In this document: positions 1 to 64,000 of the stretch, in pieces
Layout: every line of letters begins with the position of its first letter
Position numbering within the stretch: position 1 is the first letter of the stretch
DNA from: Pegea sp. RAD2-039
Taxonomy: Eukaryota; Chordata; Thaliacea; Salpida; Salpidae
Assembly: GCA_034620365.1 (NCBI GenBank)
Contig: JAQGEQ010000379.1
Span: 248,001 to 312,000, forward strand
Direction: 5' to 3'
Length of the DNA: 64,000 nt
Program-made: the position numbers and the translations under genes
The notes under the pieces: generated by a model
Databases searched by the model: none
What the model saw: the letters and a program-made list of their open reading frames with translations, nothing else
Told to the model about the DNA's origin: nothing

Positions 1-399
1 AATTAAAACTGGTTCACTTTCGGTTGAAAGTGGTTCTGCTACACTGCACAACTTATTCACGTGTTTATCAACAGTAAAACTGAAAAGTTGTTTTCTTGAC
101 CAACTCAAATAAGCAACAGCATTATCAAAAGCACAATTAGGTCTGTAGTTTTCATGAAAGAGTTGATCATCTTTTTCAGGTACATAAGCTTCACCATTAG
201 ACCATACACACTTGCCTTTTATGAACTTTAAACCAACCTGCCACCATTCGTTTACAGAATCTTCCATATCTTTATGTAAACTTAAATACTTATAAACACT
301 TTCAATTTTTTGTTGAGTGTTTAGTGGTGACAAAATCAAACCATTCTCTTCACAACTGTCAGACCAATCAAAAAGTATAGGTACATCAGAAACATCCAT
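1..399 (-). CDS. C-type-lectin-like membrane protein, copy A (cut by window edge)
   Basis: Only the first 133 codons are in the window, from the ATG at 399. The product matches the complete copy at 6725-7336 over this length. It contains a WWQVGL motif (residues 52-57), a C-V-W-S-N-G-E block (64-70) and four cysteines at 16, 64, 89 and 118. This fits a C-type-lectin-like fold, whose WIGL motif and two disulphides are family hallmarks; the assignment is by pattern only. The membrane segment begins where the window stops. A splice acceptor lies at 419-420 on this strand, 19 nt before the ATG, and the frames between are closed by stops, so this ATG is the likely start. Confidence 0.8.
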   Translation of the reverse strand, partial: MDVSDVPILFDWSDSCEENGLILSPLNTQQKIESVYKYLSLHKDMEDSVNEWWQVGLKFIKGKCVWSNGEAYVPEKDDQLFHENYRPNCAFDNAVAYLSWSRKQLFSFTVDKHVNKLCSVAEPLSTESEPVLI

Positions 400-430
400 C
401 TTATTTATAATTATCTATCTGCCAAAACAC
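400..430 (-). promoter_or_regulatory. Splice acceptor and 19-nt 5' UTR of copy A
   Basis: On the minus strand this reads GTGTTTTGGCAG, then 19 nt, then ATG. It mirrors 6694-6724. No coding frame can cross from an upstream exon because stops close all three frames, so the intron or outron removed here is 5' to the coding region. Confidence 0.6.
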
Positions 431-844
431 AAAATGATTTTAGTCATTAGAAATGAAGAAAAGTTTTAAGTAATGATAAACTTTATATAAACTAATCATT
501 TATATATTTATTTAAGTTTTTTTTTAATTAAAAGCATTTACACAATTATCCAGTTCTAAAGATTCAACAAAAGGTAGTTCTTTATTACTTTAATTTATTT
601 ATCTCTTTAAACCATGGCAGCTTATCATAAACCATGAAGGTTTTAAAGCTAACACACCACAATATGACTGCAGATAAATAAAAATGAAAAGTTTTTAGAT
701 CTTACAGTTTAACATAATCAATAAAGAAATAAAACCCATCAGAAACAAGAATGCAAAAAAAATGATTATTACAAAAACCCAGCTAAGAAAAAATATTCAA
801 AAACTCAAAATTAGATCTCGTTAAAGTTGTTTCAGTTGAAACTT

Positions 845-925
845 TTAACTGATGCTTCCAACCACACCTGCAATTTTAGAATCAATGTACTCTTTTCTAA
901 GAGTATAAAATATTGCTGCTTTCAT
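845..925 (-). other. Small conserved ORF upstream of copy A (26 codons)
   Basis: An ATG at 925 opens a 26-residue frame containing IFYTLRKEY and an AGVV motif. It mirrors 6199-6279 and is homologous to the longer frame at 3794-3982 upstream of copy B. Conservation next to all three lectin-like genes suggests an exon or a former exon. The frame here stops early compared with copy B, so it may be degenerate. Function unknown. Confidence 0.4.
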
Positions 926-1826
926 AGCGTTGAAAAATCTCAATTTTGAAGCTTACAAAATCACTGAGGCATTACAGATAAGAATCTTTAAGATGAAAGT
1001 GAACCTGAGTCATAGTTTGAAAAAAACTGATGTTAGAAAACTAGAACAATCTTTTATTCAATTTTTTTATCAAAAGAAAGTCAACATAATTCATACATCT
1101 GGGTTGAATAAAAATAAAGAATTATAAAAACTAGTTCAAGCAAATTTGTGAAATTGTATTTATGTAGTTTCCCAGACATATATATATATGATATAACAGA
1201 TATAAGAATTAAATAAAAATATAAAAGTTTCAAAGTTTGTGACAATAAAGTTGTTGAACAATAAAACTTCTCAAATTGCATCTTCAAAACGAAAATGTAA
1301 ACAAATTTCTTTAGCTAGAAAATTAAAACAGAATTTTCAAACTTCAAACAAGTCCTTATATTGCGGCAGTTAAAAAATTAAACACTTAAAAACTACAGAC
1401 CTCAAGACTTCTGCAAAAAAACAAATCAACTCACTTACTCACAAATACATTTAGTTATCCTGCTACATCTAAACGTATTTTAGTTCAGCCTACAGTTCCA
1501 GCAGCAATACTTTAGCGCCAAAAGTAATTTCAAAACGAAAGTTTGCCCTCAGGGTGAAGGTTGTGCTTAGGTTGTGCTATATTTCAGTGCATAGAAAACC
1601 AGTGAAGCGAACAGTTTTATAGTTACCAGTCGAATTTGAATTTATATTTGAACGAAAAATCGCCGTAATAAATTTCTTTGCTTATTTATTAGTCTTCTAA
1701 TTCTAGAATGAATTTTCTGTTATCATTAGAACTTATCAAAGAAAATTGTTTATTTTTTATTTAAAAATGAGTGGTACCATATAGTTTTTACTAAATAACT
1801 AACTAGCAAAAATTCACAGTTCATTT

Positions 1827-2752
1827 AACAAACCTTATTTAGTAGCAGTAGTTCCAATAAGTAAACTTCAATCTTTTAGTTATTTTGTTCTCAGTTTTTT
1901 CCGTTAGATATTGCACAATAAAAATTCAACTAATTACACATCAATGTTTTGCCCCACTGAAAAAATAAAAAGTTTTGGTTTTATAGCAAATTGTAAATTC
2001 AATCAGTAAAACAAGGAAAATCTTAATAAACTCTGGAATCTTTCCAATGAAACAATAGTTCACTAAAATGGTTTTTCATCAGTTACACATTTACACTGTT
2101 AACATATCAAACAGATTTTCAGTTGCATTATTTTGATTAATAAAACAAAATAAAAATGAAATTCAACTACAACCTGCATATAAAGTATTTTGGCTAAAAT
2201 ATTTTAGTATAAAATTGATGTTAATCTATTCCTTTAAAAATAATCCATAATAAAACGAAATAAGTTGCAAAAGTTTAACTTTTTAACCATCTCATAATTT
2301 TGTATTCTTATGTATTCATTATGTTATTATCGTTTCATCGTTTTATCTGTGTTAATTCTATATAAAGTTGTTTTAATTTAGCATTTATTAAATATGTGAC
2401 TGTACTTCCAGTGAAAACTTGCTTATATATTCTGTAATGACAATTTTTCACTAACTAACTATCTTTGAAACAACATAATAAGTTATTAATAAATTAATTT
2501 TTTTATGAATATTTTGCATAAGAATTAAATCCGAAACAGTTTGTTGATCTGATGAGACCTCACATTCTTAAAATTTATAGGTTTTGAAAAACATGATGGG
2601 TGTTCTCTCACTGAAAACAGCTGAAAAGATCTAGAGATAATAGTTAATTAACTTTGAATGGATGAAAGCATTTTAAAGATCACTTTTATGGGAATAAATA
2701 AACTTTTTTAAATCAAAACTATCTTGACAATTAGTTCTTAATAGAAATCGAG
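1827..2752. other. Non-coding spacer inside the inverted duplication
   Basis: AT-rich sequence with no supported gene. It lies beyond the homologous arm and downstream (minus strand) of copy B. I see no repeats or RNA genes here. Confidence 0.6.
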
Positions 2753-2758
2753 TTTATT
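2753..2758 (-). terminator. Possible polyadenylation signal of copy B
   Basis: AATAAA on the minus strand, about 150 nt past the stop codon of the gene at 2911-3561. Other AT-rich hexamers are common here, so this is a candidate only. Confidence 0.35.
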
Positions 2759-2910
2759 TGTCTCACTAATTTATCAAACTACAAAATGCAATTCAACATA
2801 TAAATTGATACAAAAGTTTCAACAATTTTAAAACTTATTAAAACATTTCATAAGGCTACAAAAACTTAGTTATAAGAATTAAGAGCTCTTTGAATTCTTC
2901 CGATTTCTTC

Positions 2911-3561
2911 TTAAGATTCAGTGCTAAGCTTCAAAGCTTCCGGCATCTCGATGGATTCATCCTGTAATTTGTGTTCAGAGTTTAACTCTGCTTCATTTTC
3001 TGTTGGATTGGAGACTTCAGATGTTCTTGTAGGTCTTGGAAATGCTGGTGGGTATATAAATTCAAGCATTCTTTGATACCATCTACTGGATACAATGAAG
3101 TATATATTCATAAGTATCATCAAAAGTATAACAACTACCAACATTGAAAAAAATAAAGAATAACTTTCAGTTTTATCTTCGGCTGGAAACGGTAAAAATC
3201 CACTGCATAATTTATTTACGTGTTTATCATCAGCAAAACTATAAAGTCGACGTTCCAACACCTTCAGATAAGCAACACTACCATCTAATTGACAATTAGG
3301 TCTGAAGTCTTCATGAAATAACTGATCATGTTTTTCAGGTACATAAGCCTCACCATTAGACCATGTACAATTTCCATTATCAATCTTTAAACCAACTTGC
3401 CACCATTCGTTTCTAGAATCATCCATGTCATGAGTTACAGCTATTAAATTTGAAGCATCCTCAACCAAATCTTCAGTGTTGAGTGGTGACAAAAGTAATC
3501 CATAACTTTCACATTTGTCATACCATTCCATCATACGAGGAAGGTTTCCATCTGGTTCCAT
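2911..3561 (-). CDS. C-type-lectin-like single-pass membrane protein, copy B
   Basis: From the ATG at 3561 the product is 216 residues. It has a lectin-like domain (about 12-120) with cysteines at 17, 65, 90 and 119, WWQVGL at 53-58, the block C-T-W-S-N-G-E-A-Y-V-P, and a DKHVNKLC end shared with copy C. A hydrophobic segment (about 135-157) is followed by basic residues and a tail rich in proline, glutamate and serine. There is no clear signal peptide, so the single membrane segment may act as an N-out signal anchor, or an N-terminal exon is missing. The frame is open 16 codons further upstream, but a splice acceptor 19 nt before the ATG, placed exactly as in copy C, favours this start. Ligand unknown. 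It lies on the same strand as copy A. Confidence 0.8.
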   Translation of the reverse strand: MEPDGNLPRMMEWYDKCESYGLLLSPLNTEDLVEDASNLIAVTHDMDDSRNEWWQVGLKIDNGNCTWSNGEAYVPEKHDQLFHEDFRPNCQLDGSVAYLKVLERRLYSFADDKHVNKLCSGFLPFPAEDKTESYSLFFSMLVVVILLMILMNIYFIVSSRWYQRMLEFIYPPAFPRPTRTSEVSNPTENEAELNSEHKLQDESIEMPEALKLSTES

Positions 3562-3593
3562 TTTACGAGAATTTTTCAACCTTAAAAAATAGG
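3562..3593 (-). promoter_or_regulatory. Splice acceptor and 19-nt 5' UTR of copy B
   Basis: On the minus strand CCTATTTTTTAAG precedes 19 nt and the ATG. The acceptor-to-ATG distance equals that of copies A and C although the sequences differ. Very short 5' UTRs joined to an acceptor are typical of trans-spliced messages, but a 5' UTR intron would look the same. Confidence 0.5.
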
Positions 3594-3793
3594 ATATAGT
3601 TAGAAACATAAAAACTTCTAAATATAATTATTCGATTATTTAAACATTTATATTACTGATTAATTAAGTTTTATTTAATTCCCTAACATATACAATTAAA
3701 AATTAGAAGCAAATTTTAATTCTTTTAGACTGATGTCACAACAAGAGCTTTTGTAAGAATTAGTAGCGAAGATATCATTTGAAAACACAATTT

Positions 3794-3982
3794 CTAAAAA
3801 CAACACTTTGAAGAATCAGAAGTAGAATCAGTTAAAACTATTTCAGCTGTAACTTTCAATTGATTTTCCGCAGCCACACCTGCAGTTTTAAAATCAAAGT
3901 ACTCTATTCTAAAAATATAAAATATTTCAGGTTGGTTGTGTTGCGCAACTTTCATTTCATTTCTAGGAAACCACTGAAGCAT
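3794..3982 (-). CDS. Small conserved ORF or exon upstream of copy B
   Basis: This 62-codon frame contains IFYIFRIEYFDFKTAGV, which aligns with the short frames upstream of copies A and C. Near its 5' side on the minus strand TGCTTCAG resembles a splice acceptor, so it may be a terminal exon rather than a whole gene. Its stop lies about 210 nt before the acceptor of copy B on the same strand, an operon-like distance. I do not recognise the family. Confidence 0.4.
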   Translation of the reverse strand: MLQWFPRNEMKVAQHNQPEIFYIFRIEYFDFKTAGVAAENQLKVTAEIVLTDSTSDSSKCCF

Positions 3983-5295
3983 AACAGTTAGAAATCTTTA
4001 TGTTAAGTACAAAGAGTATGAAAAATTCATTCATTGATTTTTATCAAAATAAAAAATTTTAAATCAGCTAAAATAGATTTGGTGTCTCAGCCAAAATGAT
4101 TTCAAATATTTGAATCTTAATAATATTCAAAATCTAAGAACTTTAATCAATCAATTGTAATTAACACAGCTGATGACAGAAGCCAATCAAAAACTTAAAC
4201 ATAAAATTGTTGAACAAGAGTTAACTTTATAAAATCTTTTTTGACTAAAAATTTAAACAAATTCGTTCGAGTCTAAAAAGTATCCTTAATCAAGTAAAAA
4301 AGTTTTAGTTTCTTGTTTCACGTTTTCACAACACTAGCAATTGAAAGTAGTTATCCTAGGTTATTACTTTTATCATATTATAAGAAAAAAACTAAAATTT
4401 CTAAGATTTTAATCAAAGTACTAAGAAACAATGGTGAGAAAAGGAAGCTGCCTGATTTATGTTTTAAGCAACATTTAATCAAATCAAAATATAAACTAAA
4501 AGCAAAAAGATAATAACTTCACAATTTGAAAAAGTAAGAAACACATAAAAAGTTGAATACTTTTATCAGAGAATTACGAAACAGTAATAAGCAGTAATTT
4601 TCAAGCTTTCTAAAAGTAGAAGATTCTACTGGACTCGAAACTGAAAGAAGTTTTATCTGATAAGTTGCTTGACTGTATGTCATACTGCAGTGACATCATG
4701 CTGTTAGAATAAGCAAGTTACCCTTAGGGCAAAGATTTTGCTTTTTATGATTTTTTCTTATCTATAGAAAACCAGTAGTTCCAACAGTGTGTTGCTTATT
4801 GCGTTGTAAATAAACCCATATGTTTGTATATACCTGAAATTCATGAAAACTTTTCAAACCTATTTGTCATGTGAATTATAGTATTCCTTATTTAGATCCT
4901 AGATAAAAACAAAATAGTTTGTGAAATTCAAAGTTATCTATTTGATAGAAAAGAATTATTTTGCAACTATAATAGAGATAACAATTTAAATTTGTATTTG
5001 TATTTGTTTGATTTATTAAAGAATTTTTTTAAATAAAAGATACTAATAAGAAATAAGAACTAAAAAAGATTAAAGAAATATTTGTCTTTGAAACTATAAA
5101 ATATTTTGTCTTTTTAAAGGCATTGGAATTGTTACTTCTTCAGTCAAGCATGAAGCTGAGTAACTTAACAAAAACTTTTTTAAATTTATTGTGTTACAAT
5201 GCTTGGTAAAACAAATATTACTATCTAAGAGATTAAGAAGTATCTTGGTTATCAACTATCATTTGAGTTGATTATAAACGAGATTTATACCTAGT
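3983..5295. other. Intergenic region upstream of copy B
   Basis: Mostly featureless AT-rich DNA. Around 4720-4800 it retains diverged similarity (a TAGGGCAAA block and ATAGAAAACCAGT) to 1540-1610 upstream of copy A, in the same orientation. This suggests that the upstream flank was duplicated together with the gene. The 66-codon open frame at 4313-4513 has no recognisable features and I do not call it a gene. Confidence 0.5.
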
Positions 5296-6198
5296 TAAAT
5301 GAATCGTGAATATTTGTTAGTTAATTTTCAAGTAAAAACTATGTGGTATCACTCATTTTTAAATAAAAAGTAAACAATTTATTGTTAGAAGTTCTAATGA
5401 TAACAGAAAATTGATTCTAGAATTTGAAGACTAATACATAAGCAAAGAAATTTATTACGGCGATTTTTCGTTCAAATATAAATTCAAATTCGACTGGTAA
5501 GTAGAAAACTGTTCGCTTCACTGGTTTTCTATGCACTGAAATATAGCACAACCTAAGCACAACCTTCACCCTGAGGGCAAACTTTCGTTTTGAAATTACT
5601 TTTGGCGCTAAAGTATTGCTGCTGGAACTGTAGGCTGAACTAAAATACGTTTAGATGTAGCAGGATAACTAAATGTATTTGCAAGTAAGTGAGTTGATTT
5701 GTTTTTCTGCAGAAGTCTTGAGGTCGTTAGTTTTTAAGTGTTTAATTTCTTAACTGCCTGAATATAAGGAGTTGTTTGAAGTTTGAAAATTCTGTTTTAA
5801 TTTTCTAGCTGAAGAAATTTGTTTACATTTTCGTTTTGAAGATGCAATTTGAGAAGTTATTAATTATTCAAAAACTTTATTGTCACAAACTTTGAAACTT
5901 TTATATTTTTATTTAATTCTTATATCTGTTATATCCTATATATATGTCTTGGAAGCTACATAAATACATTTTCACAAATTTGCTTGAACTAATTTTTATA
6001 ATTCTTTATTTTTATTCAACTCAGATGTATGAATTATGTTGACTTTCTTTTGAGTAAAAAAACTGAATAAAAGATTGTTCTAGTTTTCTAACATCAGTTT
6101 TTTTCAAACTATGACTCAGGTTCACTTTCATCTTAAAGATTCTTATCTGTAATGCCTCAGTGATTTTGTAAGCTTCAAAATTGAGATTTTTCAACGCT

Positions 6199-6279
6199 AT
6201 GAAAGCAGCAATATTTTATACTCTTAGAAAAGAGTACATTGATTCTAAAATTGCAGGTGTGGTTGGAAGCATCAGTTAA
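6199..6279 (+). other. Small conserved ORF upstream of copy C (26 codons)
   Basis: Mirror of the frame at 845-925 and shorter than its homologue at 3794-3982 because of an early TAA. About 430 nt separate it from the acceptor of copy C. It could be a degenerate exon or a short peptide frame; I cannot decide. Confidence 0.4.
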
Positions 6280-6693
6280 AAGTTTCAACTGAAACAACTT
6301 CAACGAGATCTAATTTTAAGTTTTTGAATATTTTTCTTAGCTGGGTTTTTGTAATAATCAATTTTTTTGCATTCTTGCTTCTGATGGGTTTTATTTCTTT
6401 ATTGATTATGTTAAACTGTAAGATCTAAAAACTTTTCATTTTTATTTATCTGCAGTCATATTGTGGTGTGTTAGCTTTAAAACCTTCATGATTTATGATA
6501 AGCTGCCATGGTTTAAAGAGATAAATAAATTAAAGTAATAAAGAACTACCTTTTGTTGAATCTTTAGAACTGAATAATTGTGTAAATGCTTTTAATTTAA
6601 AAAATAACTTAAATAAATATATAAATGATAAGTTTATATAAAGTTTATCATTACTTAAAACTTTTCTTCATTTCTAATGACTAAAATCATTTT

Positions 6694-6724
6694 GTGTTTT
6701 GGCAGATAGATAATTATAAATAAG
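6694..6724 (+). promoter_or_regulatory. Splice acceptor and 19-nt 5' UTR of copy C
   Basis: TGTGTTTTGGCAG ends at 6705; the ATG is at 6725. Between them, stops occur in all three frames (TAG 6707, TAA 6710, TAA 6721). An upstream exon therefore cannot contribute coding sequence, and the ATG at 6725 is the first usable start after splicing. This fits a trans-spliced leader or a spliced non-coding exon. Confidence 0.65.
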
Positions 6725-7336
6725 ATGGATGTTTCTGATGTACCTATACTTTTTGATTGGTCTGACAGTTGTGAAGAGAATGGTTTGATTTTGTCACCAC
6801 TAAACACTCAACAAAAAATTGAAAGTGTTTATAAGTATTTAGATTTACATAAAGATATGGAAGATTCTGTAAACGAATGGTGGCAGGTTGGTTTAAAGTT
6901 CATAAAAGGCAAGTGTGTATGGTCTAATGGTGAAGCTTATGTACCTGAAAAAGATGATCAACTCTTTCATGAAAACTACAGACCTAATTGTGCTTTTGAT
7001 AATGCTGTTGCCTATTTGAGTTGGTCAAGAAAACAACTTTTCAGTTTTACTGTTGATAAACACGTGAATAAGTTGTGCAGTGTAGCAGAACCACTTTCAA
7101 CCGAAAGTGAACCAGTTTTAATTTCAGCTATGGTGCTTTTGCATTTTATTGTTGTTGGGATTATATTTTTTTCTGTTTTTGTTGTGGTGTCTTATAAGTT
7201 CAAAAGAGAAAGAGTTTTTTCCAACGCACCAGCAGCTGTCCGAGTTAAAGTTTCAAGAAGAAAGGAAGATTCCAACCCGTTGGCCATCAACGATGGAACA
7301 GTAGAAGAAACTTCTGTGGAATTACATGGAAAGTGA
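6725..7336 (+). CDS. C-type-lectin-like single-pass membrane protein, copy C
   Basis: The product is 203 residues. A lectin-like domain spans about 10-119: W12 and C16 in a first helix, WWQVGL at 52-57 (like the WIGL motif of the fold), C64-V-W-S-N-G, C89 in R-P-N-C, and C118 near the end. The four cysteines are at the same places as in copy B. Residues about 133-156 form one hydrophobic segment followed by K-F-K-R-E-R, which should stay in the cytosol, then a short basic and serine-rich tail. No signal peptide is seen after the ATG. Binding partner unknown. Its mirror copy at 1-399 is nearly identical, pointing to recent duplication or gene conversion. Confidence 0.85.
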   Translation: MDVSDVPILFDWSDSCEENGLILSPLNTQQKIESVYKYLDLHKDMEDSVNEWWQVGLKFIKGKCVWSNGEAYVPEKDDQLFHENYRPNCAFDNAVAYLSWSRKQLFSFTVDKHVNKLCSVAEPLSTESEPVLISAMVLLHFIVVGIIFFSVFVVVSYKFKRERVFSNAPAAVRVKVSRRKEDSNPLAINDGTVEETSVELHGK

Positions 7337-7444
7337 TGTTTCTGAATCTTGAAAGAAAGTTTACAAAGTTATAGAAGCTTGTAAGTTATGAAGATCAGTT
7401 TTGATATTTCAGTTGACTGTTTTCATAACATTTATAAGTTCTGT

Positions 7445-7450
7445 AATAAA
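7445..7450 (+). terminator. Possible polyadenylation signal of copy C
   Basis: AATAAA about 110 nt after the stop codon of copy C. Candidate only, in AT-rich sequence. Confidence 0.4.
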
Positions 7451-8189
7451 ACTTTGATTAAAATATAAAGTAAATGTTTTTTTTTGGTTTGATAGACTGC
7501 TAGGATAAATATTAATACTTTTATCATAAACATTGATAAAAAGTTCGAACTGAAAGATAAGATATAAAGTTTAGATAATAGTATCTCTTATGACGTTTTG
7601 AGATTTTATAATTGATCGAAAGATAATATACAAGTTGCAAAATTTAAAGAGATGAGTTATTAGAAGTTGAATTTACCAACTTAAACATGTCCTTTGTACA
7701 TTTCCCTTTGTTATTTTCTAATGCCATGGTAGATTATTTCTTAGTTTAAGTCATCAACGGTGGTTTTACTTTAAAACGGTTCTTTTTGACGTGATAACAA
7801 ACGGTTTTTGACTAACTAACTAAGATTTGTTTGAAGGAATAATATATACAAACTATAAATATTTACTTAGTTTGCTGTTTTTGTGATTTTAAACCTTCAT
7901 TTATAATCTTTTTTTTAAATAATCTAATTGTCAAAGATCGAAAAAATAAGGTTTACCAACTTTTTGAGCATAATTAAAGATTTTCTTAAAGTTGATAATT
8001 AGACATAATCCAAACTAAGAAAGTTTTATAATATTTTATCTGACTTGTCATACAAATTACATTTATTGAAATAGATTGATCTTTTTTGTTGAAATGATAT
8101 AGACACTTAAGCTGTTCAGTAATCTGAATCTACCTTTTAAATTTTTTTGTTTGAATAAATTAGTTTTTTTTTATTTTGTAATCTAAAAT
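7451..8189. other. Intergenic region between copy C and the LINE
   Basis: AT-rich sequence without a supported gene, RNA or repeat unit. None of the array's leader-like or dyad elements occurs here. Confidence 0.6.
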
Positions 8190-8474
8190 AAGGCACTACA
8201 AAATCAAGACAACAATTTTGATTAGAATGAGCAACCAACTTTTTTTCAAATACAAAGTTTGAGGTCCACCAAGGGCTTTGTGAGCTGTCAAGGTTTCTTT
8301 AAAAAACTGAAGTCGCAAATAGCCACTGGACGCGACCACCTGGGCCACATCTTCTTTTTTCAAACTCTTTCTACACCTAATTGTGAATAGCATCCTTACA
8401 GCCCAAGATATCATTTTACAGTCTATTATTAAATCTAAAAAGCGTAAAAATATAATCCTTCTATTAAAATAGGT

Positions 8475-9416
8475 ATGTTCTTCAACGCACAGTCGATTAT
8501 TAACAAAATTTTACAATTCTAAGCTCTGTTGCATTCCCAGGATTTCACATTTGTTTTTATTACTGAGACTTGGTCGAAACCGTTTTATCCTGATTCTTTT
8601 CTGGTTGACGGTAATCTTTTTTGTGTTTTGCGTTGTGATAGACTGTATGATAGAGGCGGCAGTGTTTGCGTAATTTACAAAATATCGCTTGCCCCCAAGA
8701 TCTCTAGAATTCAGATCGATCCCATTAATTGTCCAGAGTTTGAGATTATCGCTTTTGATTTTCATTACTCAAAGTTCAAATTTTCTCGTTTTATACGTAC
8801 CTATCTACCACCTTTTAAAATTAATGATGAGGTTACTGTTAAGGCCTTATTGAAGGTTCTGAAGAGTGTTGTGTGTCCTGAGTTATGTATTTTGGAGGAT
8901 TTTAGTAAAATCGATTGGAATAACCCGAATTTAGTATTCAATGGAAAATCATTTAACTTGGATAGCGATAATACTATTTCAGCCTTTCTAAGTCATACAT
9001 TTGTAAGCTTCCTCAAAACCAACAATCTATCTCTGATGGTTACTTTTCCGACCCAAGTTAGTGGCAATACTTTGGATCTTCTTATCACATCAAAACCTGA
9101 AAAAATTATCTACGTTGATCTAAAAGAGCCTTTTGATCCGACATGTAATCACAACATGATTGAATTCGAGATCCAATTTTCCATGAATGTTAAAACTTTC
9201 AGCAAACCAAATTTTTATTATGGAAATTATAATATTAAAAACAAGTTACTATCAGATGTTGACTGGATTCCTGTTTCCAACTATTCCGAAGACATCAATA
9301 CTATTTACTCAAGGTTTATTAACATCGTTAAAGAGTCAATCGAAATTTTCATACTTCTTATAGAGCCAACAAAAAACTACATTTTCCAAAATACTTCAGG
9401 ATTTTACATTAATTGA
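8475..9416 (+). pseudogene. LINE ORF2 endonuclease domain (broken)
   Basis: The frame begins MFFNAQSIINK at 8475, is cut by TAA at 8520-8522, then stays open to 9416. Endonuclease landmarks are FITETW (residue 10-15 of the second part), CDRLYDRGGSVCVIY, EDFSKIDW and CNHNMIEFEI. In active relatives the last two are GDFN and SDH motifs; here the G, N and catalytic D are replaced, so cleavage activity should be lost. A stop at 9414-9416 separates it from the downstream linker, which continues in another frame (NKLLYKQTK). Confidence 0.88.
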
Positions 9417-9534
9417 ATAAGCTCCTATACAAACAAACTAAAGCAGGCCCTTCAATCAATATTCTGTACAATGATATTTGTAAAGTGTACAAGAAATCTA
9501 TTTATAATTTTTTTAGGAAGAGAAATTGCAGTTT

Positions 9535-10602
9535 TATCTTCATCTATCAAAAAAACGTTTTTTGGTTTCATAAATCACAAACTTAAAGGAAGATCGCAAT
9601 TACCTCCCTTGATAACAGCGACCAGCTTGTGGTGAAACCAGAGAATAAAGCTGAGTTGCTAAACAATCAATTTAATAGCGTTTTTATAACCGATGATGGC
9701 AATACTCCTTCTCTTTCCTACTCCGGCGTTCTTACAAATGTCTCTGAGATGGTAGATCTTGACATAACGGTCGATATGGTATTTAAAGCTATTTCTTCTT
9801 TAAAATATTCAGCTTCCAACACCCCTGATCAGATCCCAGCTTTATTTTCAAGAAAAACTTCTTCCTCTTTATTACTACCTCTATCGCTACTCTTGATATG
9901 ACTCTTAGGGGAGGAAGAGTTCCACAAATTTGGAAGAAAGCTATTATTACTCCAATTCATAAAAAGGGTCCCAGAAACATTGCACTTAACTACAGACCAG
10001 TTTTGCTGACTTCAGTTATCTCCAGATCTCAATAACACATCATTAACAATCACATGACCAGTCATTTGATGGAGCATCATCTAATATCTGATGTCCAACA
10101 TGGCTTTGTGAAACGGAGATCATTCCTGACTCAACATCTCACTTCTCTTAATGAGCTTACGGCCGATTATGAAAGTGAAGCTCCTTGTGACATCATATAC
10201 CTCGATTTTGCTAAGGCGTTTGATTCTGTTCTACACACTAAGCTCGTTACTGTATTGAAAAACTTAAAAATCAACAGCTGTATCTTACGGTGGATTGAAG
10301 ATTACCTATCAGGTAGAATCCAACAAACTCGAGTTGAAAGATCTTTATCTACTTCTAGTAAAATCACTATTGGTGTTCCTCAGGGTTCCGTTCTCGGTCC
10401 CCTTCTCTTTTTAATTTTCATCGAAGACCTCATCCGAACACTACTAACAGTAGATTATGTCAGAGTGTTTGTGTATGCAGATGAGATCAAGCTATTATCT
10501 TGTAATCCTTCAAACTGCACTATAAACTGTAGAAAACTGGTCTACAAATTGGCAGCTGAGATTCCAGCCCACAAAGTCTGTACTTATAACTTTCTCTCGT
10601 AA
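9535..10602 (+). pseudogene. LINE ORF2 reverse transcriptase domain (broken)
   Basis: The pieces are: 9544-9615 (FFGFINHKLKGRSQLPPLI), 9629-9901 (KAELLNNQFNSVF), 9899-10032 (VPQIWKKAIITPIHKKG, then NYRPV), and 10054-10602. The last has motif A YLDFAKAFDSV, motif B GVPQGSVLGPLLF and motif C as YADE instead of the usual YADD. Frameshifts and a TAA at 10033-10035 divide the pieces. The changed catalytic aspartate and the stops make it non-functional. Confidence 0.9.
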
Positions 10603-11441
10603 ACCAGCTGTAAATTGCTTGAACCAATACTCCATCAATGGATTTATTATTCAACGAATATCTTCGGTCCTAGGCCTCAGCATTACTCTGTCATCTGATT
10701 TTAAATGGGGCAAAATCAATCAACCTTGTCTTTCTTATTATAAAGACCTGTAGACTTAAGGATCCATTCTTTTTTATCAATATTTTCAACTTACACGTAC
10801 GTCCAATTCTTGTGTTAATGCATGTATGCCATATCAAGTTAATGATATCAAAAAAAATCGAATCTGTTCAGGCAACATTTACTGTATTGGTATGCAGGAG
10901 ACTTAAATAATAAATTATAAAATTATAAACATCGTCTCAGCGTCTTCAATTTAGATACTTTGGAAATTCGACGAGTTGAATACGACTTAATTCATATTTT
11001 AAAAATTATCCACAGTTTAACTGACTTTCAGTTTGATGACTTCCTTTCCATTAGTCCTTCCCTCAATTTATACGAACTCAGAAGACACACATTACATCTT
11101 AATAAGCCCATATCACCTAGTACATTAATCAGATGAATATTTTTCTTATACCTCACAATTAGTACATGGAACCAGCGGCCATTAGACATTGTCATGTCAG
11201 AATCACTCGCGTTGTTCAAGAAAAGGTTGAAACGTTATAATATTGCCAACACTACCTTTTCTAAGCTGTGAGTTTTCCCTTATTTATAAATAATACTACA
11301 ATTCTCTGTAAATGGCCACTGTAATATGTTTAGAGGACTACCGAAATTTAATGTGTTACATCTTTTGCTTCTGTATTTCCAACTTAATAGATATTATTTG
11401 TGAGAATGTGTGTTAGCGAGAGGTGCTCTTTTCAGACACAA
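10603..11441 (+). pseudogene. LINE ORF2 C-terminal region and 3' UTR (broken)
   Basis: Out-of-frame fragments continue the polymerase C-terminus, including a thumb-region piece (INGFIIQRISSVLGLSITL, 10633-10689) and, at about 10930-11270, a region matching the open frame of copy 2 at 43883-44266 (HRLSVFNLDTLEIRRVEYDL). The 3' UTR contains GAGAATGTGTGTTAGCGAGA near 11,403, also present in copy 2. There is no clear A-rich tail before the array begins. Confidence 0.85.
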
Positions 11442-11504
11442 TAACTGTAAATTTTAGCTTTCAGTCTACAAAAAAAGTTTGGTTTGTCATTATGATTTTT
11501 GCTA

Positions 11505-11686
11505 AACTAATATTTCATCAGTTGTCAAAATCACTTGATAACCCTACCAGATAAAATGAAATCCAACATTCAATGATTTAATCTGTTATTAAAATGAAAG
11601 TAATGTCTTGGGTTTGTGGGTAGTCATCAAAATTTCAGAACAGTTTCAGTGTCTTCAGAAATTGCTCTAAAAAATATGACTCTTTT
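11505..11686 (+). ncRNA. Array unit 1, type B: putative snRNA/SL-like RNA gene
   Basis: First unit after the LINE. Dyad 11505-11523 has a left arm AACTAAT (one mismatch to ATCAGTT). The leader-like block ends at 11619 and is followed by GTAGTC at 11620, 96 nt after the dyad. The leader end is GGTTTGTGG rather than the usual type-B TTTGTAG. Confidence 0.4.
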
Positions 11687-12537
11687 ATAACCTTAAGCAA
11701 AAAGGCTCTTTAATAAATACTAAGGTTTCAATTAAAATTGGGCAACAGTAAAAATTTACAGGTAAAAGCTGTTAAATCATGATAATTTTAATAAAAAAAG
11801 CAGACTTTCTTCTAATGGGCTAAAAATATATTCAATTTACCAGTTAGTAAAGTTTGAAAGTCAAATTATATTTTGAATTATCTAATTGAAAAAATTAATA
11901 AAATTTTTCCTCATCTTCTTGTTTTTCAAAAGCACAATTTTTCACATGATAAATTTAAAAGTTGTTCTGATACTTCATAAACTAAATTGTTTTATTTCAG
12001 TTAAAACTAGCAGAATGTTAAAAAAAAAACCATAAGATAAAATATTAATAAAATCTTGAAAAAAATGTTTATATTTTAAGTTCATTTTTAACTTCAAGAT
12101 GAAATGATTTACGTTATTAATAAATATTTGAAATTTTCAAATATACTTTTCAACTTCATTTGAAAATATATTTTTAAATTGACACTGATCAGTCGAATTT
12201 GTTTTTTAAATATTCTAACATTAATCCAAAGTAAAATTATCGAACAAATAAAATTTTAGATTTATAGTTAGAGAGTTAGATAATTACCTGTAAATAAATA
12301 AATTACCATTTTAAATCTAAGCAAAAACATTAAAGACTTTCTTTTGAAGACTTGGATTTCATATTTTCAAATCCTTATTTTTGTTTTGTTTAAAGTTTAT
12401 ACTTCAGTTGATAACTAAATTTTAAACTCTAATAATTTTTAGAAAAATTAAAAAAATAGTTTTTAGCTTTCAGTAAAAATATCGTTTATAATAAAGTTTA
12501 GGAAAGACGTTTGATTTGTCATTATGAACTTTTGTTA

Positions 12538-12717
12538 AACTGATGTTTCATCAGTTTTCAAATTTGTACTAGGGAGCTAAAGGATCTTTCCTCGTTTTTA
12601 ATCGAAGTTTAATCTAGTATTAAAATGAAGCTAAAGTCTTGCGTTTGTGGGTAATCAGAAAATTTTTAGACATTTTTCACTTTTTCGGAAATTGTTCTAA
12701 AATGTTATGACTTTTGT
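12538..12717 (+). ncRNA. Array unit 2, type A: putative snRNA/SL-like RNA gene
   Basis: Dyad with perfect 8-bp arms AAACTGAT/ATCAGTTT (12537-12557). GTAATC donor at 12651, 94 nt after the 19-bp core; Sm-like AATTTTTAG at 12661-12669; TATGACTTTT at 12706-12715. The sequence upstream is a B/C-like hybrid carrying ACTGATCAGT at 12184. Confidence 0.45.
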
Positions 12718-13396
12718 CAAATTTAAACAAAGAGATGTCTTTACAAAATCAAGATACTCATTTTCATTTCTATAAACAATTTATGCAATTTACCATTTAG
12801 CAATGTTTGAAAGTAATTTCACATTATTAATTCCAAGTTACTAATATATATAATTTTAGCCAAGTTTCTTGATTATAATAACAAATTGTTTTATTTCGAT
12901 AAAATTAAAAAAAATTTTTGTAATGTTTCCTAATCTGAAATGTTTTATTTTAGTTAAAATTAGTAAGCGGTTAACAAAATCAAAACCAAAAGATAAAATA
13001 TTATTAAAATGCTGAATAAATGTATTTTTATAAAAAAAAATTCGTTTTAAAATTCAAAAAGAAAAATATTTACGTTATCAACAAATATTTGAAAATTTCC
13101 AAAAATCTTTTTCAACTTCATTTAAAAAATTCTTTTTCAATTGTAACTGATCAGTCAAATTTGTTTTTTAAATATTTTAACATTAACTCCGATGTAAAAT
13201 TATAGAACAAAAAACATTTTAGATTAATAATTACACAGTTAGATAATTACTTGTATATAAATGTATTTCAATCTTAAATAAAAAGAAAAACTTTTAAATT
13301 TTAGTTTTGAAGACTTGAACTGTTACTTTAGAAAATGACGAAACAAAAAAATTTTATCAGCAAAACAAAATTTGATTCGTGACAAAGAAGTTTTTA

Positions 13397-13500
13397 AACT
13401 GATATTTCATCAATTGTCAAAATCCATTTTTAAATACTGAGGGATACAATATAAGAATACTTTGGTGTACTTTCAACTTAACATGCAACCGACTTAACTA
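13397..13500 (+). repeat. Array unit 3, type C: dyad without donor
   Basis: Dyad 13397-13415 (AACTGAT/ATCAATT). TGTACTTT and AACATGCAACC follow at the expected distance as in type D, but the TTTGTGG-GTAA end is absent. Probably a decayed unit. Confidence 0.5.
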
Positions 13501-13695
13501 ATAATAATTATTAATTATTCTAAATATTAATAAATAAGTTACTTGAATTATTACTTGATGATCATAAATAAAACTTATTTGTTATAATTATAATATTTCT
13601 GTTTAAATTAACAATATTCAAGAAGACCTCAATATTATTTTTTCTTTTTCAAGGATTTTTATTGTAAACTTTCTTACTAATCTTATGTTAAAATT

Positions 13696-13878
13696 AACTG
13701 ATATATAATCAGTTTCCAAAATATCGGGAAGAAAACTGAAGTATGATTAGCTTTCACAATATTCGCACTGTACTCGTTTAATAAAACGTAATTTTAATCT
13801 TGCGTTTGTGGGTAACTAATATTTTTGTCGAAGAAATTAACAGTCATTAAAAAGTTGTTTCAAAAAAAGAGGACTTTT
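13696..13878 (+). ncRNA. Array unit 4, type E: putative snRNA/SL-like RNA gene
   Basis: Dyad AACTGAT/ATCAGTT around ATATA, 13696-13714. TGTACTCG at 13770; leader end GCGTTTGTGG; GTAACT at 13812 (97 nt). ATTTTTG at 13821-13827 is a canonical-looking Sm core. Confidence 0.45.
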
Positions 13879-14382
13879 CAAAAATATCGAGAAAGCGACG
13901 TCATAGAACATTCCAGGTTGTCAAGTAATTGTAAATTAGGATAAATTTTTACAGAATAATAGCTGTTGAATCTTAATTATGATCAAATCACGTTATTTTG
14001 ATATAGAGAGTTTTTATAAACAAGTACTAGTTGGCAAAATTATAAGATAACTTTCATTGATTATTATTAATTCCAAGTTTTTTGATTCATAATATATCAG
14101 CCAAACTGTTTGTTTGTTGATTAACAAAATATTATATTGTGATAAGAAATCAAAGATAAAAATTTGTTGATTTATAAATTAACTTCTTACAATCAAATAG
14201 GAAAAGTTTCTATTTAAAGAAAAAATCATAAAACTAGATTTTCAATCGTTTGCTTAAGGATTAAGTTTGTTTTTAGTTTCATGAAATTTCATAAAAAATT
14301 AGGAAATGTTGGAAAAAATATAGAAATAGATTTTATCTTTCAGTCTACAAAAAAGTTTGGTTTGTCATTATGATGTTTGCTA

Positions 14383-14564
14383 GACTAATATTTCATCAGT
14401 TGTCAAAATTGCTTGATAACCCTACAAGATAATATGAAATCCAACATTCATTTGTTTATTCTGTTATTAAAATGAAAGTAAAGTCTTTCGTTTGTAGGTA
14501 CCAAAAACAATTCAGATTAGTTTCACTGTCTTTAGAAATTGAACTACAAAATATGATTCTTTTT
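14383..14564 (+). ncRNA. Array unit 5, type B: putative snRNA/SL-like RNA gene
   Basis: Dyad-derived element 14383-14401 (GACTAAT/ATCAGTT). Leader end TTTCGTTTGTAG; GTACCA at 14498 (96 nt). The T-run is poor (CAATTCAG), but TTTCACTGTC with GAAA follows. Confidence 0.38.
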
Positions 14565-14974
14565 AAACTTTAAGCTAAAAGCCTTCTTAATAAATGATAA
14601 GGTTTGAACTAAAATTAAGCAACAGTAAATGTTTGCAAGTAAATGCTGTTAAATCATGATAAGGTTACAAAATAGGTTACTTTATTATAATGGGTTAATA
14701 AATATATTCAATTTACTAGTATTTGCTAGTTTTATTAATTTGCTAGTTTTATTGTATTAAAATTAGAAAAGGCTCGTTCAAAAGAAAAGTCATAAAAAAA
14801 TTTTATCTCTTGATAAGGTTAAAGATTATTTCAAAGTTTGTGAAAAATTTTAAATTCTAATAAACTTCAGAAAATTTACAAAAATTGTTTTTAGCTTTTA
14901 GCAAAAATATCGTTTATAATCGTTTATAATAAAGTTTACGAAACAAGTTTGGTTCATCATTATGACTTTTGTTA

Positions 14975-15154
14975 AACTGATGTTTCATCAGTTTTCAAAT
15001 TTGTACTAGGGAGCTAAAGGAGCTTTACCCGTTTTTAGTCGAAGTTTAATCCAGTATTAAAATGAAACTAAAGTCTTGCGTTTGTGGGTAGTCGGAAAAA
15101 TTTTTAGAGTAGTTTCACTGCCATCGGAAATTATTATAAAAAGTTTTGACTTTA
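14975..15154 (+). ncRNA. Array unit 6, type A: putative snRNA/SL-like RNA gene
   Basis: Perfect dyad arms (14974-14994). Donor GTAGTC at 15088 (94 nt); ATTTTTAG at 15100-15107; ACTGCCATCGGAAA stem region follows. Confidence 0.45.
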
Positions 15155-15808
15155 ATGAAATTTAAACAAAGAAATGTTTTCAAAAAATTCAAGTCATTTA
15201 TTTAAGTTTTCTAAAAACTTTTATTAATTTACCAGTTAGCAAACTTTGAAATAAAAGCTGCTAAAATAATAAAAATATGATGCCAAGATTATTGTTTTTC
15301 AATAATAAAATATTTTAGTTTAATAAAATAAAAAAAATTTTGATACTTCTCAAATTAAACTGTTTTTCTTCAGTTAAATTTAGTAAGCGCTTAAAAAAAT
15401 TAAACCAAAAGATAGAATAATATTATAACGTTGAAGAAGATTTGTTTATAATAAAAGTTCATTTTTAATTTCGAAAAGAAAATTATTTAGGTTATTAATA
15501 AATATTTAAAATAATCAAAAATACTTTTAAACTTCATTTAAAAATATATTTTTCAACTGTAACTGATCAATCAAACATAGTTTTAAGTCTTTTAAGAGTA
15601 ACTCCTAAGTAAATTTATCAAACAAATAAAATTTTAGATGAATAATTAAAGAATTATATATTGACCTATATATAAATACATTACAATTTTAAATCAAAAC
15701 AATAACTTTTAATTTTGTTTTTGAAGACTTGGATTGTTATTTTAAAACATACGAGAGTAAATAACTTTATCAGCCAAACAATTTTGGTTTATGACAAAGA
15801 GTTTTCTA

Positions 15809-15991
15809 AACTGGTATTTCACCAGCTGTCAAAATATTTTGTAAATTTATAAAGAAGGATTATGATCCACATTCCTTTTAGTGTACTCTAAACTTAACAT
15901 GTAACCAATATCTAGCGTTTGTGGGTAATTTAAACATTTTTGAGAAGAAAATAGACGCTTTTAATCTTAGTTAACCAAAAATTAAATGTTA
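15809..15991 (+). ncRNA. Array unit 7, type D: putative snRNA/SL-like RNA gene
   Basis: Dyad AACTGGT/ACCAGCT (15809-15827), with a paired GAT-to-GGT and ATC-to-ACC change relative to other types. TTTTAGTGTACTC precedes the leader; GTAATT donor at 15925 (97 nt); ATTTTTGAG at 15936-15944. Confidence 0.45.
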
Positions 15992-16090
15992 AATTCTGTA
16001 TAAATTTTCAATTTTCTTGAATGATCTCTTTGTTAATTTATCCTTTTAAGTTTTAATTAAAGCAATGTTGATTAATACTATAATATGTAA

Positions 16091-16275
16091 GACTAATAAA
16101 TAATGTGTAGCACCAAATACTTTCAAGAAAAAGATAGCATATTGTTGTTTCTACTATTTTTTGCAGTGTACTAGTTTAATATCAAGTAAGTAACTCTTGA
16201 TTTTGTTGGTAAATTTGTTTAGACTAGTTTTACTATCAATGAAAAGTTGTCTCAATAAAAACGACTTTTAAATGA
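16091..16275 (+). ncRNA. Array unit 8, type H: putative snRNA/SL-like RNA gene
   Basis: The dyad position (16091-16109) is degenerate (GACTAATAAATAATGTGTA). TTGCAG-TGTACTAG precedes the leader; donor GTAAAT at 16209 (99 nt); U7-like T-run AATTTGTTTAG at 16212-16222. Confidence 0.35.
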
Positions 16276-16723
16276 GCAAACCAAAATGACAAAAACCTTT
16301 AAAGTAATGTTCTTTTACAATGACATATGGCAGGCTAAAAGCTGTAAGGTTATGACGACGCCAATAAATGCAGGTTAGTTTAATTTAATGATTAACTATA
16401 AACAATTAAAGTATCAGTTGGCAAACTAAAAATATAACTTTCATTGAACAATTTTAAATTCAAAATAATAAATTTAATAATATTATAGTCTTTGTAAGTA
16501 TATTCAGTTTATTTTATAGCTAAAATAATATTTATTAATTATTTCATATAAAACTCAACAAATAAAACACATGAATTATTACTCTACAAGCATAACTAAA
16601 ATTTATTTGTTATTATCAAAATATTTCTGTTTAAATTAACAATATTCATGAAGACCTCATTTTTTATTTATCTTTTTCAAGAATTTTTATTTTAAACATT
16701 CTTACTAATCTTATGTTAAAATT

Positions 16724-16906
16724 AACTGATATGTAATCAGTTTCCAAAATATCGGAAAGAAAACAGGGATGTGTCTAGAAATCATTATATTCGCACTGTA
16801 CTCGTTTAATATAAGGAATTTGTTATCTCGTATTTGTGGGCAACCAAATTTTTATCAGATAAAACTAACTGTCTTCAAAATCTGTTTCTAAAATGATAAC
16901 TTTTGA
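16724..16906 (+). ncRNA. Array unit 9, type G: unit with GC at the donor
   Basis: Intact dyad with spacer ATGTA (16724-16742) and TGTACTCG. The leader end TTTGTGG is followed by GCAACC at 16840 (97 nt), so a GT donor is missing. AATTTTTA at 16847-16854. Confidence 0.35.
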
Positions 16907-17426
16907 AAAATTCTAAACAAAACGACGTCATAAATTATTTAAGGTGGTCTAGTAATTGTAATTAAGGGAACATTTTACAGGATAAACGTTATTGAGTCTT
17001 AATTATAATCAAAGCAGATTAGTTTGATCTAAAGAGTTTTTATAAACAAGTACTAGTTGGAAAACTTAAATGATAACTTTCATTGATTATTGTTAATTTA
17101 AAATTTCTTCATTCATAAAATATCAGCCAAATTTATTGTTTGTTGATTAACGTCTTAGTTCGATAAAATTAAAATATAAGTTTTTGTGTCTTTCTATATT
17201 AACCTATTTTATATAATTTATAAAAATCACTTTTTAAGAAAAATTATAAAAAAATATTTTTTATCTTTTTTTTATTTTTAAAGTTTTATTATAAGTTGGA
17301 TAGGAAAATATTAAATGCTAATAAAATTTACAAAAATTATAAAAATGAGTATTTAGCTTTCAGTAACAATATCATTTATATTAAACTTTACGAAACAAGT
17401 TTGATTTGTCATTATGAACTTCATTA

Positions 17427-17604
17427 AACTGATATTTCATCAGTTACAAAAATATACACTGGTGTTAAATAAGATTTCCCTGTTCACATTGAAGATTAAT
17501 CTATTATTAAAATGAAACTAAAGTCTTGTGTTTGTGGGTAATCAGAAAAATTTTAGAGTAGTTTCACTTTATTCGGAAATTTTTCTATGAAGTTATGACT
17601 TTTA
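17427..17604 (+). ncRNA. Array unit 10, type I: putative snRNA/SL-like RNA gene
   Basis: Perfect dyad AACTGAT/ATCAGTT around ATTTC (17427-17445). Leader end TTGTGTTTGTGG; GTAATC at 17538 (92 nt). Confidence 0.45.
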
Positions 17605-18295
17605 TCAAATTTAAACAAAGAGATGTTTTACAAAAAATTTCAAGCTATTTGTTTTTATTTTACTTAAAATGTTGAGTATTTTACCAGATAGCAAAGTTTG
17701 AAAGTCAACTTTCATTCCACATTATTAATTCCAAGCTACTAATATATATATTTTTAGCCAAGTTTCTTGTTTATAATAACAAATTGTTTTATTTCAAAAA
17801 AAAATTAAAAAATCTTTTAACTTTTCATGATTTAAAACGTTTTATTTTAGCTAAAATTAGTAAGCGCTCAACAAAAATCAAAACCAAAAGATAAAATATT
17901 ATTAAAATTTGAATAAATGTATTTTTATAAGAAAAATTCTTTTTTAAATTCAAATAAAAATATTTACGTTATTAACAAATATTTGAACATTTCCATAAAT
18001 TTTCAGAATCTTTTTCAACTTCATTTGAAAATATCTTTTTCAATTGTAACTGATCAGTCAAATTTGTTTTTTAAATAATTCAACATTGACTCCGACGTAA
18101 AATTATCGAACAAAAACATTTTAGATTGATAATTAGACAATTAGATAACTACTTGTATATAAATAAATTACAATCTTAAACAAAAAGAAAAACTTTTAGA
18201 TTTTAGTTTTGAAGACTTGAACTGTTACTGAAAATAAAGAAACTAAAAAATTTCATCAGCAAAACAAAATTTGATTCGTGACAAAGAAGTTTTTA

Positions 18296-18400
18296 AACTG
18301 ATATTTCATCAATTGTCAAAATCCGTTTTTAAATGCTGAGGGATACAATATAAGAGTACTTTGGTGTACTTTCAACTTAACATGCAACCGACTTAACTGA
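18296..18400 (+). repeat. Array unit 11, type C: dyad without donor
   Basis: Dyad 18296-18314 with right arm ATCAATT; GGTGTACTTT and AACATGCAACCGAC follow, then no leader end. ACTGATCAGT lies 247 nt upstream of the dyad (18049). Confidence 0.5.
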
Positions 18401-18594
18401 TAATTATAATTATTTATTCTAAATATTAACAAGTAATTTACTTGAATTATTACTATTTGATCATGACTAAAACTTATTAGTTATAATCAAAATATTTCTG
18501 TTTAAATTAACATTATTCAAGAAGACCACAATATTAATTTATCTTTTTCAAGGATTTTTATTGTAAACTTTCCTACTAATCTTATGTTAAAATT

Positions 18595-18778
18595 AACTGA
18601 TATATAATCAGTTGTCCAAAATATCGGGAAGAAAACTGAAGTGTGTTTAGTTTTCATTATTCTCGCACTGTACTCGCTTAATAAAAAGTAATTATTATCT
18701 TGTGTTTATGGGTAACTAATTTTTTTGTCAAAGAAATTAACAGTCATTAAAAAGTTGTTTCAAAAAATGATGACTTTT
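18595..18778 (+). ncRNA. Array unit 12, type E: putative snRNA/SL-like RNA gene
   Basis: Perfect dyad (18595-18613). Leader end TGTGTTTATGG (G-to-A change); GTAACT at 18712 (98 nt); seven-T Sm-like run ending TTTTTTTG. Confidence 0.42.
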
Positions 18779-19282
18779 CAAAAATATCAAGAAAGCGACG
18801 TCATAGAACATTCCAGGTTGTCAAGTAATTGTAAATTAGGATAAATTTTTACAGGATAATAGCTGTTGAGTCTTAATTATGATCAAATCACGTTATTTTG
18901 ATATAGAGAGTTTTTATAAACAAGTACTAGTTGGCAAAATTATGAGATAACTTTTTTTGATTATTGTTAATTCAAAATTTCTGCATTCATAAAATATCAA
19001 CCAAATTTGTTGTTTGTTTACTAACTAAATATTCTATTGTGATAAGAAATAAAAGTTAAAAATTGTTGATTTAAAAATTAACTTCTTACAATCAAATAAG
19101 AAAAGTTTCTATTTAAAGAAAAAATCATAAAATTAGATTTTCGATCGTTTGTTTAAGGATTAAGTTTGTTTTTAATTTCATGAAATTTCATAAAAAATTA
19201 GGAAATGTTGGAAAAATTATAGAAATAGATTTTAGTTTTCAGTCTACAAAAAAAGTTTGGTTTGTCATTATGATGTTTGCCA

Positions 19283-19464
19283 AACTAATATTTCATCAGT
19301 TGTCAAAATTGCTTGATAACCCCACCAGATAAAATGAAATCCAACATTCGTTTGTTTAATCTGTTATTAAAATGAAAGTAAAGTCTTTCGTTTGTAGGTA
19401 CCAAAAACAATTCAGATTAGTTTCACTGTCTTTAGAAATTGAACTACAAAATATGATTCTTTTT
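19283..19464 (+). ncRNA. Array unit 13, type B: putative snRNA/SL-like RNA gene
   Basis: Dyad 19283-19301 with left arm AACTAAT; leader TTTCGTTTGTAG; GTACCA at 19398 (96 nt). Confidence 0.38.
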
Positions 19465-20214
19465 AAACTTTAAGCAAAAAGACTCATTAATAAAACTAAG
19501 GTTTGAAGTAAAATTAATCAACAGTAAAAGTGTACAAGTAAAAGCTGTTAAATCATTGTAAAGCTAAAAATAGGTTACTTTGATCTAATGGGTTAATAAA
19601 TATATTCAATTTAATAGTTAGCAAAGTTTGAAAATCAACTTTTATTTCACAATTTTAATTCCAAGTTACTAAATTAGAAAAATGTTTGACAAGTTTCTTG
19701 TTTTTCAAAAGCACAATTTTTCACATGATGAAATTAAAATTTGTTCTGATACTTCATAAACTAAACTGTTTTATTTCAGTTAAAATTAGCAGAATGTTAA
19801 AAAAAATCCAAACCATAAGATAAAATATTATTAGAATATTGAAAAAATGTTTATATTTTAAGTTCATTTTTAACTTGAAAAATGAAATTATTTACGTTAT
19901 TAATAAATATATGAAATTTTCAAAAATACTTTTCAAATTCATTTAAAAGTATCTTTTTAAATTCTAACTGATCAGTCAAATTTATTTTTTAATAATTTTT
20001 ATGTTGACTCCGAAGTAAACCTATAAAGCAAAAAAATGTTAAAATAAAAATAAGAGAATTAGTTATTTACCTGTATACAAATACATTACCATCCTAAATC
20101 AAAACAAAAAACTTTTAATTTTGTTTTTGAAGACTTGGATTGTTAGTTTAAAACATACGAAAGTAAATAACTTTATCAGCCAAACAAGTTTGATTTATGA
20201 CAAGGAGTTTTTTA

Positions 20215-20398
20215 AACTGGTTTTTCACCAGCTGTCAAAATATTTTGGATAATTAGAATAAAAAATTATTTGAGCCACATTCCTTTATTGTACTCTACAC
20301 TTAACATGTAACCAGTATCTAGCATTTGTGGGTAATTTAAACATGTTTGAGAAACATTTGACTTTTAATCTTATTTAACAAAACACTAAAGTTTAAAT
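20215..20398 (+). ncRNA. Array unit 14, type D: putative snRNA/SL-like RNA gene
   Basis: Dyad AACTGGT/ACCAGCT around TTTTC (20215-20233). Leader end GCATTTGTGG; GTAATT at 20332 (98 nt); T-run altered to ATGTTTGAG at 20343. Confidence 0.42.
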
Positions 20399-20490
20399 TC
20401 TGTAAAAACTATTCATTTTTCTAAATGACATCTATCTTATCTTTTTATGAAATTTATTATAATTGTCCTTATTAGTGTTGTGATTTGTAA

Positions 20491-20671
20491 AACTGATATA
20501 TAATCAGTTGCCAAACAATTTCCAGAATCAAATAAAGTATGCTGTTTCTACCAAGCTCCAGTCTACTCTTTTAATAACAAGTAACTAACGTATGGAATTT
20601 GTTGGTAAATTTGTTTAGACTAGTTTCACTGTCATTGAAAAGTTGTCTCAAAAGATACAACTTTTATATGA
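20491..20671 (+). ncRNA. Array unit 15, type F: putative snRNA/SL-like RNA gene
   Basis: Perfect dyad (20491-20509), only 276 nt after the dyad of unit 14. Leader end GGAATTTGTTG; GTAAAT at 20605 (95 nt), U7-like AATTTGTTTAG, then TTTCA/TGAAA stem around CTGTCAT. Confidence 0.45.
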
Positions 20672-21435
20672 GCAAAACCAACTGACAAAAACTTTAAGTA
20701 ATTTTTTTTACAATGAGATACAACAGGCTAAAGGATATAGCAGGCTAAACGCTGTTAGGTTATGACGACGCCAATAAATGCAAGTTAGTCTCATTTAATG
20801 ATTAATTATAAACATTTAAAGTATCGTTTGGCAAACTGTCATTGATAATTTGTTTCACAATATGATGACTTTTAAAAAACTCTAAAGATAACGATTTAAT
20901 AAAGCTTGAGTTGTCCAGTTTGCCAAGTAATTGTAAATTAGGGAACAATTTAGAAGGTGAAAGCGATTGAATCTTATTTATATCAAATAACGTTGTTTTG
21001 ATCTAAAGAGTTTTTGTTAACAATTAATTTACCAGTTAGCAAACTTAAACGATAACTTTCATTAGAGGTTATTCATTCCAAATTACTACATTTATAACAT
21101 CTTAGTCAAGTTGGTTGTTTGTTGATCAACAAGATATATTAGTTTGAAAAAAGTAGAAGTTAGATTTTTGTTACTTTTAGTTGAACTTATTGTATTAAAA
21201 TTAGAAAAAGTTCACTTTAAAGAAAAATCATAAAATTACATTTTTCATCTCTTGTTTAAGATTAAAGATTATATCTAAGTTGACGGAAAAATTTCAAATT
21301 CTAATAAATTTTAGAAAACTTATAAAAATGAGTTAATATGAGCTTTCATATTGATGAGCTTATAATAATGAGCTTTCAATAATAATGTGATTTATAAAAA
21401 AGTTTACGAAACAAGTTTGATTTGTCATTTTGTTA

Positions 21436-21614
21436 AACTGATGTTTCATCAGTTTTCAAATTTGCATCAGGAAGACAACCGAGCTTTATCCGTTATTATC
21501 ATAGTTTAATCAATTATTAAAATGAAACTAAAGTCTTGTGTTTGTGGGTAATCAGAAAATTTTTAGAGTAGTTTCACTGTCACCGGAAGTTATCATAAAA
21601 AGTTTTGACTTCAA
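21436..21614 (+). ncRNA. Array unit 16, type A: putative snRNA/SL-like RNA gene
   Basis: Perfect 8-bp arms. GTAATC at 21548 (93 nt); AATTTTTAG at 21558-21566; TTTCACTGTCACCGGAA follows. The unit tail is fused to type-H sequence near 21,700. Confidence 0.45.
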
Positions 21615-21720
21615 TGAAATTTAAACAAAGAGATGTCTTCAAAAAATTCAAGTCATTTATTTAAGTTTTCTAAAAACTTTTACTAATTTACCAGTTAGCA
21701 ATTAATGCTATGATATGTAA

Positions 21721-21903
21721 GACTAATAAGTAACGAGTAGCGCCAAATAGTTTCGAGAAACAGATACCATTATGTTGTTTCTACTACTTTGCAGTTTTTA
21801 AGTTTAATATCAAGTAACTAACTCTTGAGTTTGTAGGTAAATTTGTTTAAACTAGTTTTACTATCAATGAAAAGTTGTCTCAAAAAATACGACTTTTAAA
21901 TGA
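21721..21903 (+). ncRNA. Array unit 17, type H: putative snRNA/SL-like RNA gene
   Basis: Degenerate dyad at 21721. Leader end GAGTTTGTAG (TAG instead of TTG); GTAAAT at 21837 (97 nt). It follows unit 16 directly, without the usual type-D unit between. Confidence 0.35.
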
Positions 21904-22350
21904 GCAAACCAAATGACAAAAACTTTTAAACTAATATTCTTTTACAATGAGATATAACAGGCTAAAAGCTGTTAGGTTATGACGATGCTAATAAATGGAG
22001 GTTAGTTTAATTTAATGATTAACTATAAACAATTAAAGTATCAGTTGGTAAACTTAAAAGATAACTTTCATTAAACAATTTTAAATTTAAATTACTACAT
22101 TTAAAAATATTATAGCATTTGTAAGTATTTGCAGTTTAGTTTATAGCTAAAATAATATTTATTAATTATTTCATCTAAAAATCAACAAATAAAACACATG
22201 AATTATTACTATACAAGCATAACTAAAACTTATTTGTTATTATCAAAATATTTCTGTTTAAATTAACAATATTCAAGAAGACCTCAACATTAATATATCT
22301 TTTTCAAGGATTTTTGTTGTAAACTTTTTTACTAATCTTATGTTAAAGTT

Positions 22351-22534
22351 AACTGATATATAATCAGTTGTCCAAAATATCGGGAAGAAAACAAAATTGA
22401 TTTTAGCTTTCACAATAATCGCACTCTACTGGTTTAATAAAAAGTAATTTTTATCTTGTGTTTGTGGGTAACTAATTTTTTTGTCGAAGAAATTAACAGT
22501 CATTAAAAAGTTGTTTCAAAAAATGATGACTTTT
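22351..22534 (+). ncRNA. Array unit 18, type E: putative snRNA/SL-like RNA gene
   Basis: Perfect dyad (22351-22369). GTAACT at 22468 (98 nt); AATTTTTTTG at 22474-22483; GTTTCAAAAAATGATGACTTTT-type end block. Confidence 0.45.
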
Positions 22535-23037
22535 CAAAAATATAAAGAAAGCGACGTCATAGAACATTCCAGGTTGTCAAGTAATTGTAAATTAGGATAA
22601 ATTTTTACAGGATAATAGCTGTTGAGTCTTAATTATAATCAAATCACGTTATTTTGATATAGAGAGTTTTTATAAACAAGTAATAGCCGGCAAAATTACA
22701 AGATAACTTTTTTTGATTATTGTTAATTCCAAGTTTTTGGATTCATAAAATATTAGCCAAATTTGTTGTTTGTTACTAACTAAATATTCTATTGTGATAA
22801 GAAATAAAAGTTAAAAATTGTTGATTTAAAAATTAACTTATTACAATCAAATAGAAAAATTCTCTATTTAAAGAAAAAATCATAAAATTAGATATTAGAT
22901 CGATTGTTTAGGGATAAAGTTTGTTTTTAGTTTCCTGAAATTTCATAAAAAATTAGGAAAAGTTGAAAAAATTATTGAAATAGATTTTAGCTTTCAGTCT
23001 GCAAAAAAAGTTTGATTTGTCATTATGATTTTTGCTA

Positions 23038-23219
23038 AATTTATACTACATCAGTTGTCAAAATTGCTTGATAACCCTACCAGATAAAATAAAATCCAAC
23101 ATTCATTTGTTTAATCTGTTATTAAAATGAAAGTAAAGTCTTACGTTTTTAGGTAACAAAATAATTCGGATTAGTTTTACTGTCTTTAGAAATTACTCTA
23201 CAAAATATGATTCTTTTTA
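23038..23219 (+). ncRNA. Array unit 19, type B: putative snRNA/SL-like RNA gene
   Basis: The dyad is damaged on the left (AATTTAT) but has the right arm ATCAGTT (to 23056). Leader end TTACGTTTTTAG; GTAACA at 23153, still 96 nt. Confidence 0.35.
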
Positions 23220-23970
23220 AAATTTAAGCAAAAAGCCTCCTTAATAAATGCTAAGGTTTGAACTAAAATTAAGCAACAGTAAGTGTTTACAAGTAAATGC
23301 TGTTAAATCATGATAAAGTTAAAAAATAGGTTACTTTGATCTAATGGGTTAATAAATATATTCAGTTTACTAGTTAGCAGAGTTTGAAAATCAACTTTTA
23401 TTTCACAACTTTAATTCCAAGTTACTAAATTAGAAAAATGTTTGACAAGTTTCTTGTTTTTCAAAAGCACAATTTTTCACATGATAAAATTAAAAGTTGT
23501 TCTGATACTTCATAAACTAAATTGTTTTATTTCAGTTAAAATTAGCAGAATGTTAAAAAAAATCAAAACCATAGGATAAAATATTATTAGAATCTTGAAA
23601 AAAATGTTTATATTTTAAGTTCATTGTTAACTTCAAAAATGAAATGATTTACGTTATTAATAAATATTTTAAATTTTCAAAAATACTTTTCAAACTCATT
23701 TAAAAATATCTATTTAAATTCTAACTGATCAGTCAAATCTATTTTTTAATAATTTTTACGTTGACTCCGAAGTAAACCTATAAAGCAAAAAAATGTTAAA
23801 TTAATAATTAGAGAATTATATATTGGCCTATATATAAAAACATTACAATTTTAAATCAAAACAAAAACTTTTAATTTTGTTTTTAAAGACTTGGATTGTT
23901 ACTTTAAAACATACAAAAGTAAATAACTTTATCAGCCAAACAAGTTTGATTCATGACAAAGAGTTTTTTA

Positions 23971-24154
23971 AACTGGTATTTCACCAGCTGTCAAAATATT
24001 TTCTAGAATTCATATGGAAGGATTATGATCCACATTCCTTTTAGTGTACTCTAACATTAACATGTCACCAGTATCTAGCGTTTGTGGGTAATTTAAACAT
24101 TTTTTAGAAGAAAATAGACGCTTTGTATCTTAATTAACCAAAAATTAAATGTTA
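23971..24154 (+). ncRNA. Array unit 20, type D: putative snRNA/SL-like RNA gene
   Basis: Dyad AACTGGT/ACCAGCT (23971-23989). GTAATT at 24088 (98 nt); ATTTTTTAG at 24099-24107. ACTGATCAGT 247 nt upstream. Confidence 0.43.
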
Positions 24155-24253
24155 AATTCTGTATAAATTTTCAATTTTCTTGAATGATCTTTTTGTTAAT
24201 TTATCCTTTTAAGTTTTAATTAAAGCGATGTTGATTAATACTATGATAAGTAA

Positions 24254-24438
24254 GACTAATAAATAATGTGTAGCGCCAAATAGTTTTGAGAGAATGATAG
24301 TATTATGTTGTTTCCACTATTTTTTGCAGTGTATTAGTTTAATATCAAGTAACTAACTCTTGAGTTTGTTGGTAAATTTGTTTAAACTACTTTCACTATC
24401 ATTGAATAGTTGTCTAAAAAAATACGACTTTTAAATGA
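24254..24438 (+). ncRNA. Array unit 21, type H: putative snRNA/SL-like RNA gene
   Basis: Degenerate dyad; TTGCAG-TGTATTAG; leader end GAGTTTGTTG; GTAAAT at 24372 (99 nt). Confidence 0.35.
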
Positions 24439-24886
24439 GCAAAACCACATGACAAAAACTTTAAGTAAGTAATTTTTTTACAATGAGATATAACAGGCTA
24501 AAAGCTATTAGGTTATGACGACACCAATAAATTCAGGTTAGTTTCATTTAATGATCAACTTTAAACAATTAAATCATCAGCTGGCAAACTTAAAAGATAA
24601 CTTTTATTGAACAATTTTAAATTTAAAATAATACATTTAGAAATATTATAATATTTGTAAGTTTTTACAGTTTAGTTTATAGCTAAAATAATATTTATTG
24701 ACTATTTCATCTAAAAATCAACAAATAAAACACATGAATTATTACTCTACAAGCATTAATAAAACTTATTTGTTATTATGAAAATATTTCTGTTTAAATT
24801 AACATTATTCAAGAAGACCTCAATGTTAATTTATCTTTTTCAAGAATTTTTATTGTAAACATTCTTACTAATCTTATGTCAAAATT

Positions 24887-25070
24887 AACTGATATATAAT
24901 CAGTTGTCCAAAATATCGGGAAGAAAACTGAAGTATGTTTAGCTTTCACAATATTAGCATTGTACTCGTTTAATAAAAAGTAATTTTCATCTTGCGTTTG
25001 TGGGTAACTAATTTTTATGTCAGAGAAATTAACAGTCATTAAAAAGTTGTTTCAAAAAATGATGACTTTT
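24887..25070 (+). ncRNA. Array unit 22, type E: putative snRNA/SL-like RNA gene
   Basis: Perfect dyad (24887-24905). GTAACT at 25004 (98 nt); T-run AATTTTTATG. TGTACTCG is present although the preceding bases read GCAT instead of GCAC. Confidence 0.43.
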
Positions 25071-25568
25071 CAAAAATATAAAGAAAGCGACGTCATAGAA
25101 CATTCCAGGTTGTCAAGTAAATGTAAATTAGGATAAATTTTTACAGGATAATAGCTGTTGAGTCTTAATTACGATCAAATCACGTTATTTTGATATAGAG
25201 AGTTTTTATAAACAAGTACTAGTTGACAAATTATAAGATAACTTTCATTGATTAATTCAAAATTCCTGCATTCATAAAATATCAGCCAAATTTTTTGTTT
25301 GTTGACTAACTAAATATTTTATTATGATAAGAAATAAAAGTTAAAAATTTGTTGATTTACAAAATAAACTTATTACAATTAAATAGAAAAAGTTTCTATT
25401 TAAAGAAAAAATCATAAAATTAGATTTTCGATCGTTTGTTTAAGATTAAGTTTGTTTTTAGTTTCATGAAATTTCATAAAAACTTTCGTAAATGTTGGAA
25501 AAATTATAGAAATAGATTTTAGCTTTCAGTCTGCAAAAAAGTTTGCTTTGTCATTATGATTTTTGCTA

Positions 25569-25750
25569 AACTAATTTTTCATCAGTTGTCCAAATTGCTC
25601 GATAACCCTACAAGATAAAATGAAATTCAACATTCATTTGTTTATTCTGTTATTAAAATGAAAGTAAAGTCTTACGTTTTTAGGTACCAAAAATAATTCG
25701 GATTAGTTTTACTGTCTTTAGAAATTGAACTACAAAATATGATTCTGTTT
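25569..25750 (+). ncRNA. Array unit 23, type B: putative snRNA/SL-like RNA gene
   Basis: Left arm AACTAAT, spacer TTTTC (25569-25587). Leader end TTACGTTTTTAG; GTACCA at 25684 (96 nt); AATTCGG in place of a T-run. Confidence 0.36.
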
Positions 25751-26152
25751 AAAACTTTAAGCAAAAAGCCTCCTTAATAAATGATAAGGTTTGAACTAAA
25801 ATTAAGCAACAGTAAATGTTTGCAAGTAAATGCTGTTAAATCATGATAAAGTTACAAAATAGGTTACTTTAATCTAATAAGTTAATAAATATATTCAATT
25901 TACTAGTATTTGCTAGTTTTATTAATTTGCTAGTTTTATTGTATTAAAATTAGAAAAGGCCCGTTCAAAAGAAAAGTCATAATAAAAATTTTATCTCTTG
26001 TTAAGATTAAAGATTATTTCAAAGTTTGTGAAAAATATTAAATTCTAATAAATTTCAGAAAATTTACAAAAATAGTTTTTAGCTTTTAGCAAAAATATCG
26101 TTTATAATAAAGTTTACGAAACAAGTTTGGTTGCACATTATGACTTTTGTTA

Positions 26153-26332
26153 AACTGATGTTTCATCAGTTTTCAAATTTGCACTAGGGAACTAAAGCAT
26201 CTTTACCCGTTTATAATCAAAGTTTAATCTAGTATTAAAATGAAACTAAAGTCTTGTGTTTGTGGGTAATCAGAAAAATTTTAGAGTAGTTTCACTGTTA
26301 TCGGAAATTATTCTAAAAAGTTTTGACTTTGA
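26153..26332 (+). ncRNA. Array unit 24, type A: putative snRNA/SL-like RNA gene
   Basis: Perfect 8-bp arms. GTAATC at 26266 (94 nt); AATTTTAG four-T run; TTTCACTGTTATCGGAAA stem. Confidence 0.44.
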
Positions 26333-26985
26333 TGAAATTTAAACAAAGAGATGTCTTCACAAAATTCAAGTCATTTATTTAAAATTCCTAACAACTTTAA
26401 TTGATTTACCAGTTAGCAAAGTTTGAAATTAAAGCTTCTAAAATAATAAAAATATAATGCCAAGATTATTGTTTTTCAATAACAAAATATTTTAGTTTAA
26501 TAAAATTAAAAAATATTTTGATACTTCTCAAATTAAACTGTTTTTCCGTAGTTAAATTTAGTAAGCGCTTAAAAAATTAAACCAAAATATAAAATAATAT
26601 TATAACGTTGAAGAAGATTTGTTTATAATAAAAGTTCATTTTTAATTTCGAAAATAAAATTATTTACGTTATTAATAAATTTTTTAAATATTCAAAAATA
26701 CTTTTCAATTTCATTTAAAAATATCTTTTTCAACTGTAACTGATCAGTCAAACTTAGTTTTAAGTCTTTTAAGATTAACTCCGAAGTAAATTTATGAAAC
26801 AAATAAAATTTTAGATGAATAATTAGAGAATTATATATTGACCTGTATATAAATAAATTACAATTTTAAATCAAAACAAAAACTTTTAATTTTGTTTTTG
26901 AAGACTTGGAATGTTACTTTAAAGCATACGAAAGTAAATAACTTTATCAGCCAAACAAGTTTGATTTATGACAAGGAGTTTTTTT

Positions 26986-27169
26986 AACTGGTATTTCACC
27001 AGCTGTCAAAATATTTTTTTGAAAGAGAAGATAAGGATTATGATCAACATTCCTTTTAGTGTACTCTAAATTTAACATGCCACCAGTATCTAGCGTTTGT
27101 GGGTAATTTAAACATCTTTGAGAAGAAAATAAACGCTTTGTATCTTAATTAACCAAAAACTAAATATTA
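26986..27169 (+). ncRNA. Array unit 25, type D: putative snRNA/SL-like RNA gene
   Basis: Dyad AACTGGT/ACCAGCT. GTAATT at 27103 (98 nt); T-run changed to ATCTTTGAG. Confidence 0.4.
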
Positions 27170-27268
27170 AATTCTGTATTAATTTTCAATTTTCTTGAAT
27201 GATCTCTTTGTTAATTTATCCTTTTAAGTTTTAATTAAAGCTATGTTGAATAATACTATGATAAGTAA

Positions 27269-27453
27269 GACTAATAAATAAGGCGTAGCGCCAAATAGTT
27301 TCGAAAAAAAGATAGCATTATGTTGTTTCTACTATTGTTTGCAGTGTAATACTTTAATATCAAGTAACTAACTCTTGATTTTGTTGGTAAATTTGTTTAG
27401 ACTAGTTTCACTATCATTGAAAAGTTTTCTAAAAAATTATGACTTTTAAATGA
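27269..27453 (+). ncRNA. Array unit 26, type H: putative snRNA/SL-like RNA gene
   Basis: Degenerate dyad; leader end TGATTTTGTTG; GTAAAT at 27387 (99 nt). Fused to type-I upstream sequence near 27,820, skipping an E/G unit. Confidence 0.34.
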
Positions 27454-27499
27454 GCAAACCCAAATGACAAAAACTTTTAAAGTAATTTTTTTTTAAATG

Positions 27500-28560
27500 A
27501 GATATAGCAGGCTAAAAGCTGTAAGGTTATGACGACGCCAATAAATGCAGGTTAGTTTCATTTAGTGATTAACTTTAAACAATTAAAGTATCAGCTGGCA
27601 AACTTAAAAGATAATTTTCATTGAACAATTTTAAATTCAAAATAATACATTTAGAAATATTAAAGTATTTGTAAGTATTTGCAGTTTAGTTTATAGGTAA
27701 AATAATATTTATTGACTACTTCATCTAAAAATCAACAAATAAAACACATGAATTATTACTCTACAAGTATAACTAAAACTTATTTGCTATTATAATAATA
27801 ATTCTGTTTAAATTAACTCAATGTTAATTCAAAATTTCTGCATTCATAAAATATCAGCCAAATTTGTTGTTTGTTGATTAAGATCTTATTTCGATAAAAT
27901 TACAAATTAACTTTTTGTGTCTTTCTATATTAACCTACTTTATATAATTTAGAAAAATCACTTTTTAAGAAAAGTTATAAAATAATATTTTTCATCTGTT
28001 TATTTTTTTTAAAGTTTTAATTATAAGTTGGACAGGAAAATTTTAAATGCTAATAAAATTTACAAAAATTGTAGAAATGAGCATTTAGCTTTCAGTAAAA
28101 ATATCTTTATAATAAACTTTACGAAACAAGTTTGAATTGTCATTATGAACTTTATTAAACTGATATTTCATCAGTTACAAAAATTACTAGGGAGCTAAAG
28201 GAGCTTTTCCATGTTCCAATTCGGAGATTAATCTATTATTAAAATGAAACTAAAGTCTTGTGTTTGTGGGTAATCAGAAAATTTTTAGAGTAGTTTCACT
28301 TTATTCGGAAATTTTTCTATGAAGTTATGACTTTTAACAAAATTAAAAAAAGAAATGTTTTCAAAAAAATCAAGTCATTTGTTTTTATTTTTTCTTAAAA
28401 GTTTGAGTAATTTACCAGATAGCAAAGCTTGAAAGTCAACTTTCATTTCACATTATTAATTCAAACTAACTAATATATATAATTTTAGCCAAGTTTCTTG
28501 ATTATAATAACAAATTGTTTTATTTCAAAAAAAAATTAAAAAATCTTTTGACTTTTCCTG
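27500..28560 (+). repeat. Second segmental duplication, copy 1 (units 26-27 region)
   Basis: Nearly identical to 36,300-37,360 (offset about 8,798), including the H-to-I fusion AATTAACTCAATGTTAATTC. The flanking unit order A-D-H-I-C-E-B is also shared, with more divergence. Confidence 0.88.
28158..28336 (+). ncRNA. Array unit 27, type I: putative snRNA/SL-like RNA gene
   Basis: Perfect dyad (28158-28176). GTAATC at 28270 (93 nt); AATTTTTAG at 28280. Nearly identical to unit 41. Confidence 0.45.
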
Positions 28561-29023
28561 ATTTAAAAAGTTTTATTTCAGCTAAAATTAGTAACCGCTC
28601 AACAAAAATCAAAACCAAAAGATAAAATATTATTAAAATGTTGAAAAAAGGTATTTTTATAAACAAAATTCTTTTTTAAATTCAAAAAGAAAAATATTTA
28701 CGTTATTAACAAATATTTGAAAATTTCCAAAAATCTTTTTCAACTTCATTTAAAAATATCTTTTTCAATTGTAACTGATCAGTCAAATTTGTTTTTTAAA
28801 TATTTTAACATTGACTCCGACGTAAAATTATCGAATAAAAAACATTTTAGGTTGATAATTAGACAGCTAGATAATTACCGGTATATAAATTTATTACAAT
28901 CTTAAATAAAAAGAAAAACTTTTAATTTTTAGTATTGAAGACTTGAACTGTTACTTTAGAAAATGACGAAACTAAAAAATTTTATCAGCAAAAAAGATTT
29001 GATTCGTGATAAAGAAGTTTTTA

Positions 29024-29130
29024 AACTGATATTTCATCAATTGTCAAAATCTGTTTTTAAATGCTGAGAGATACGATATAAGAGTACTTTGGTGTACTTT
29101 CAACTTAACATGCAACCGACTTAACTAATA
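29024..29130 (+). repeat. Array unit 28, type C: dyad without donor
   Basis: Dyad 29024-29042 (right arm ATCAATT) with GGTGTACTTT downstream and no leader end; ACTGATCAGT 250 nt upstream. Confidence 0.5.
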
Positions 29131-29314
29131 ATAATTATTCTAAAAATTGATATATAAAATACTTGAATTATTACTTAATGATCATATATAAAACTTATTA
29201 GTTATAATCAAAATATTTCTGTTTAAATTAACATTATTCAAGAAGACCTCAATTTTTATTTATCATTTTCAAGGATTTTTATTGTAAACATTCTTACTAA
29301 TCTTGTATTAAATT

Positions 29315-29497
29315 AACTGATATATAATCAGTTTCCAAAATATCGGGAAGAAAACTGAAGTATGATTAGCTTTCACAATATTCGCACTGTACTCGTTTAA
29401 TAAAAAGTAATTTTTATCTTGCGTTTGTGGGTAAGTAATTTTTTTGTCGAAGAAATTAACAGTCATTAAAAAGTTGTTTCAAAAAAAGAGGACTTTT
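29315..29497 (+). ncRNA. Array unit 29, type E: putative snRNA/SL-like RNA gene
   Basis: Perfect dyad (29315-29333). Donor GTAAGT at 29431 (97 nt) is the best match to the general 5' splice-site consensus in the array; T7-G Sm-like run follows. Confidence 0.46.
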
Positions 29498-30003
29498 CAA
29501 AAATATCGAGAAAGCGACGTCATAGAACATTCCAGGTTGTCAAGTAATTGTAAATTAGGATAAATTTTTACAGGATAATAGCTGTTGAGTCTTAATTATG
29601 ATCAAATCACGTTATTTTGATATAGAGAGTTGAAATAAACAAGTACTAGTTGGCAAAATTACAAGATAACTTTCATTGATTATTATTAATTCCAAGTTTT
29701 TGGATTAATAAAATATCAGCCAAACTATTTGTTTGTTGACTAACTAAATACTTTTTTTTGATAAGAAATAAAAGTTAAAAAATGGTAGATTTATAAATTA
29801 ACTTCTTACAATAAAATAATAAAAGTTTCTTTTTAAAGAAAAAATCATAAAACTAGATTTTCGATCGTTTGTTTAAGGATTAAGTTTGTTTTTAGTTTCA
29901 TGAAATTTCATAAAAAATTTAGCAAATGTTGGAAAAATTATAGAAAAAGATTTTAGCTTTCAGTCTACAAAAAAAGTTTGATTTGTCATTATGATTTTTG
30001 CTA

Positions 30004-30185
30004 ATCTAATATTTCATCAGTTGTCAAAATTGCTTGATAACCCTACCAGATAAAATGAGATCCAATATTCATTTGTTTAATCTGTTATTAAAATGAAATT
30101 AAGGTCTTTCGTTTGTAGGTAAAAAAAACAATTCAGATTAGTTTCACTGTCTTTAGAAATTACTCTACAAAATATGATTCTTTTT
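30004..30185 (+). ncRNA. Array unit 30, type B: putative snRNA/SL-like RNA gene
   Basis: Left arm ATCTAAT (two changes), right arm intact. Leader TTTCGTTTGTAG; GTAAAA at 30119 (96 nt). Confidence 0.36.
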
Positions 30186-30956
30186 AAAACTGTAAGCAAA
30201 AAACTTCTTTAATAAATACTAAGGTTTGATGTAAAATTAAGCAACAGTAAATGTTTGCAAGTAAATGCTGTTAAATCATGATAAAGTTAAAAATTAGGTT
30301 ACTTTAATCTAATGGGTCAATAAATATATTCAATTTACTAGTATTAGCTCAATCCTCTAGTTAGCAGAGTTTGAAAATCAACTTTTATTTCGGAATTTTA
30401 ATTCCAAGTTACTAAATTAGAAAAATGTTTGACAAGTTTCTTATTTTTCAAAAGCACAATCTTTCACATGATAGAATTAAAAGTTGTTCTGATACTTCAT
30501 AAACTAAATTGTTTTATTTCAGTTAAAATTAGCAGAATGTTAAAAAAAATCAAAACCATAAGATAAAATATTATTAGAATCTTGAAAAAATGTTTATATT
30601 TTAAGTTCATTTTTAACTTCAAAAATGAAATGATTTACGTTATTAATAAATATTTGAAATTTTCAAAAATTCTTTTTCAAATTCATTTAAAAATATCTTT
30701 TTAAACTCTAACTGATCAGTCAAATTTATTTTTTAATAATTTTTTTGTTGACTCCGAAGTAAACCTATAAAGCAAAAAAATGTTAAAATAAAAATAAGAG
30801 AATTAGTTATTTACCTGTATACAAATACATTACCATCCTAAATCAAAACAAAAACTTTTAATTTTGTTTGTGAAGACTTGGATTGTCTCTTTAAAACATA
30901 CGAGAGTAAATAACTTTATCAGCCAAACAAGTTTGATTTATGACAAAGAGTTTTTT

Positions 30957-31140
30957 AACTGGTATTTCACCAGCTGTCAAAATATTTTTTTGAAAGAGAT
31001 GATAAGGAATATGATTCACATTCCTTTTAGTGTACTCTACACTTAACATGTAACCAGTATCTAGCGTTTGTGGGTAATTTAAACATGTTTGAGAAACATT
31101 TTACTTTTAATCTTATTTAACAAAACACTAAAGTTTAAAT
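30957..31140 (+). ncRNA. Array unit 31, type D: putative snRNA/SL-like RNA gene
   Basis: Dyad AACTGGT/ACCAGCT. GTAATT at 31074 (98 nt); ATGTTTGAG in place of the T-run, as in unit 14. Confidence 0.41.
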
Positions 31141-31232
31141 TCTGTAAAAACTATCCATTTTTCTGAATGACATCTATCTTATCTTTTTATGAATTTCATT
31201 ATAATTGTCCTTATTAGTGTTGTGATTTGTAA

Positions 31233-31413
31233 AACTGATATATAATCAGTTGCCAAACAATTTCCAGAATCAAATATAGTATGCTGTTTCTACCAAGCTC
31301 CAGTCTACTCTTTTAATAACATGTAACTAACATATGGAATTTGTTGGTAAATTTGTTTAGACTAGTTTCACTGTCATTGAAAAGTTGTCTCAAAAATTAT
31401 GACTTTTGAAAAA
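31233..31413 (+). ncRNA. Array unit 32, type F: putative snRNA/SL-like RNA gene
   Basis: Perfect dyad 276 nt after that of unit 31. GTAAAT at 31347 (95 nt); TTTCA/TGAAA stem around CTGTCAT. Confidence 0.44.
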
Positions 31414-32154
31414 GCAAAACCACATGATAAAAACTTTTAAAGTAATTTTCTTTTACAATGAGATACAACAGGCTAAAGGATATAGCAGGCTAAAAGCTGT
31501 AAGGTTATGACGACGCCAATAAATGCAAGTTAGTCTCATTTAATGATTGATTATAAACATTTAAAGTATCGTTTGGCAAACTATCATTGATAATTTGTTT
31601 CACAATATGATGACTTTTAAAAAACTCTAAAGATAACGATTTAATAAAGCTTGAGTTGTCCAGTTTGCCAAGTAATTGTAAATTAGGGAATAATTTAGAA
31701 GGTGAAAGCGATTGAGTCTTATCTATATCAAATCACGTTGTTTTGATCTAAAGAGTTTTTGTTAACAATTAATTTACCAGTTAGCAAACTTAAACGATAA
31801 CTTTCACTAGAGGTTATTCATTCCAAATTACTACATTTATAACATCTTAGTCAAGTTGTTTGTTTGTTGACCAACAAGATATTTTAGTTTGAAAAAAGTA
31901 GAAGTTAGATTTTTGTTACTTTTAGTTGAACTTATTGTATCAAAATTAGAAACAGTTCTTTTTAAAGAAAAATCATAAAATTACATTTTTCATCTCTTGT
32001 TTAACATTAAACATTATATCTAAGTTGATGGAAAAATTTCAAATTCTAATAAATTTTAGAAAATTTATAAAAATGAGTATTTAGCTTTCAATAAAATTGT
32101 GATTTATAATAAAGTTTACGAAACAAGTTTGGTTCGTCATTATGACTTTTGTTA

Positions 32155-32334
32155 AACTGATGTTTCATCAGTTTTCAAATTTGCACTAGGGAGCAAAAGG
32201 AGCTTTACCCGTTTATAATCGAAGTTTAATCTAGTATTAAAATGAAAGTAAAGTCTTGTGTTTGTGGGTAATCAGAAAATTTTTAGAGTAGTTTCACTGT
32301 CATCGGAAATTATTATACAAAGTTTTGACTTTAA
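32155..32334 (+). ncRNA. Array unit 33, type A: putative snRNA/SL-like RNA gene
   Basis: Perfect 8-bp arms. Leader contains GAAAGT; GTAATC at 32268 (94 nt). Almost identical to unit 60 in a later duplicated block. Confidence 0.45.
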
Positions 32335-32988
32335 TGAAATTTACACAAAGAGATGTTTTCAAAAAATTCAAGTCATTTATCTAAATTTTCTAGAAACTTT
32401 AATTAATTTACCAGTTAGCAAAGTTTGAAATTAAAACTTCTAAAATATTAAAATAATAATGCCAAGATTATTGTTTTTCAATAACAAAATATTTTAGTTT
32501 AATCAAATCAAAAAATATTTTGATACTTCTCAAATTAAACTGTTTTTCTTCAGTTAAATTTAGTAAACGCTTAAAAAAATTAAACCAAAAGATAAAATAA
32601 TATTATAACGTTGAAGAAGATTTGTTTATAATAAAAGTTCATTTTTAATTTCGAAAAGAAAATTATTTACGCTATTAATATATTTCTAAATTTTTCAAAA
32701 ATACTTTTCAATTTCATTTAAAAATATCTTTTTCAACTGTAACTGATCAGTCGAACTTAGTTTTAAGTCTTTTAAGATTAACTCCGAAGTAAATATAACA
32801 AACAATATAAATTTTAGATGAATAATTAGAGAATTATATATTGACCTATATATAAATACATTAAATTTTCAAATCAAAACAAAAACTTTTAATTTTGTTT
32901 TTGAAGACTTGGATTGTTACTTTAAAGCATACGAAAGTAAATAACTTTATCAGCCAAACAAGTTTGATTTATGACAAGGAGTCTTTTT

Positions 32989-33172
32989 AACTGGTATTTC
33001 ACCAGCTGTCAAAATATTTTTTTGAAAGAGATGATAAGGAATATGATTCACATTCTTTTTAGTGTACTCTAAACTTAACATGTAACCAGTATCTAGCATT
33101 TGAGGGTAATTTAAACATTTTTGAGAAGAAAATAGACGCTTTTTATCTTAATTAACCAAAAATTAAGTGTTA
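32989..33172 (+). ncRNA. Array unit 34, type D: putative snRNA/SL-like RNA gene
   Basis: Dyad AACTGGT/ACCAGCT. Leader end GCATTTGAGG (T-to-A), shared only with unit 61; GTAATT at 33106 (98 nt); ATTTTTGAG at 33117-33125. Confidence 0.41.
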
Positions 33173-33271
33173 AATTCTGTATAAATTTTCAATTTTCTTG
33201 AACGATCTCTTTGTTAACTTATCCTTTTAAATTTCAATTAAAGCAATGTTGATTAATACTATGATATGTAA

Positions 33272-33456
33272 GACTAATAAATAACGGGTAGCGCCGAATA
33301 GTTTCAAGAAATAGATACCATTATGTGGTTTCTACTATTTTTTGCAGTGTACTAGTTTAATATCAAGTAGCTAACTCTTGAGTTTGTTGGTAAATTTGTT
33401 TAGACTAGTTTTAATATCATTGAAAAGTTGTCTAAAAAAATACGACTTTTAAATGA
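33272..33456 (+). ncRNA. Array unit 35, type H: putative snRNA/SL-like RNA gene
   Basis: Degenerate dyad; TTGCAG-TGTACTAG; GTAAAT at 33390 (99 nt). Confidence 0.35.
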
Positions 33457-33903
33457 GCAAACCTAAATGACAAAAACTTTTAAAGTAATATTCTTTTACA
33501 ATGAGATATATCAGGCTAAAAGCTGTAAGGTTATGACGACGCCAATAATTGCAGGTTAGTTTCATTTAATGATTAACTATAAACAATTAAAGTATCAGTT
33601 GGCAAACTAAAAAGATAACTTTCATTGAACAATTTTAAATTCAAAATAATACATTTAGAAATATTATAATATTTGTAAGTTTTTACAGTTTATTCTATAG
33701 CTAAAATAATATTTATCGACTATTTCATCTAAAAATCAACAAATAAAACACATGAATTGTTACTCTACAAGCATAACTAAAACTTATTTGTTATAATTAA
33801 AATATTTCTGTTTAAATTAACATTATTCAAGAAGACCTCAATATTAATTTATCTTTTTCAAGGATTTTTATTGTAAACATTCTTACTAATCTTATGTTAA
33901 AAT

Positions 33904-34088
33904 TAACTGATATATAACCAGTTCTTCAAAATATCGGAAAGAAAACAGGGATGTGTCTAGAAATCATTACATTCGCACTGTACTCGTTTAATATAAGGAA
34001 TTTAATATCTCGTAGTTGTGGGCAACCAAATTTTTATCAGATAAAATTAACTGTCTTGAAAATTTGTTTCAACAATGGCAACTTTTGA
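33904..34088 (+). ncRNA. Array unit 36, type G: unit with GC at the donor
   Basis: Dyad with one mismatch (AACTGAT/ACCAGTT), shared with unit 63. GCAACC at 34022 (99 nt). Fused to a type-B promoter near 34,300. Confidence 0.32.
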
Positions 34089-34354
34089 AAAACTTGAAAC
34101 AAAACGACATCATAAATTATTTAAGGTTGTCTAGTAATTGTAAATAAGGGAAGATTATACAGGATAAACGCTGTTGAGTCTTAATTATAATCAAAGTAGA
34201 TTAGATTGATCTAAAGAGTTTTTATAAACAAGTACTAGTTGGAAAACTTAAATGATAACTTTCATTGATTATTGTTAATTTAAAATTTCTTCATTCATAA
34301 ATTTTAGCTTTCAGTCTACAAAAAAAGTTTGGTTTGTCATTATGATTTTTACTA

Positions 34355-34536
34355 AACTAAAATTTCATCAGTTGTCAAAATTGCTCGATAACCCTACAAG
34401 ATAAAATGAAATTCAACATTCATTTGTTTAATCTGTTATTAAAATGAAAGTAAAGTCTTACGTTTTTAGGTACCAAAAATAATTCGGATTAGTTTTACTG
34501 TCTTTAGAAATTGAACTACAAAATATGATTCTGTTT
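34355..34536 (+). ncRNA. Array unit 37, type B: putative snRNA/SL-like RNA gene
   Basis: Left arm AACTAAA; GTACCA at 34470 (96 nt); leader end TTACGTTTTTAG. Confidence 0.36.
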
Positions 34537-34949
34537 AAAACTTTAAGCAAAAAGCCTCCTTAATAAATGCTAAGGTTTGAACTAAAATTAAGCAACAGTA
34601 AATGTTTGCAAGTAAATGCTGTTAAATCATGATAAAGTTAAAAAATAGGTTACTTTAATCTAATAAGTTAATAAATATATTCAATTTACTAGTATTTGCT
34701 AGTATTATTAATTTGCTAGTTTTATTGTATTAAAATTAGAAAAGGCTCGTTCAAAAGAAAAGTCATAAAAAAAAATTTTATCTCTTGTTAAGATTAAAGA
34801 TTTTTTCTAAGTTTATGAAAAATTTCAAATTCTAATAAACTTCAGAAAATTTATAAAAATAGTTTTTAGCTTTTAGCAAAAATATCGTATATAATCGTTT
34901 ATAATAAAGTTTACGAAACAAGTTTGGTTCATCATTATGACTTTTGTTA

Positions 34950-35129
34950 AACTGATGTTTCATCAGTTTTCAAATTTGCACTAGGGAGCTAAAGGAGCTT
35001 TACCCGTTTATAATCGAAGTTTAATCTAGTATTAAAATGAAAGTAAAGTCTTGTGTTTGTGGCTAGTCAGAAAATTTTTTAGAGTAGTTTCACTGCCATC
35101 GGAAATTATTCTAAAAAGTTTTGACTTTA
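34950..35129 (+). ncRNA. Array unit 38, type A: donor mutated
   Basis: Perfect 8-bp arms, but at the donor position 35063 the sequence is CTAGTC after TTTGTGG, the only type-A unit without GT. ATTTTTTAG follows. Confidence 0.33.
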
Positions 35130-35782
35130 ATGAAATTTAAACAAAGAAATGTCTTCAAAAAATTAAAGTCATTTATTTAAGTTTTCTAAAAACTTTTATT
35201 AATTTACCAGTTAGCAAACTTTGAAATAAAAGCTGCTAAAATAATAAAAATATGATGCCAAGATTATTGTTTTTCAATAACAAAATATTTTAGTGTAATA
35301 AAATAAAAAATATTTTGATACTTCTCAAATTAAACTGTTTTTCTTTAGTTAAAGTTAGTAAGCGCTTAAAAAAATTAAACTAAAAGATAAAATAATATTA
35401 TAACGTTGAAGAAAATTTGTTTATAATAAAAGTTCATTTTTAATTTCTAAAAGAAAATTATTTACGTTATTAATAAATATTTAAATTTTTCAAAAATACT
35501 TTTCAATTTCATTTAAAAATATCTTTTTCAACTGTAACTGATCAATCAAACTTATTTTAAGTCATTTAAGATTAACTCCGAAGTAAATTTATCAAACAAA
35601 TAAAATTTTAGATGAATAATTAAAGAATTATATATTGACCTATATATAAATACATTACAATTTTAAATCAAAACAAAAACTTTTAATTTTGTTTTTGAAG
35701 ACTTGGATTGTTATTTTAAAACATACGAAAGTAAATAACTTTCTCAGCCAAACAAGTTTGATTTATGACAATGAGTTTTTTA

Positions 35783-35965
35783 AACTGGTATTTCACCAGC
35801 TGTCAAAATATTTTGTAAATTCATAAGGAAAGATTATGATCCACATTCCTTTTAGTGTACTCTAAACTCAATATGCCACCAGTATCTAGCGTTTGTGGGT
35901 AATTTAAACATTTTTGAGAAGAAAATAAACGCTTTTAATCTTAGTTAACCAAAAATTAAATGTTA
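35783..35965 (+). ncRNA. Array unit 39, type D: putative snRNA/SL-like RNA gene
   Basis: Dyad AACTGGT/ACCAGCT. GTAATT at 35899 (97 nt); ATTTTTGAG at 35910-35918. Confidence 0.45.
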
Positions 35966-36064
35966 AATTCTGTATAAATTTTCAATTTTCTTGAATGATC
36001 TCTTTGTTAATTTATCCTTTTAAGTTTTAATTAAAGCAATGTTGATTAATACTATGATATGTAA

Positions 36065-36249
36065 GACTAATAAATAATGTGTAGCGCCAAATAGTTTCAA
36101 GAAAAAGATAGCATATTGTTGTTTCTACTATTTTTTGCAGTGTACTAGTTTAATATCAAGTAACTAACTCTTGAGTTTGTTGGTAAATTTGTTTAGACTA
36201 GTTTCACTATCATTGAAAAGTTGTCTCAATAAATACGACTTTTAAATGA
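36065..36249 (+). ncRNA. Array unit 40, type H: putative snRNA/SL-like RNA gene
   Basis: Degenerate dyad; TTGCAG-TGTACTAG; GTAAAT at 36183 (99 nt); TTTCACTATCATTGAAA stem. Confidence 0.35.
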
Positions 36250-36299
36250 GCAAACCCAAATGACAAAAACTTTTAAAGTAATATTCTTTTACAGTGACA

Positions 36300-37360
36300 T
36301 ATAGCAGGCTAAAAGCTGTAAGGTTATGACGACGCCAATAAATGCAGGTTAGTTTCATTTAATGATTAACTTTAAACAATTAAAAGTATCAGTTGGCAAA
36401 CTTAAAAGATAATTTTCATTGAACAATTTTAAATTCAAAATAATACATTTAGAAATATTATAGCATTTGTAAGTATTTGCAGTTTAGTTTATAGCTAAAA
36501 TAATATTTATTAATTATTTCATCTAAAAATCAACAAATAAAACACATGAATTATTACTCTACAAGCATAACTAAAACTTATTTGCTATTATAATAATAAT
36601 TCTGTTTAAATTAACTCAATGTTAATTCAAAATTTCTGCATTCATAAAATATCAGCCAAATTTGTTGTTTGTTGATTAAGATCTTATTTCGATAAAATTA
36701 CAAATTAACTTTTTGTGTCTTTCTATATTAACCTACTTTATATAATTTAGAAAAATCACTTTTTAAGAAAAGTTATAAAATAATATTTTTCATCTGTTTA
36801 TTTTTTTTAAAGTTTTAATTATAAGTTGGACAGGAAAATTTTAAATGCTAATAAAATTTACAAAAATTGTAGAAATGAGCATTTAGCTTTCAGTAAAAAT
36901 ATCTTTATAATAAACTTTACGAAACAAGTTTGAATTGTCATTATGAACTTTATTAAACTGATATTTCATCAGTTACAAAAATTACTAGGGAGCTAAAGGA
37001 GCTTTTCCATGTTCCAATTCGGAGATTAATCTATTATTAAAATGAAACTAAAGTCTTGTGTTTGTGGGTAATCAGAAAATTTTTAGAGTAGTTTCACTTT
37101 ATTCGGAAATTTTTCTATGAAGTTATGACTTTTAACAAAATTAAAAAAAGAAATGTTTTCAAAAAAATCAAGTCATTTGTTTTTATTTTTTCTTAAAAGT
37201 TTGAGTAATTTACCAGATAGCAAAGTTTGAAAGTCAACTTTCATTTCACATTATTAATTCAAACTAACTAATATATATAATTTTAGCCAAGTTTCTTGAT
37301 TATAATAACAAATTGTTTTTTTCGAAAAAAATTAAAAAATCTTTTGACTTTTCCTGATTT
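36300..37360 (+). repeat. Second segmental duplication, copy 2 (units 40-41 region)
   Basis: Partner of 27,500-28,560. One visible difference in about 60 nt near the end of the match is AGCTTG in the first copy versus AGTTTG here. Confidence 0.88.
36956..37134 (+). ncRNA. Array unit 41, type I: putative snRNA/SL-like RNA gene
   Basis: Perfect dyad. GTAATC at 37068 (93 nt). Duplicate of unit 27. Confidence 0.45.
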
Positions 37361-37816
37361 AAAAAGTTTTATTTTAGCTAAAATTAGTAAGCGCTTAACA
37401 TAAATCAAAACAAAAAGATAAAATATTATTAAAATGTTGAAAAAAGGTATTTTTATACTAAAAATTCTTTTATAAATTCAAAAAGAAAAATATTTACGTT
37501 ATTAACAAACATTTGAAAATTTCCAAAAATCTTTTTCAACTTCATTTAAAAATATCTTTTTCAATTGTAACTGATCAGTCAAATTTGTTTTAAATATTTT
37601 AACATTAACTCCGACGTAAAATTATCGAACAAAAACATTTTAGATTAATAATTACACAGTTAGATATTTACTTGTATATAAATATAATACAGTCTTAAAT
37701 AAAAAGAAAAACTTTTTAATTTTAGTATTGAAGACTTGAACTGTTACTTTAGAAAATGACGAAACAAAAAAATTTTATCAGCAAAAAAGATTTGATTCGT
37801 GACAAAGAAGTTTTAA

Positions 37817-37922
37817 AACTGATATTTCATCAATTGTCAATATCTGTTTTTAGATGCTGAGGGATACAATATAAGAGTACTTTGGTGTACTTTCAACTTA
37901 ACATGCAACCGACTTAACTAAT
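37817..37922 (+). repeat. Array unit 42, type C: dyad without donor
   Basis: Dyad 37817-37835, right arm ATCAATT; no leader end; ACTGATCAGT 247 nt upstream. Confidence 0.5.
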
Positions 37923-38108
37923 AATAATTATTCTAAAAATTGATATACAAAATACTTGAATAATTACTTGATGATCAGAAATAAAATTTACTTGTTATAA
38001 TCAAAATATTTCTGTTTAAATTAACATTATTCAAGAAGACCTCAATATTAATTTATCTTTTTCAAGGATTTTTATTGTAAACATTCCAATTAATCTTATG
38101 TTAAAATT

Positions 38109-38292
38109 AACTGATATATAATCAGTTGTCCAAAATATTGGGAAGAAAACAGAATTGATTTTAGCTTTCACAATATTCACACTGTACTCGTTTAATAAAA
38201 AGTAATTTTTATCTTGCGTTTGTGGGTAACAAAATTTTTGTCAAAGAAATTAACAGTCATTAAAAAGTTGTTTCAAAAAATAATGAATTTTC
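38109..38292 (+). ncRNA. Array unit 43, type E: putative snRNA/SL-like RNA gene
   Basis: Perfect dyad. GTAACA at 38226 (98 nt); AAATTTTTG at 38232-38240, a canonical-looking Sm core. Confidence 0.46.
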
Positions 38293-38795
38293 AAAAATAT
38301 CATGAAAGCGACGTCATAGAACATTCCAGGTTGTCAAGTAATTGTAAATTAGGATAAATTTTTACAGGATAATAGCTGTTGAGTCTTAATTATGATCAAA
38401 TCACGTTATTTTGATATAGAGAGCTTTTATAAACAAGTACTAGTTGGCAAATTACAAGATAACTTTTTTGATTATTGTTAATTCCAAGTTTTTGGATTCA
38501 TAAAATATCAGCCAAATTTTTTGTTTGTTGTCTAACTAAATACTTTTTTTTGATAAGAAATAAAAGTAAAAATTTGTTGATTTACAAAATTAACTTATTA
38601 CAATTAAATAGAAAAAGTTTCTATTTAAAGAAAAAATCATAAAATTAGATATTAGATCGATTGTTTAGGGATTAAGTCTGTTTTTAGTTTCATGAAATTT
38701 CATAAAAAATTTATTAAATGTTGGAAAAATTATAGAAATAGATTTTAGCTTTCAGTCTACAAAAAAAGTTTGCTTTGTCATTATAATTTCTGCTA

Positions 38796-38977
38796 AACTA
38801 ATATTACATCAGTTGTCAAAATTGCTTGATAACCCTACCAGATAAAATGAAATCCAATATTCATTTGTTTAATATGTTATTAAAATGAAAGTAAAGTCTT
38901 GCGTCTGTAGGTAAAAAAAAAACAATTCAGATTAGTTTCACTGTCTTTAGAAATTGCTCTACAAAATATGATTCTTT
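38796..38977 (+). ncRNA. Array unit 44, type B: putative snRNA/SL-like RNA gene
   Basis: Left arm AACTAAT, spacer ATTAC. Leader end GCGTCTGTAG; GTAAAA at 38911 (96 nt). Confidence 0.37.
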
Positions 38978-39381
38978 TTAAAATTTTAAGCAAAAAGCTT
39001 CCTTAATAAATGCTAAGGTTTGAACTAAAATTAAGCAACAGTAAATGTTTACAAGTAAAAGCTGTTAAATCTTGATATAGTTAAAAAATAGGTTACTTTA
39101 TTATAATGGGTTAATAAATATATTCAATTTACTAGTATTTGCTAGTTTTATTAATTTGCTAGTTTTATTGTATTAAAATTAGAAAAGGCTCGTTCAAAAG
39201 AAAAATCATAAAAAAAATTTTATCTCTTGTTAAGATTAAAGATTTTTTCAAAGTTTGTGAAAAATTTTAAATTCTAATAAATTTCAGAAAATTTACAAAA
39301 ATAGTTTTTAGCTTTTAGCAAAAATATCGTTTATAATAAAGTTTACGAAACAAGTTTGGTTGCACATTATGACTTTTGTTA

Positions 39382-39561
39382 AACTGATGTTTCATCAGTC
39401 ATCAAACTTGCACTAGGGAACTAAAGGATCTTTACCCGTTTATAATCGAAGTTTAATCTACTATTAAAATGAAACTAAAGTCTTGTGTTTGTGGGTAATC
39501 AGAAAAATTTTAGACTAGTTTCACTGTCATCGGAAATTTTTCTAAAAAGTTTTGACTTTGA
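39382..39561 (+). ncRNA. Array unit 45, type A: putative snRNA/SL-like RNA gene
   Basis: Right arm ends CAGTC instead of CAGTT, one mismatch. GTAATC at 39495 (94 nt); AATTTTAG. Confidence 0.42.
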
Positions 39562-40214
39562 TGAAATTTAAACAAAGAGATGTCTTCAAAAAATTCAAGT
39601 CATTTATTTAAAATTCCTAACAACTTTAATTAATTTCCCAGTTAGCAAAGTTTGAAATTAAAGCTTCTAAAATAATAAAAATATAATGCCAAGATTATTG
39701 TTTTTCAATAACAAAATATTTTAGTTTAATAAAATTAAAAAATATTTTGATACTTCTCAAATTAAACTGGTTTTCTTCAGTTAAATTTAGTAAGCGCTTA
39801 AAAAAATTAAACCAAAAGATAGAATAATATTATAACGTTGAAGAAGATTTGTTTATAATAAAAGTTCATTTTTAATTTCGAAAAGAAAAATATTTACGTT
39901 ATTAATAAATATTTAAATTTTCCAAAAATACTTTTCAATTTCATTTAAAAATCTCTCTTTCAACTGTAACTGATCAATGAAACTTATTTTAAGTCTTTTA
40001 AGATTAAGTCCGAAGTAAATTTATCAAACAAATAAAATATTAGATGAATAATTAGAGAATTATATATTGACCTATACATAAATACATTACAATTTTAAAT
40101 CAAAACAAAAACTTTTAATTTTGTTTTTGAAGACTTGGACTTTTACTTTAAAACATAAGAAAGTAAATAACTTTATCAGCCAAACAAGTTTGATTTATAA
40201 CAAGGAGTTTTTTA

Positions 40215-40398
40215 AACTGATATTTCACCAGTTGTCAAAATATTTTTTTGAAAGAGAAGATAAGGATTATGATCCACATTCCTTTTAGTGTACTCTAAAT
40301 TTAACATGTAACCAGTATCTAGCGTTTGTGGGTAATTTCAAAATTTTTGAGAAGAAAATAGACGCTTTGTATCTTAATTAACCAAAAATTAAATGTTA
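40215..40398 (+). ncRNA. Array unit 46, type D: putative snRNA/SL-like RNA gene
   Basis: Dyad AACTGAT/ACCAGTT, intermediate between the GAT and GGT forms (one A-C mismatch). GTAATT at 40332 (98 nt); AATTTTTGAG. Confidence 0.43.
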
Positions 40399-40497
40399 AA
40401 TTCTGTATAAATTTTCAATTTTCTTGAATGATCTTTTTGTTAATTTATCCTTTTAAGTTTTAATTAAAGTGATGTTGATTAATGCTATGATATGTAA

Positions 40498-40680
40498 GAC
40501 TAATAAGTAACGAGTAGCGCCAAATAGTTTCGAGAAACAGATACCATTATGTTGTTTCTACTACTTTGCAGTTTTTAAGTTTAATATCAAGTAACTAACT
40601 CTTGAGTTTGTTGGTAAATTTGTTTAAACTAGTTTCACTGTCATTCAAAAGTTGTCTAAAAAAATACAACTTTGAAATGA
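40498..40680 (+). ncRNA. Array unit 47, type H: putative snRNA/SL-like RNA gene
   Basis: Degenerate dyad; shorter pre-leader segment as in unit 17; GTAAAT at 40614 (97 nt). Confidence 0.34.
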
Positions 40681-41128
40681 GCAAAACCACATGACAAAAA
40701 CTTTAAGTAAGTAATTTTTTTTACAATGAGATATAACAGGTTAAAAGCTGTTAGGTTATGACGACGCCAATAAATGCAGGTTAGTTTCATTTAAAGATTA
40801 ACTTTAAACAATTAAACTATCAGTTGGCAAACTTAAAAGATAACTTTCATTGAACAATTTTAAATTCAATATAATACATTTAGAAATATTATAGTATTTG
40901 TAAGTTTTTGCAGTTTAGTTTATAGCTAAAATAATATTTATTAACTATTTCATCTAAAAATCAACAAATAAAACACATGAATTATTACTCTACAAGCATA
41001 ACTAAAATTTATTGTTATTATTAAAATATTTCTATTTAAATTAACAATATTCAAGAAGACCTCAATATTAATTTATCTTTTTCAAGGATTTTTATTGTAA
41101 ACTTTCTTACTAATCTTATGTTAAAATT

Positions 41129-41312
41129 AACTGATATATAATCAGTTGTCCAAAATATCGGGAAGAAAACTAAAGTGTGTTTAGCTTTCATTATTTTCGC
41201 ACTGTACTCGTTTAATAAAAAGTAATTTTTATCTTGCATTTCTGGGTAACTAATTTTTTAGTCAATAAAATTGACAGTCATTAAAAAGTTGTTTCAAAAA
41301 ATGATGACTTTT
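41129..41312 (+). ncRNA. Array unit 48, type E: putative snRNA/SL-like RNA gene
   Basis: Perfect dyad. Leader end GCATTTCTGG (two changes); GTAACT at 41246 (98 nt); AATTTTTTAG. Confidence 0.41.
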
Positions 41313-41817
41313 CAAAAATATAAAGAAAGCGACGTCATAGAACATTCCAGGTTGTCAAGTAATTGTAAATTAGGATAAATTTTTACAGGATAATAGCTGT
41401 TGAGTCTCAATTATGATCAAATCACGTTATTTTGATATAGAGAGTTTTTATAAACAAGTACTAGTTGGCAAAATTACAAGATAACTTTTTTTGATTATTG
41501 TTAATTCCAAGTTTTTGCATTCATAATATATCAGCCAAATTTTTTGTTTGTTGACTAACAAAATATTCTATCGTGATAAGAAATCAAAGTTAAAAATTTG
41601 TTGATTTATAAATTAACTTCTTACAATCAAATAAGAAAAGTTTATATTTAAAGAAAAAATCATAAAATTAGATTTTCGATCGTTTGTTTAAAGATTAAGT
41701 TTGTTTTTAATTTCATGAAATTTCATAAAAAATTAGGAAATGTTGGAAAAATTATAGAAATAGATTTTAGTTTTCAGTCTACAAAAAAAGTTTGGTTTGT
41801 CATTATGATGTTTGCCA

Positions 41818-41999
41818 AACTAATATTTCATCAGTTGTCAAAATTGCTTGATAACCCCACCAGATAAAATAAAATCCAACATTCGTTTGTTTAATCTGTT
41901 ATTAAAATGAAAGTAAAGTCTTACGTTTTTAGGTAACAAAAAAATTCAGATTAGTTTCACTGTCTTTAGAAATTGAACTACAAAATATGATTCTTTTTA
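41818..41999 (+). ncRNA. Array unit 49, type B: putative snRNA/SL-like RNA gene
   Basis: Left arm AACTAAT. Leader end TTACGTTTTTAG; GTAACA at 41933 (96 nt). Confidence 0.37.
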
Positions 42000-42733
42000 A
42001 AATTTAAGCAAAAAGACTCATTAATAAAACTAAGGTTTGAACTAAAATTAATCAACAGTAAAAGTGTACAAGTAAAAGCTGTTAAATCATTGTAAAGCTA
42101 AAAATAGGTTACTTTAATCCAATGGGTTAATAAATATATTCAGTTTACTAGTTAGCAAAGTTTGAAAATCAACTTTTATTTCACAATTTTAATTCCAAGT
42201 TACAAAATTAGAAAAATGTTTGACAAGTTTCTTGTTTTTCAAAAGCACAATTTTTCACATGATTAAATTAAAAGTATTTCTGATACTTCATAAACGATAT
42301 TATTTTATTTCAGTAAATATTAGCAGAATGTTAAAAAAATCAAAACCATAAGATCAAATATTATTAGAATCTTGAAAAAAATGTTTATATTTTAAGTTCA
42401 TTTTTAACTTCAAAAATGAAATTATTTACGTTAGTAATAAATATTTGAACTTTTCAACCTCAGTTAAAAATATCTTTTTAAATTCTATCTGATCAGTCAA
42501 AAATATTGTTTAATAATTTTTGTGTTGACTCCGAAGTAAACCTATGTAGCAAAAAATTTTAAATTAATAATTAGAGAATTAGTTATTTACCTGTATACAA
42601 ATACATTACCATCCTAAATCAAAACAAAAACATGTAATTTTATTTTTGAAGACTTGGATTTTTACTTTAAAACATGCGAGAGTAAATAACTTTATCAGCA
42701 AAACAAGTTTGATTTATGACAAGGAGTTTTTTA

Positions 42734-42917
42734 AGCTGATATTTCACCAGCTGCCAAAATATTTTGTAGAATTTGAAAGAAAGGAATATGATCCACATTC
42801 TTTTTAGTGTAGTTTAAACTTAATGTGCAACCGAAATCTAGCGTTTGTGGGTAATTTAAACATGTTTGAAAATCATTTGACTTTTAATCTTATTTAACAA
42901 AAGATTAAATTCTGTAA
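42734..42917 (+). ncRNA. Array unit 50, type D: putative snRNA/SL-like RNA gene
   Basis: Dyad AGCTGAT/ACCAGCT: the outer A-to-G change restores pairing with the type-D C, while the inner A-C mismatch remains. GTAATT at 42851 (98 nt). Confidence 0.42.
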
Positions 42918-43007
42918 AAACTATCCATTTTTTTGAATGACATCTATCTTATACAATCTTTTTATGAACTTTATTATAATTGTCCTTATTAGTATTATGA
43001 TTTGTAG

Positions 43008-43188
43008 GACTGATATATAAACAGTTGCCAAATATTTTCCAGAAACAAATATAGTATGCTGTTTCTACCAAGCTCCAGTCTACTCTTTTAATAACAAGTA
43101 ACTAACGTATAGAATTTGTTGGTAAATTTGTTTAGACTAGTTTCACTGTCATTGAAAATTTGTCTAAAAATATATGACTTTTAAAAAA
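43008..43188 (+). ncRNA. Array unit 51, type F: putative snRNA/SL-like RNA gene
   Basis: Dyad with two end changes (GACTGAT/AACAGTT). GTAAAT at 43122 (95 nt). Last unit before LINE copy 2. Confidence 0.38.
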
Positions 43189-43857
43189 GCAAAACCACAT
43201 GAAAAAAACTTTCAAAGTAACTGGCTTTTAAAATGAGATACAACAGGCGAAAGGCTGCTAGGTTTGACGACGCCAATAAATGCAGGTTATTTTCATTTAA
43301 TGATTAACTATAAACAATAAAAGTATCGTTTGATAATTTGTTTCACAAAACGATGACATTTAAAAAACTCTAAAGATAACGATTTAATAAAGCTTGAGTT
43401 GTCCAGTTTGCCAAGTAATTGTAAATTATGGAATAATTTAGAAGGTGAAAGCGATTGAGTCTTATCTATATCAAATAACGTTGTTTTGATCTAAAGAGTT
43501 TTTGTTAACAATTAATTTACCAGTTAGCAAACTTAAACGATATCTTTCACTAGAGGTTATTCATTCCAAATTATTACATTTATAACATCTTATTCAAGTT
43601 GTTTGTTTGTTGACCCACAAAATATTTTAGTTTGAAAAAAGTAGAAGTTAGATTTTTGTTGCTTTTAGTTGAACTTTTTGTATTAAAATTAGAAAAGGTT
43701 CTTTTTAAAAGAAAAATCATAAAATTACATTTTTCATCTCATGTTTGAGATTAAAGATTATATCTCAGTTGATGGAAAAAACTTTAAATTTTAATTTTAC
43801 AACTAGTATTTAGCTTTCATTAAAAATTTGATTTAAAATCAAAATTCAAACAAAATT

Positions 43858-44430
43858 CAAGGTTCAGGCAAAATTTACGAGATTGGTTTGCAGGAAACTT
43901 AATATCAAATACGAGAGTTATAAGCATCGTCTCAGCTTCTTCAATCTAGATACTTTGGAAATCCGAAGAATTAAATACGACCTTATTCTGATTTTTAAAA
44001 TTATTCACAACCTAATTGATCTTCAGTTTGATGACTGTTTCTCCATTAGTCCCTCCCTCAAGTTATATCGACTTAGAAGACATAAACTACATCTTAATAA
44101 GCCCACTCCACCAGCTACGTTAACCAGATTAAGTTTTTTCTCATACCGCACAATCAGTACATGGAACAATCTGCCATCAGAGATTGTCATGTCAAAATCA
44201 CTTGTGCTGTTCAAGAAAAAGCTGAATTGTTATAATATCGCCAACATTGCCATTTTTAAACTGTGAATTTTTCTCTTTTACAATACTATGATTCTGTGCA
44301 ATTCTTCATTGTCATATGCTTTTTCGTTTACACGTCAAATAGATCTAATTTGTGAGAATGTGTGTTAGCGAGAGGTGCTCTCTTTAGGCACCGTCCTTCA
44401 CATTTATTGAAATAAACAAATAAATAAATA
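43858..44430 (+). mobile_element. 5'-truncated LINE, copy 2, inside the array
   Basis: Homologous to about 10,875-11,430 of copy 1: it begins in the C-terminal part of ORF2 and ends with the shared 3' UTR block GAGAATGTGTGTTAGCGAGA, then a tail of AAATA repeats (44,411-44,430). Array sequence resumes at TTCAAGAAGACCTC. No clear target-site duplication is visible. Units on the two sides are F and G, which normally have A, D and H between them, so the insertion came with, or was followed by, loss of about three units. Confidence 0.9.
43883..44266 (+). pseudogene. C-terminal fragment of LINE ORF2
   Basis: An open frame of 127 codons with RLSFFNLDTLEIRRIKYDL, FKIIHNLIDL, and ISTWNNLPSEIV, features of the region after the polymerase thumb in CR1/Jockey ORF2 proteins. 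There is no catalytic domain and no evidence of a genuine start, so it is a truncated relic that happens to remain open. It is better preserved than the same part of copy 1. Confidence 0.85.
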
Positions 44431-44509
44431 TTCAAGAAGACCTCAATGTTAATTTATCTTTTTCAAGGATTTTTATTGTAAACATTCTTACTAATCTTAT
44501 GTTAATATT

Positions 44510-44693
44510 AACTGATATATAATCAGTTGTTCAAAATATCGGAAAGAAAACAGGGATGTGTCTAGAATTCTTTATATTCGCACTGTACTCGTTCTATATA
44601 CGGTATTTATTATCTCGTAGTTGTGGGCAACCAAATTTTAATCAGATAAAATTAACTGTCTTGAAAATTTGTTTCTAAAATGATAACTTTTGA
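44510..44693 (+). ncRNA. Array unit 52, type G: unit with GC at the donor
   Basis: Perfect dyad (44510-44528); TGTACTCG; GCAACC at 44627 (98 nt); AATTTTAATC. Confidence 0.33.
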
Positions 44694-45196
44694 AAAACTC
44701 TAAACAAAACGACGTCATAAATTATTTAAGGTGGTCTAGTAATTGTAATTAAGGGAACATTTTACAGGATAAACGCTGTTGAGTCTTAATTATAATCAAA
44801 GTAGATTAAATTGATCTAAAGAGTTTTTATAAACAAGTACTAGTTGGAAAACTTAAATGATAACTTTCATTGATTATTGTTAATTGAAAATTTCTGCATT
44901 CATAAAATATCAGCCAAATTTTTTGTTTGTTCACTAACTAAATATTTTATTGTGATAAGAAATCAAAGTAAAAATTTGTTGATTTAAAAATTAACTTATT
45001 ACAATTAAATGGAAAAAGTTTCTATTTAAAGAAAAAATCATAAAATTAGATTTTCGATCGTTTGTTTAAGGATTAAGTTTGTTTTTAGTTTCATGAAATT
45101 TCATAAAAACTTTCGTAAATGTTGGAAAAATTATAGAAATAGATATTAGCTTTCAGTCTGCAAAAAAAGTTTGCTTTGTCATTATGATTTTTGCTA

Positions 45197-45378
45197 AACT
45201 AATTTTTCATCAGTTATCCAAATTGCTCGATAACCCTACGAGATAAAATGAAATTCAACATTCATTTGTTTATTCTGTTATTAAAATGAAAGTAAAGTCT
45301 TACGTTTTTAGGTACCAAAAATAATTCGGATTAGTTTTACTGTCTTTAGAAATTGAACTACAAAATATGATTCTGTTT
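45197..45378 (+). ncRNA. Array unit 53, type B: putative snRNA/SL-like RNA gene
   Basis: Left arm AACTAAT, spacer TTTTC; GTACCA at 45312 (96 nt). Nearly the same as unit 23. Confidence 0.36.
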
Positions 45379-45780
45379 AAAACTTTAAGCAAAAAGCCTC
45401 CTTAATAAATGATAAGGTTTGAACTAAAATTAAGCAACAGTAAATGTTTGCAAGTAAATGCTGTTAAATCATGATAAAGTTACAAAATAGGTTACTTTAA
45501 TCTAATAAGTTAATAAATATATTCAATTTACTAGTATTTGCTAGTTTTATTAATTTGCTAGTTTTATTGTATTAAAATTAGAAAAGGCTCGTTCAAAAGA
45601 AAAGTCATAAAAAAAATGTTATCTCGTGTTAAGATTAAAGATTTTTTCTAAGTTTATGAAAAATTTTAAATTCTAATAAACTTCAGAAAATTTACAAAAA
45701 TAGTTTTTAGCTTTTAGCAAAAATAACGTTTATAATAAAGTTTACGAAACAAGTTTGGTTCATCATTATGACTTTTGTTA

Positions 45781-45960
45781 AACTGATGTTTCATCAGTTT
45801 TCAAATTTGTACTAGGGAGCTAAAGGAGCTTTACCCGTTTATAGTCGAAGTTTAATCCAGTATTCAAATGAAACTAAAGTCTTGCGTTTGTGGGTAGTCG
45901 GAAAAATTTTTAGAGTAGTTTCACTGCCATCGGAAATTATTCTAAAAAGTTTTGACTTTA
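45781..45960 (+). ncRNA. Array unit 54, type A: putative snRNA/SL-like RNA gene
   Basis: Perfect 8-bp arms; GTAGTC at 45894 (94 nt), as in unit 6. Confidence 0.44.
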
Positions 45961-46614
45961 ATGAAATTTAAACAAAGAAATGTTTTCAAAAAATTCAAGT
46001 CATTTATTTAAAATTCCTAACAACTTTAATTGATTTACCAGTTAGCAAAGTTTGAAATTAAAGCTTCTAAAATAATAAAAATATAATGCCAAGATTATTG
46101 TTTTTCAATAACAAAATATTTTAGTTTAATAAAATTAAAAAATATTTTGATACTTCTCAAATTAAACTGTTTTTCTGTAGTTAAATTTAGTAAGCGCTTA
46201 AAAAATTAAACCAAAAGATAAAATAATATTATAACGTTGAAGAAGATTTGTTTATAATAAAAGTTCATTTTTAATTTCGAAAATAAAATTATTTACGTTA
46301 TTAATAAATTTTTTAAATATTCAAAAATACTTTTCAATTTCATTTAAAAATATCTTTTTCAACTGTAACTGATCAGTCAAACTTAGTTTTAAGTCTTTTA
46401 AGATTAACTCCGAAATAAATTTATCAAACAAATAAAATTTTAGATGAATAATTAGAGAATTATATATTTACCAATATTTAAATAAATTACAATTTTAAAT
46501 CAAAATAAAAACTTTTAATTTTGTTTTTGAAGACTTGGATTGTTACTTTAAAGCATACGAGAGTAAATAACTTTATCAGCCAAACAAGTTTGATTTGTGA
46601 CAAAGAGTTTTTTA

Positions 46615-46797
46615 AGCTGGTATTTCACCAGCTGTCAAAATATTTTTTGAAATAGAAGTTAAAGAATATGATTCAAATTCTTTTTAGTGTGCTCTAAACT
46701 TAACATGTAACCAATATCTAGCGTTTGTGGGTAATTTAAACATTTTTGAGAAGAAAATAGTCGATTTGTCTCTTAATTAACCAAAAATTAAATGTTA
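46615..46797 (+). ncRNA. Array unit 55, type D: putative snRNA/SL-like RNA gene
   Basis: Dyad AGCTGGT/ACCAGCT is a perfect 7-bp match and the clearest compensated variant. GTAATT at 46731 (97 nt); ATTTTTGAG at 46742-46750. TGTGCTC replaces TGTACTC. Confidence 0.46.
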
Positions 46798-46896
46798 AAT
46801 TCTGTATAAATTTTCAATTTTCTTGAATGATTTTTTTTTTAATTTATCCTTTTAGATTTTGATTAAAGCGATGTTGATTAATACTATGATATGTAA

Positions 46897-47082
46897 GACT
46901 AATAAATAACGGGTAGCGCCAAATAGTTTCAAGAAAAAGATAGCATTATGTTGTTTCTACTATTTTTTGCAGTGTACTAGTTTAATATCAAGTAGCTAAC
47001 GTGTTGAGTTTGTTGGTAAATTTGTTTAAACTAGTTTCACTGTCATTGAAAAGTTGTCTAAAAAAATACGACTTTTAAATCA
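46897..47082 (+). ncRNA. Array unit 56, type H: putative snRNA/SL-like RNA gene
   Basis: Degenerate dyad; leader contains GTGTTGAG; GTAAAT at 47016 (100 nt); TTTCA/TGAAA stem. Confidence 0.35.
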
Positions 47083-47528
47083 GCAAAACCACATGAGAAA
47101 AACTTTAAGTAATATTCTTTTACAATGAGATATAACAGGCTAAAAGCTATTAGGTTATGACGACGCCAATAAATGCAGGTTAGTTTCATTTAATGATCAA
47201 CTATAAACAAGTAAAGTATCAGTTGGTAAACTTAAAAGATAACTTTCATTGAACAATTTTAAATTCAATATAATACATTTAGAAATATTATAGTATTTGT
47301 AAGTTTTTGCAGTTTAGTTTATAGCTAAAATAATATTTATTGACTACTTCATCTTAAAATCAACAAATAAAACACATGAATTATTACTCTACAAGCATAA
47401 CTAAAACTTATTTGTTATAATTAAAATATTTCTGTTTAAATTAACAATATTGAAGAAGACCTCAATATTACTTTATCTTTTTCAAGAATTATTATTTTAA
47501 ACATTCTTACTAATCTTATGCTAAAATT

Positions 47529-47712
47529 AACTGATATGTAATCAGTTGTCCAAAATATCGGAATGAAAACAGTGAAGTGACCAGAAATCATTATATTCGC
47601 ACTGTACTCGTTTAAAAAAAAGAATTTGTTATCTCGTATTTGTGGACAACCAAATTTCTATCAGACAAAAATAACTGTCTTCAAAATCTGTTTATAAAAT
47701 GATAACTTTTGA
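47529..47712 (+). ncRNA. Array unit 57, type G: donor lost
   Basis: Perfect dyad with spacer ATGTA; TTTGTGG followed by ACAACC at 47646 (98 nt), so neither GT nor GC remains. Confidence 0.3.
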
Positions 47713-48220
47713 AAAACTCTAAACAAAACGACATCATAAATTATTTAAGAAAGTCTAGTAATTGTAAATAAGGGAACATTATACAGGATAAACGCTGTTG
47801 AGTCTTAATTATAATCAAAGTAGATTAGTTTGATCTAAAGATATTTTATAAACAAGTACTAGTTGGAAAACTTAAATGATAACTTTCATTGATTATTGTT
47901 AATTGAAAATTTCTACATTCATAAAATATCAGCCAAATTTGTTGTTTGTTGACTAAGATCTTATTTTGATAAAATTACAAATTAACTTTTTGTGTCTTTC
48001 TATACTAACCTAGTTTATATAATTTAGATAAATCAGTTTTTAAGGAAAATATTTCTCATCTTTTTTTTATTTTTAAAGTTTTATTATAAGTTGATAGAGA
48101 AATTTTAAATGCTAATAAAATTTACAAAAATTATAAAAATGAGTATTTAGCTTTCAGTAAAAATATCATTTATATTAAACTTTACGAAACAAGTTTGATT
48201 TGTCATTATGAACTTTATTA

Positions 48221-48399
48221 AACTGATATTTCATCAGTTACAAAAATTACTAGGGAGTTAAAGGAGCTTTTCCATGTTCCAATTCGAAGATTAATCTATT
48301 ATTAAAATGAAACTAAAGTCTTGCGTTTGTCGGTAATCAGAAAAATTTTAGAGTAGTTTCAAATTATTCGGGAATTTTTCTATGAAGTTTTGACTTCTA
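48221..48399 (+). ncRNA. Array unit 58, type I: putative snRNA/SL-like RNA gene
   Basis: Perfect dyad. Leader end TTGTCG; GTAATC at 48333 (93 nt). Confidence 0.42.
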
Positions 48400-48813
48400 T
48401 CAAAATTAAACAAAGAGATGTTTTCAAAAAAATCAAGTCATTTGTTTTTATTTTTACTTAAAAGTTTGAGTAATTTACCAGATAGCAAAGTTTGTAAGTC
48501 AACTTTCATTTCACATTATTAATTCTAAGTTACTAATATATATAATTTTAGCCAAGGTTCTTGATTATAATAACAAATTGTTTTAGTTCGAAAAAAATCA
48601 AAAATTCTTTTGAATTTTCCTGATTTAAAATGTTTTATTTTAGCTAAAATTAGTAAGCGCTCAACAAAAATCAAAACCAAAAGATAAAATATCATTAAAA
48701 TTTGAATAAAGATATTTTTATGATAAAAAAAAATTATTTACGTTTTTAACAAATATTTTAAATTTTCCAAAAATCCTTTTCAAATTCATTTAAAAATATC
48801 TTTTTCAATTGTA

Positions 48814-49050
48814 ACTGATCAGTCAAATTTATATTTTAAATATTTTAACATTGACTCCGAAGTAAAATTATAGAACAAAAAACATTTTAGATTAATAATT
48901 AGAGAATTAGTTATTTACCTGTATATAAATTCATTACCATCATAATTCAAAACAAAAACTTTTAATTTTGTTTTTCAAGACTTGGATTGTCTCTTTAAAG
49001 CATACGAGAGTAAATAACTTTATCAGCCAAACAAGTTTGAGAAACATTTG
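48814..49050 (+). repeat. Remnant of a type-D unit with promoter and leader deleted
   Basis: The upstream ACTGATCAGT block (48,814) and GAAGACTT-like region (here AAGACTTGG) are present. Then AACAAGTTTGA, normally upstream of the dyad, joins directly to GAAACATTTGACTTTTAATC, normally downstream of the donor. GTTTGA occurs at both parent sites, so deletion by microhomology is likely. Confidence 0.75.
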
Positions 49051-49180
49051 ACTTTTAATCTTATTTAACAAAACACTAAAGTTTAAATTCTGTAAAAACT
49101 ATCCATTTTTCTAAATGACATCTATCTTATCTTTTTATGAAATTTATTATAGTTGTCCTTATTATTGTTGTGATTTGTAA

Positions 49181-49361
49181 AACTGATATATAATCAGTTG
49201 CCAAACAAATTTCAGAAGCAAATATAGTATGCTGTTTCTACCAAGCTTCAGTCTTTTCTTTTAATAACAAGTAACTAACGTATGGAATTTGTTGGTAAAT
49301 TTGTTTAGACTAGTTTCACTGTCATTGAAAAGTTTTCTAAAAAAATACGACTTTGGAATGA
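49181..49361 (+). ncRNA. Array unit 59, type F: putative snRNA/SL-like RNA gene
   Basis: Perfect dyad; GTAAAT at 49295 (95 nt); TTTCA/TGAAA stem. Its usual upstream type-D partner is deleted. Confidence 0.43.
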
Positions 49362-50099
49362 GCAAACCCACATGACAAAAACTTTAAGTAATTTTTTTTA
49401 CAATGAGATACAACAGGCTAAAGGATATAGCAGGCTAAACGCTGGTAGGTTATGACGACGCCAATAAATGCAAGTTAGTCTCATTTAATGATTGATTATA
49501 AACATTTAAAGTATCGTTTGGCAAACTGTCATTGATAATTTGTTTCACAAAATGATGACTTTTAAAAAACTCTAAAGATAACGATTTAATAAAGCTTGAG
49601 TTGTCCAGTTTGCCAAGTAATTGTAAATTAGGGAATAATTTAGAAGGTGAAAGCGATTGAGTCTTATCTATATCAAATCAAGTTGTTTTGATCTAAAGAG
49701 TTTTTGTTAACAATTAATTTACCAGTTAGCAAACTTAAACGATAACTTTCACTAGAGGTTATTCATTCCAAATTACTACATTTATAACATCTTAGTCAAG
49801 TTGTTTGTTTGTTGACCAACAAGATATTTTAGTTTGAAAAAAGTAGAAGTTAGATTTTTGTTACTTTTAGTTGAACTTATTGTATCAAAATTAGAAACAG
49901 TTCTTTTTAAAGAAAAATCATAAAATTACATTTTTCATCTCTTGTTTAACATTAAACATTATATCTAAGTTGATGGAAAAATTTCAAATTCTAATAAATT
50001 TTAGAAAATTTATAAAAATGAGTATTTAGCTTTCAATAAAATTGTGATTTATAATAAAGTTTACGAAACAAGTTTGGTTCGTCATTATGACTTTTGTTA

Positions 50100-50279
50100 A
50101 ACTGATGTTTCATCAGTTTTCAAATTTGCACTAGGGAGCAAAAGGAGCTTTACCCGTTTATAATCGAAGTTTAATCTAGTATTAAAATGAAAGTAAAGTC
50201 TTGTGTTTGTGGGTAATCAGAAAATTTTTAGAGTAGTTTCACTGTCATCGGAAATTATTATACAAAGTTTTGACTTTAA
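50100..50279 (+). ncRNA. Array unit 60, type A: putative snRNA/SL-like RNA gene
   Basis: Perfect 8-bp arms; GTAATC at 50213 (94 nt). Duplicate of unit 33. Confidence 0.45.
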
Positions 50280-50933
50280 TGAAATTTACACAAAGAGATG
50301 TTTTCAAAAAATTCAAGTCATTTATCTAAATTTTCTAGAAACTTTAATTAATTTACCAGTTAGCAAAGTTTGAAATTAAAACTTCTAAAATATTAAAATA
50401 ATAATGCCAAGATTATTGTTTTTCAATAACAAAATATTTTAGTTTAATCAAATCAAAAAATATTTTGATACTTCTCAAATTAAACTGTTTTTCTTCAGTT
50501 AAATTTAGTAAACGCTTAAAAAAATTAAACCAAAAGATAAAATAATATTATAACGTTGAAGAAGATTTGTTTATAATAAAAGTTCATTTTTAATTTCGAA
50601 AAGAAAATTATTTACGCTATTAATATATTTCTAAATTTTTCAAAAATACTTTTCAATTTCATTTAAAAATATCTTTTTCAACTGTAACTGATCAGTCGAA
50701 CTTAGTTTTAAGTCTTTTAAGATTAACTCCGAAGTAAATATAACAAACAATATAAATTTTAGATGAATAATTAGAGAATTATATATTGACCTATATATAA
50801 ATACATTAAATTTTCAAATCAAAACAAAAACTTTTAATTTTGTTTTTGAAGACTTGGATTGTTACTTTAAAGCATACGAAAGTAAATAACTTTATCAGCC
50901 AAACAAGTTTGATTTATGACAAGGAGTCTTTTT

Positions 50934-51117
50934 AACTGGTATTTCACCAGCTGTCAAAATATTTTTTTGAAAGAGATGATAAGGAATATGATTCACATTC
51001 TTTTTAGTGTACTCTAAACTTAACATGTAACCAGTATCTAGCATTTGAGGGTAATTTAAACATTTTTGAGAAGAAAATAGACGCTTTTTATCTTAATTAA
51101 CCAAAAATTAAGTGTTA
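50934..51117 (+). ncRNA. Array unit 61, type D: putative snRNA/SL-like RNA gene
   Basis: Dyad AACTGGT/ACCAGCT; leader end GCATTTGAGG; GTAATT at 51051 (98 nt). Duplicate of unit 34. Confidence 0.41.
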
Positions 51118-51216
51118 AATTCTGTATAAATTTTCAATTTTCTTGAACGATCTCTTTGTTAACTTATCCTTTTAAATTTCAATTAAAGCAATGTTGATTA
51201 ATACTATGATATGTAA

Positions 51217-51401
51217 GACTAATAAATAACGGGTAGCGCCGAATAGTTTCAAGAAATAGATACCATTATGTGGTTTCTACTATTTTTTGCAGTGTACTAG
51301 TTTAATATCAAGTAGCTAACTCTTGAGTTTGTTGGTAAATTTGTTTAGACTAGTTTTAATATCATTGAAAAGTTGTCTAAAAAAATACGACTTTTAAATG
51401 A
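51217..51401 (+). ncRNA. Array unit 62, type H: putative snRNA/SL-like RNA gene
   Basis: Degenerate dyad; GTAAAT at 51335 (99 nt). Duplicate of unit 35. Confidence 0.35.
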
Positions 51402-51849
51402 GCAAACCTAAATGACAAAAACTTTTAAAGTAATATTCTTTTACAATGAGATATATCAGGCTAAAAGCTGTAAGGTTATGACGACGCCAATAATTGCAGG
51501 TTAGTTTCATTTAATGATTAACTATAAACAATTAAAGTATCAGTTGGCAAACTAAAAAGATAACTTTCATTGAACAATTTTAAATTCAAAATAATACATT
51601 TAGAAATATTATAATATTTGTAAGTTTTTACAGTTTATTCTATAGCTAAAATAATATTTATCGACTATTTCATCTAAAAATCAACAAATAAAACACATGA
51701 ATTGTTACTCTACAAGCATAAATAAAATTTATTTGTTATTATCAAAATATTTCTGTTTAAATTAACATTATTCAAGAAGACCTCAATATTAATTTATCTT
51801 TTTCAAGGATTTTTATTGTAAACATGCTTACTAATCTTATGTTAAAATT

Positions 51850-52033
51850 AACTGATATATAACCAGTTCTTCAAAATATCGGAAAGAAAACAGGGATGTG
51901 TCTAGAAATCATTACATTCGCACTGTACTCGTTTAATATAAGGAATTTAATATCTCGTAGTTGTGGGCAACCAAATTTTTATCAGATAAAATTAACTGTC
52001 TTGAAAATTTGTTTCAACAATGGCAACTTTTGA
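51850..52033 (+). ncRNA. Array unit 63, type G: unit with GC at the donor
   Basis: Dyad AACTGAT/ACCAGTT as in unit 36; GCAACC at 51967 (98 nt); fused to type B near 52,245. Confidence 0.32.
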
Positions 52034-52299
52034 AAAACTTGAAACAAAACGACATCATAAATTATTTAAGGTGGTCTAGTAATTGTAAATAAGGGAACAT
52101 TTTACAGGATAAACGCTGTTGAGTCTTAATTATAATCAAAGTAGATTAGATTGATCTAAAGACATTTTATAAACAAGTACTAGTTGGAAAACTTAAATGA
52201 TAACTTTCATTGATTATTGTTAATTTAAAATTTCTTCATTCATAAATTTTAGCTTTCAGTCTACAAAAAAAGTTTGGTTTGTCATTATGATTTTTACTA

Positions 52300-52481
52300 A
52301 ACTAAAATTTCATCAGTTGTCAAAATTGCTCGATAACCCTACAAGATAAAATGAAATTCAACATTCATTTGTTTATTCTGTTATTAAAATGAAAGTAAAG
52401 TCTTGCGTTTTTAGGTACCAAAAATAATTCGGATTAGTTTTACTGTCTTTAGAAATTGAACTACAAAATATGATTCTGTTT
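52300..52481 (+). ncRNA. Array unit 64, type B: putative snRNA/SL-like RNA gene
   Basis: Left arm AACTAAA. Leader end TTGCGTTTTTAG; GTACCA at 52415 (96 nt). Confidence 0.36.
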
Positions 52482-52894
52482 AAAACTTTAAGCAAAAAGC
52501 CTCCTTAATAAATGATAAGGTTTGAACTAAAATTAAGCAACAGTAAATGTTTGCAAGTAAATGATGTTAAATCATGATAAGGTTACAAACTAGGTTACTT
52601 TAATCTAATAAGTTAATAAATATATTCAATTTACTAGTATTTGCTAGTTTTATTAATTTGCTAGTTTTATTGTATTAAAATTAGAAAAGGCTCGTTCAAA
52701 AGAAAAATCATAAAAAAAAATTTTATCTCTTGTTAAGATTAAAGATTTTTTCTAAGTTTATGAAAAATTTCAAATTCTAATAAACTTCAGAAAATTTATA
52801 AAAATAGTTTTTAGCTTTTAGCAAAAATATCGTATATAATCGTTTATAATAAAGTTTACGAAACAAGTTTGGTTCATCATTATGACTTTTGTTA

Positions 52895-53074
52895 AACTGA
52901 TGTTTCATCAGTTTTCAAATTTGCACTAGGGAGCTAAAGGAGCTTTACCCGTTTATAATCGAAGTTTAATCCAGTATTAAAATGAAACTAAAGTCTTGCG
53001 TTTGTGGGTAATCAGAAAATTTTTTAGAGTAGTTTCAATTTATTCGGAAATTTTTCTAAAAAGTTTTGACTTTA
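52895..53074 (+). ncRNA. Array unit 65, type A: putative snRNA/SL-like RNA gene
   Basis: Perfect 8-bp arms; GTAATC at 53008 (94 nt). The tail converts to type-I/C sequence near 53,310 (GCGCTCAACAAAAATC). Confidence 0.44.
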
Positions 53075-53730
53075 ATGAAATTTAAACAAAGAGATGTTTT
53101 CAAAAAATTCAAGTCATTTATTTAAGTTTTCTAACAACTTTAATTAATTTTCCAGTTAACAAAGTTTGAAATTAAAGCTGCTAAAATAATAAAAATATAA
53201 TGCCAAGATTATTGTTTTTCAATAACAAAATATTTTATTTTGATAAAATTAAAAAATATTTTGATACTTCTCAAATTAAACTGTTTTTCTTTAGTTAAAT
53301 TTAGTAAGCGCTCAACAAAAATCAAAACCAAAAGATAAAATATTATTAAAATATTGAATAAAGGTATTTCTATATTAAAATTTCTTTTTTAAATTCAAAA
53401 AGAAAAATATTTACGTTATTAACAAATATTTGAAAATTTCCAAAAATCTTTTTCAACTTCATTTAAAAATATCTTTTTCAATTGTAACTGATCAGTCAAA
53501 TTTGTTTTTTAATGTTTTAACATTGACTCCGACGTAAAATTATCAAACAAAAAACATTTTAGATTGATAATTAGACAATTAGATAATTAATTGTATATAA
53601 ATATATTACAATCTTAAATAAAAAAAAACTTTTAAATTTTAGTTTTTGAAGACTTGAACTGTTACTTAAAAAAAGAAACTAAAAAATTTTATCAGCAAAA
53701 AAGATTTGATTCGTGACAAAGAAATTTTTA

Positions 53731-53835
53731 AACTAATATTTTATCAGTTGTCAATATCCGTTTTTAAATACTGGGGGATACAAAATAAGAATACTTTGGT
53801 GTACTTTCAACTTAATATGCAACCGACTTAACTAA
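53731..53835 (+). repeat. Array unit 66, type C: dyad without donor
   Basis: AACTAAT/ATCAGTT around ATTTT; no leader end. ACTGATCAGT 244 nt upstream. Confidence 0.48.
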
Positions 53836-54025
53836 TAATAATAATTATTTATTTTAATAAACAAAAATTTACTTGAATATTTACTGGATGATCAGAAATA
53901 AAACTTATTTGTTATAATTATAATATTTCTGTTTAAATTAACAATATTCAAGATGACCTCAATGTTAATTTAACTTTTTCAAGGATTTTTATTGTAAACA
54001 TTTTTACTAATCTTATGTTACAATT

Positions 54026-54209
54026 AACTGATATATAATCAGTTGTCCAAAATATCGGGAAGAAAACTGAAGTGTGTGTAGCCTTCATTATTCTCGCACT
54101 GTACTCGTTTAATAAAAAGTAATTATTATCTTGTGTTTATGGGTAACTAATTTTTTTGTCAGAGAAATTAACAGTCATTAAAAAGTTGTTTCAAAAAAGG
54201 ATGACTTTT
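54026..54209 (+). ncRNA. Array unit 67, type E: putative snRNA/SL-like RNA gene
   Basis: Perfect dyad; leader end TGTGTTTATGG as in unit 12; GTAACT at 54143 (98 nt). Confidence 0.42.
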
Positions 54210-54711
54210 CAAATATATAAAGAAAGCGACGTCATAGAACATTCCAGGTTGTCAAGTAATTGTAAATTAGGATAAATTTTTACAGGATAATAGCTGTTGA
54301 GTCTTAATTATGATTAAATCACGTTATTTTGATACAAAGAGTTTTTATAAACAAGTACTAGTTGGCAAATTATAAGATAACTTTCATTGATTATTATTAA
54401 TTCAAAATTTCTGCATTCATAAAATATCAGCCAAACAATAGGTTTGTTGATTAACTAAATACTGTTTTTTGATAAGAAATACAAGTAAAAATTTGTTGAT
54501 TTAAAAATTAACTTCTTACAATTAAATAGGAAAAATTTCTATTTAAATAAAAAATCATAAAACTAGATTTTCGACCGTTTGTTTAAGGATTAATTTTGTT
54601 TTTAGTTTCATGAAATTTCATAAAAAATTAGGAAATGTTGGAAAAATTATAGAAATAGATTTTAGCTTTCAGTCTACAAAAAAGTTTGGTTTGTCATTGT
54701 GATGTTTGCTA

Positions 54712-54893
54712 AACTAATATTTCATCAGTTGTCAAAATTGCTTGATAACCCCACCAGATAAAATGAAATCTAACATTCGTTTGTTTAATCTGTTATTAAA
54801 ATTAAAGTAAAGTCTTGCGTTTGCAGGTAACAAAAACAATTCAGATTAGTTTCATTGTCTTTAGAAATTGAACTAGAAAATATGATTCTTTTT
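54712..54893 (+). ncRNA. Array unit 68, type B: putative snRNA/SL-like RNA gene
   Basis: Left arm AACTAAT. Leader end GCGTTTGCAG; GTAACA at 54827 (96 nt). The unit tail is cut at about 54,912 and fused to unit 69. Confidence 0.37.
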
Positions 54894-54942
54894 TAAACTT
54901 TAAGCAAAAAGCTAACATTCTTACTAATTCTATGTTAAAATT

Positions 54943-55126
54943 AACCGATGTATAATCAGTTGTCCAAAATATCGGAAAAGAAGTAGATCTTTACTTAATA
55001 TTCGGCAAAACTGTAGTGTAATCGTTGAATAAAAAGTAATTAATGTTTTGTGTTTGTGGCTAATCAATTATTTTATCAGAAAAAGTTAATTGTCATAGAA
55101 ACTTTGTTTGAGAAAAATGTTGACTT
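54943..55126 (+). ncRNA. Array unit 69, type J: divergent singleton related to E/G
   Basis: Dyad AACCGAT/ATCAGTT around GTATA (one mismatch). TGTAGTGTAATCG replaces TGTACTCG; TTTGTGG is followed by CTAATC at 55060 (98 nt), so the GT is lost. The downstream 500 nt (ACGACGTCAC, GGGTAAATATTTACAGG) is the most diverged of the E/G family. Confidence 0.33.
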
Positions 55127-55686
55127 TAACAAAAATAACAAAACGACGTCACAAGAAGTTTTAGATTTTTAAGTAATTGTTAATTAGGGTAAATATTTAC
55201 AGGATAAGAGCTGTTAGATCATGATTATTGTCACTTCAGTTGATATTGATCTGAAGAGTTTTCATAAACAAGTAATTTAGCAGTTAGCAAACATCAACTA
55301 TAACTTTCATTGGATGTTATTTATTCCAAATTACTACATTTAAAAAATCTTAGACTAGTTTGTGTTTGTTGACGAACTAGACAATTTATTTTGATAAAAG
55401 TAAGAGGTAGATTTTTGTTGATGTTTAGTTTTTTTAGTTAATAAACTTTTTAGTTACTAAACAACTTATTTTAATAAAATTAGAAAAGGATCTTTTTAAA
55501 TAAAAATTATAAAATGAAGTTGTACATCTTTTTTTTGTGATTAAAATAAATATTTAAGTTGAAGGGAAAATTTTAAATTATAATCAGTTTTAGAAAAATT
55601 ACAAAAATAGTTTTTAGATTTAACAAAAATATCGTTTATAATAAAGTTTACGAAACAAGTTTGATTTGTCATTATGACTTTTGTTA

Positions 55687-55865
55687 AACTGATGTTTCAT
55701 CAGTTTCCAAATTTAAACTAGGGAAGTAAAGGAGCTTTATCCTTTATAATCGAAGTTTAATCTAGTATTAAAATGAAACTAAAGTCTTGCGTTTGTGGGT
55801 AATCAGAAAATTTTTAGAGTAGTTTCACAGTTATTGGAAATTATTCTAAAAAGTTTTGACTTTAA
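55687..55865 (+). ncRNA. Array unit 70, type A: putative snRNA/SL-like RNA gene
   Basis: Perfect 8-bp arms; GTAATC at 55799 (93 nt); AATTTTTAG at 55809-55817. Confidence 0.45.
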
Positions 55866-56519
55866 TGAAATTTAAACACAGAGATGTTTTCAAAAAATTC
55901 AAGTCATTTATTTAAATTTTCTAAAAACTTTTATTAATTTATCAGTTAGCAAAGTTTGAAATTAAAATTTCTAAAATAATGAAATAATAATGCCAAGATT
56001 ATTGTTTTTCAATAACAAAATATTTTAGTTTATTAAAATTAAAAATTATTTTGATACTTCTCAAATTAAACTGTTTTTCTTTAGTTAAAATTAGTAAGCG
56101 CTTAAAAAAATTAAACCAAAAGATAAAATAATATTATAACGTTGAAAAAGATTTGTTTATAATAAAAGTTCATTTTTAATTTCGAAAAAGAAAATTATTT
56201 ACGTTATTAATAAATATTTAAATTTTTAGAAAATACTTTTAAACTTCATTTAAAAATATCTTTTTCAACTGTAACTGATCAGTCAAACTTAGTTTTAAGT
56301 CTTTTAAGATTAACTCCGAAGTAAATTTATCAAACAAATAAAATTTTAGATGAATAATTAGAGAATTATATATTGACCTATATATAAATACATTAAATTT
56401 TAAATCAAAACAAAAACTTTTAATTTTGTTTTTGAACATTTGGATTGTTACTTTAAAACATACGAGAGTAAATAACTTTATCAGCCAAACAAGTTTGATT
56501 TATGACAAAGAGTTTTCTA

Positions 56520-56703
56520 AACTGGTATTTCACCAGCTGTCAAAATATTTTTTTGAAAGAGAAGATAAGAATTATGATCCACATTCCTTTTAGTGTAATC
56601 TAAACTTAACATGTAACCAGTATCTAGCGTTTGTGGGTAATTTAAACATTTTTGAGAAGAAAATAGACGATTTGTATCTTAATTAACCAAAAATTAAATA
56701 TTA
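56520..56703 (+). ncRNA. Array unit 71, type D: putative snRNA/SL-like RNA gene
   Basis: Dyad AACTGGT/ACCAGCT; GTAATT at 56637 (98 nt); ATTTTTGAG at 56648-56656. Confidence 0.45.
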
Positions 56704-56802
56704 AATTCTGTATTAATTTTCAATTTTCTTGAATGATCTTTTTGTTAATTTATCCTTTTAGATTTTGATTAAAGTGATGTTGATTAATGCTATGATATGT
56801 AA

Positions 56803-56988
56803 GACTAATAAACAACGGATAACGCCAAATCGTTTCGAGGAAAAGATAGCATTATGTTGTTTCTACTATTTTTTGCAGTGTACTAGTTTAATATCAAGTA
56901 ACTAACGTCTTGAGTTTGTTGGTAAATTTGTTTAGACTAGTTTCACTATCATTGAAAAGTTGTCTCAAAAAATATGACTTTTAAATGA
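56803..56988 (+). ncRNA. Array unit 72, type H: putative snRNA/SL-like RNA gene
   Basis: Degenerate dyad; GTAAAT at 56922 (100 nt); leader contains CGTCTTGAG. Confidence 0.35.
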
Positions 56989-57436
56989 GCAAAACTACTT
57001 AACAAAAACTTTAAGTAAGTAATTTTTTTTACAATGAGATATAGCAGTCTAAAAGCTATTAGCTTTGACAACGCCAATAAATACAGGTTAGTTTAATTTA
57101 ATGATTAACTATAAACAATTAATGTATCAGTTAGCAAACTTAAGAGATAATTTTCATTGAACAATTTAAATTCAAATTACTACATTTAGAAAATATTATA
57201 GTATTTGTAAGTTTTTGCAGTTTATTTTATAGGTAAAATAATATTTATTAATTATATCATCTAAAAATCAACAAATAAAACACATGAATTATTACTCTAC
57301 AAACATAACTAAAATTTATTAGTTATAATTAAAATATTTCTGTTTAAATTAACGATATTCAAGATGACCTCAATGTTAATTTATCTTTTTCAAGAATTAT
57401 TATTTTAAACATTCTTACTAATCTTATGTTAAAATT

Positions 57437-57620
57437 AACTGATATATAATCAGTTGTCCAAAATATCGGAATGAAAACAGTGTAGTGACCAGAATTCATT
57501 ATATTCGCACTGTACTCGTTTTATATAAGGAATTTGTTATCTCGTATTTGTGGAAAACCAAATTTCTATCAGACAAAAATAACTGTCTTCAAAATCTGTT
57601 TCTAAAATGATAACTTTTGA
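57437..57620 (+). ncRNA. Array unit 73, type G: donor lost
   Basis: Perfect dyad; TTTGTGG followed by AAAACC at 57554 (98 nt). Confidence 0.3.
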
Positions 57621-58123
57621 AAAACTCTAAACAAAATGACATCATAAATTATTTAAAGTAATTTAGTAATTGTAAATAAGGGAACATTATACAGGATAAA
57701 CGCTGTTGAGTCTTAATTATGATCAAAGTAGATTAGATTGATCTAAAGAGTTTTTATAAACAAGTACTAGTTGGAAAACGTAAATGATAACTTTCATTGA
57801 TTATTGTTAATTCAAAATTTCTGCATTCATAAAATATCAGCCAAATTTTTTGTTTGTTCACTAACTAAATATTTTATTATGATAAGAAATCAAAGTAAAA
57901 ATTTGTTGATTTAAAAATTAACTTATTACAATTAAATAGAAAAAGTTTCTATTTAAAGAAAAAATCATAAAATTAGATTTTCGATCGTTTGTTTAAGGGA
58001 TAAGTTTGTTTTTAGTTTCATGAAATTTCATAAAAACTTTCGTAAATGTTGGAAAAATTATAGAAATAGATTTTAGCTTTCAGTCTGCAAAAAAAGTTTG
58101 CTTTGTCATTATGATTTTTGCTA

Positions 58124-58305
58124 GACTAATATTTCATCAGTTGTCAAAATTGCTCGATAACCCTACAAGATAAAATGAAATTCAACATTCATTTGTTTAT
58201 TCTGTTATTAAAATGAAAGTAAAGTCTTACGTTTTTAGGTACCAAAAATAATTCGGATTAGTTTTATTGTCTTTAGAAATTGAACTACAAAATATGATTC
58301 TGTTT
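58124..58305 (+). ncRNA. Array unit 74, type B: putative snRNA/SL-like RNA gene
   Basis: Left arm GACTAAT; GTACCA at 58239 (96 nt). Confidence 0.36.
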
Positions 58306-59059
58306 AAAACTTTAAGCAAAAAGCCTCCTTAATAAATGATAAGGTTTGAACTAAAATTAAGCAACAGTAAATGTTTACAAGTAAATGATGTTAAATCATG
58401 ATAAAGTTAAAAAATAGGTTACTTTAATCTAATGGTTTAATAAATATATTCAATTTACTAGTTAGCAAAGTTTGAAAATCAACTTTTATTTCACAATTTT
58501 AATTCCAAGTTACTAAATTAGAAAAATGTTTGACAAGTTTTTTGTTTTTCAAAAGCACATTTTTTCACATGATAAAATTAAAAGTTGTTCTGATACTTCA
58601 TAAACTAAATTGTTTTATTTCAGTTAAAATTAGCAGAATGTTAAAAAAAAAAACAAAACCATGAGATAAAATATTATTAGAATCTTGAAAGAAAGTTTAT
58701 ATTTTAAGTTCATTTTTAACTTCAAAAATGAAATGATTTACGTTAGTAATAAATATTTGAAATTTTCAAAAATAATTTTCAAACTCATTTAAAAATATCT
58801 ATTTAAATTCTAACTGATCAGTCAAATTATTTTTTTAATAATTGTTATGTTTACTCCGAAGTAAACCTATAAAGCAAAAAAATGTTAAAATAAAAATAAG
58901 AGAATTAGTTATTTACCTGTATACAAATACATTACCATCCTAAATCAAAACAAAAACTTTTAATTTTGTTTGTGAAGACTTGGATTGTCTCTTTAAAACA
59001 TACGAGAGTAAATAACTTTATCAGTCAAACAAGTTTGATTTATGACAAGGAGTTTTTTA

Positions 59060-59242
59060 AACTGGTATTTCACCAGCTGTCAAAATATTTTCTAAATTTA
59101 TAAAGAAGGATTATGATCCACATTCCTTTTAGTGTACTCTACACTTAACATGTAACCAGTATCTAGCGTTTGTGGGTAATTTAAACAAGTTTGAGAAACA
59201 TTTGACTTTTAATCTTATTTAACAAAACACTAAAGTTTAAAT
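59060..59242 (+). ncRNA. Array unit 75, type D: putative snRNA/SL-like RNA gene
   Basis: Dyad AACTGGT/ACCAGCT; GTAATT at 59176 (97 nt); T-run altered to AAGTTTGAG. Confidence 0.4.
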
Positions 59243-59334
59243 TCTGTAAAAACTATCCATTTTTCTGAATGACATTTATCTTATCTTTTTATGAATTTCA
59301 TTATAATTGTCCTTATTAGTGTTGTGATTTGTAA

Positions 59335-59515
59335 AACTGATATATAATCAGTTGCCAAACAATTTCCAGAATCAAATAAAGTATGCTGTTTCTACCAAGC
59401 TCCAGTCTACTCTTTTAATAACAAGTAACTAACGTCTGGAATTTGTTGGTAAATTTGTTTAGACTAGTTTCAATGTCATTGAAAAGTTGTCTCAAAAGAT
59501 ACAACTTTTATATGA
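59335..59515 (+). ncRNA. Array unit 76, type F: putative snRNA/SL-like RNA gene
   Basis: Perfect dyad 275 nt after that of unit 75; GTAAAT at 59449 (95 nt). Confidence 0.43.
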
Positions 59516-60279
59516 GCAAAACCACATGACAAAAACTTTAAGTAATTTTTTTTACAATGAGATACAACAGGCTAAAGGATATAGCAGGCTAAACGCTGTT
59601 AGGTTATGACGACGCCAATAAATGCAAGTTAGTCTCATTTAATGATTAATTATAAACATTTAAAGTATCGTTTGGCAAACTGTCATTGATAATTTGTTTC
59701 ACAATATGATGACTTTTAAAAAACTCTAAAGATAACGATTTAATAAAGCTTGAGTTGTCCAGTTTGCCAAGTAATTGTAAATTAGGGAATAATTTAGAAG
59801 GTGAAAGCGATTGAGTCTTATTTATATCAAATAACGTTGTTTTGATCTAAAGAGTTTTTGTTAACAATTAATTTACCAGTTAGCAAACTTAAACGATAAC
59901 TTTCATTAGAGGTTATTCATTCCAAATTACTACATTTATAACATCTTAGTCAAGTTGTTTGTTTGTTGACCAACAAGATATTTTAGTTTGAAAAAAGTAG
60001 AAGTTAGATTTTTGTTACTTTTAGTTGAACTTTTTGTATTAAAATTAGAAAAAGTTCTCTTTAAAGAAAAATCATAAAATTACATTTTTCATCTCTTGTT
60101 TAAGATTAAAGATTATATCTAAGTTGACGGAAAAATTTCAAATTCTAATAAATTTTATTAAACTTATAAAAATGAGTTTATATGAGCTTTCATATTGATG
60201 AGCTTATAATAATGAGCTTTCAATAATAATGTGATTTATAATAAAGTTTACGAAACAAGTTTGATTTGTCATTTTGTTA

Positions 60280-60459
60280 AACTGATGTTTCATCAGTTTT
60301 CAAATTTGCATCAGGAAGACAACGGAGCTTTATCCGTTTATAATCGAAGTTTAATCTAATATTAAAATGAAACTAAAGTCTTGTGTTTGTGGGTAATCCG
60401 AAAATTTTTAGAGTAGTTTCACTGTCACCGGAAGTTATTATAAAAAGTTTTGACTTCAA
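60280..60459 (+). ncRNA. Array unit 77, type A: putative snRNA/SL-like RNA gene
   Basis: Perfect 8-bp arms; GTAATC at 60393 (94 nt). The tail is cut near 60,830 and joined to the tail of a type-H unit, losing D and the H promoter. Confidence 0.44.
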
Positions 60460-61222
60460 TGAAATTTAAAGAAAGAGATGTCTTCAAAAAATTCAAGTCA
60501 TTTATTTAAGTTTTCTAACAACTTCAAATAATTTACCAGTTAGCAAAGTTTGAAATTAAAATTTCTAAAATAATAAAATAATAATGCCAAGATTATTGCT
60601 TTTCAATAACAAAATATTTTAGTTTAATAAAATTGAAAAATGCTTTGACACTTCTCAAATTAAACTGTTTTTCTTCAGTTAAATTTAGTAAGTTCTTAAA
60701 AAAATTAAACCAAAAGATAAAATAATATTATAGCGTTGAAGAAGATTTGTTTATAATAAAAGTTGATTTTTAATTTCGAAAAGAAAACTATTTAGGTTAT
60801 TAATAAATATTTAAAATATTCAAAAATACTATAATAAAGCTATTAGGTTATGACGACGCCAATAAATGCAGGTTAGTTTCATTTAATGATTAACTATAAA
60901 CAATTAAAGTATCAGTTAGCAAACTTAAGAGATAACTTTCATTGAACAATTTTAAATTCAAATTACTACATTTAGAAAATATTGTAGTATTTGTAAGTAT
61001 TTGCAGTTTAGTTTATAGGTAAAATAATATTTATTAATTATTTCATCTAAACATTAACAAATAAAACACATAAATTATTACTCTACAAGCATAACTAAAA
61101 CTTATTAGTTATAATTAAAATATTTCTGTTTAAGTTAACAATATTCAAGAAAACCTCAATATTACTTTATCTTTTTCAAGAATTATCATTGTAAACATTC
61201 TTACAAATCTTATGCCAAAATT

Positions 61223-61404
61223 AACTGATATATAATCAGTTGTCCAAAATATCGGAATGAAAACAGTGAAGTGACCAGATCATTATATTCGCACTGTACT
61301 CGTTTTATATAAGGAATTTGTTATCTCGTATTTGTGGGCAACCAAATTTTTATCAGACAAAAATAACTGTCTTCAAAATCTGTTTCTAAAATGATAACTT
61401 TTGA
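61223..61404 (+). ncRNA. Array unit 78, type G: unit with GC at the donor
   Basis: Perfect dyad; GCAACC at 61338. A two-base deletion (AGATCATT) shortens the gap to 96 nt from the usual 98. Confidence 0.32.
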
Positions 61405-61923
61405 AAAATTCTAAACAAAACGACATCATAAATTATTTAAGAAAGTCTAGTAATTGTAAATAAGGGAACATTTTACAGGATAAACGCTGTTGAGTCTTAA
61501 TTATAATCAAAGTAGATTAGATTGATCTAAAGACATTTTATAAACAAGTACTAGTTGGAAAACTTAAATGATAACTTTCATTGATTATTGTTAATTCAAA
61601 ATTTCTACATTCATAAAATATCAGCCAAATTTTTTGTTTGTTGATTAAGATCTTATTTCGATAAAAGTACAGATTAACTTTTTGTGTCTTTCTATACTAA
61701 CCTAGTTTATATAATTTAGATAAATCACTTTTTAAGGAAAATAATACAAAAATATTTCTCATCTTTTTTTTATATTTAAAGTTTAATTATAAGTTGATAG
61801 GAAAATTTTAAATGCTAATAAAATTTACAAAAATTATAAAAATGAGTTTTTAGCTTTCAGTAAAAATATCATTTATATCAAACTTTACGAAACAAGTTTG
61901 ATTTGTCATTATGAATTTTATTA

Positions 61924-62101
61924 AACTGATATTTCATCAGTTACAAAAATATACACTGGTGTTAAATAAGATTTCCCTGTTCACATTGAAGATTAATCTA
62001 TTATTAAAATGAAACTAAAGTCTTGTGTTTGTGGGTAATCAGAAAGATTTTAGAGTTGTTTCAATTTATTCGGAAATTTTTCTATGAAGTTATGACTTTT
62101 A
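61924..62101 (+). ncRNA. Array unit 79, type I: putative snRNA/SL-like RNA gene
   Basis: Perfect dyad; GTAATC at 62035 (92 nt); gap sequence matches unit 10 rather than units 27, 41 and 58. Confidence 0.44.
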
Positions 62102-62785
62102 TCAAATTTAAACAAAGAGATGTTTTCAAAAAATTTCAAGTTATTTGTTTTTATTTTACTTAAAATGTTGAGTAATTTACCAGATAGCAAAGTTTGAAAG
62201 TCAACTTTCATTCCACATTATTAATTCCAAGCTACTAATATATATAATTTTAGCCAAGTTTCTTGATTATAATAACAAATTGTTTTATTTCGAAAAAAAT
62301 TAAAAATCTTTTTACTTTTCCGGGTTTAAAAAGTTTTATTTTATCAAAAATTAGTAAGCACTCAACAAAAATCAAAACTAAAAATAAGATATTATTAAAA
62401 TGTTGAAAAAAGGTATTTTTATACTAAAAATTCTTTTTTAACGTTAAAAATGAAAAATACTTACGTTATTAACAAATATTTGAAAATTTCCAAAAATCTT
62501 TTTCAACTTTATTTAAAAATATATTTTTCAATTGTAACTGATCAGTCAAATTTGTTTTTTTAATATTTTAACATTGACTCCGACGTAAAATTATCGAACA
62601 AAAAACATTTTAGATTGATAATTAGACAATTAGATAATTACCGGTATATAAATATATTACAATCTTAAATAAAAAGAAAACTTTTAAATTTTAGTTTTGA
62701 AGACTTGAACTGTTACTTTAGAAAATGACGAAACAAAAAAATTTTATCAGCAAAAAAGATTTGATTGGTGACACAGAAGTTTTTA

Positions 62786-62890
62786 AACTGATATTTTATC
62801 AATTGTCAAAATCCATTTTTAAATGCTGAGGGATACAATATAAGAGTACTTTGGTGTACTTTCAACTTAACATGCAACCGACTTAACTAA
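62786..62890 (+). repeat. Array unit 80, type C: dyad without donor
   Basis: AACTGAT/ATCAATT around ATTTT; no leader end; ACTGATCAGT 249 nt upstream. Confidence 0.5.
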
Positions 62891-63084
62891 TAATAATAAT
62901 TATTTATTTTAATAATTAACAAATAATTTACTTGAATATTGAATTGATGATCATAACTAAAACTTATTTGTTATTATCAAAATATTTCTGTTTAAATTAA
63001 AAATATTCACGAAGACTTCAATATTAATTTATCGTTTTCAAGGATTTTTATTGTAAACATTCTTACTAATCTTATGTTAAAATT

Positions 63085-63268
63085 AACTGATATATAATCA
63101 GTTGTTCAAAATATCGGGAAGAAAACTGAAGTATGTTTAGCTTTCATTGTTTTCGCACTGTACTCGTTTAATAAAAAGTAATTATTATCTTATATTTGTG
63201 GGTAACTAAATTTTTTAGTCAGAGAAATTAACAGTCATTAAAAAGTTGTTTCAAAAAATAATGAATTT
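63085..63268 (+). ncRNA. Array unit 81, type E: putative snRNA/SL-like RNA gene
   Basis: Perfect dyad; leader end ATATTTGTGG; GTAACT at 63202 (98 nt). The tail is fused to a type-B promoter near 63,379. Confidence 0.43.
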
Positions 63269-63444
63269 TCAAAAATATCGAGAAAGCGACGTCATAGAAC
63301 ATTCCAGGTTGTCAAGTAATTGTAAATTAGGATAAATTTTCAAAGGATAATAACTGTTGAGTCTTAATTATGATCAAATTATAGAAATAGATTTTAGCTT
63401 TCAGTCTACAAAAAAAGTTTGGTTTGTCATTATGATGTTTGCTA

Positions 63445-63626
63445 AACTAATATTTCATCAGTTGTCAAAATCACTTGATAACCCTACCAGATAAAATGAA
63501 ATCCAATATTCATTTGTTTAATCTGTTATTAAAATGAAAGTAAGGTATTGCGTTTGTAGGTAACAAAAACAATTCAGATTAGTTTCATTGTCTTTAGAAA
63601 TTGCTCTACAAAATATGATTCTTTTT
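63445..63626 (+). ncRNA. Array unit 82, type B: putative snRNA/SL-like RNA gene
   Basis: Left arm AACTAAT; leader end TTGCGTTTGTAG; GTAACA at 63560 (96 nt). Last complete unit in the window. Confidence 0.38.
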
Positions 63627-64000
63627 AAAACTTTAAGCAAAAAGCTTCCTAAAAGATGTTAAGGTTTCAACTAAAATTAAGCAACAGTAAATGTTTACAA
63701 GTAAAAGATATTAAATCTTGATAAAGTAAAAAAATAGGTTACTTTAATCTAATGGGTTAATAAATATATTCAGTTTACTAGTTAGTAAAGTTTGAAAATC
63801 AACTTTTATTTCACAATTTTAATTCCAAGTTACTAAATTAGAAAAATGTTTGACAAGTTTCCTATTTTTCAAAAGCACAATTTTTCACATGATAAAATTA
63901 AAAGTTGTTCTGATACTTCATAAACTAAATTTTTTTATTTCAGTTAAAATTAGCAGAATGTTAAAAAAAAATGAAAACCATAAGATCAAATATTATTAGA

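Follow-up and report, generated by a model that had tools for sequence, protein, structure and literature searches.

The window, the whole 64,000-nucleotide stretch of DNA that was analyzed, carries part of a long array of repeated units. The units were defined by a sequence block with up to 4 mismatches and then grouped by shared words. By this block-based definition the window holds 76 units, all on the minus strand and of six types: A (17 units), B (17), F (14), C (13), D (10, including two D-like units) and E (5). The original prediction counted 82 units of ten types; the repeat array that it described is real, and the recount gives the lower numbers. Array 1 extends beyond the window and covers 259.6-374.7 kb of contig C22, with 164 units over 115 kb. 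The order of types repeats along it, and the array may have grown by duplication of multi-gene blocks. The features, among them the promoter element (PSE) of several units, are:

11503..64000, minus strand: window part of array 1, 76 units of types A-F; an exact PSE-core plus hairpin pattern has 74 matches on C22, all minus
11503..11563, minus strand: predicted type F RNA, 61 nt, the array's first unit, with a leader-like 16 nt, then GTAGGG, and a hairpin at 11506-11522
12631..12650, minus strand: PSE of a type A unit, found with a matrix from U1/U6/U3/MRP promoters
12536..12594, minus strand: predicted type A RNA, 59 nt, its start placed from the U1/U3 spacing
12539..12555, minus strand: type A 3' hairpin (the "dyad"), with the Sm-like AAATTTGAA directly 5' of it
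13792..13811, minus strand: PSE of a type B unit (PSE matrix)
13693..13755, minus strand: predicted type B RNA, 63 nt, Sm-like ATATTTTGG, hairpin at 13697-13713
15905..15924, minus strand: PSE of a type C unit (PSE matrix)
15809..15868, minus strand: predicted type C RNA, 60 nt, Sm-like ATATTTTGA, hairpin at 15810-15826
20490..20548, minus strand: predicted type E RNA, 59 nt; promoter element at 20585-20604, a CCAACAAAT variant
21719..21780, minus strand: type D unit that retains the T-run and the promoter element but has lost the hairpin
43832..44263, plus strand: retroposon-like piece within the array, recognized by eye from the translation of a stop-to-stop frame

Two of the repeated elements reported earlier are strictly one-sided. 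Allowing up to 2 mismatches, the dyad CTGATGTTTCATCAG occurs 33 vs 0 times on the two strands and the TTTGTGGGTAA block, scored as GCGTTTGTGGGTAA, 51 vs 0 times. The strand bias claimed for the ATGACTTTT block is weak: 27 vs 4 exact matches, and 82 vs 44 with one mismatch.

The orientation of the units is indicated by the promoter. The block GTTTGTGGGTAA, read previously as the end of a leader with its splice donor, is the reverse complement of CCACAAAC, the snRNA promoter element found in this genome ahead of the U1, U6 and U3 genes. Since the supposed leader and donor are the PSE in reverse, a plus-strand spliced leader was rejected. A PSE matrix was built from 13 distinct 20-mers of the U1, U6 and U3 genes and an RNase MRP candidate, leaving aside three of the eight U6 loci. 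At a threshold of 10 bits it finds 42 matches on the minus strand of the window vs 2 on the plus strand (3.6 per shuffled strand), which favors the minus orientation over the plus orientation first assigned, and 37 of the 42 coincide with defined units. The 37 of 76 units that reach 10 bits are distributed as follows: A 17/17 (scores of 15.1-24.6 bits), B 8/17, F 7/14, C 3/13, D 2/10 and E 0/5, all five type E elements in the window scoring below the threshold. The units share the promoter element of this genome's snRNA genes at snRNA spacing, strongly in type A and more weakly elsewhere. Read on the minus strand, the dyad, which had been taken for the promoter, is a 3' hairpin, and the plus-strand T-run thought to be Sm-like sits upstream of the promoter. 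The more general proposal, that these are genes of the snRNA type whose parts include a PSE, a stem-loop and an Sm-like site, is supported by the PSE matrix, the Sm motif and the hairpin. The corrected strand keeps experiments off the wrong leaders.

In this genome the distance from PSE to transcript start is 55-56 nt in U1 and 57 nt in U3; by analogy, this spacing was used to place the start sites of the units. The predicted RNAs, a set that leaves aside 22 of the 76 window units, would be 57-64 nt long and transcribed from the minus strand, running from a 5' tag through an Sm-like site to a hairpin. An exact list of them is available. Type D and three D-like units were set aside in the counts of hairpin position, variability, Sm motif and donor that follow. 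Over the whole array, a hairpin fitting the stem pattern with up to 3 mismatches is present in 139 of the 140 units that belong to types A, B, C, E and F, and it starts 93-100 nt past the start of the PSE (range searched, 84-109). Among units with a located hairpin, the Sm-like motif is found in A 34/36, F 26/26, B 37/38, C 29/30, array 2 (see below) 15/19 and E 3/9. The order of Sm site and 3' stem-loop holds in types A, B, C and F and in array 2, is weak in type E and is absent from type D, which has probably decayed.

The frame is conserved in most types. The Sm site plus hairpin is less variable than the far flanks in A, B, C, F and array 2 (p<0.001), though not significantly so in type E (p 0.07), and the PSE is less variable than the flanks in most types. 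The Sm stretch taken alone does not have low variability in type A (0.188) or array 2 (0.213). Among the eight RNAs folded, the gain over shuffled sequences is clear only in A (z -2.84), B (-3.28) and C (-1.97); E (-0.27), F (-0.21), D (0.39) and two array 2 RNAs (-0.70 and -0.29) show no clear gain, and the minimum-energy fold of type F lacks its 3' hairpin. A 5' hairpin suggested by the DNA of types C and B partly spans the predicted start and is not claimed.

A second, larger array with the same layout and different hairpin letters lies on contigs C102 and C247, where 119 exact matches to a PSE, Sm site and hairpin-arm pattern were found (control, 0). Its Sm sites, AATTTTTGGAG, are canonical-looking. 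The hairpin stems covary between the arrays: among 23 distinct sequences, chosen by patterns that lean towards the stem, 94.2% of cells are paired vs 82.6% after shuffling, and 17 cells show double changes vs 5.3. Slid versions of the stem score lower, and two of the five covariation measures do not exceed the shuffles. Genome-wide (105.7 Mb), the exact PSE-core plus hairpin pattern of array 1 occurs 76 times, 74 of them on the minus strand of C22 (control, 0). The PSE with up to one mismatch occurs 679 times vs 112 for the reversed PSE, a surplus that exceeds the known arrays. Eleven single exact PSE places were read: three are U3 genes, one is the RNase MRP candidate and seven have no Rfam match. 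The viral contigs searched gave no match. One match was seen in prokaryote contigs.

The reading we favor, with a probability of about 0.6 on the sequence evidence, is that the units are minus-strand snRNA-type genes, PSE-driven, for Sm-class RNAs of ~57-64 nt with a 5' tag. The U1/U3-like PSE would recruit the SNAP complex and RNA polymerase II, and transcription would start ~56-57 nt downstream. The product would comprise the tag, the Sm-like site and a hairpin whose 6-bp stem closes a loop of 5 nt. With an Sm ring assembled on the Sm site, the tag would remain available for pairing with a second RNA, like the 5' end of U7. Promoter, Sm site and hairpin would be retained as the tags drift or diversify; type F, which looks like a spliced-leader RNA, would be the exception. 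Alternatively, the units could descend from an snRNA gene that was functional in the past, as decaying or selfish copies spread by satellite-like amplification and with no present role. The repeated type order, the loss of the hairpin from type D, the low scores of many promoter elements, and tags no more diverse than flanks in A, B, E and F are consistent with this, but the lower variability of the PSE and of the Sm site plus hairpin in most types, and hairpin covariation across two separate arrays, argue against it and make it rather unlikely.

The tags differ between types. An excess of tag variability over the spacers is seen in two groups, type C and pooled array 2, and is absent from A, B, E and F; hypervariability as a general rule was therefore dropped. 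In an unpicked set of 22 array 2 units, the tags are 21-36 nt long by our own cutting, and 21 of them are distinct, falling into 5 groups by single linkage with free end gaps. A figure of 27 tag families among 41 tags was discarded as biased, the 41 having been chosen from 100 matches listed so as to avoid look-alikes, and no number of families is claimed. A search for tag targets in 173 kb of non-array sequence gave no complementarity beyond that of the controls: the longest tag match averages 12.03 nt (largest 16) vs 11.72 (15) for reversed tags. That the tag serves as a guide is offered purely as a hypothesis.

A further possibility is that each unit is a piRNA precursor gene with an snRNA promoter, the tag being cut out as a piRNA-like small RNA. 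The nematode piRNA genes, as described in PMC6436959, have many separate SNAPc-driven snRNA-type promoters in large clusters, each with differing downstream sequence, and the units resemble them in clustering, promoter type and varied downstream sequence. The length of the array 2 tags (21-36 nt), Piwi-domain genes at three places in the genome, and T at the predicted start in 13 of 23 array 2 units (a mild excess in T-rich DNA) are compatible with such a product. Here, however, the variable part is followed by a conserved Sm-like site and a covarying hairpin, which are not expected of piRNA precursors, and the idea is improbable.

The claim of spliced leaders has to be judged type by type. 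All 26 type F units carry GTAGGG or GTGGGG at +16, which lies upstream of the Sm site and coincides with the place of the GT in a dispersed family (L075-L083). The leader-like sequences are GATTTCATTTTATCT in type F and GAAATCGTTTTATCTC in the dispersed family. Type F agrees with the leader of that family at 15 of 22 positions at zero shift, a value reached by 0 of 20,000 shuffles; with shifts allowed, the match is reached by 0.15% of 2,000 shuffles. The original prediction may therefore be right for type F, with other letters and on the opposite strand. Type F and the dispersed family would then be minus-strand spliced-leader RNAs with a 16-nt leader, a GT donor, an Sm site and a hairpin, a reading we hold tentatively, at less than even odds. 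The 3' hairpin of type F is weak, and its tag is conserved, but its promoter is too. This reading is compatible with the snRNA-type interpretation of the other types, and type F may show the origin of the family.

Extending it to all units is scarcely tenable. The units do share with spliced-leader RNA genes an snRNA-type promoter, an Sm-like site, a hairpin and an arrayed arrangement, to which type F adds its leader-like block and donor, and a GT falls at +19 in 34 of 38 type B units, mostly as GTTTTC. But the plus-strand leader and donor are a reversed PSE, and no shared donor upstream of the Sm site exists in types C, E and array 2, where 29/30, 6/9 and 10/19 units, respectively, have no GT in the tag before its final 10 nt. 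GTRAG occurs in 0 of 139 array 1 units and 1 of 19 array 2 units. In type A, a GT at +25 or +26 abuts the Sm site in 25 of 37 units. By consensus, the GT contexts of types A and B are poor donors, and their role as spliced leaders is doubtful. The predicted RNAs, at ~60 nt, are also shorter than the ~100 nt cited for spliced-leader RNAs in the original prediction.

U7 snRNA has a free 5' tail, an Sm site and a 3' hairpin, and the U7-type Sm site reads AAUUUGUCUAG. Among the five commonest 14-nt Sm stretches of each group of units, none has that reading. The predicted RNAs have the same layout and a similar size, U7 being about 60 nt and carrying an Lsm10/Lsm11 ring in the account of PMC7026596. 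An amplified and diversified U7 for histone pre-mRNA end processing would agree with this layout and with the presence of histone genes with stem-loops in the genome. Unlike U7, the predicted RNAs come from many units with many tags, and their best complementarity to regions downstream of histone genes, 11 nt, lies within the 9-14 nt of shuffled tags (30 sets). An 11-nt match of type D to a histone region falls in its T-run, inside the shuffle range, and was rejected. Array 2 has canonical-looking Sm sites, and Rfam U7 has no match over cut-off in the genome. A U7 identity is very improbable.

The SmY RNAs of nematodes are small and Sm-class, as the predicted RNAs would be; Rfam SmY has no match in the window (cmscan, gathering score) or in 6.5 kb scanned permissively. 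The HSUR RNAs of Herpesvirus saimiri are Sm-class, few and longer; they differ from the predicted RNAs in being viral, in number and in length. They pair with other RNAs, as reported in PMC6763288.

More speculatively, and unlikely on present odds, the two or more large arrays would provide a repertoire of hundreds of Sm-ring RNAs in which a constant frame of PSE, Sm site and hairpin carries diversified 5' guides: a guide system on an snRNA chassis, perhaps derived from spliced-leader genes such as type F, and active in genome defence or the regulation of genes. Sm-class RNAs usually form a small, conserved set. The 164 units of one array and the 119 or more exact matches in a second, with a common frame and differing tags, would put the snRNA machinery to an uncommon use.

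The array had been described as a one-sided repeat of 82 same-strand units running from 11.4 kb to the window end, and pattern counts in the window agree on the one-sidedness: GCGTTTGTGGGTAA (≤2 mismatches) occurs 51 times on the plus strand and never on the minus strand, and the dyad CTGATGTTTCATCAG (≤2 mismatches) 33 times versus none. The genome (105.7 Mb, 387 contigs) has 19 Rfam matches to U1, 18 of them above the cut-off, and 15 to U6, 13 above it. The upstream DNA of 12 U1 and 8 U6 genes shares a CCACAAACACTAAA-like element, the snRNA promoter element (PSE), which lies 55-56 nt before the 12 U1 genes and 62-63 nt before five of the eight U6 genes; the search expression missed the other three. 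The PSE is also found 57 nt upstream of three U3 genes and ahead of an RNase MRP candidate that scores below the Rfam gathering score. Five U1 genes (L020, L022, L023, L024, L026) carry TGACGTCA directly upstream of the PSE.

The block GTTTGTGGGTAA, read in the original prediction as a leader-like end, is this PSE in reverse complement. A PSE matrix was built from 13 distinct 20-mers of the U1, U6, U3 and RNase MRP-candidate genes, none from the arrays. At ≥10 bits it found 42 matches on the minus strand of the window and 2 on the plus strand, versus 3.6 per shuffled strand, and 37 of the 42 coincide with counted units. The units, if transcribed at all, would therefore be transcribed from the minus strand, opposite to the orientation first proposed. 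Type A PSEs have a median of 22.9 bits, like the training genes; medians in the other types are 7.7-9.7 bits, and 39 of the 76 window units fall below 10 bits.

On the minus strand each array 1 unit runs from the PSE through ~56 nt to the predicted start; the 5' tag comes first, then an Sm-like site and finally a hairpin. Among the 140 units of types A, B, C, E and F, all but one have a hairpin starting 93-100 nt past the PSE start; the predicted RNA of these types is 57-64 nt (measured in 51 of 66 window units). The Sm-like motif is present 5' of the hairpin in 34/36 A, 26/26 F, 37/38 B, 29/30 C and 3/9 E units; type D retains the promoter and T-run, the hairpin being absent. An exact pattern of PSE core plus hairpin matched 76 times in the genome, 74 of these on the minus strand of C22, the contig containing the window (control, 0). 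Array 1 was delimited by reading C22 from 238 to 412 kb, and the order of types recurs blockwise along it. Its spacer repeats of classes T1 (39) and T5 (18) bear a weak likeness to the PSE block, with 4-5 mismatches, and may be decayed units.

Arrays, neighboring features and the dispersed family
C22, 259.6-374.7 kb, minus strand: array 1
Window 8529-11400, left edge of array 1: remnant of a retroposon, carrying a frame for reverse transcriptase (Pfam RVT_1, E 7e-20)
Window 1-414 (-), 2911-3609 (-) and 6725-7336 (+), and locus L019: related open frames with a WSNGEAYVPE-like motif, repeated, adjoining array 1; Pfam gave no match in the two scanned
C102, 12-250 kb (reaching the contig end), and C247, 157-224 kb, both strands: array 2, PSE-Sm-hairpin units
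L075-L083 on C64, C98, C104, C267, C274, C275, C286 and C287: dispersed family with a PSE, a conserved block that resembles a leader and contains GTAATT, an Sm-like AATTTGG and a hairpin

Array 2 is larger than array 1. Searched with a pattern that combines the PSE, an Sm-like run and a hairpin arm, the genome gave 119 matches, of which 62 lie on the plus and 57 on the minus strand (control, 0); among the matches listed, 82 of 100 are on C102 and 18 on C247. With ≤1 mismatch the PSE alone matched 679 times versus 112 for the reversed pattern, a surplus of 567 for which the known arrays account in part only; 79 of the 100 matches listed are on C102. The 23 units sampled from C102 (pieces L058, L059, L071-L073) carry a tag together with a TATA-like box; their Sm sites are AATTTTTGGAG-like, and their hairpin is GTTGAACAAGTTTCAAC or a near variant. 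Mean pairwise identity among 22 units is 0.82 in the promoter, 0.95 in the hairpin and 0.77 in the following 40 nt; for tags it is 0.65 versus 0.59 when shuffled.

Hairpins of both arrays have a 6-bp stem and a 5-nt loop. In 23 distinct hairpins, found with patterns that favor the stem, 94.2% of stem cells are paired versus 82.6% in shuffles, and double-change cells number 17 versus 5.3. Sliding the partner by 1-3 columns lowered the covariation score from 0.482 to ≤0.161. Two other measures on these hairpins, pairs with double changes and further pair types, did not exceed shuffles. The double changes are mostly differences between arrays and between types, and thus represent few events.

Per-column diversity was computed on aligned units, region by region, against far flanks. 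Type C gave 0.046 in the PSE, 0.044 in the Sm site, 0.029 in the hairpin and 0.268 in the tag (flanks, 0.107-0.192), the tag value being matched by 2 of 251 flank windows. The corresponding values in array 2, pooling 19 units of differing tag types, are 0.086, 0.213, 0.060 and 0.535 (flanks, 0.287-0.306; 0 of 273 windows). Tag diversity, a measure that badly aligning tags push up, is at flank level in A and B and below it in E and F, so that tag change exceeding the spacer is seen in type C and pooled array 2 only. Sm plus hairpin is less diverse than the flanks at p < 0.001 in array 2 and in types A, B, C and F (E, p 0.07); taken alone, the Sm stretch has low diversity in types B, C and F, and in type A it does not (0.188). 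The frame is thus retained, and tags differ among types.

At the level of sequence, promoter kind, strand, layout and a covarying hairpin are established. By analogy with known snRNA genes, Pol II likely transcribes the units and an Sm ring likely forms on the RNA; that the tag pairs with targets is a guess. Rfam, at gathering scores, found no known family in the window, and a permissive scan of 6.5 kb gave one match at chance level. Histone genes with 3' stem-loops occur on several contigs (L046-L057), with two classes of downstream sequence. U7 is not supported: tags showed no more pairing with the sequence downstream of the histone genes than their shuffled versions did. Nematode piRNA loci, to our knowledge, lack an Sm site and hairpin. 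Among known systems these loci come closest to a set of many snRNA-type promoters that each drive a different product (PMC6436959). Among the papers listed in searches of open-licence PubMed Central for arrays of Sm-class genes, arrays under PSE control and spliced leaders (PMC6436959 and PMC1925144 included), nothing comparable appeared, a weak negative.

The proposal that the units encode spliced leaders holds up, as a possibility, for one type. GTRAG occurs in 0 of 139 array 1 tags and 1 of 19 array 2 tags, and no GT precedes the last 10 nt of the tag in 29/30 C, 6/9 E and 10/19 array 2 units; on this test, types C and E and array 2 are not spliced-leader candidates. Types A (GT at +25 or +26 from the predicted start in 25/37) and B (GT at +19 in 34/38, mainly GTTTTC) are doubtful. 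In type F all 26 units have GT at +16, followed by AGGG or GGGG. A U7-directed pattern search gave 33 genome matches (control, 10), 15 of which are the dispersed family; its 16-mer GAAATCGTTTTATCTC has 23 exact genome copies (control, 0). Across the nine family loci read ATCGTTTTATCTCGTAATTT is conserved; the sequence past it differs in two and has an insert in a third, an Sm-like run and hairpin then follow, and the PSE is absent from one. Over its first 22 letters the family agrees with the type F consensus at 15, and the GT of the two coincides, a likeness reached by 0 of 20,000 shuffles; equal positions number 3 for A, 8 for B, 6 for C and 10 for E. The GT at +16 together with this likeness makes type F and the dispersed family related spliced-leader candidates.
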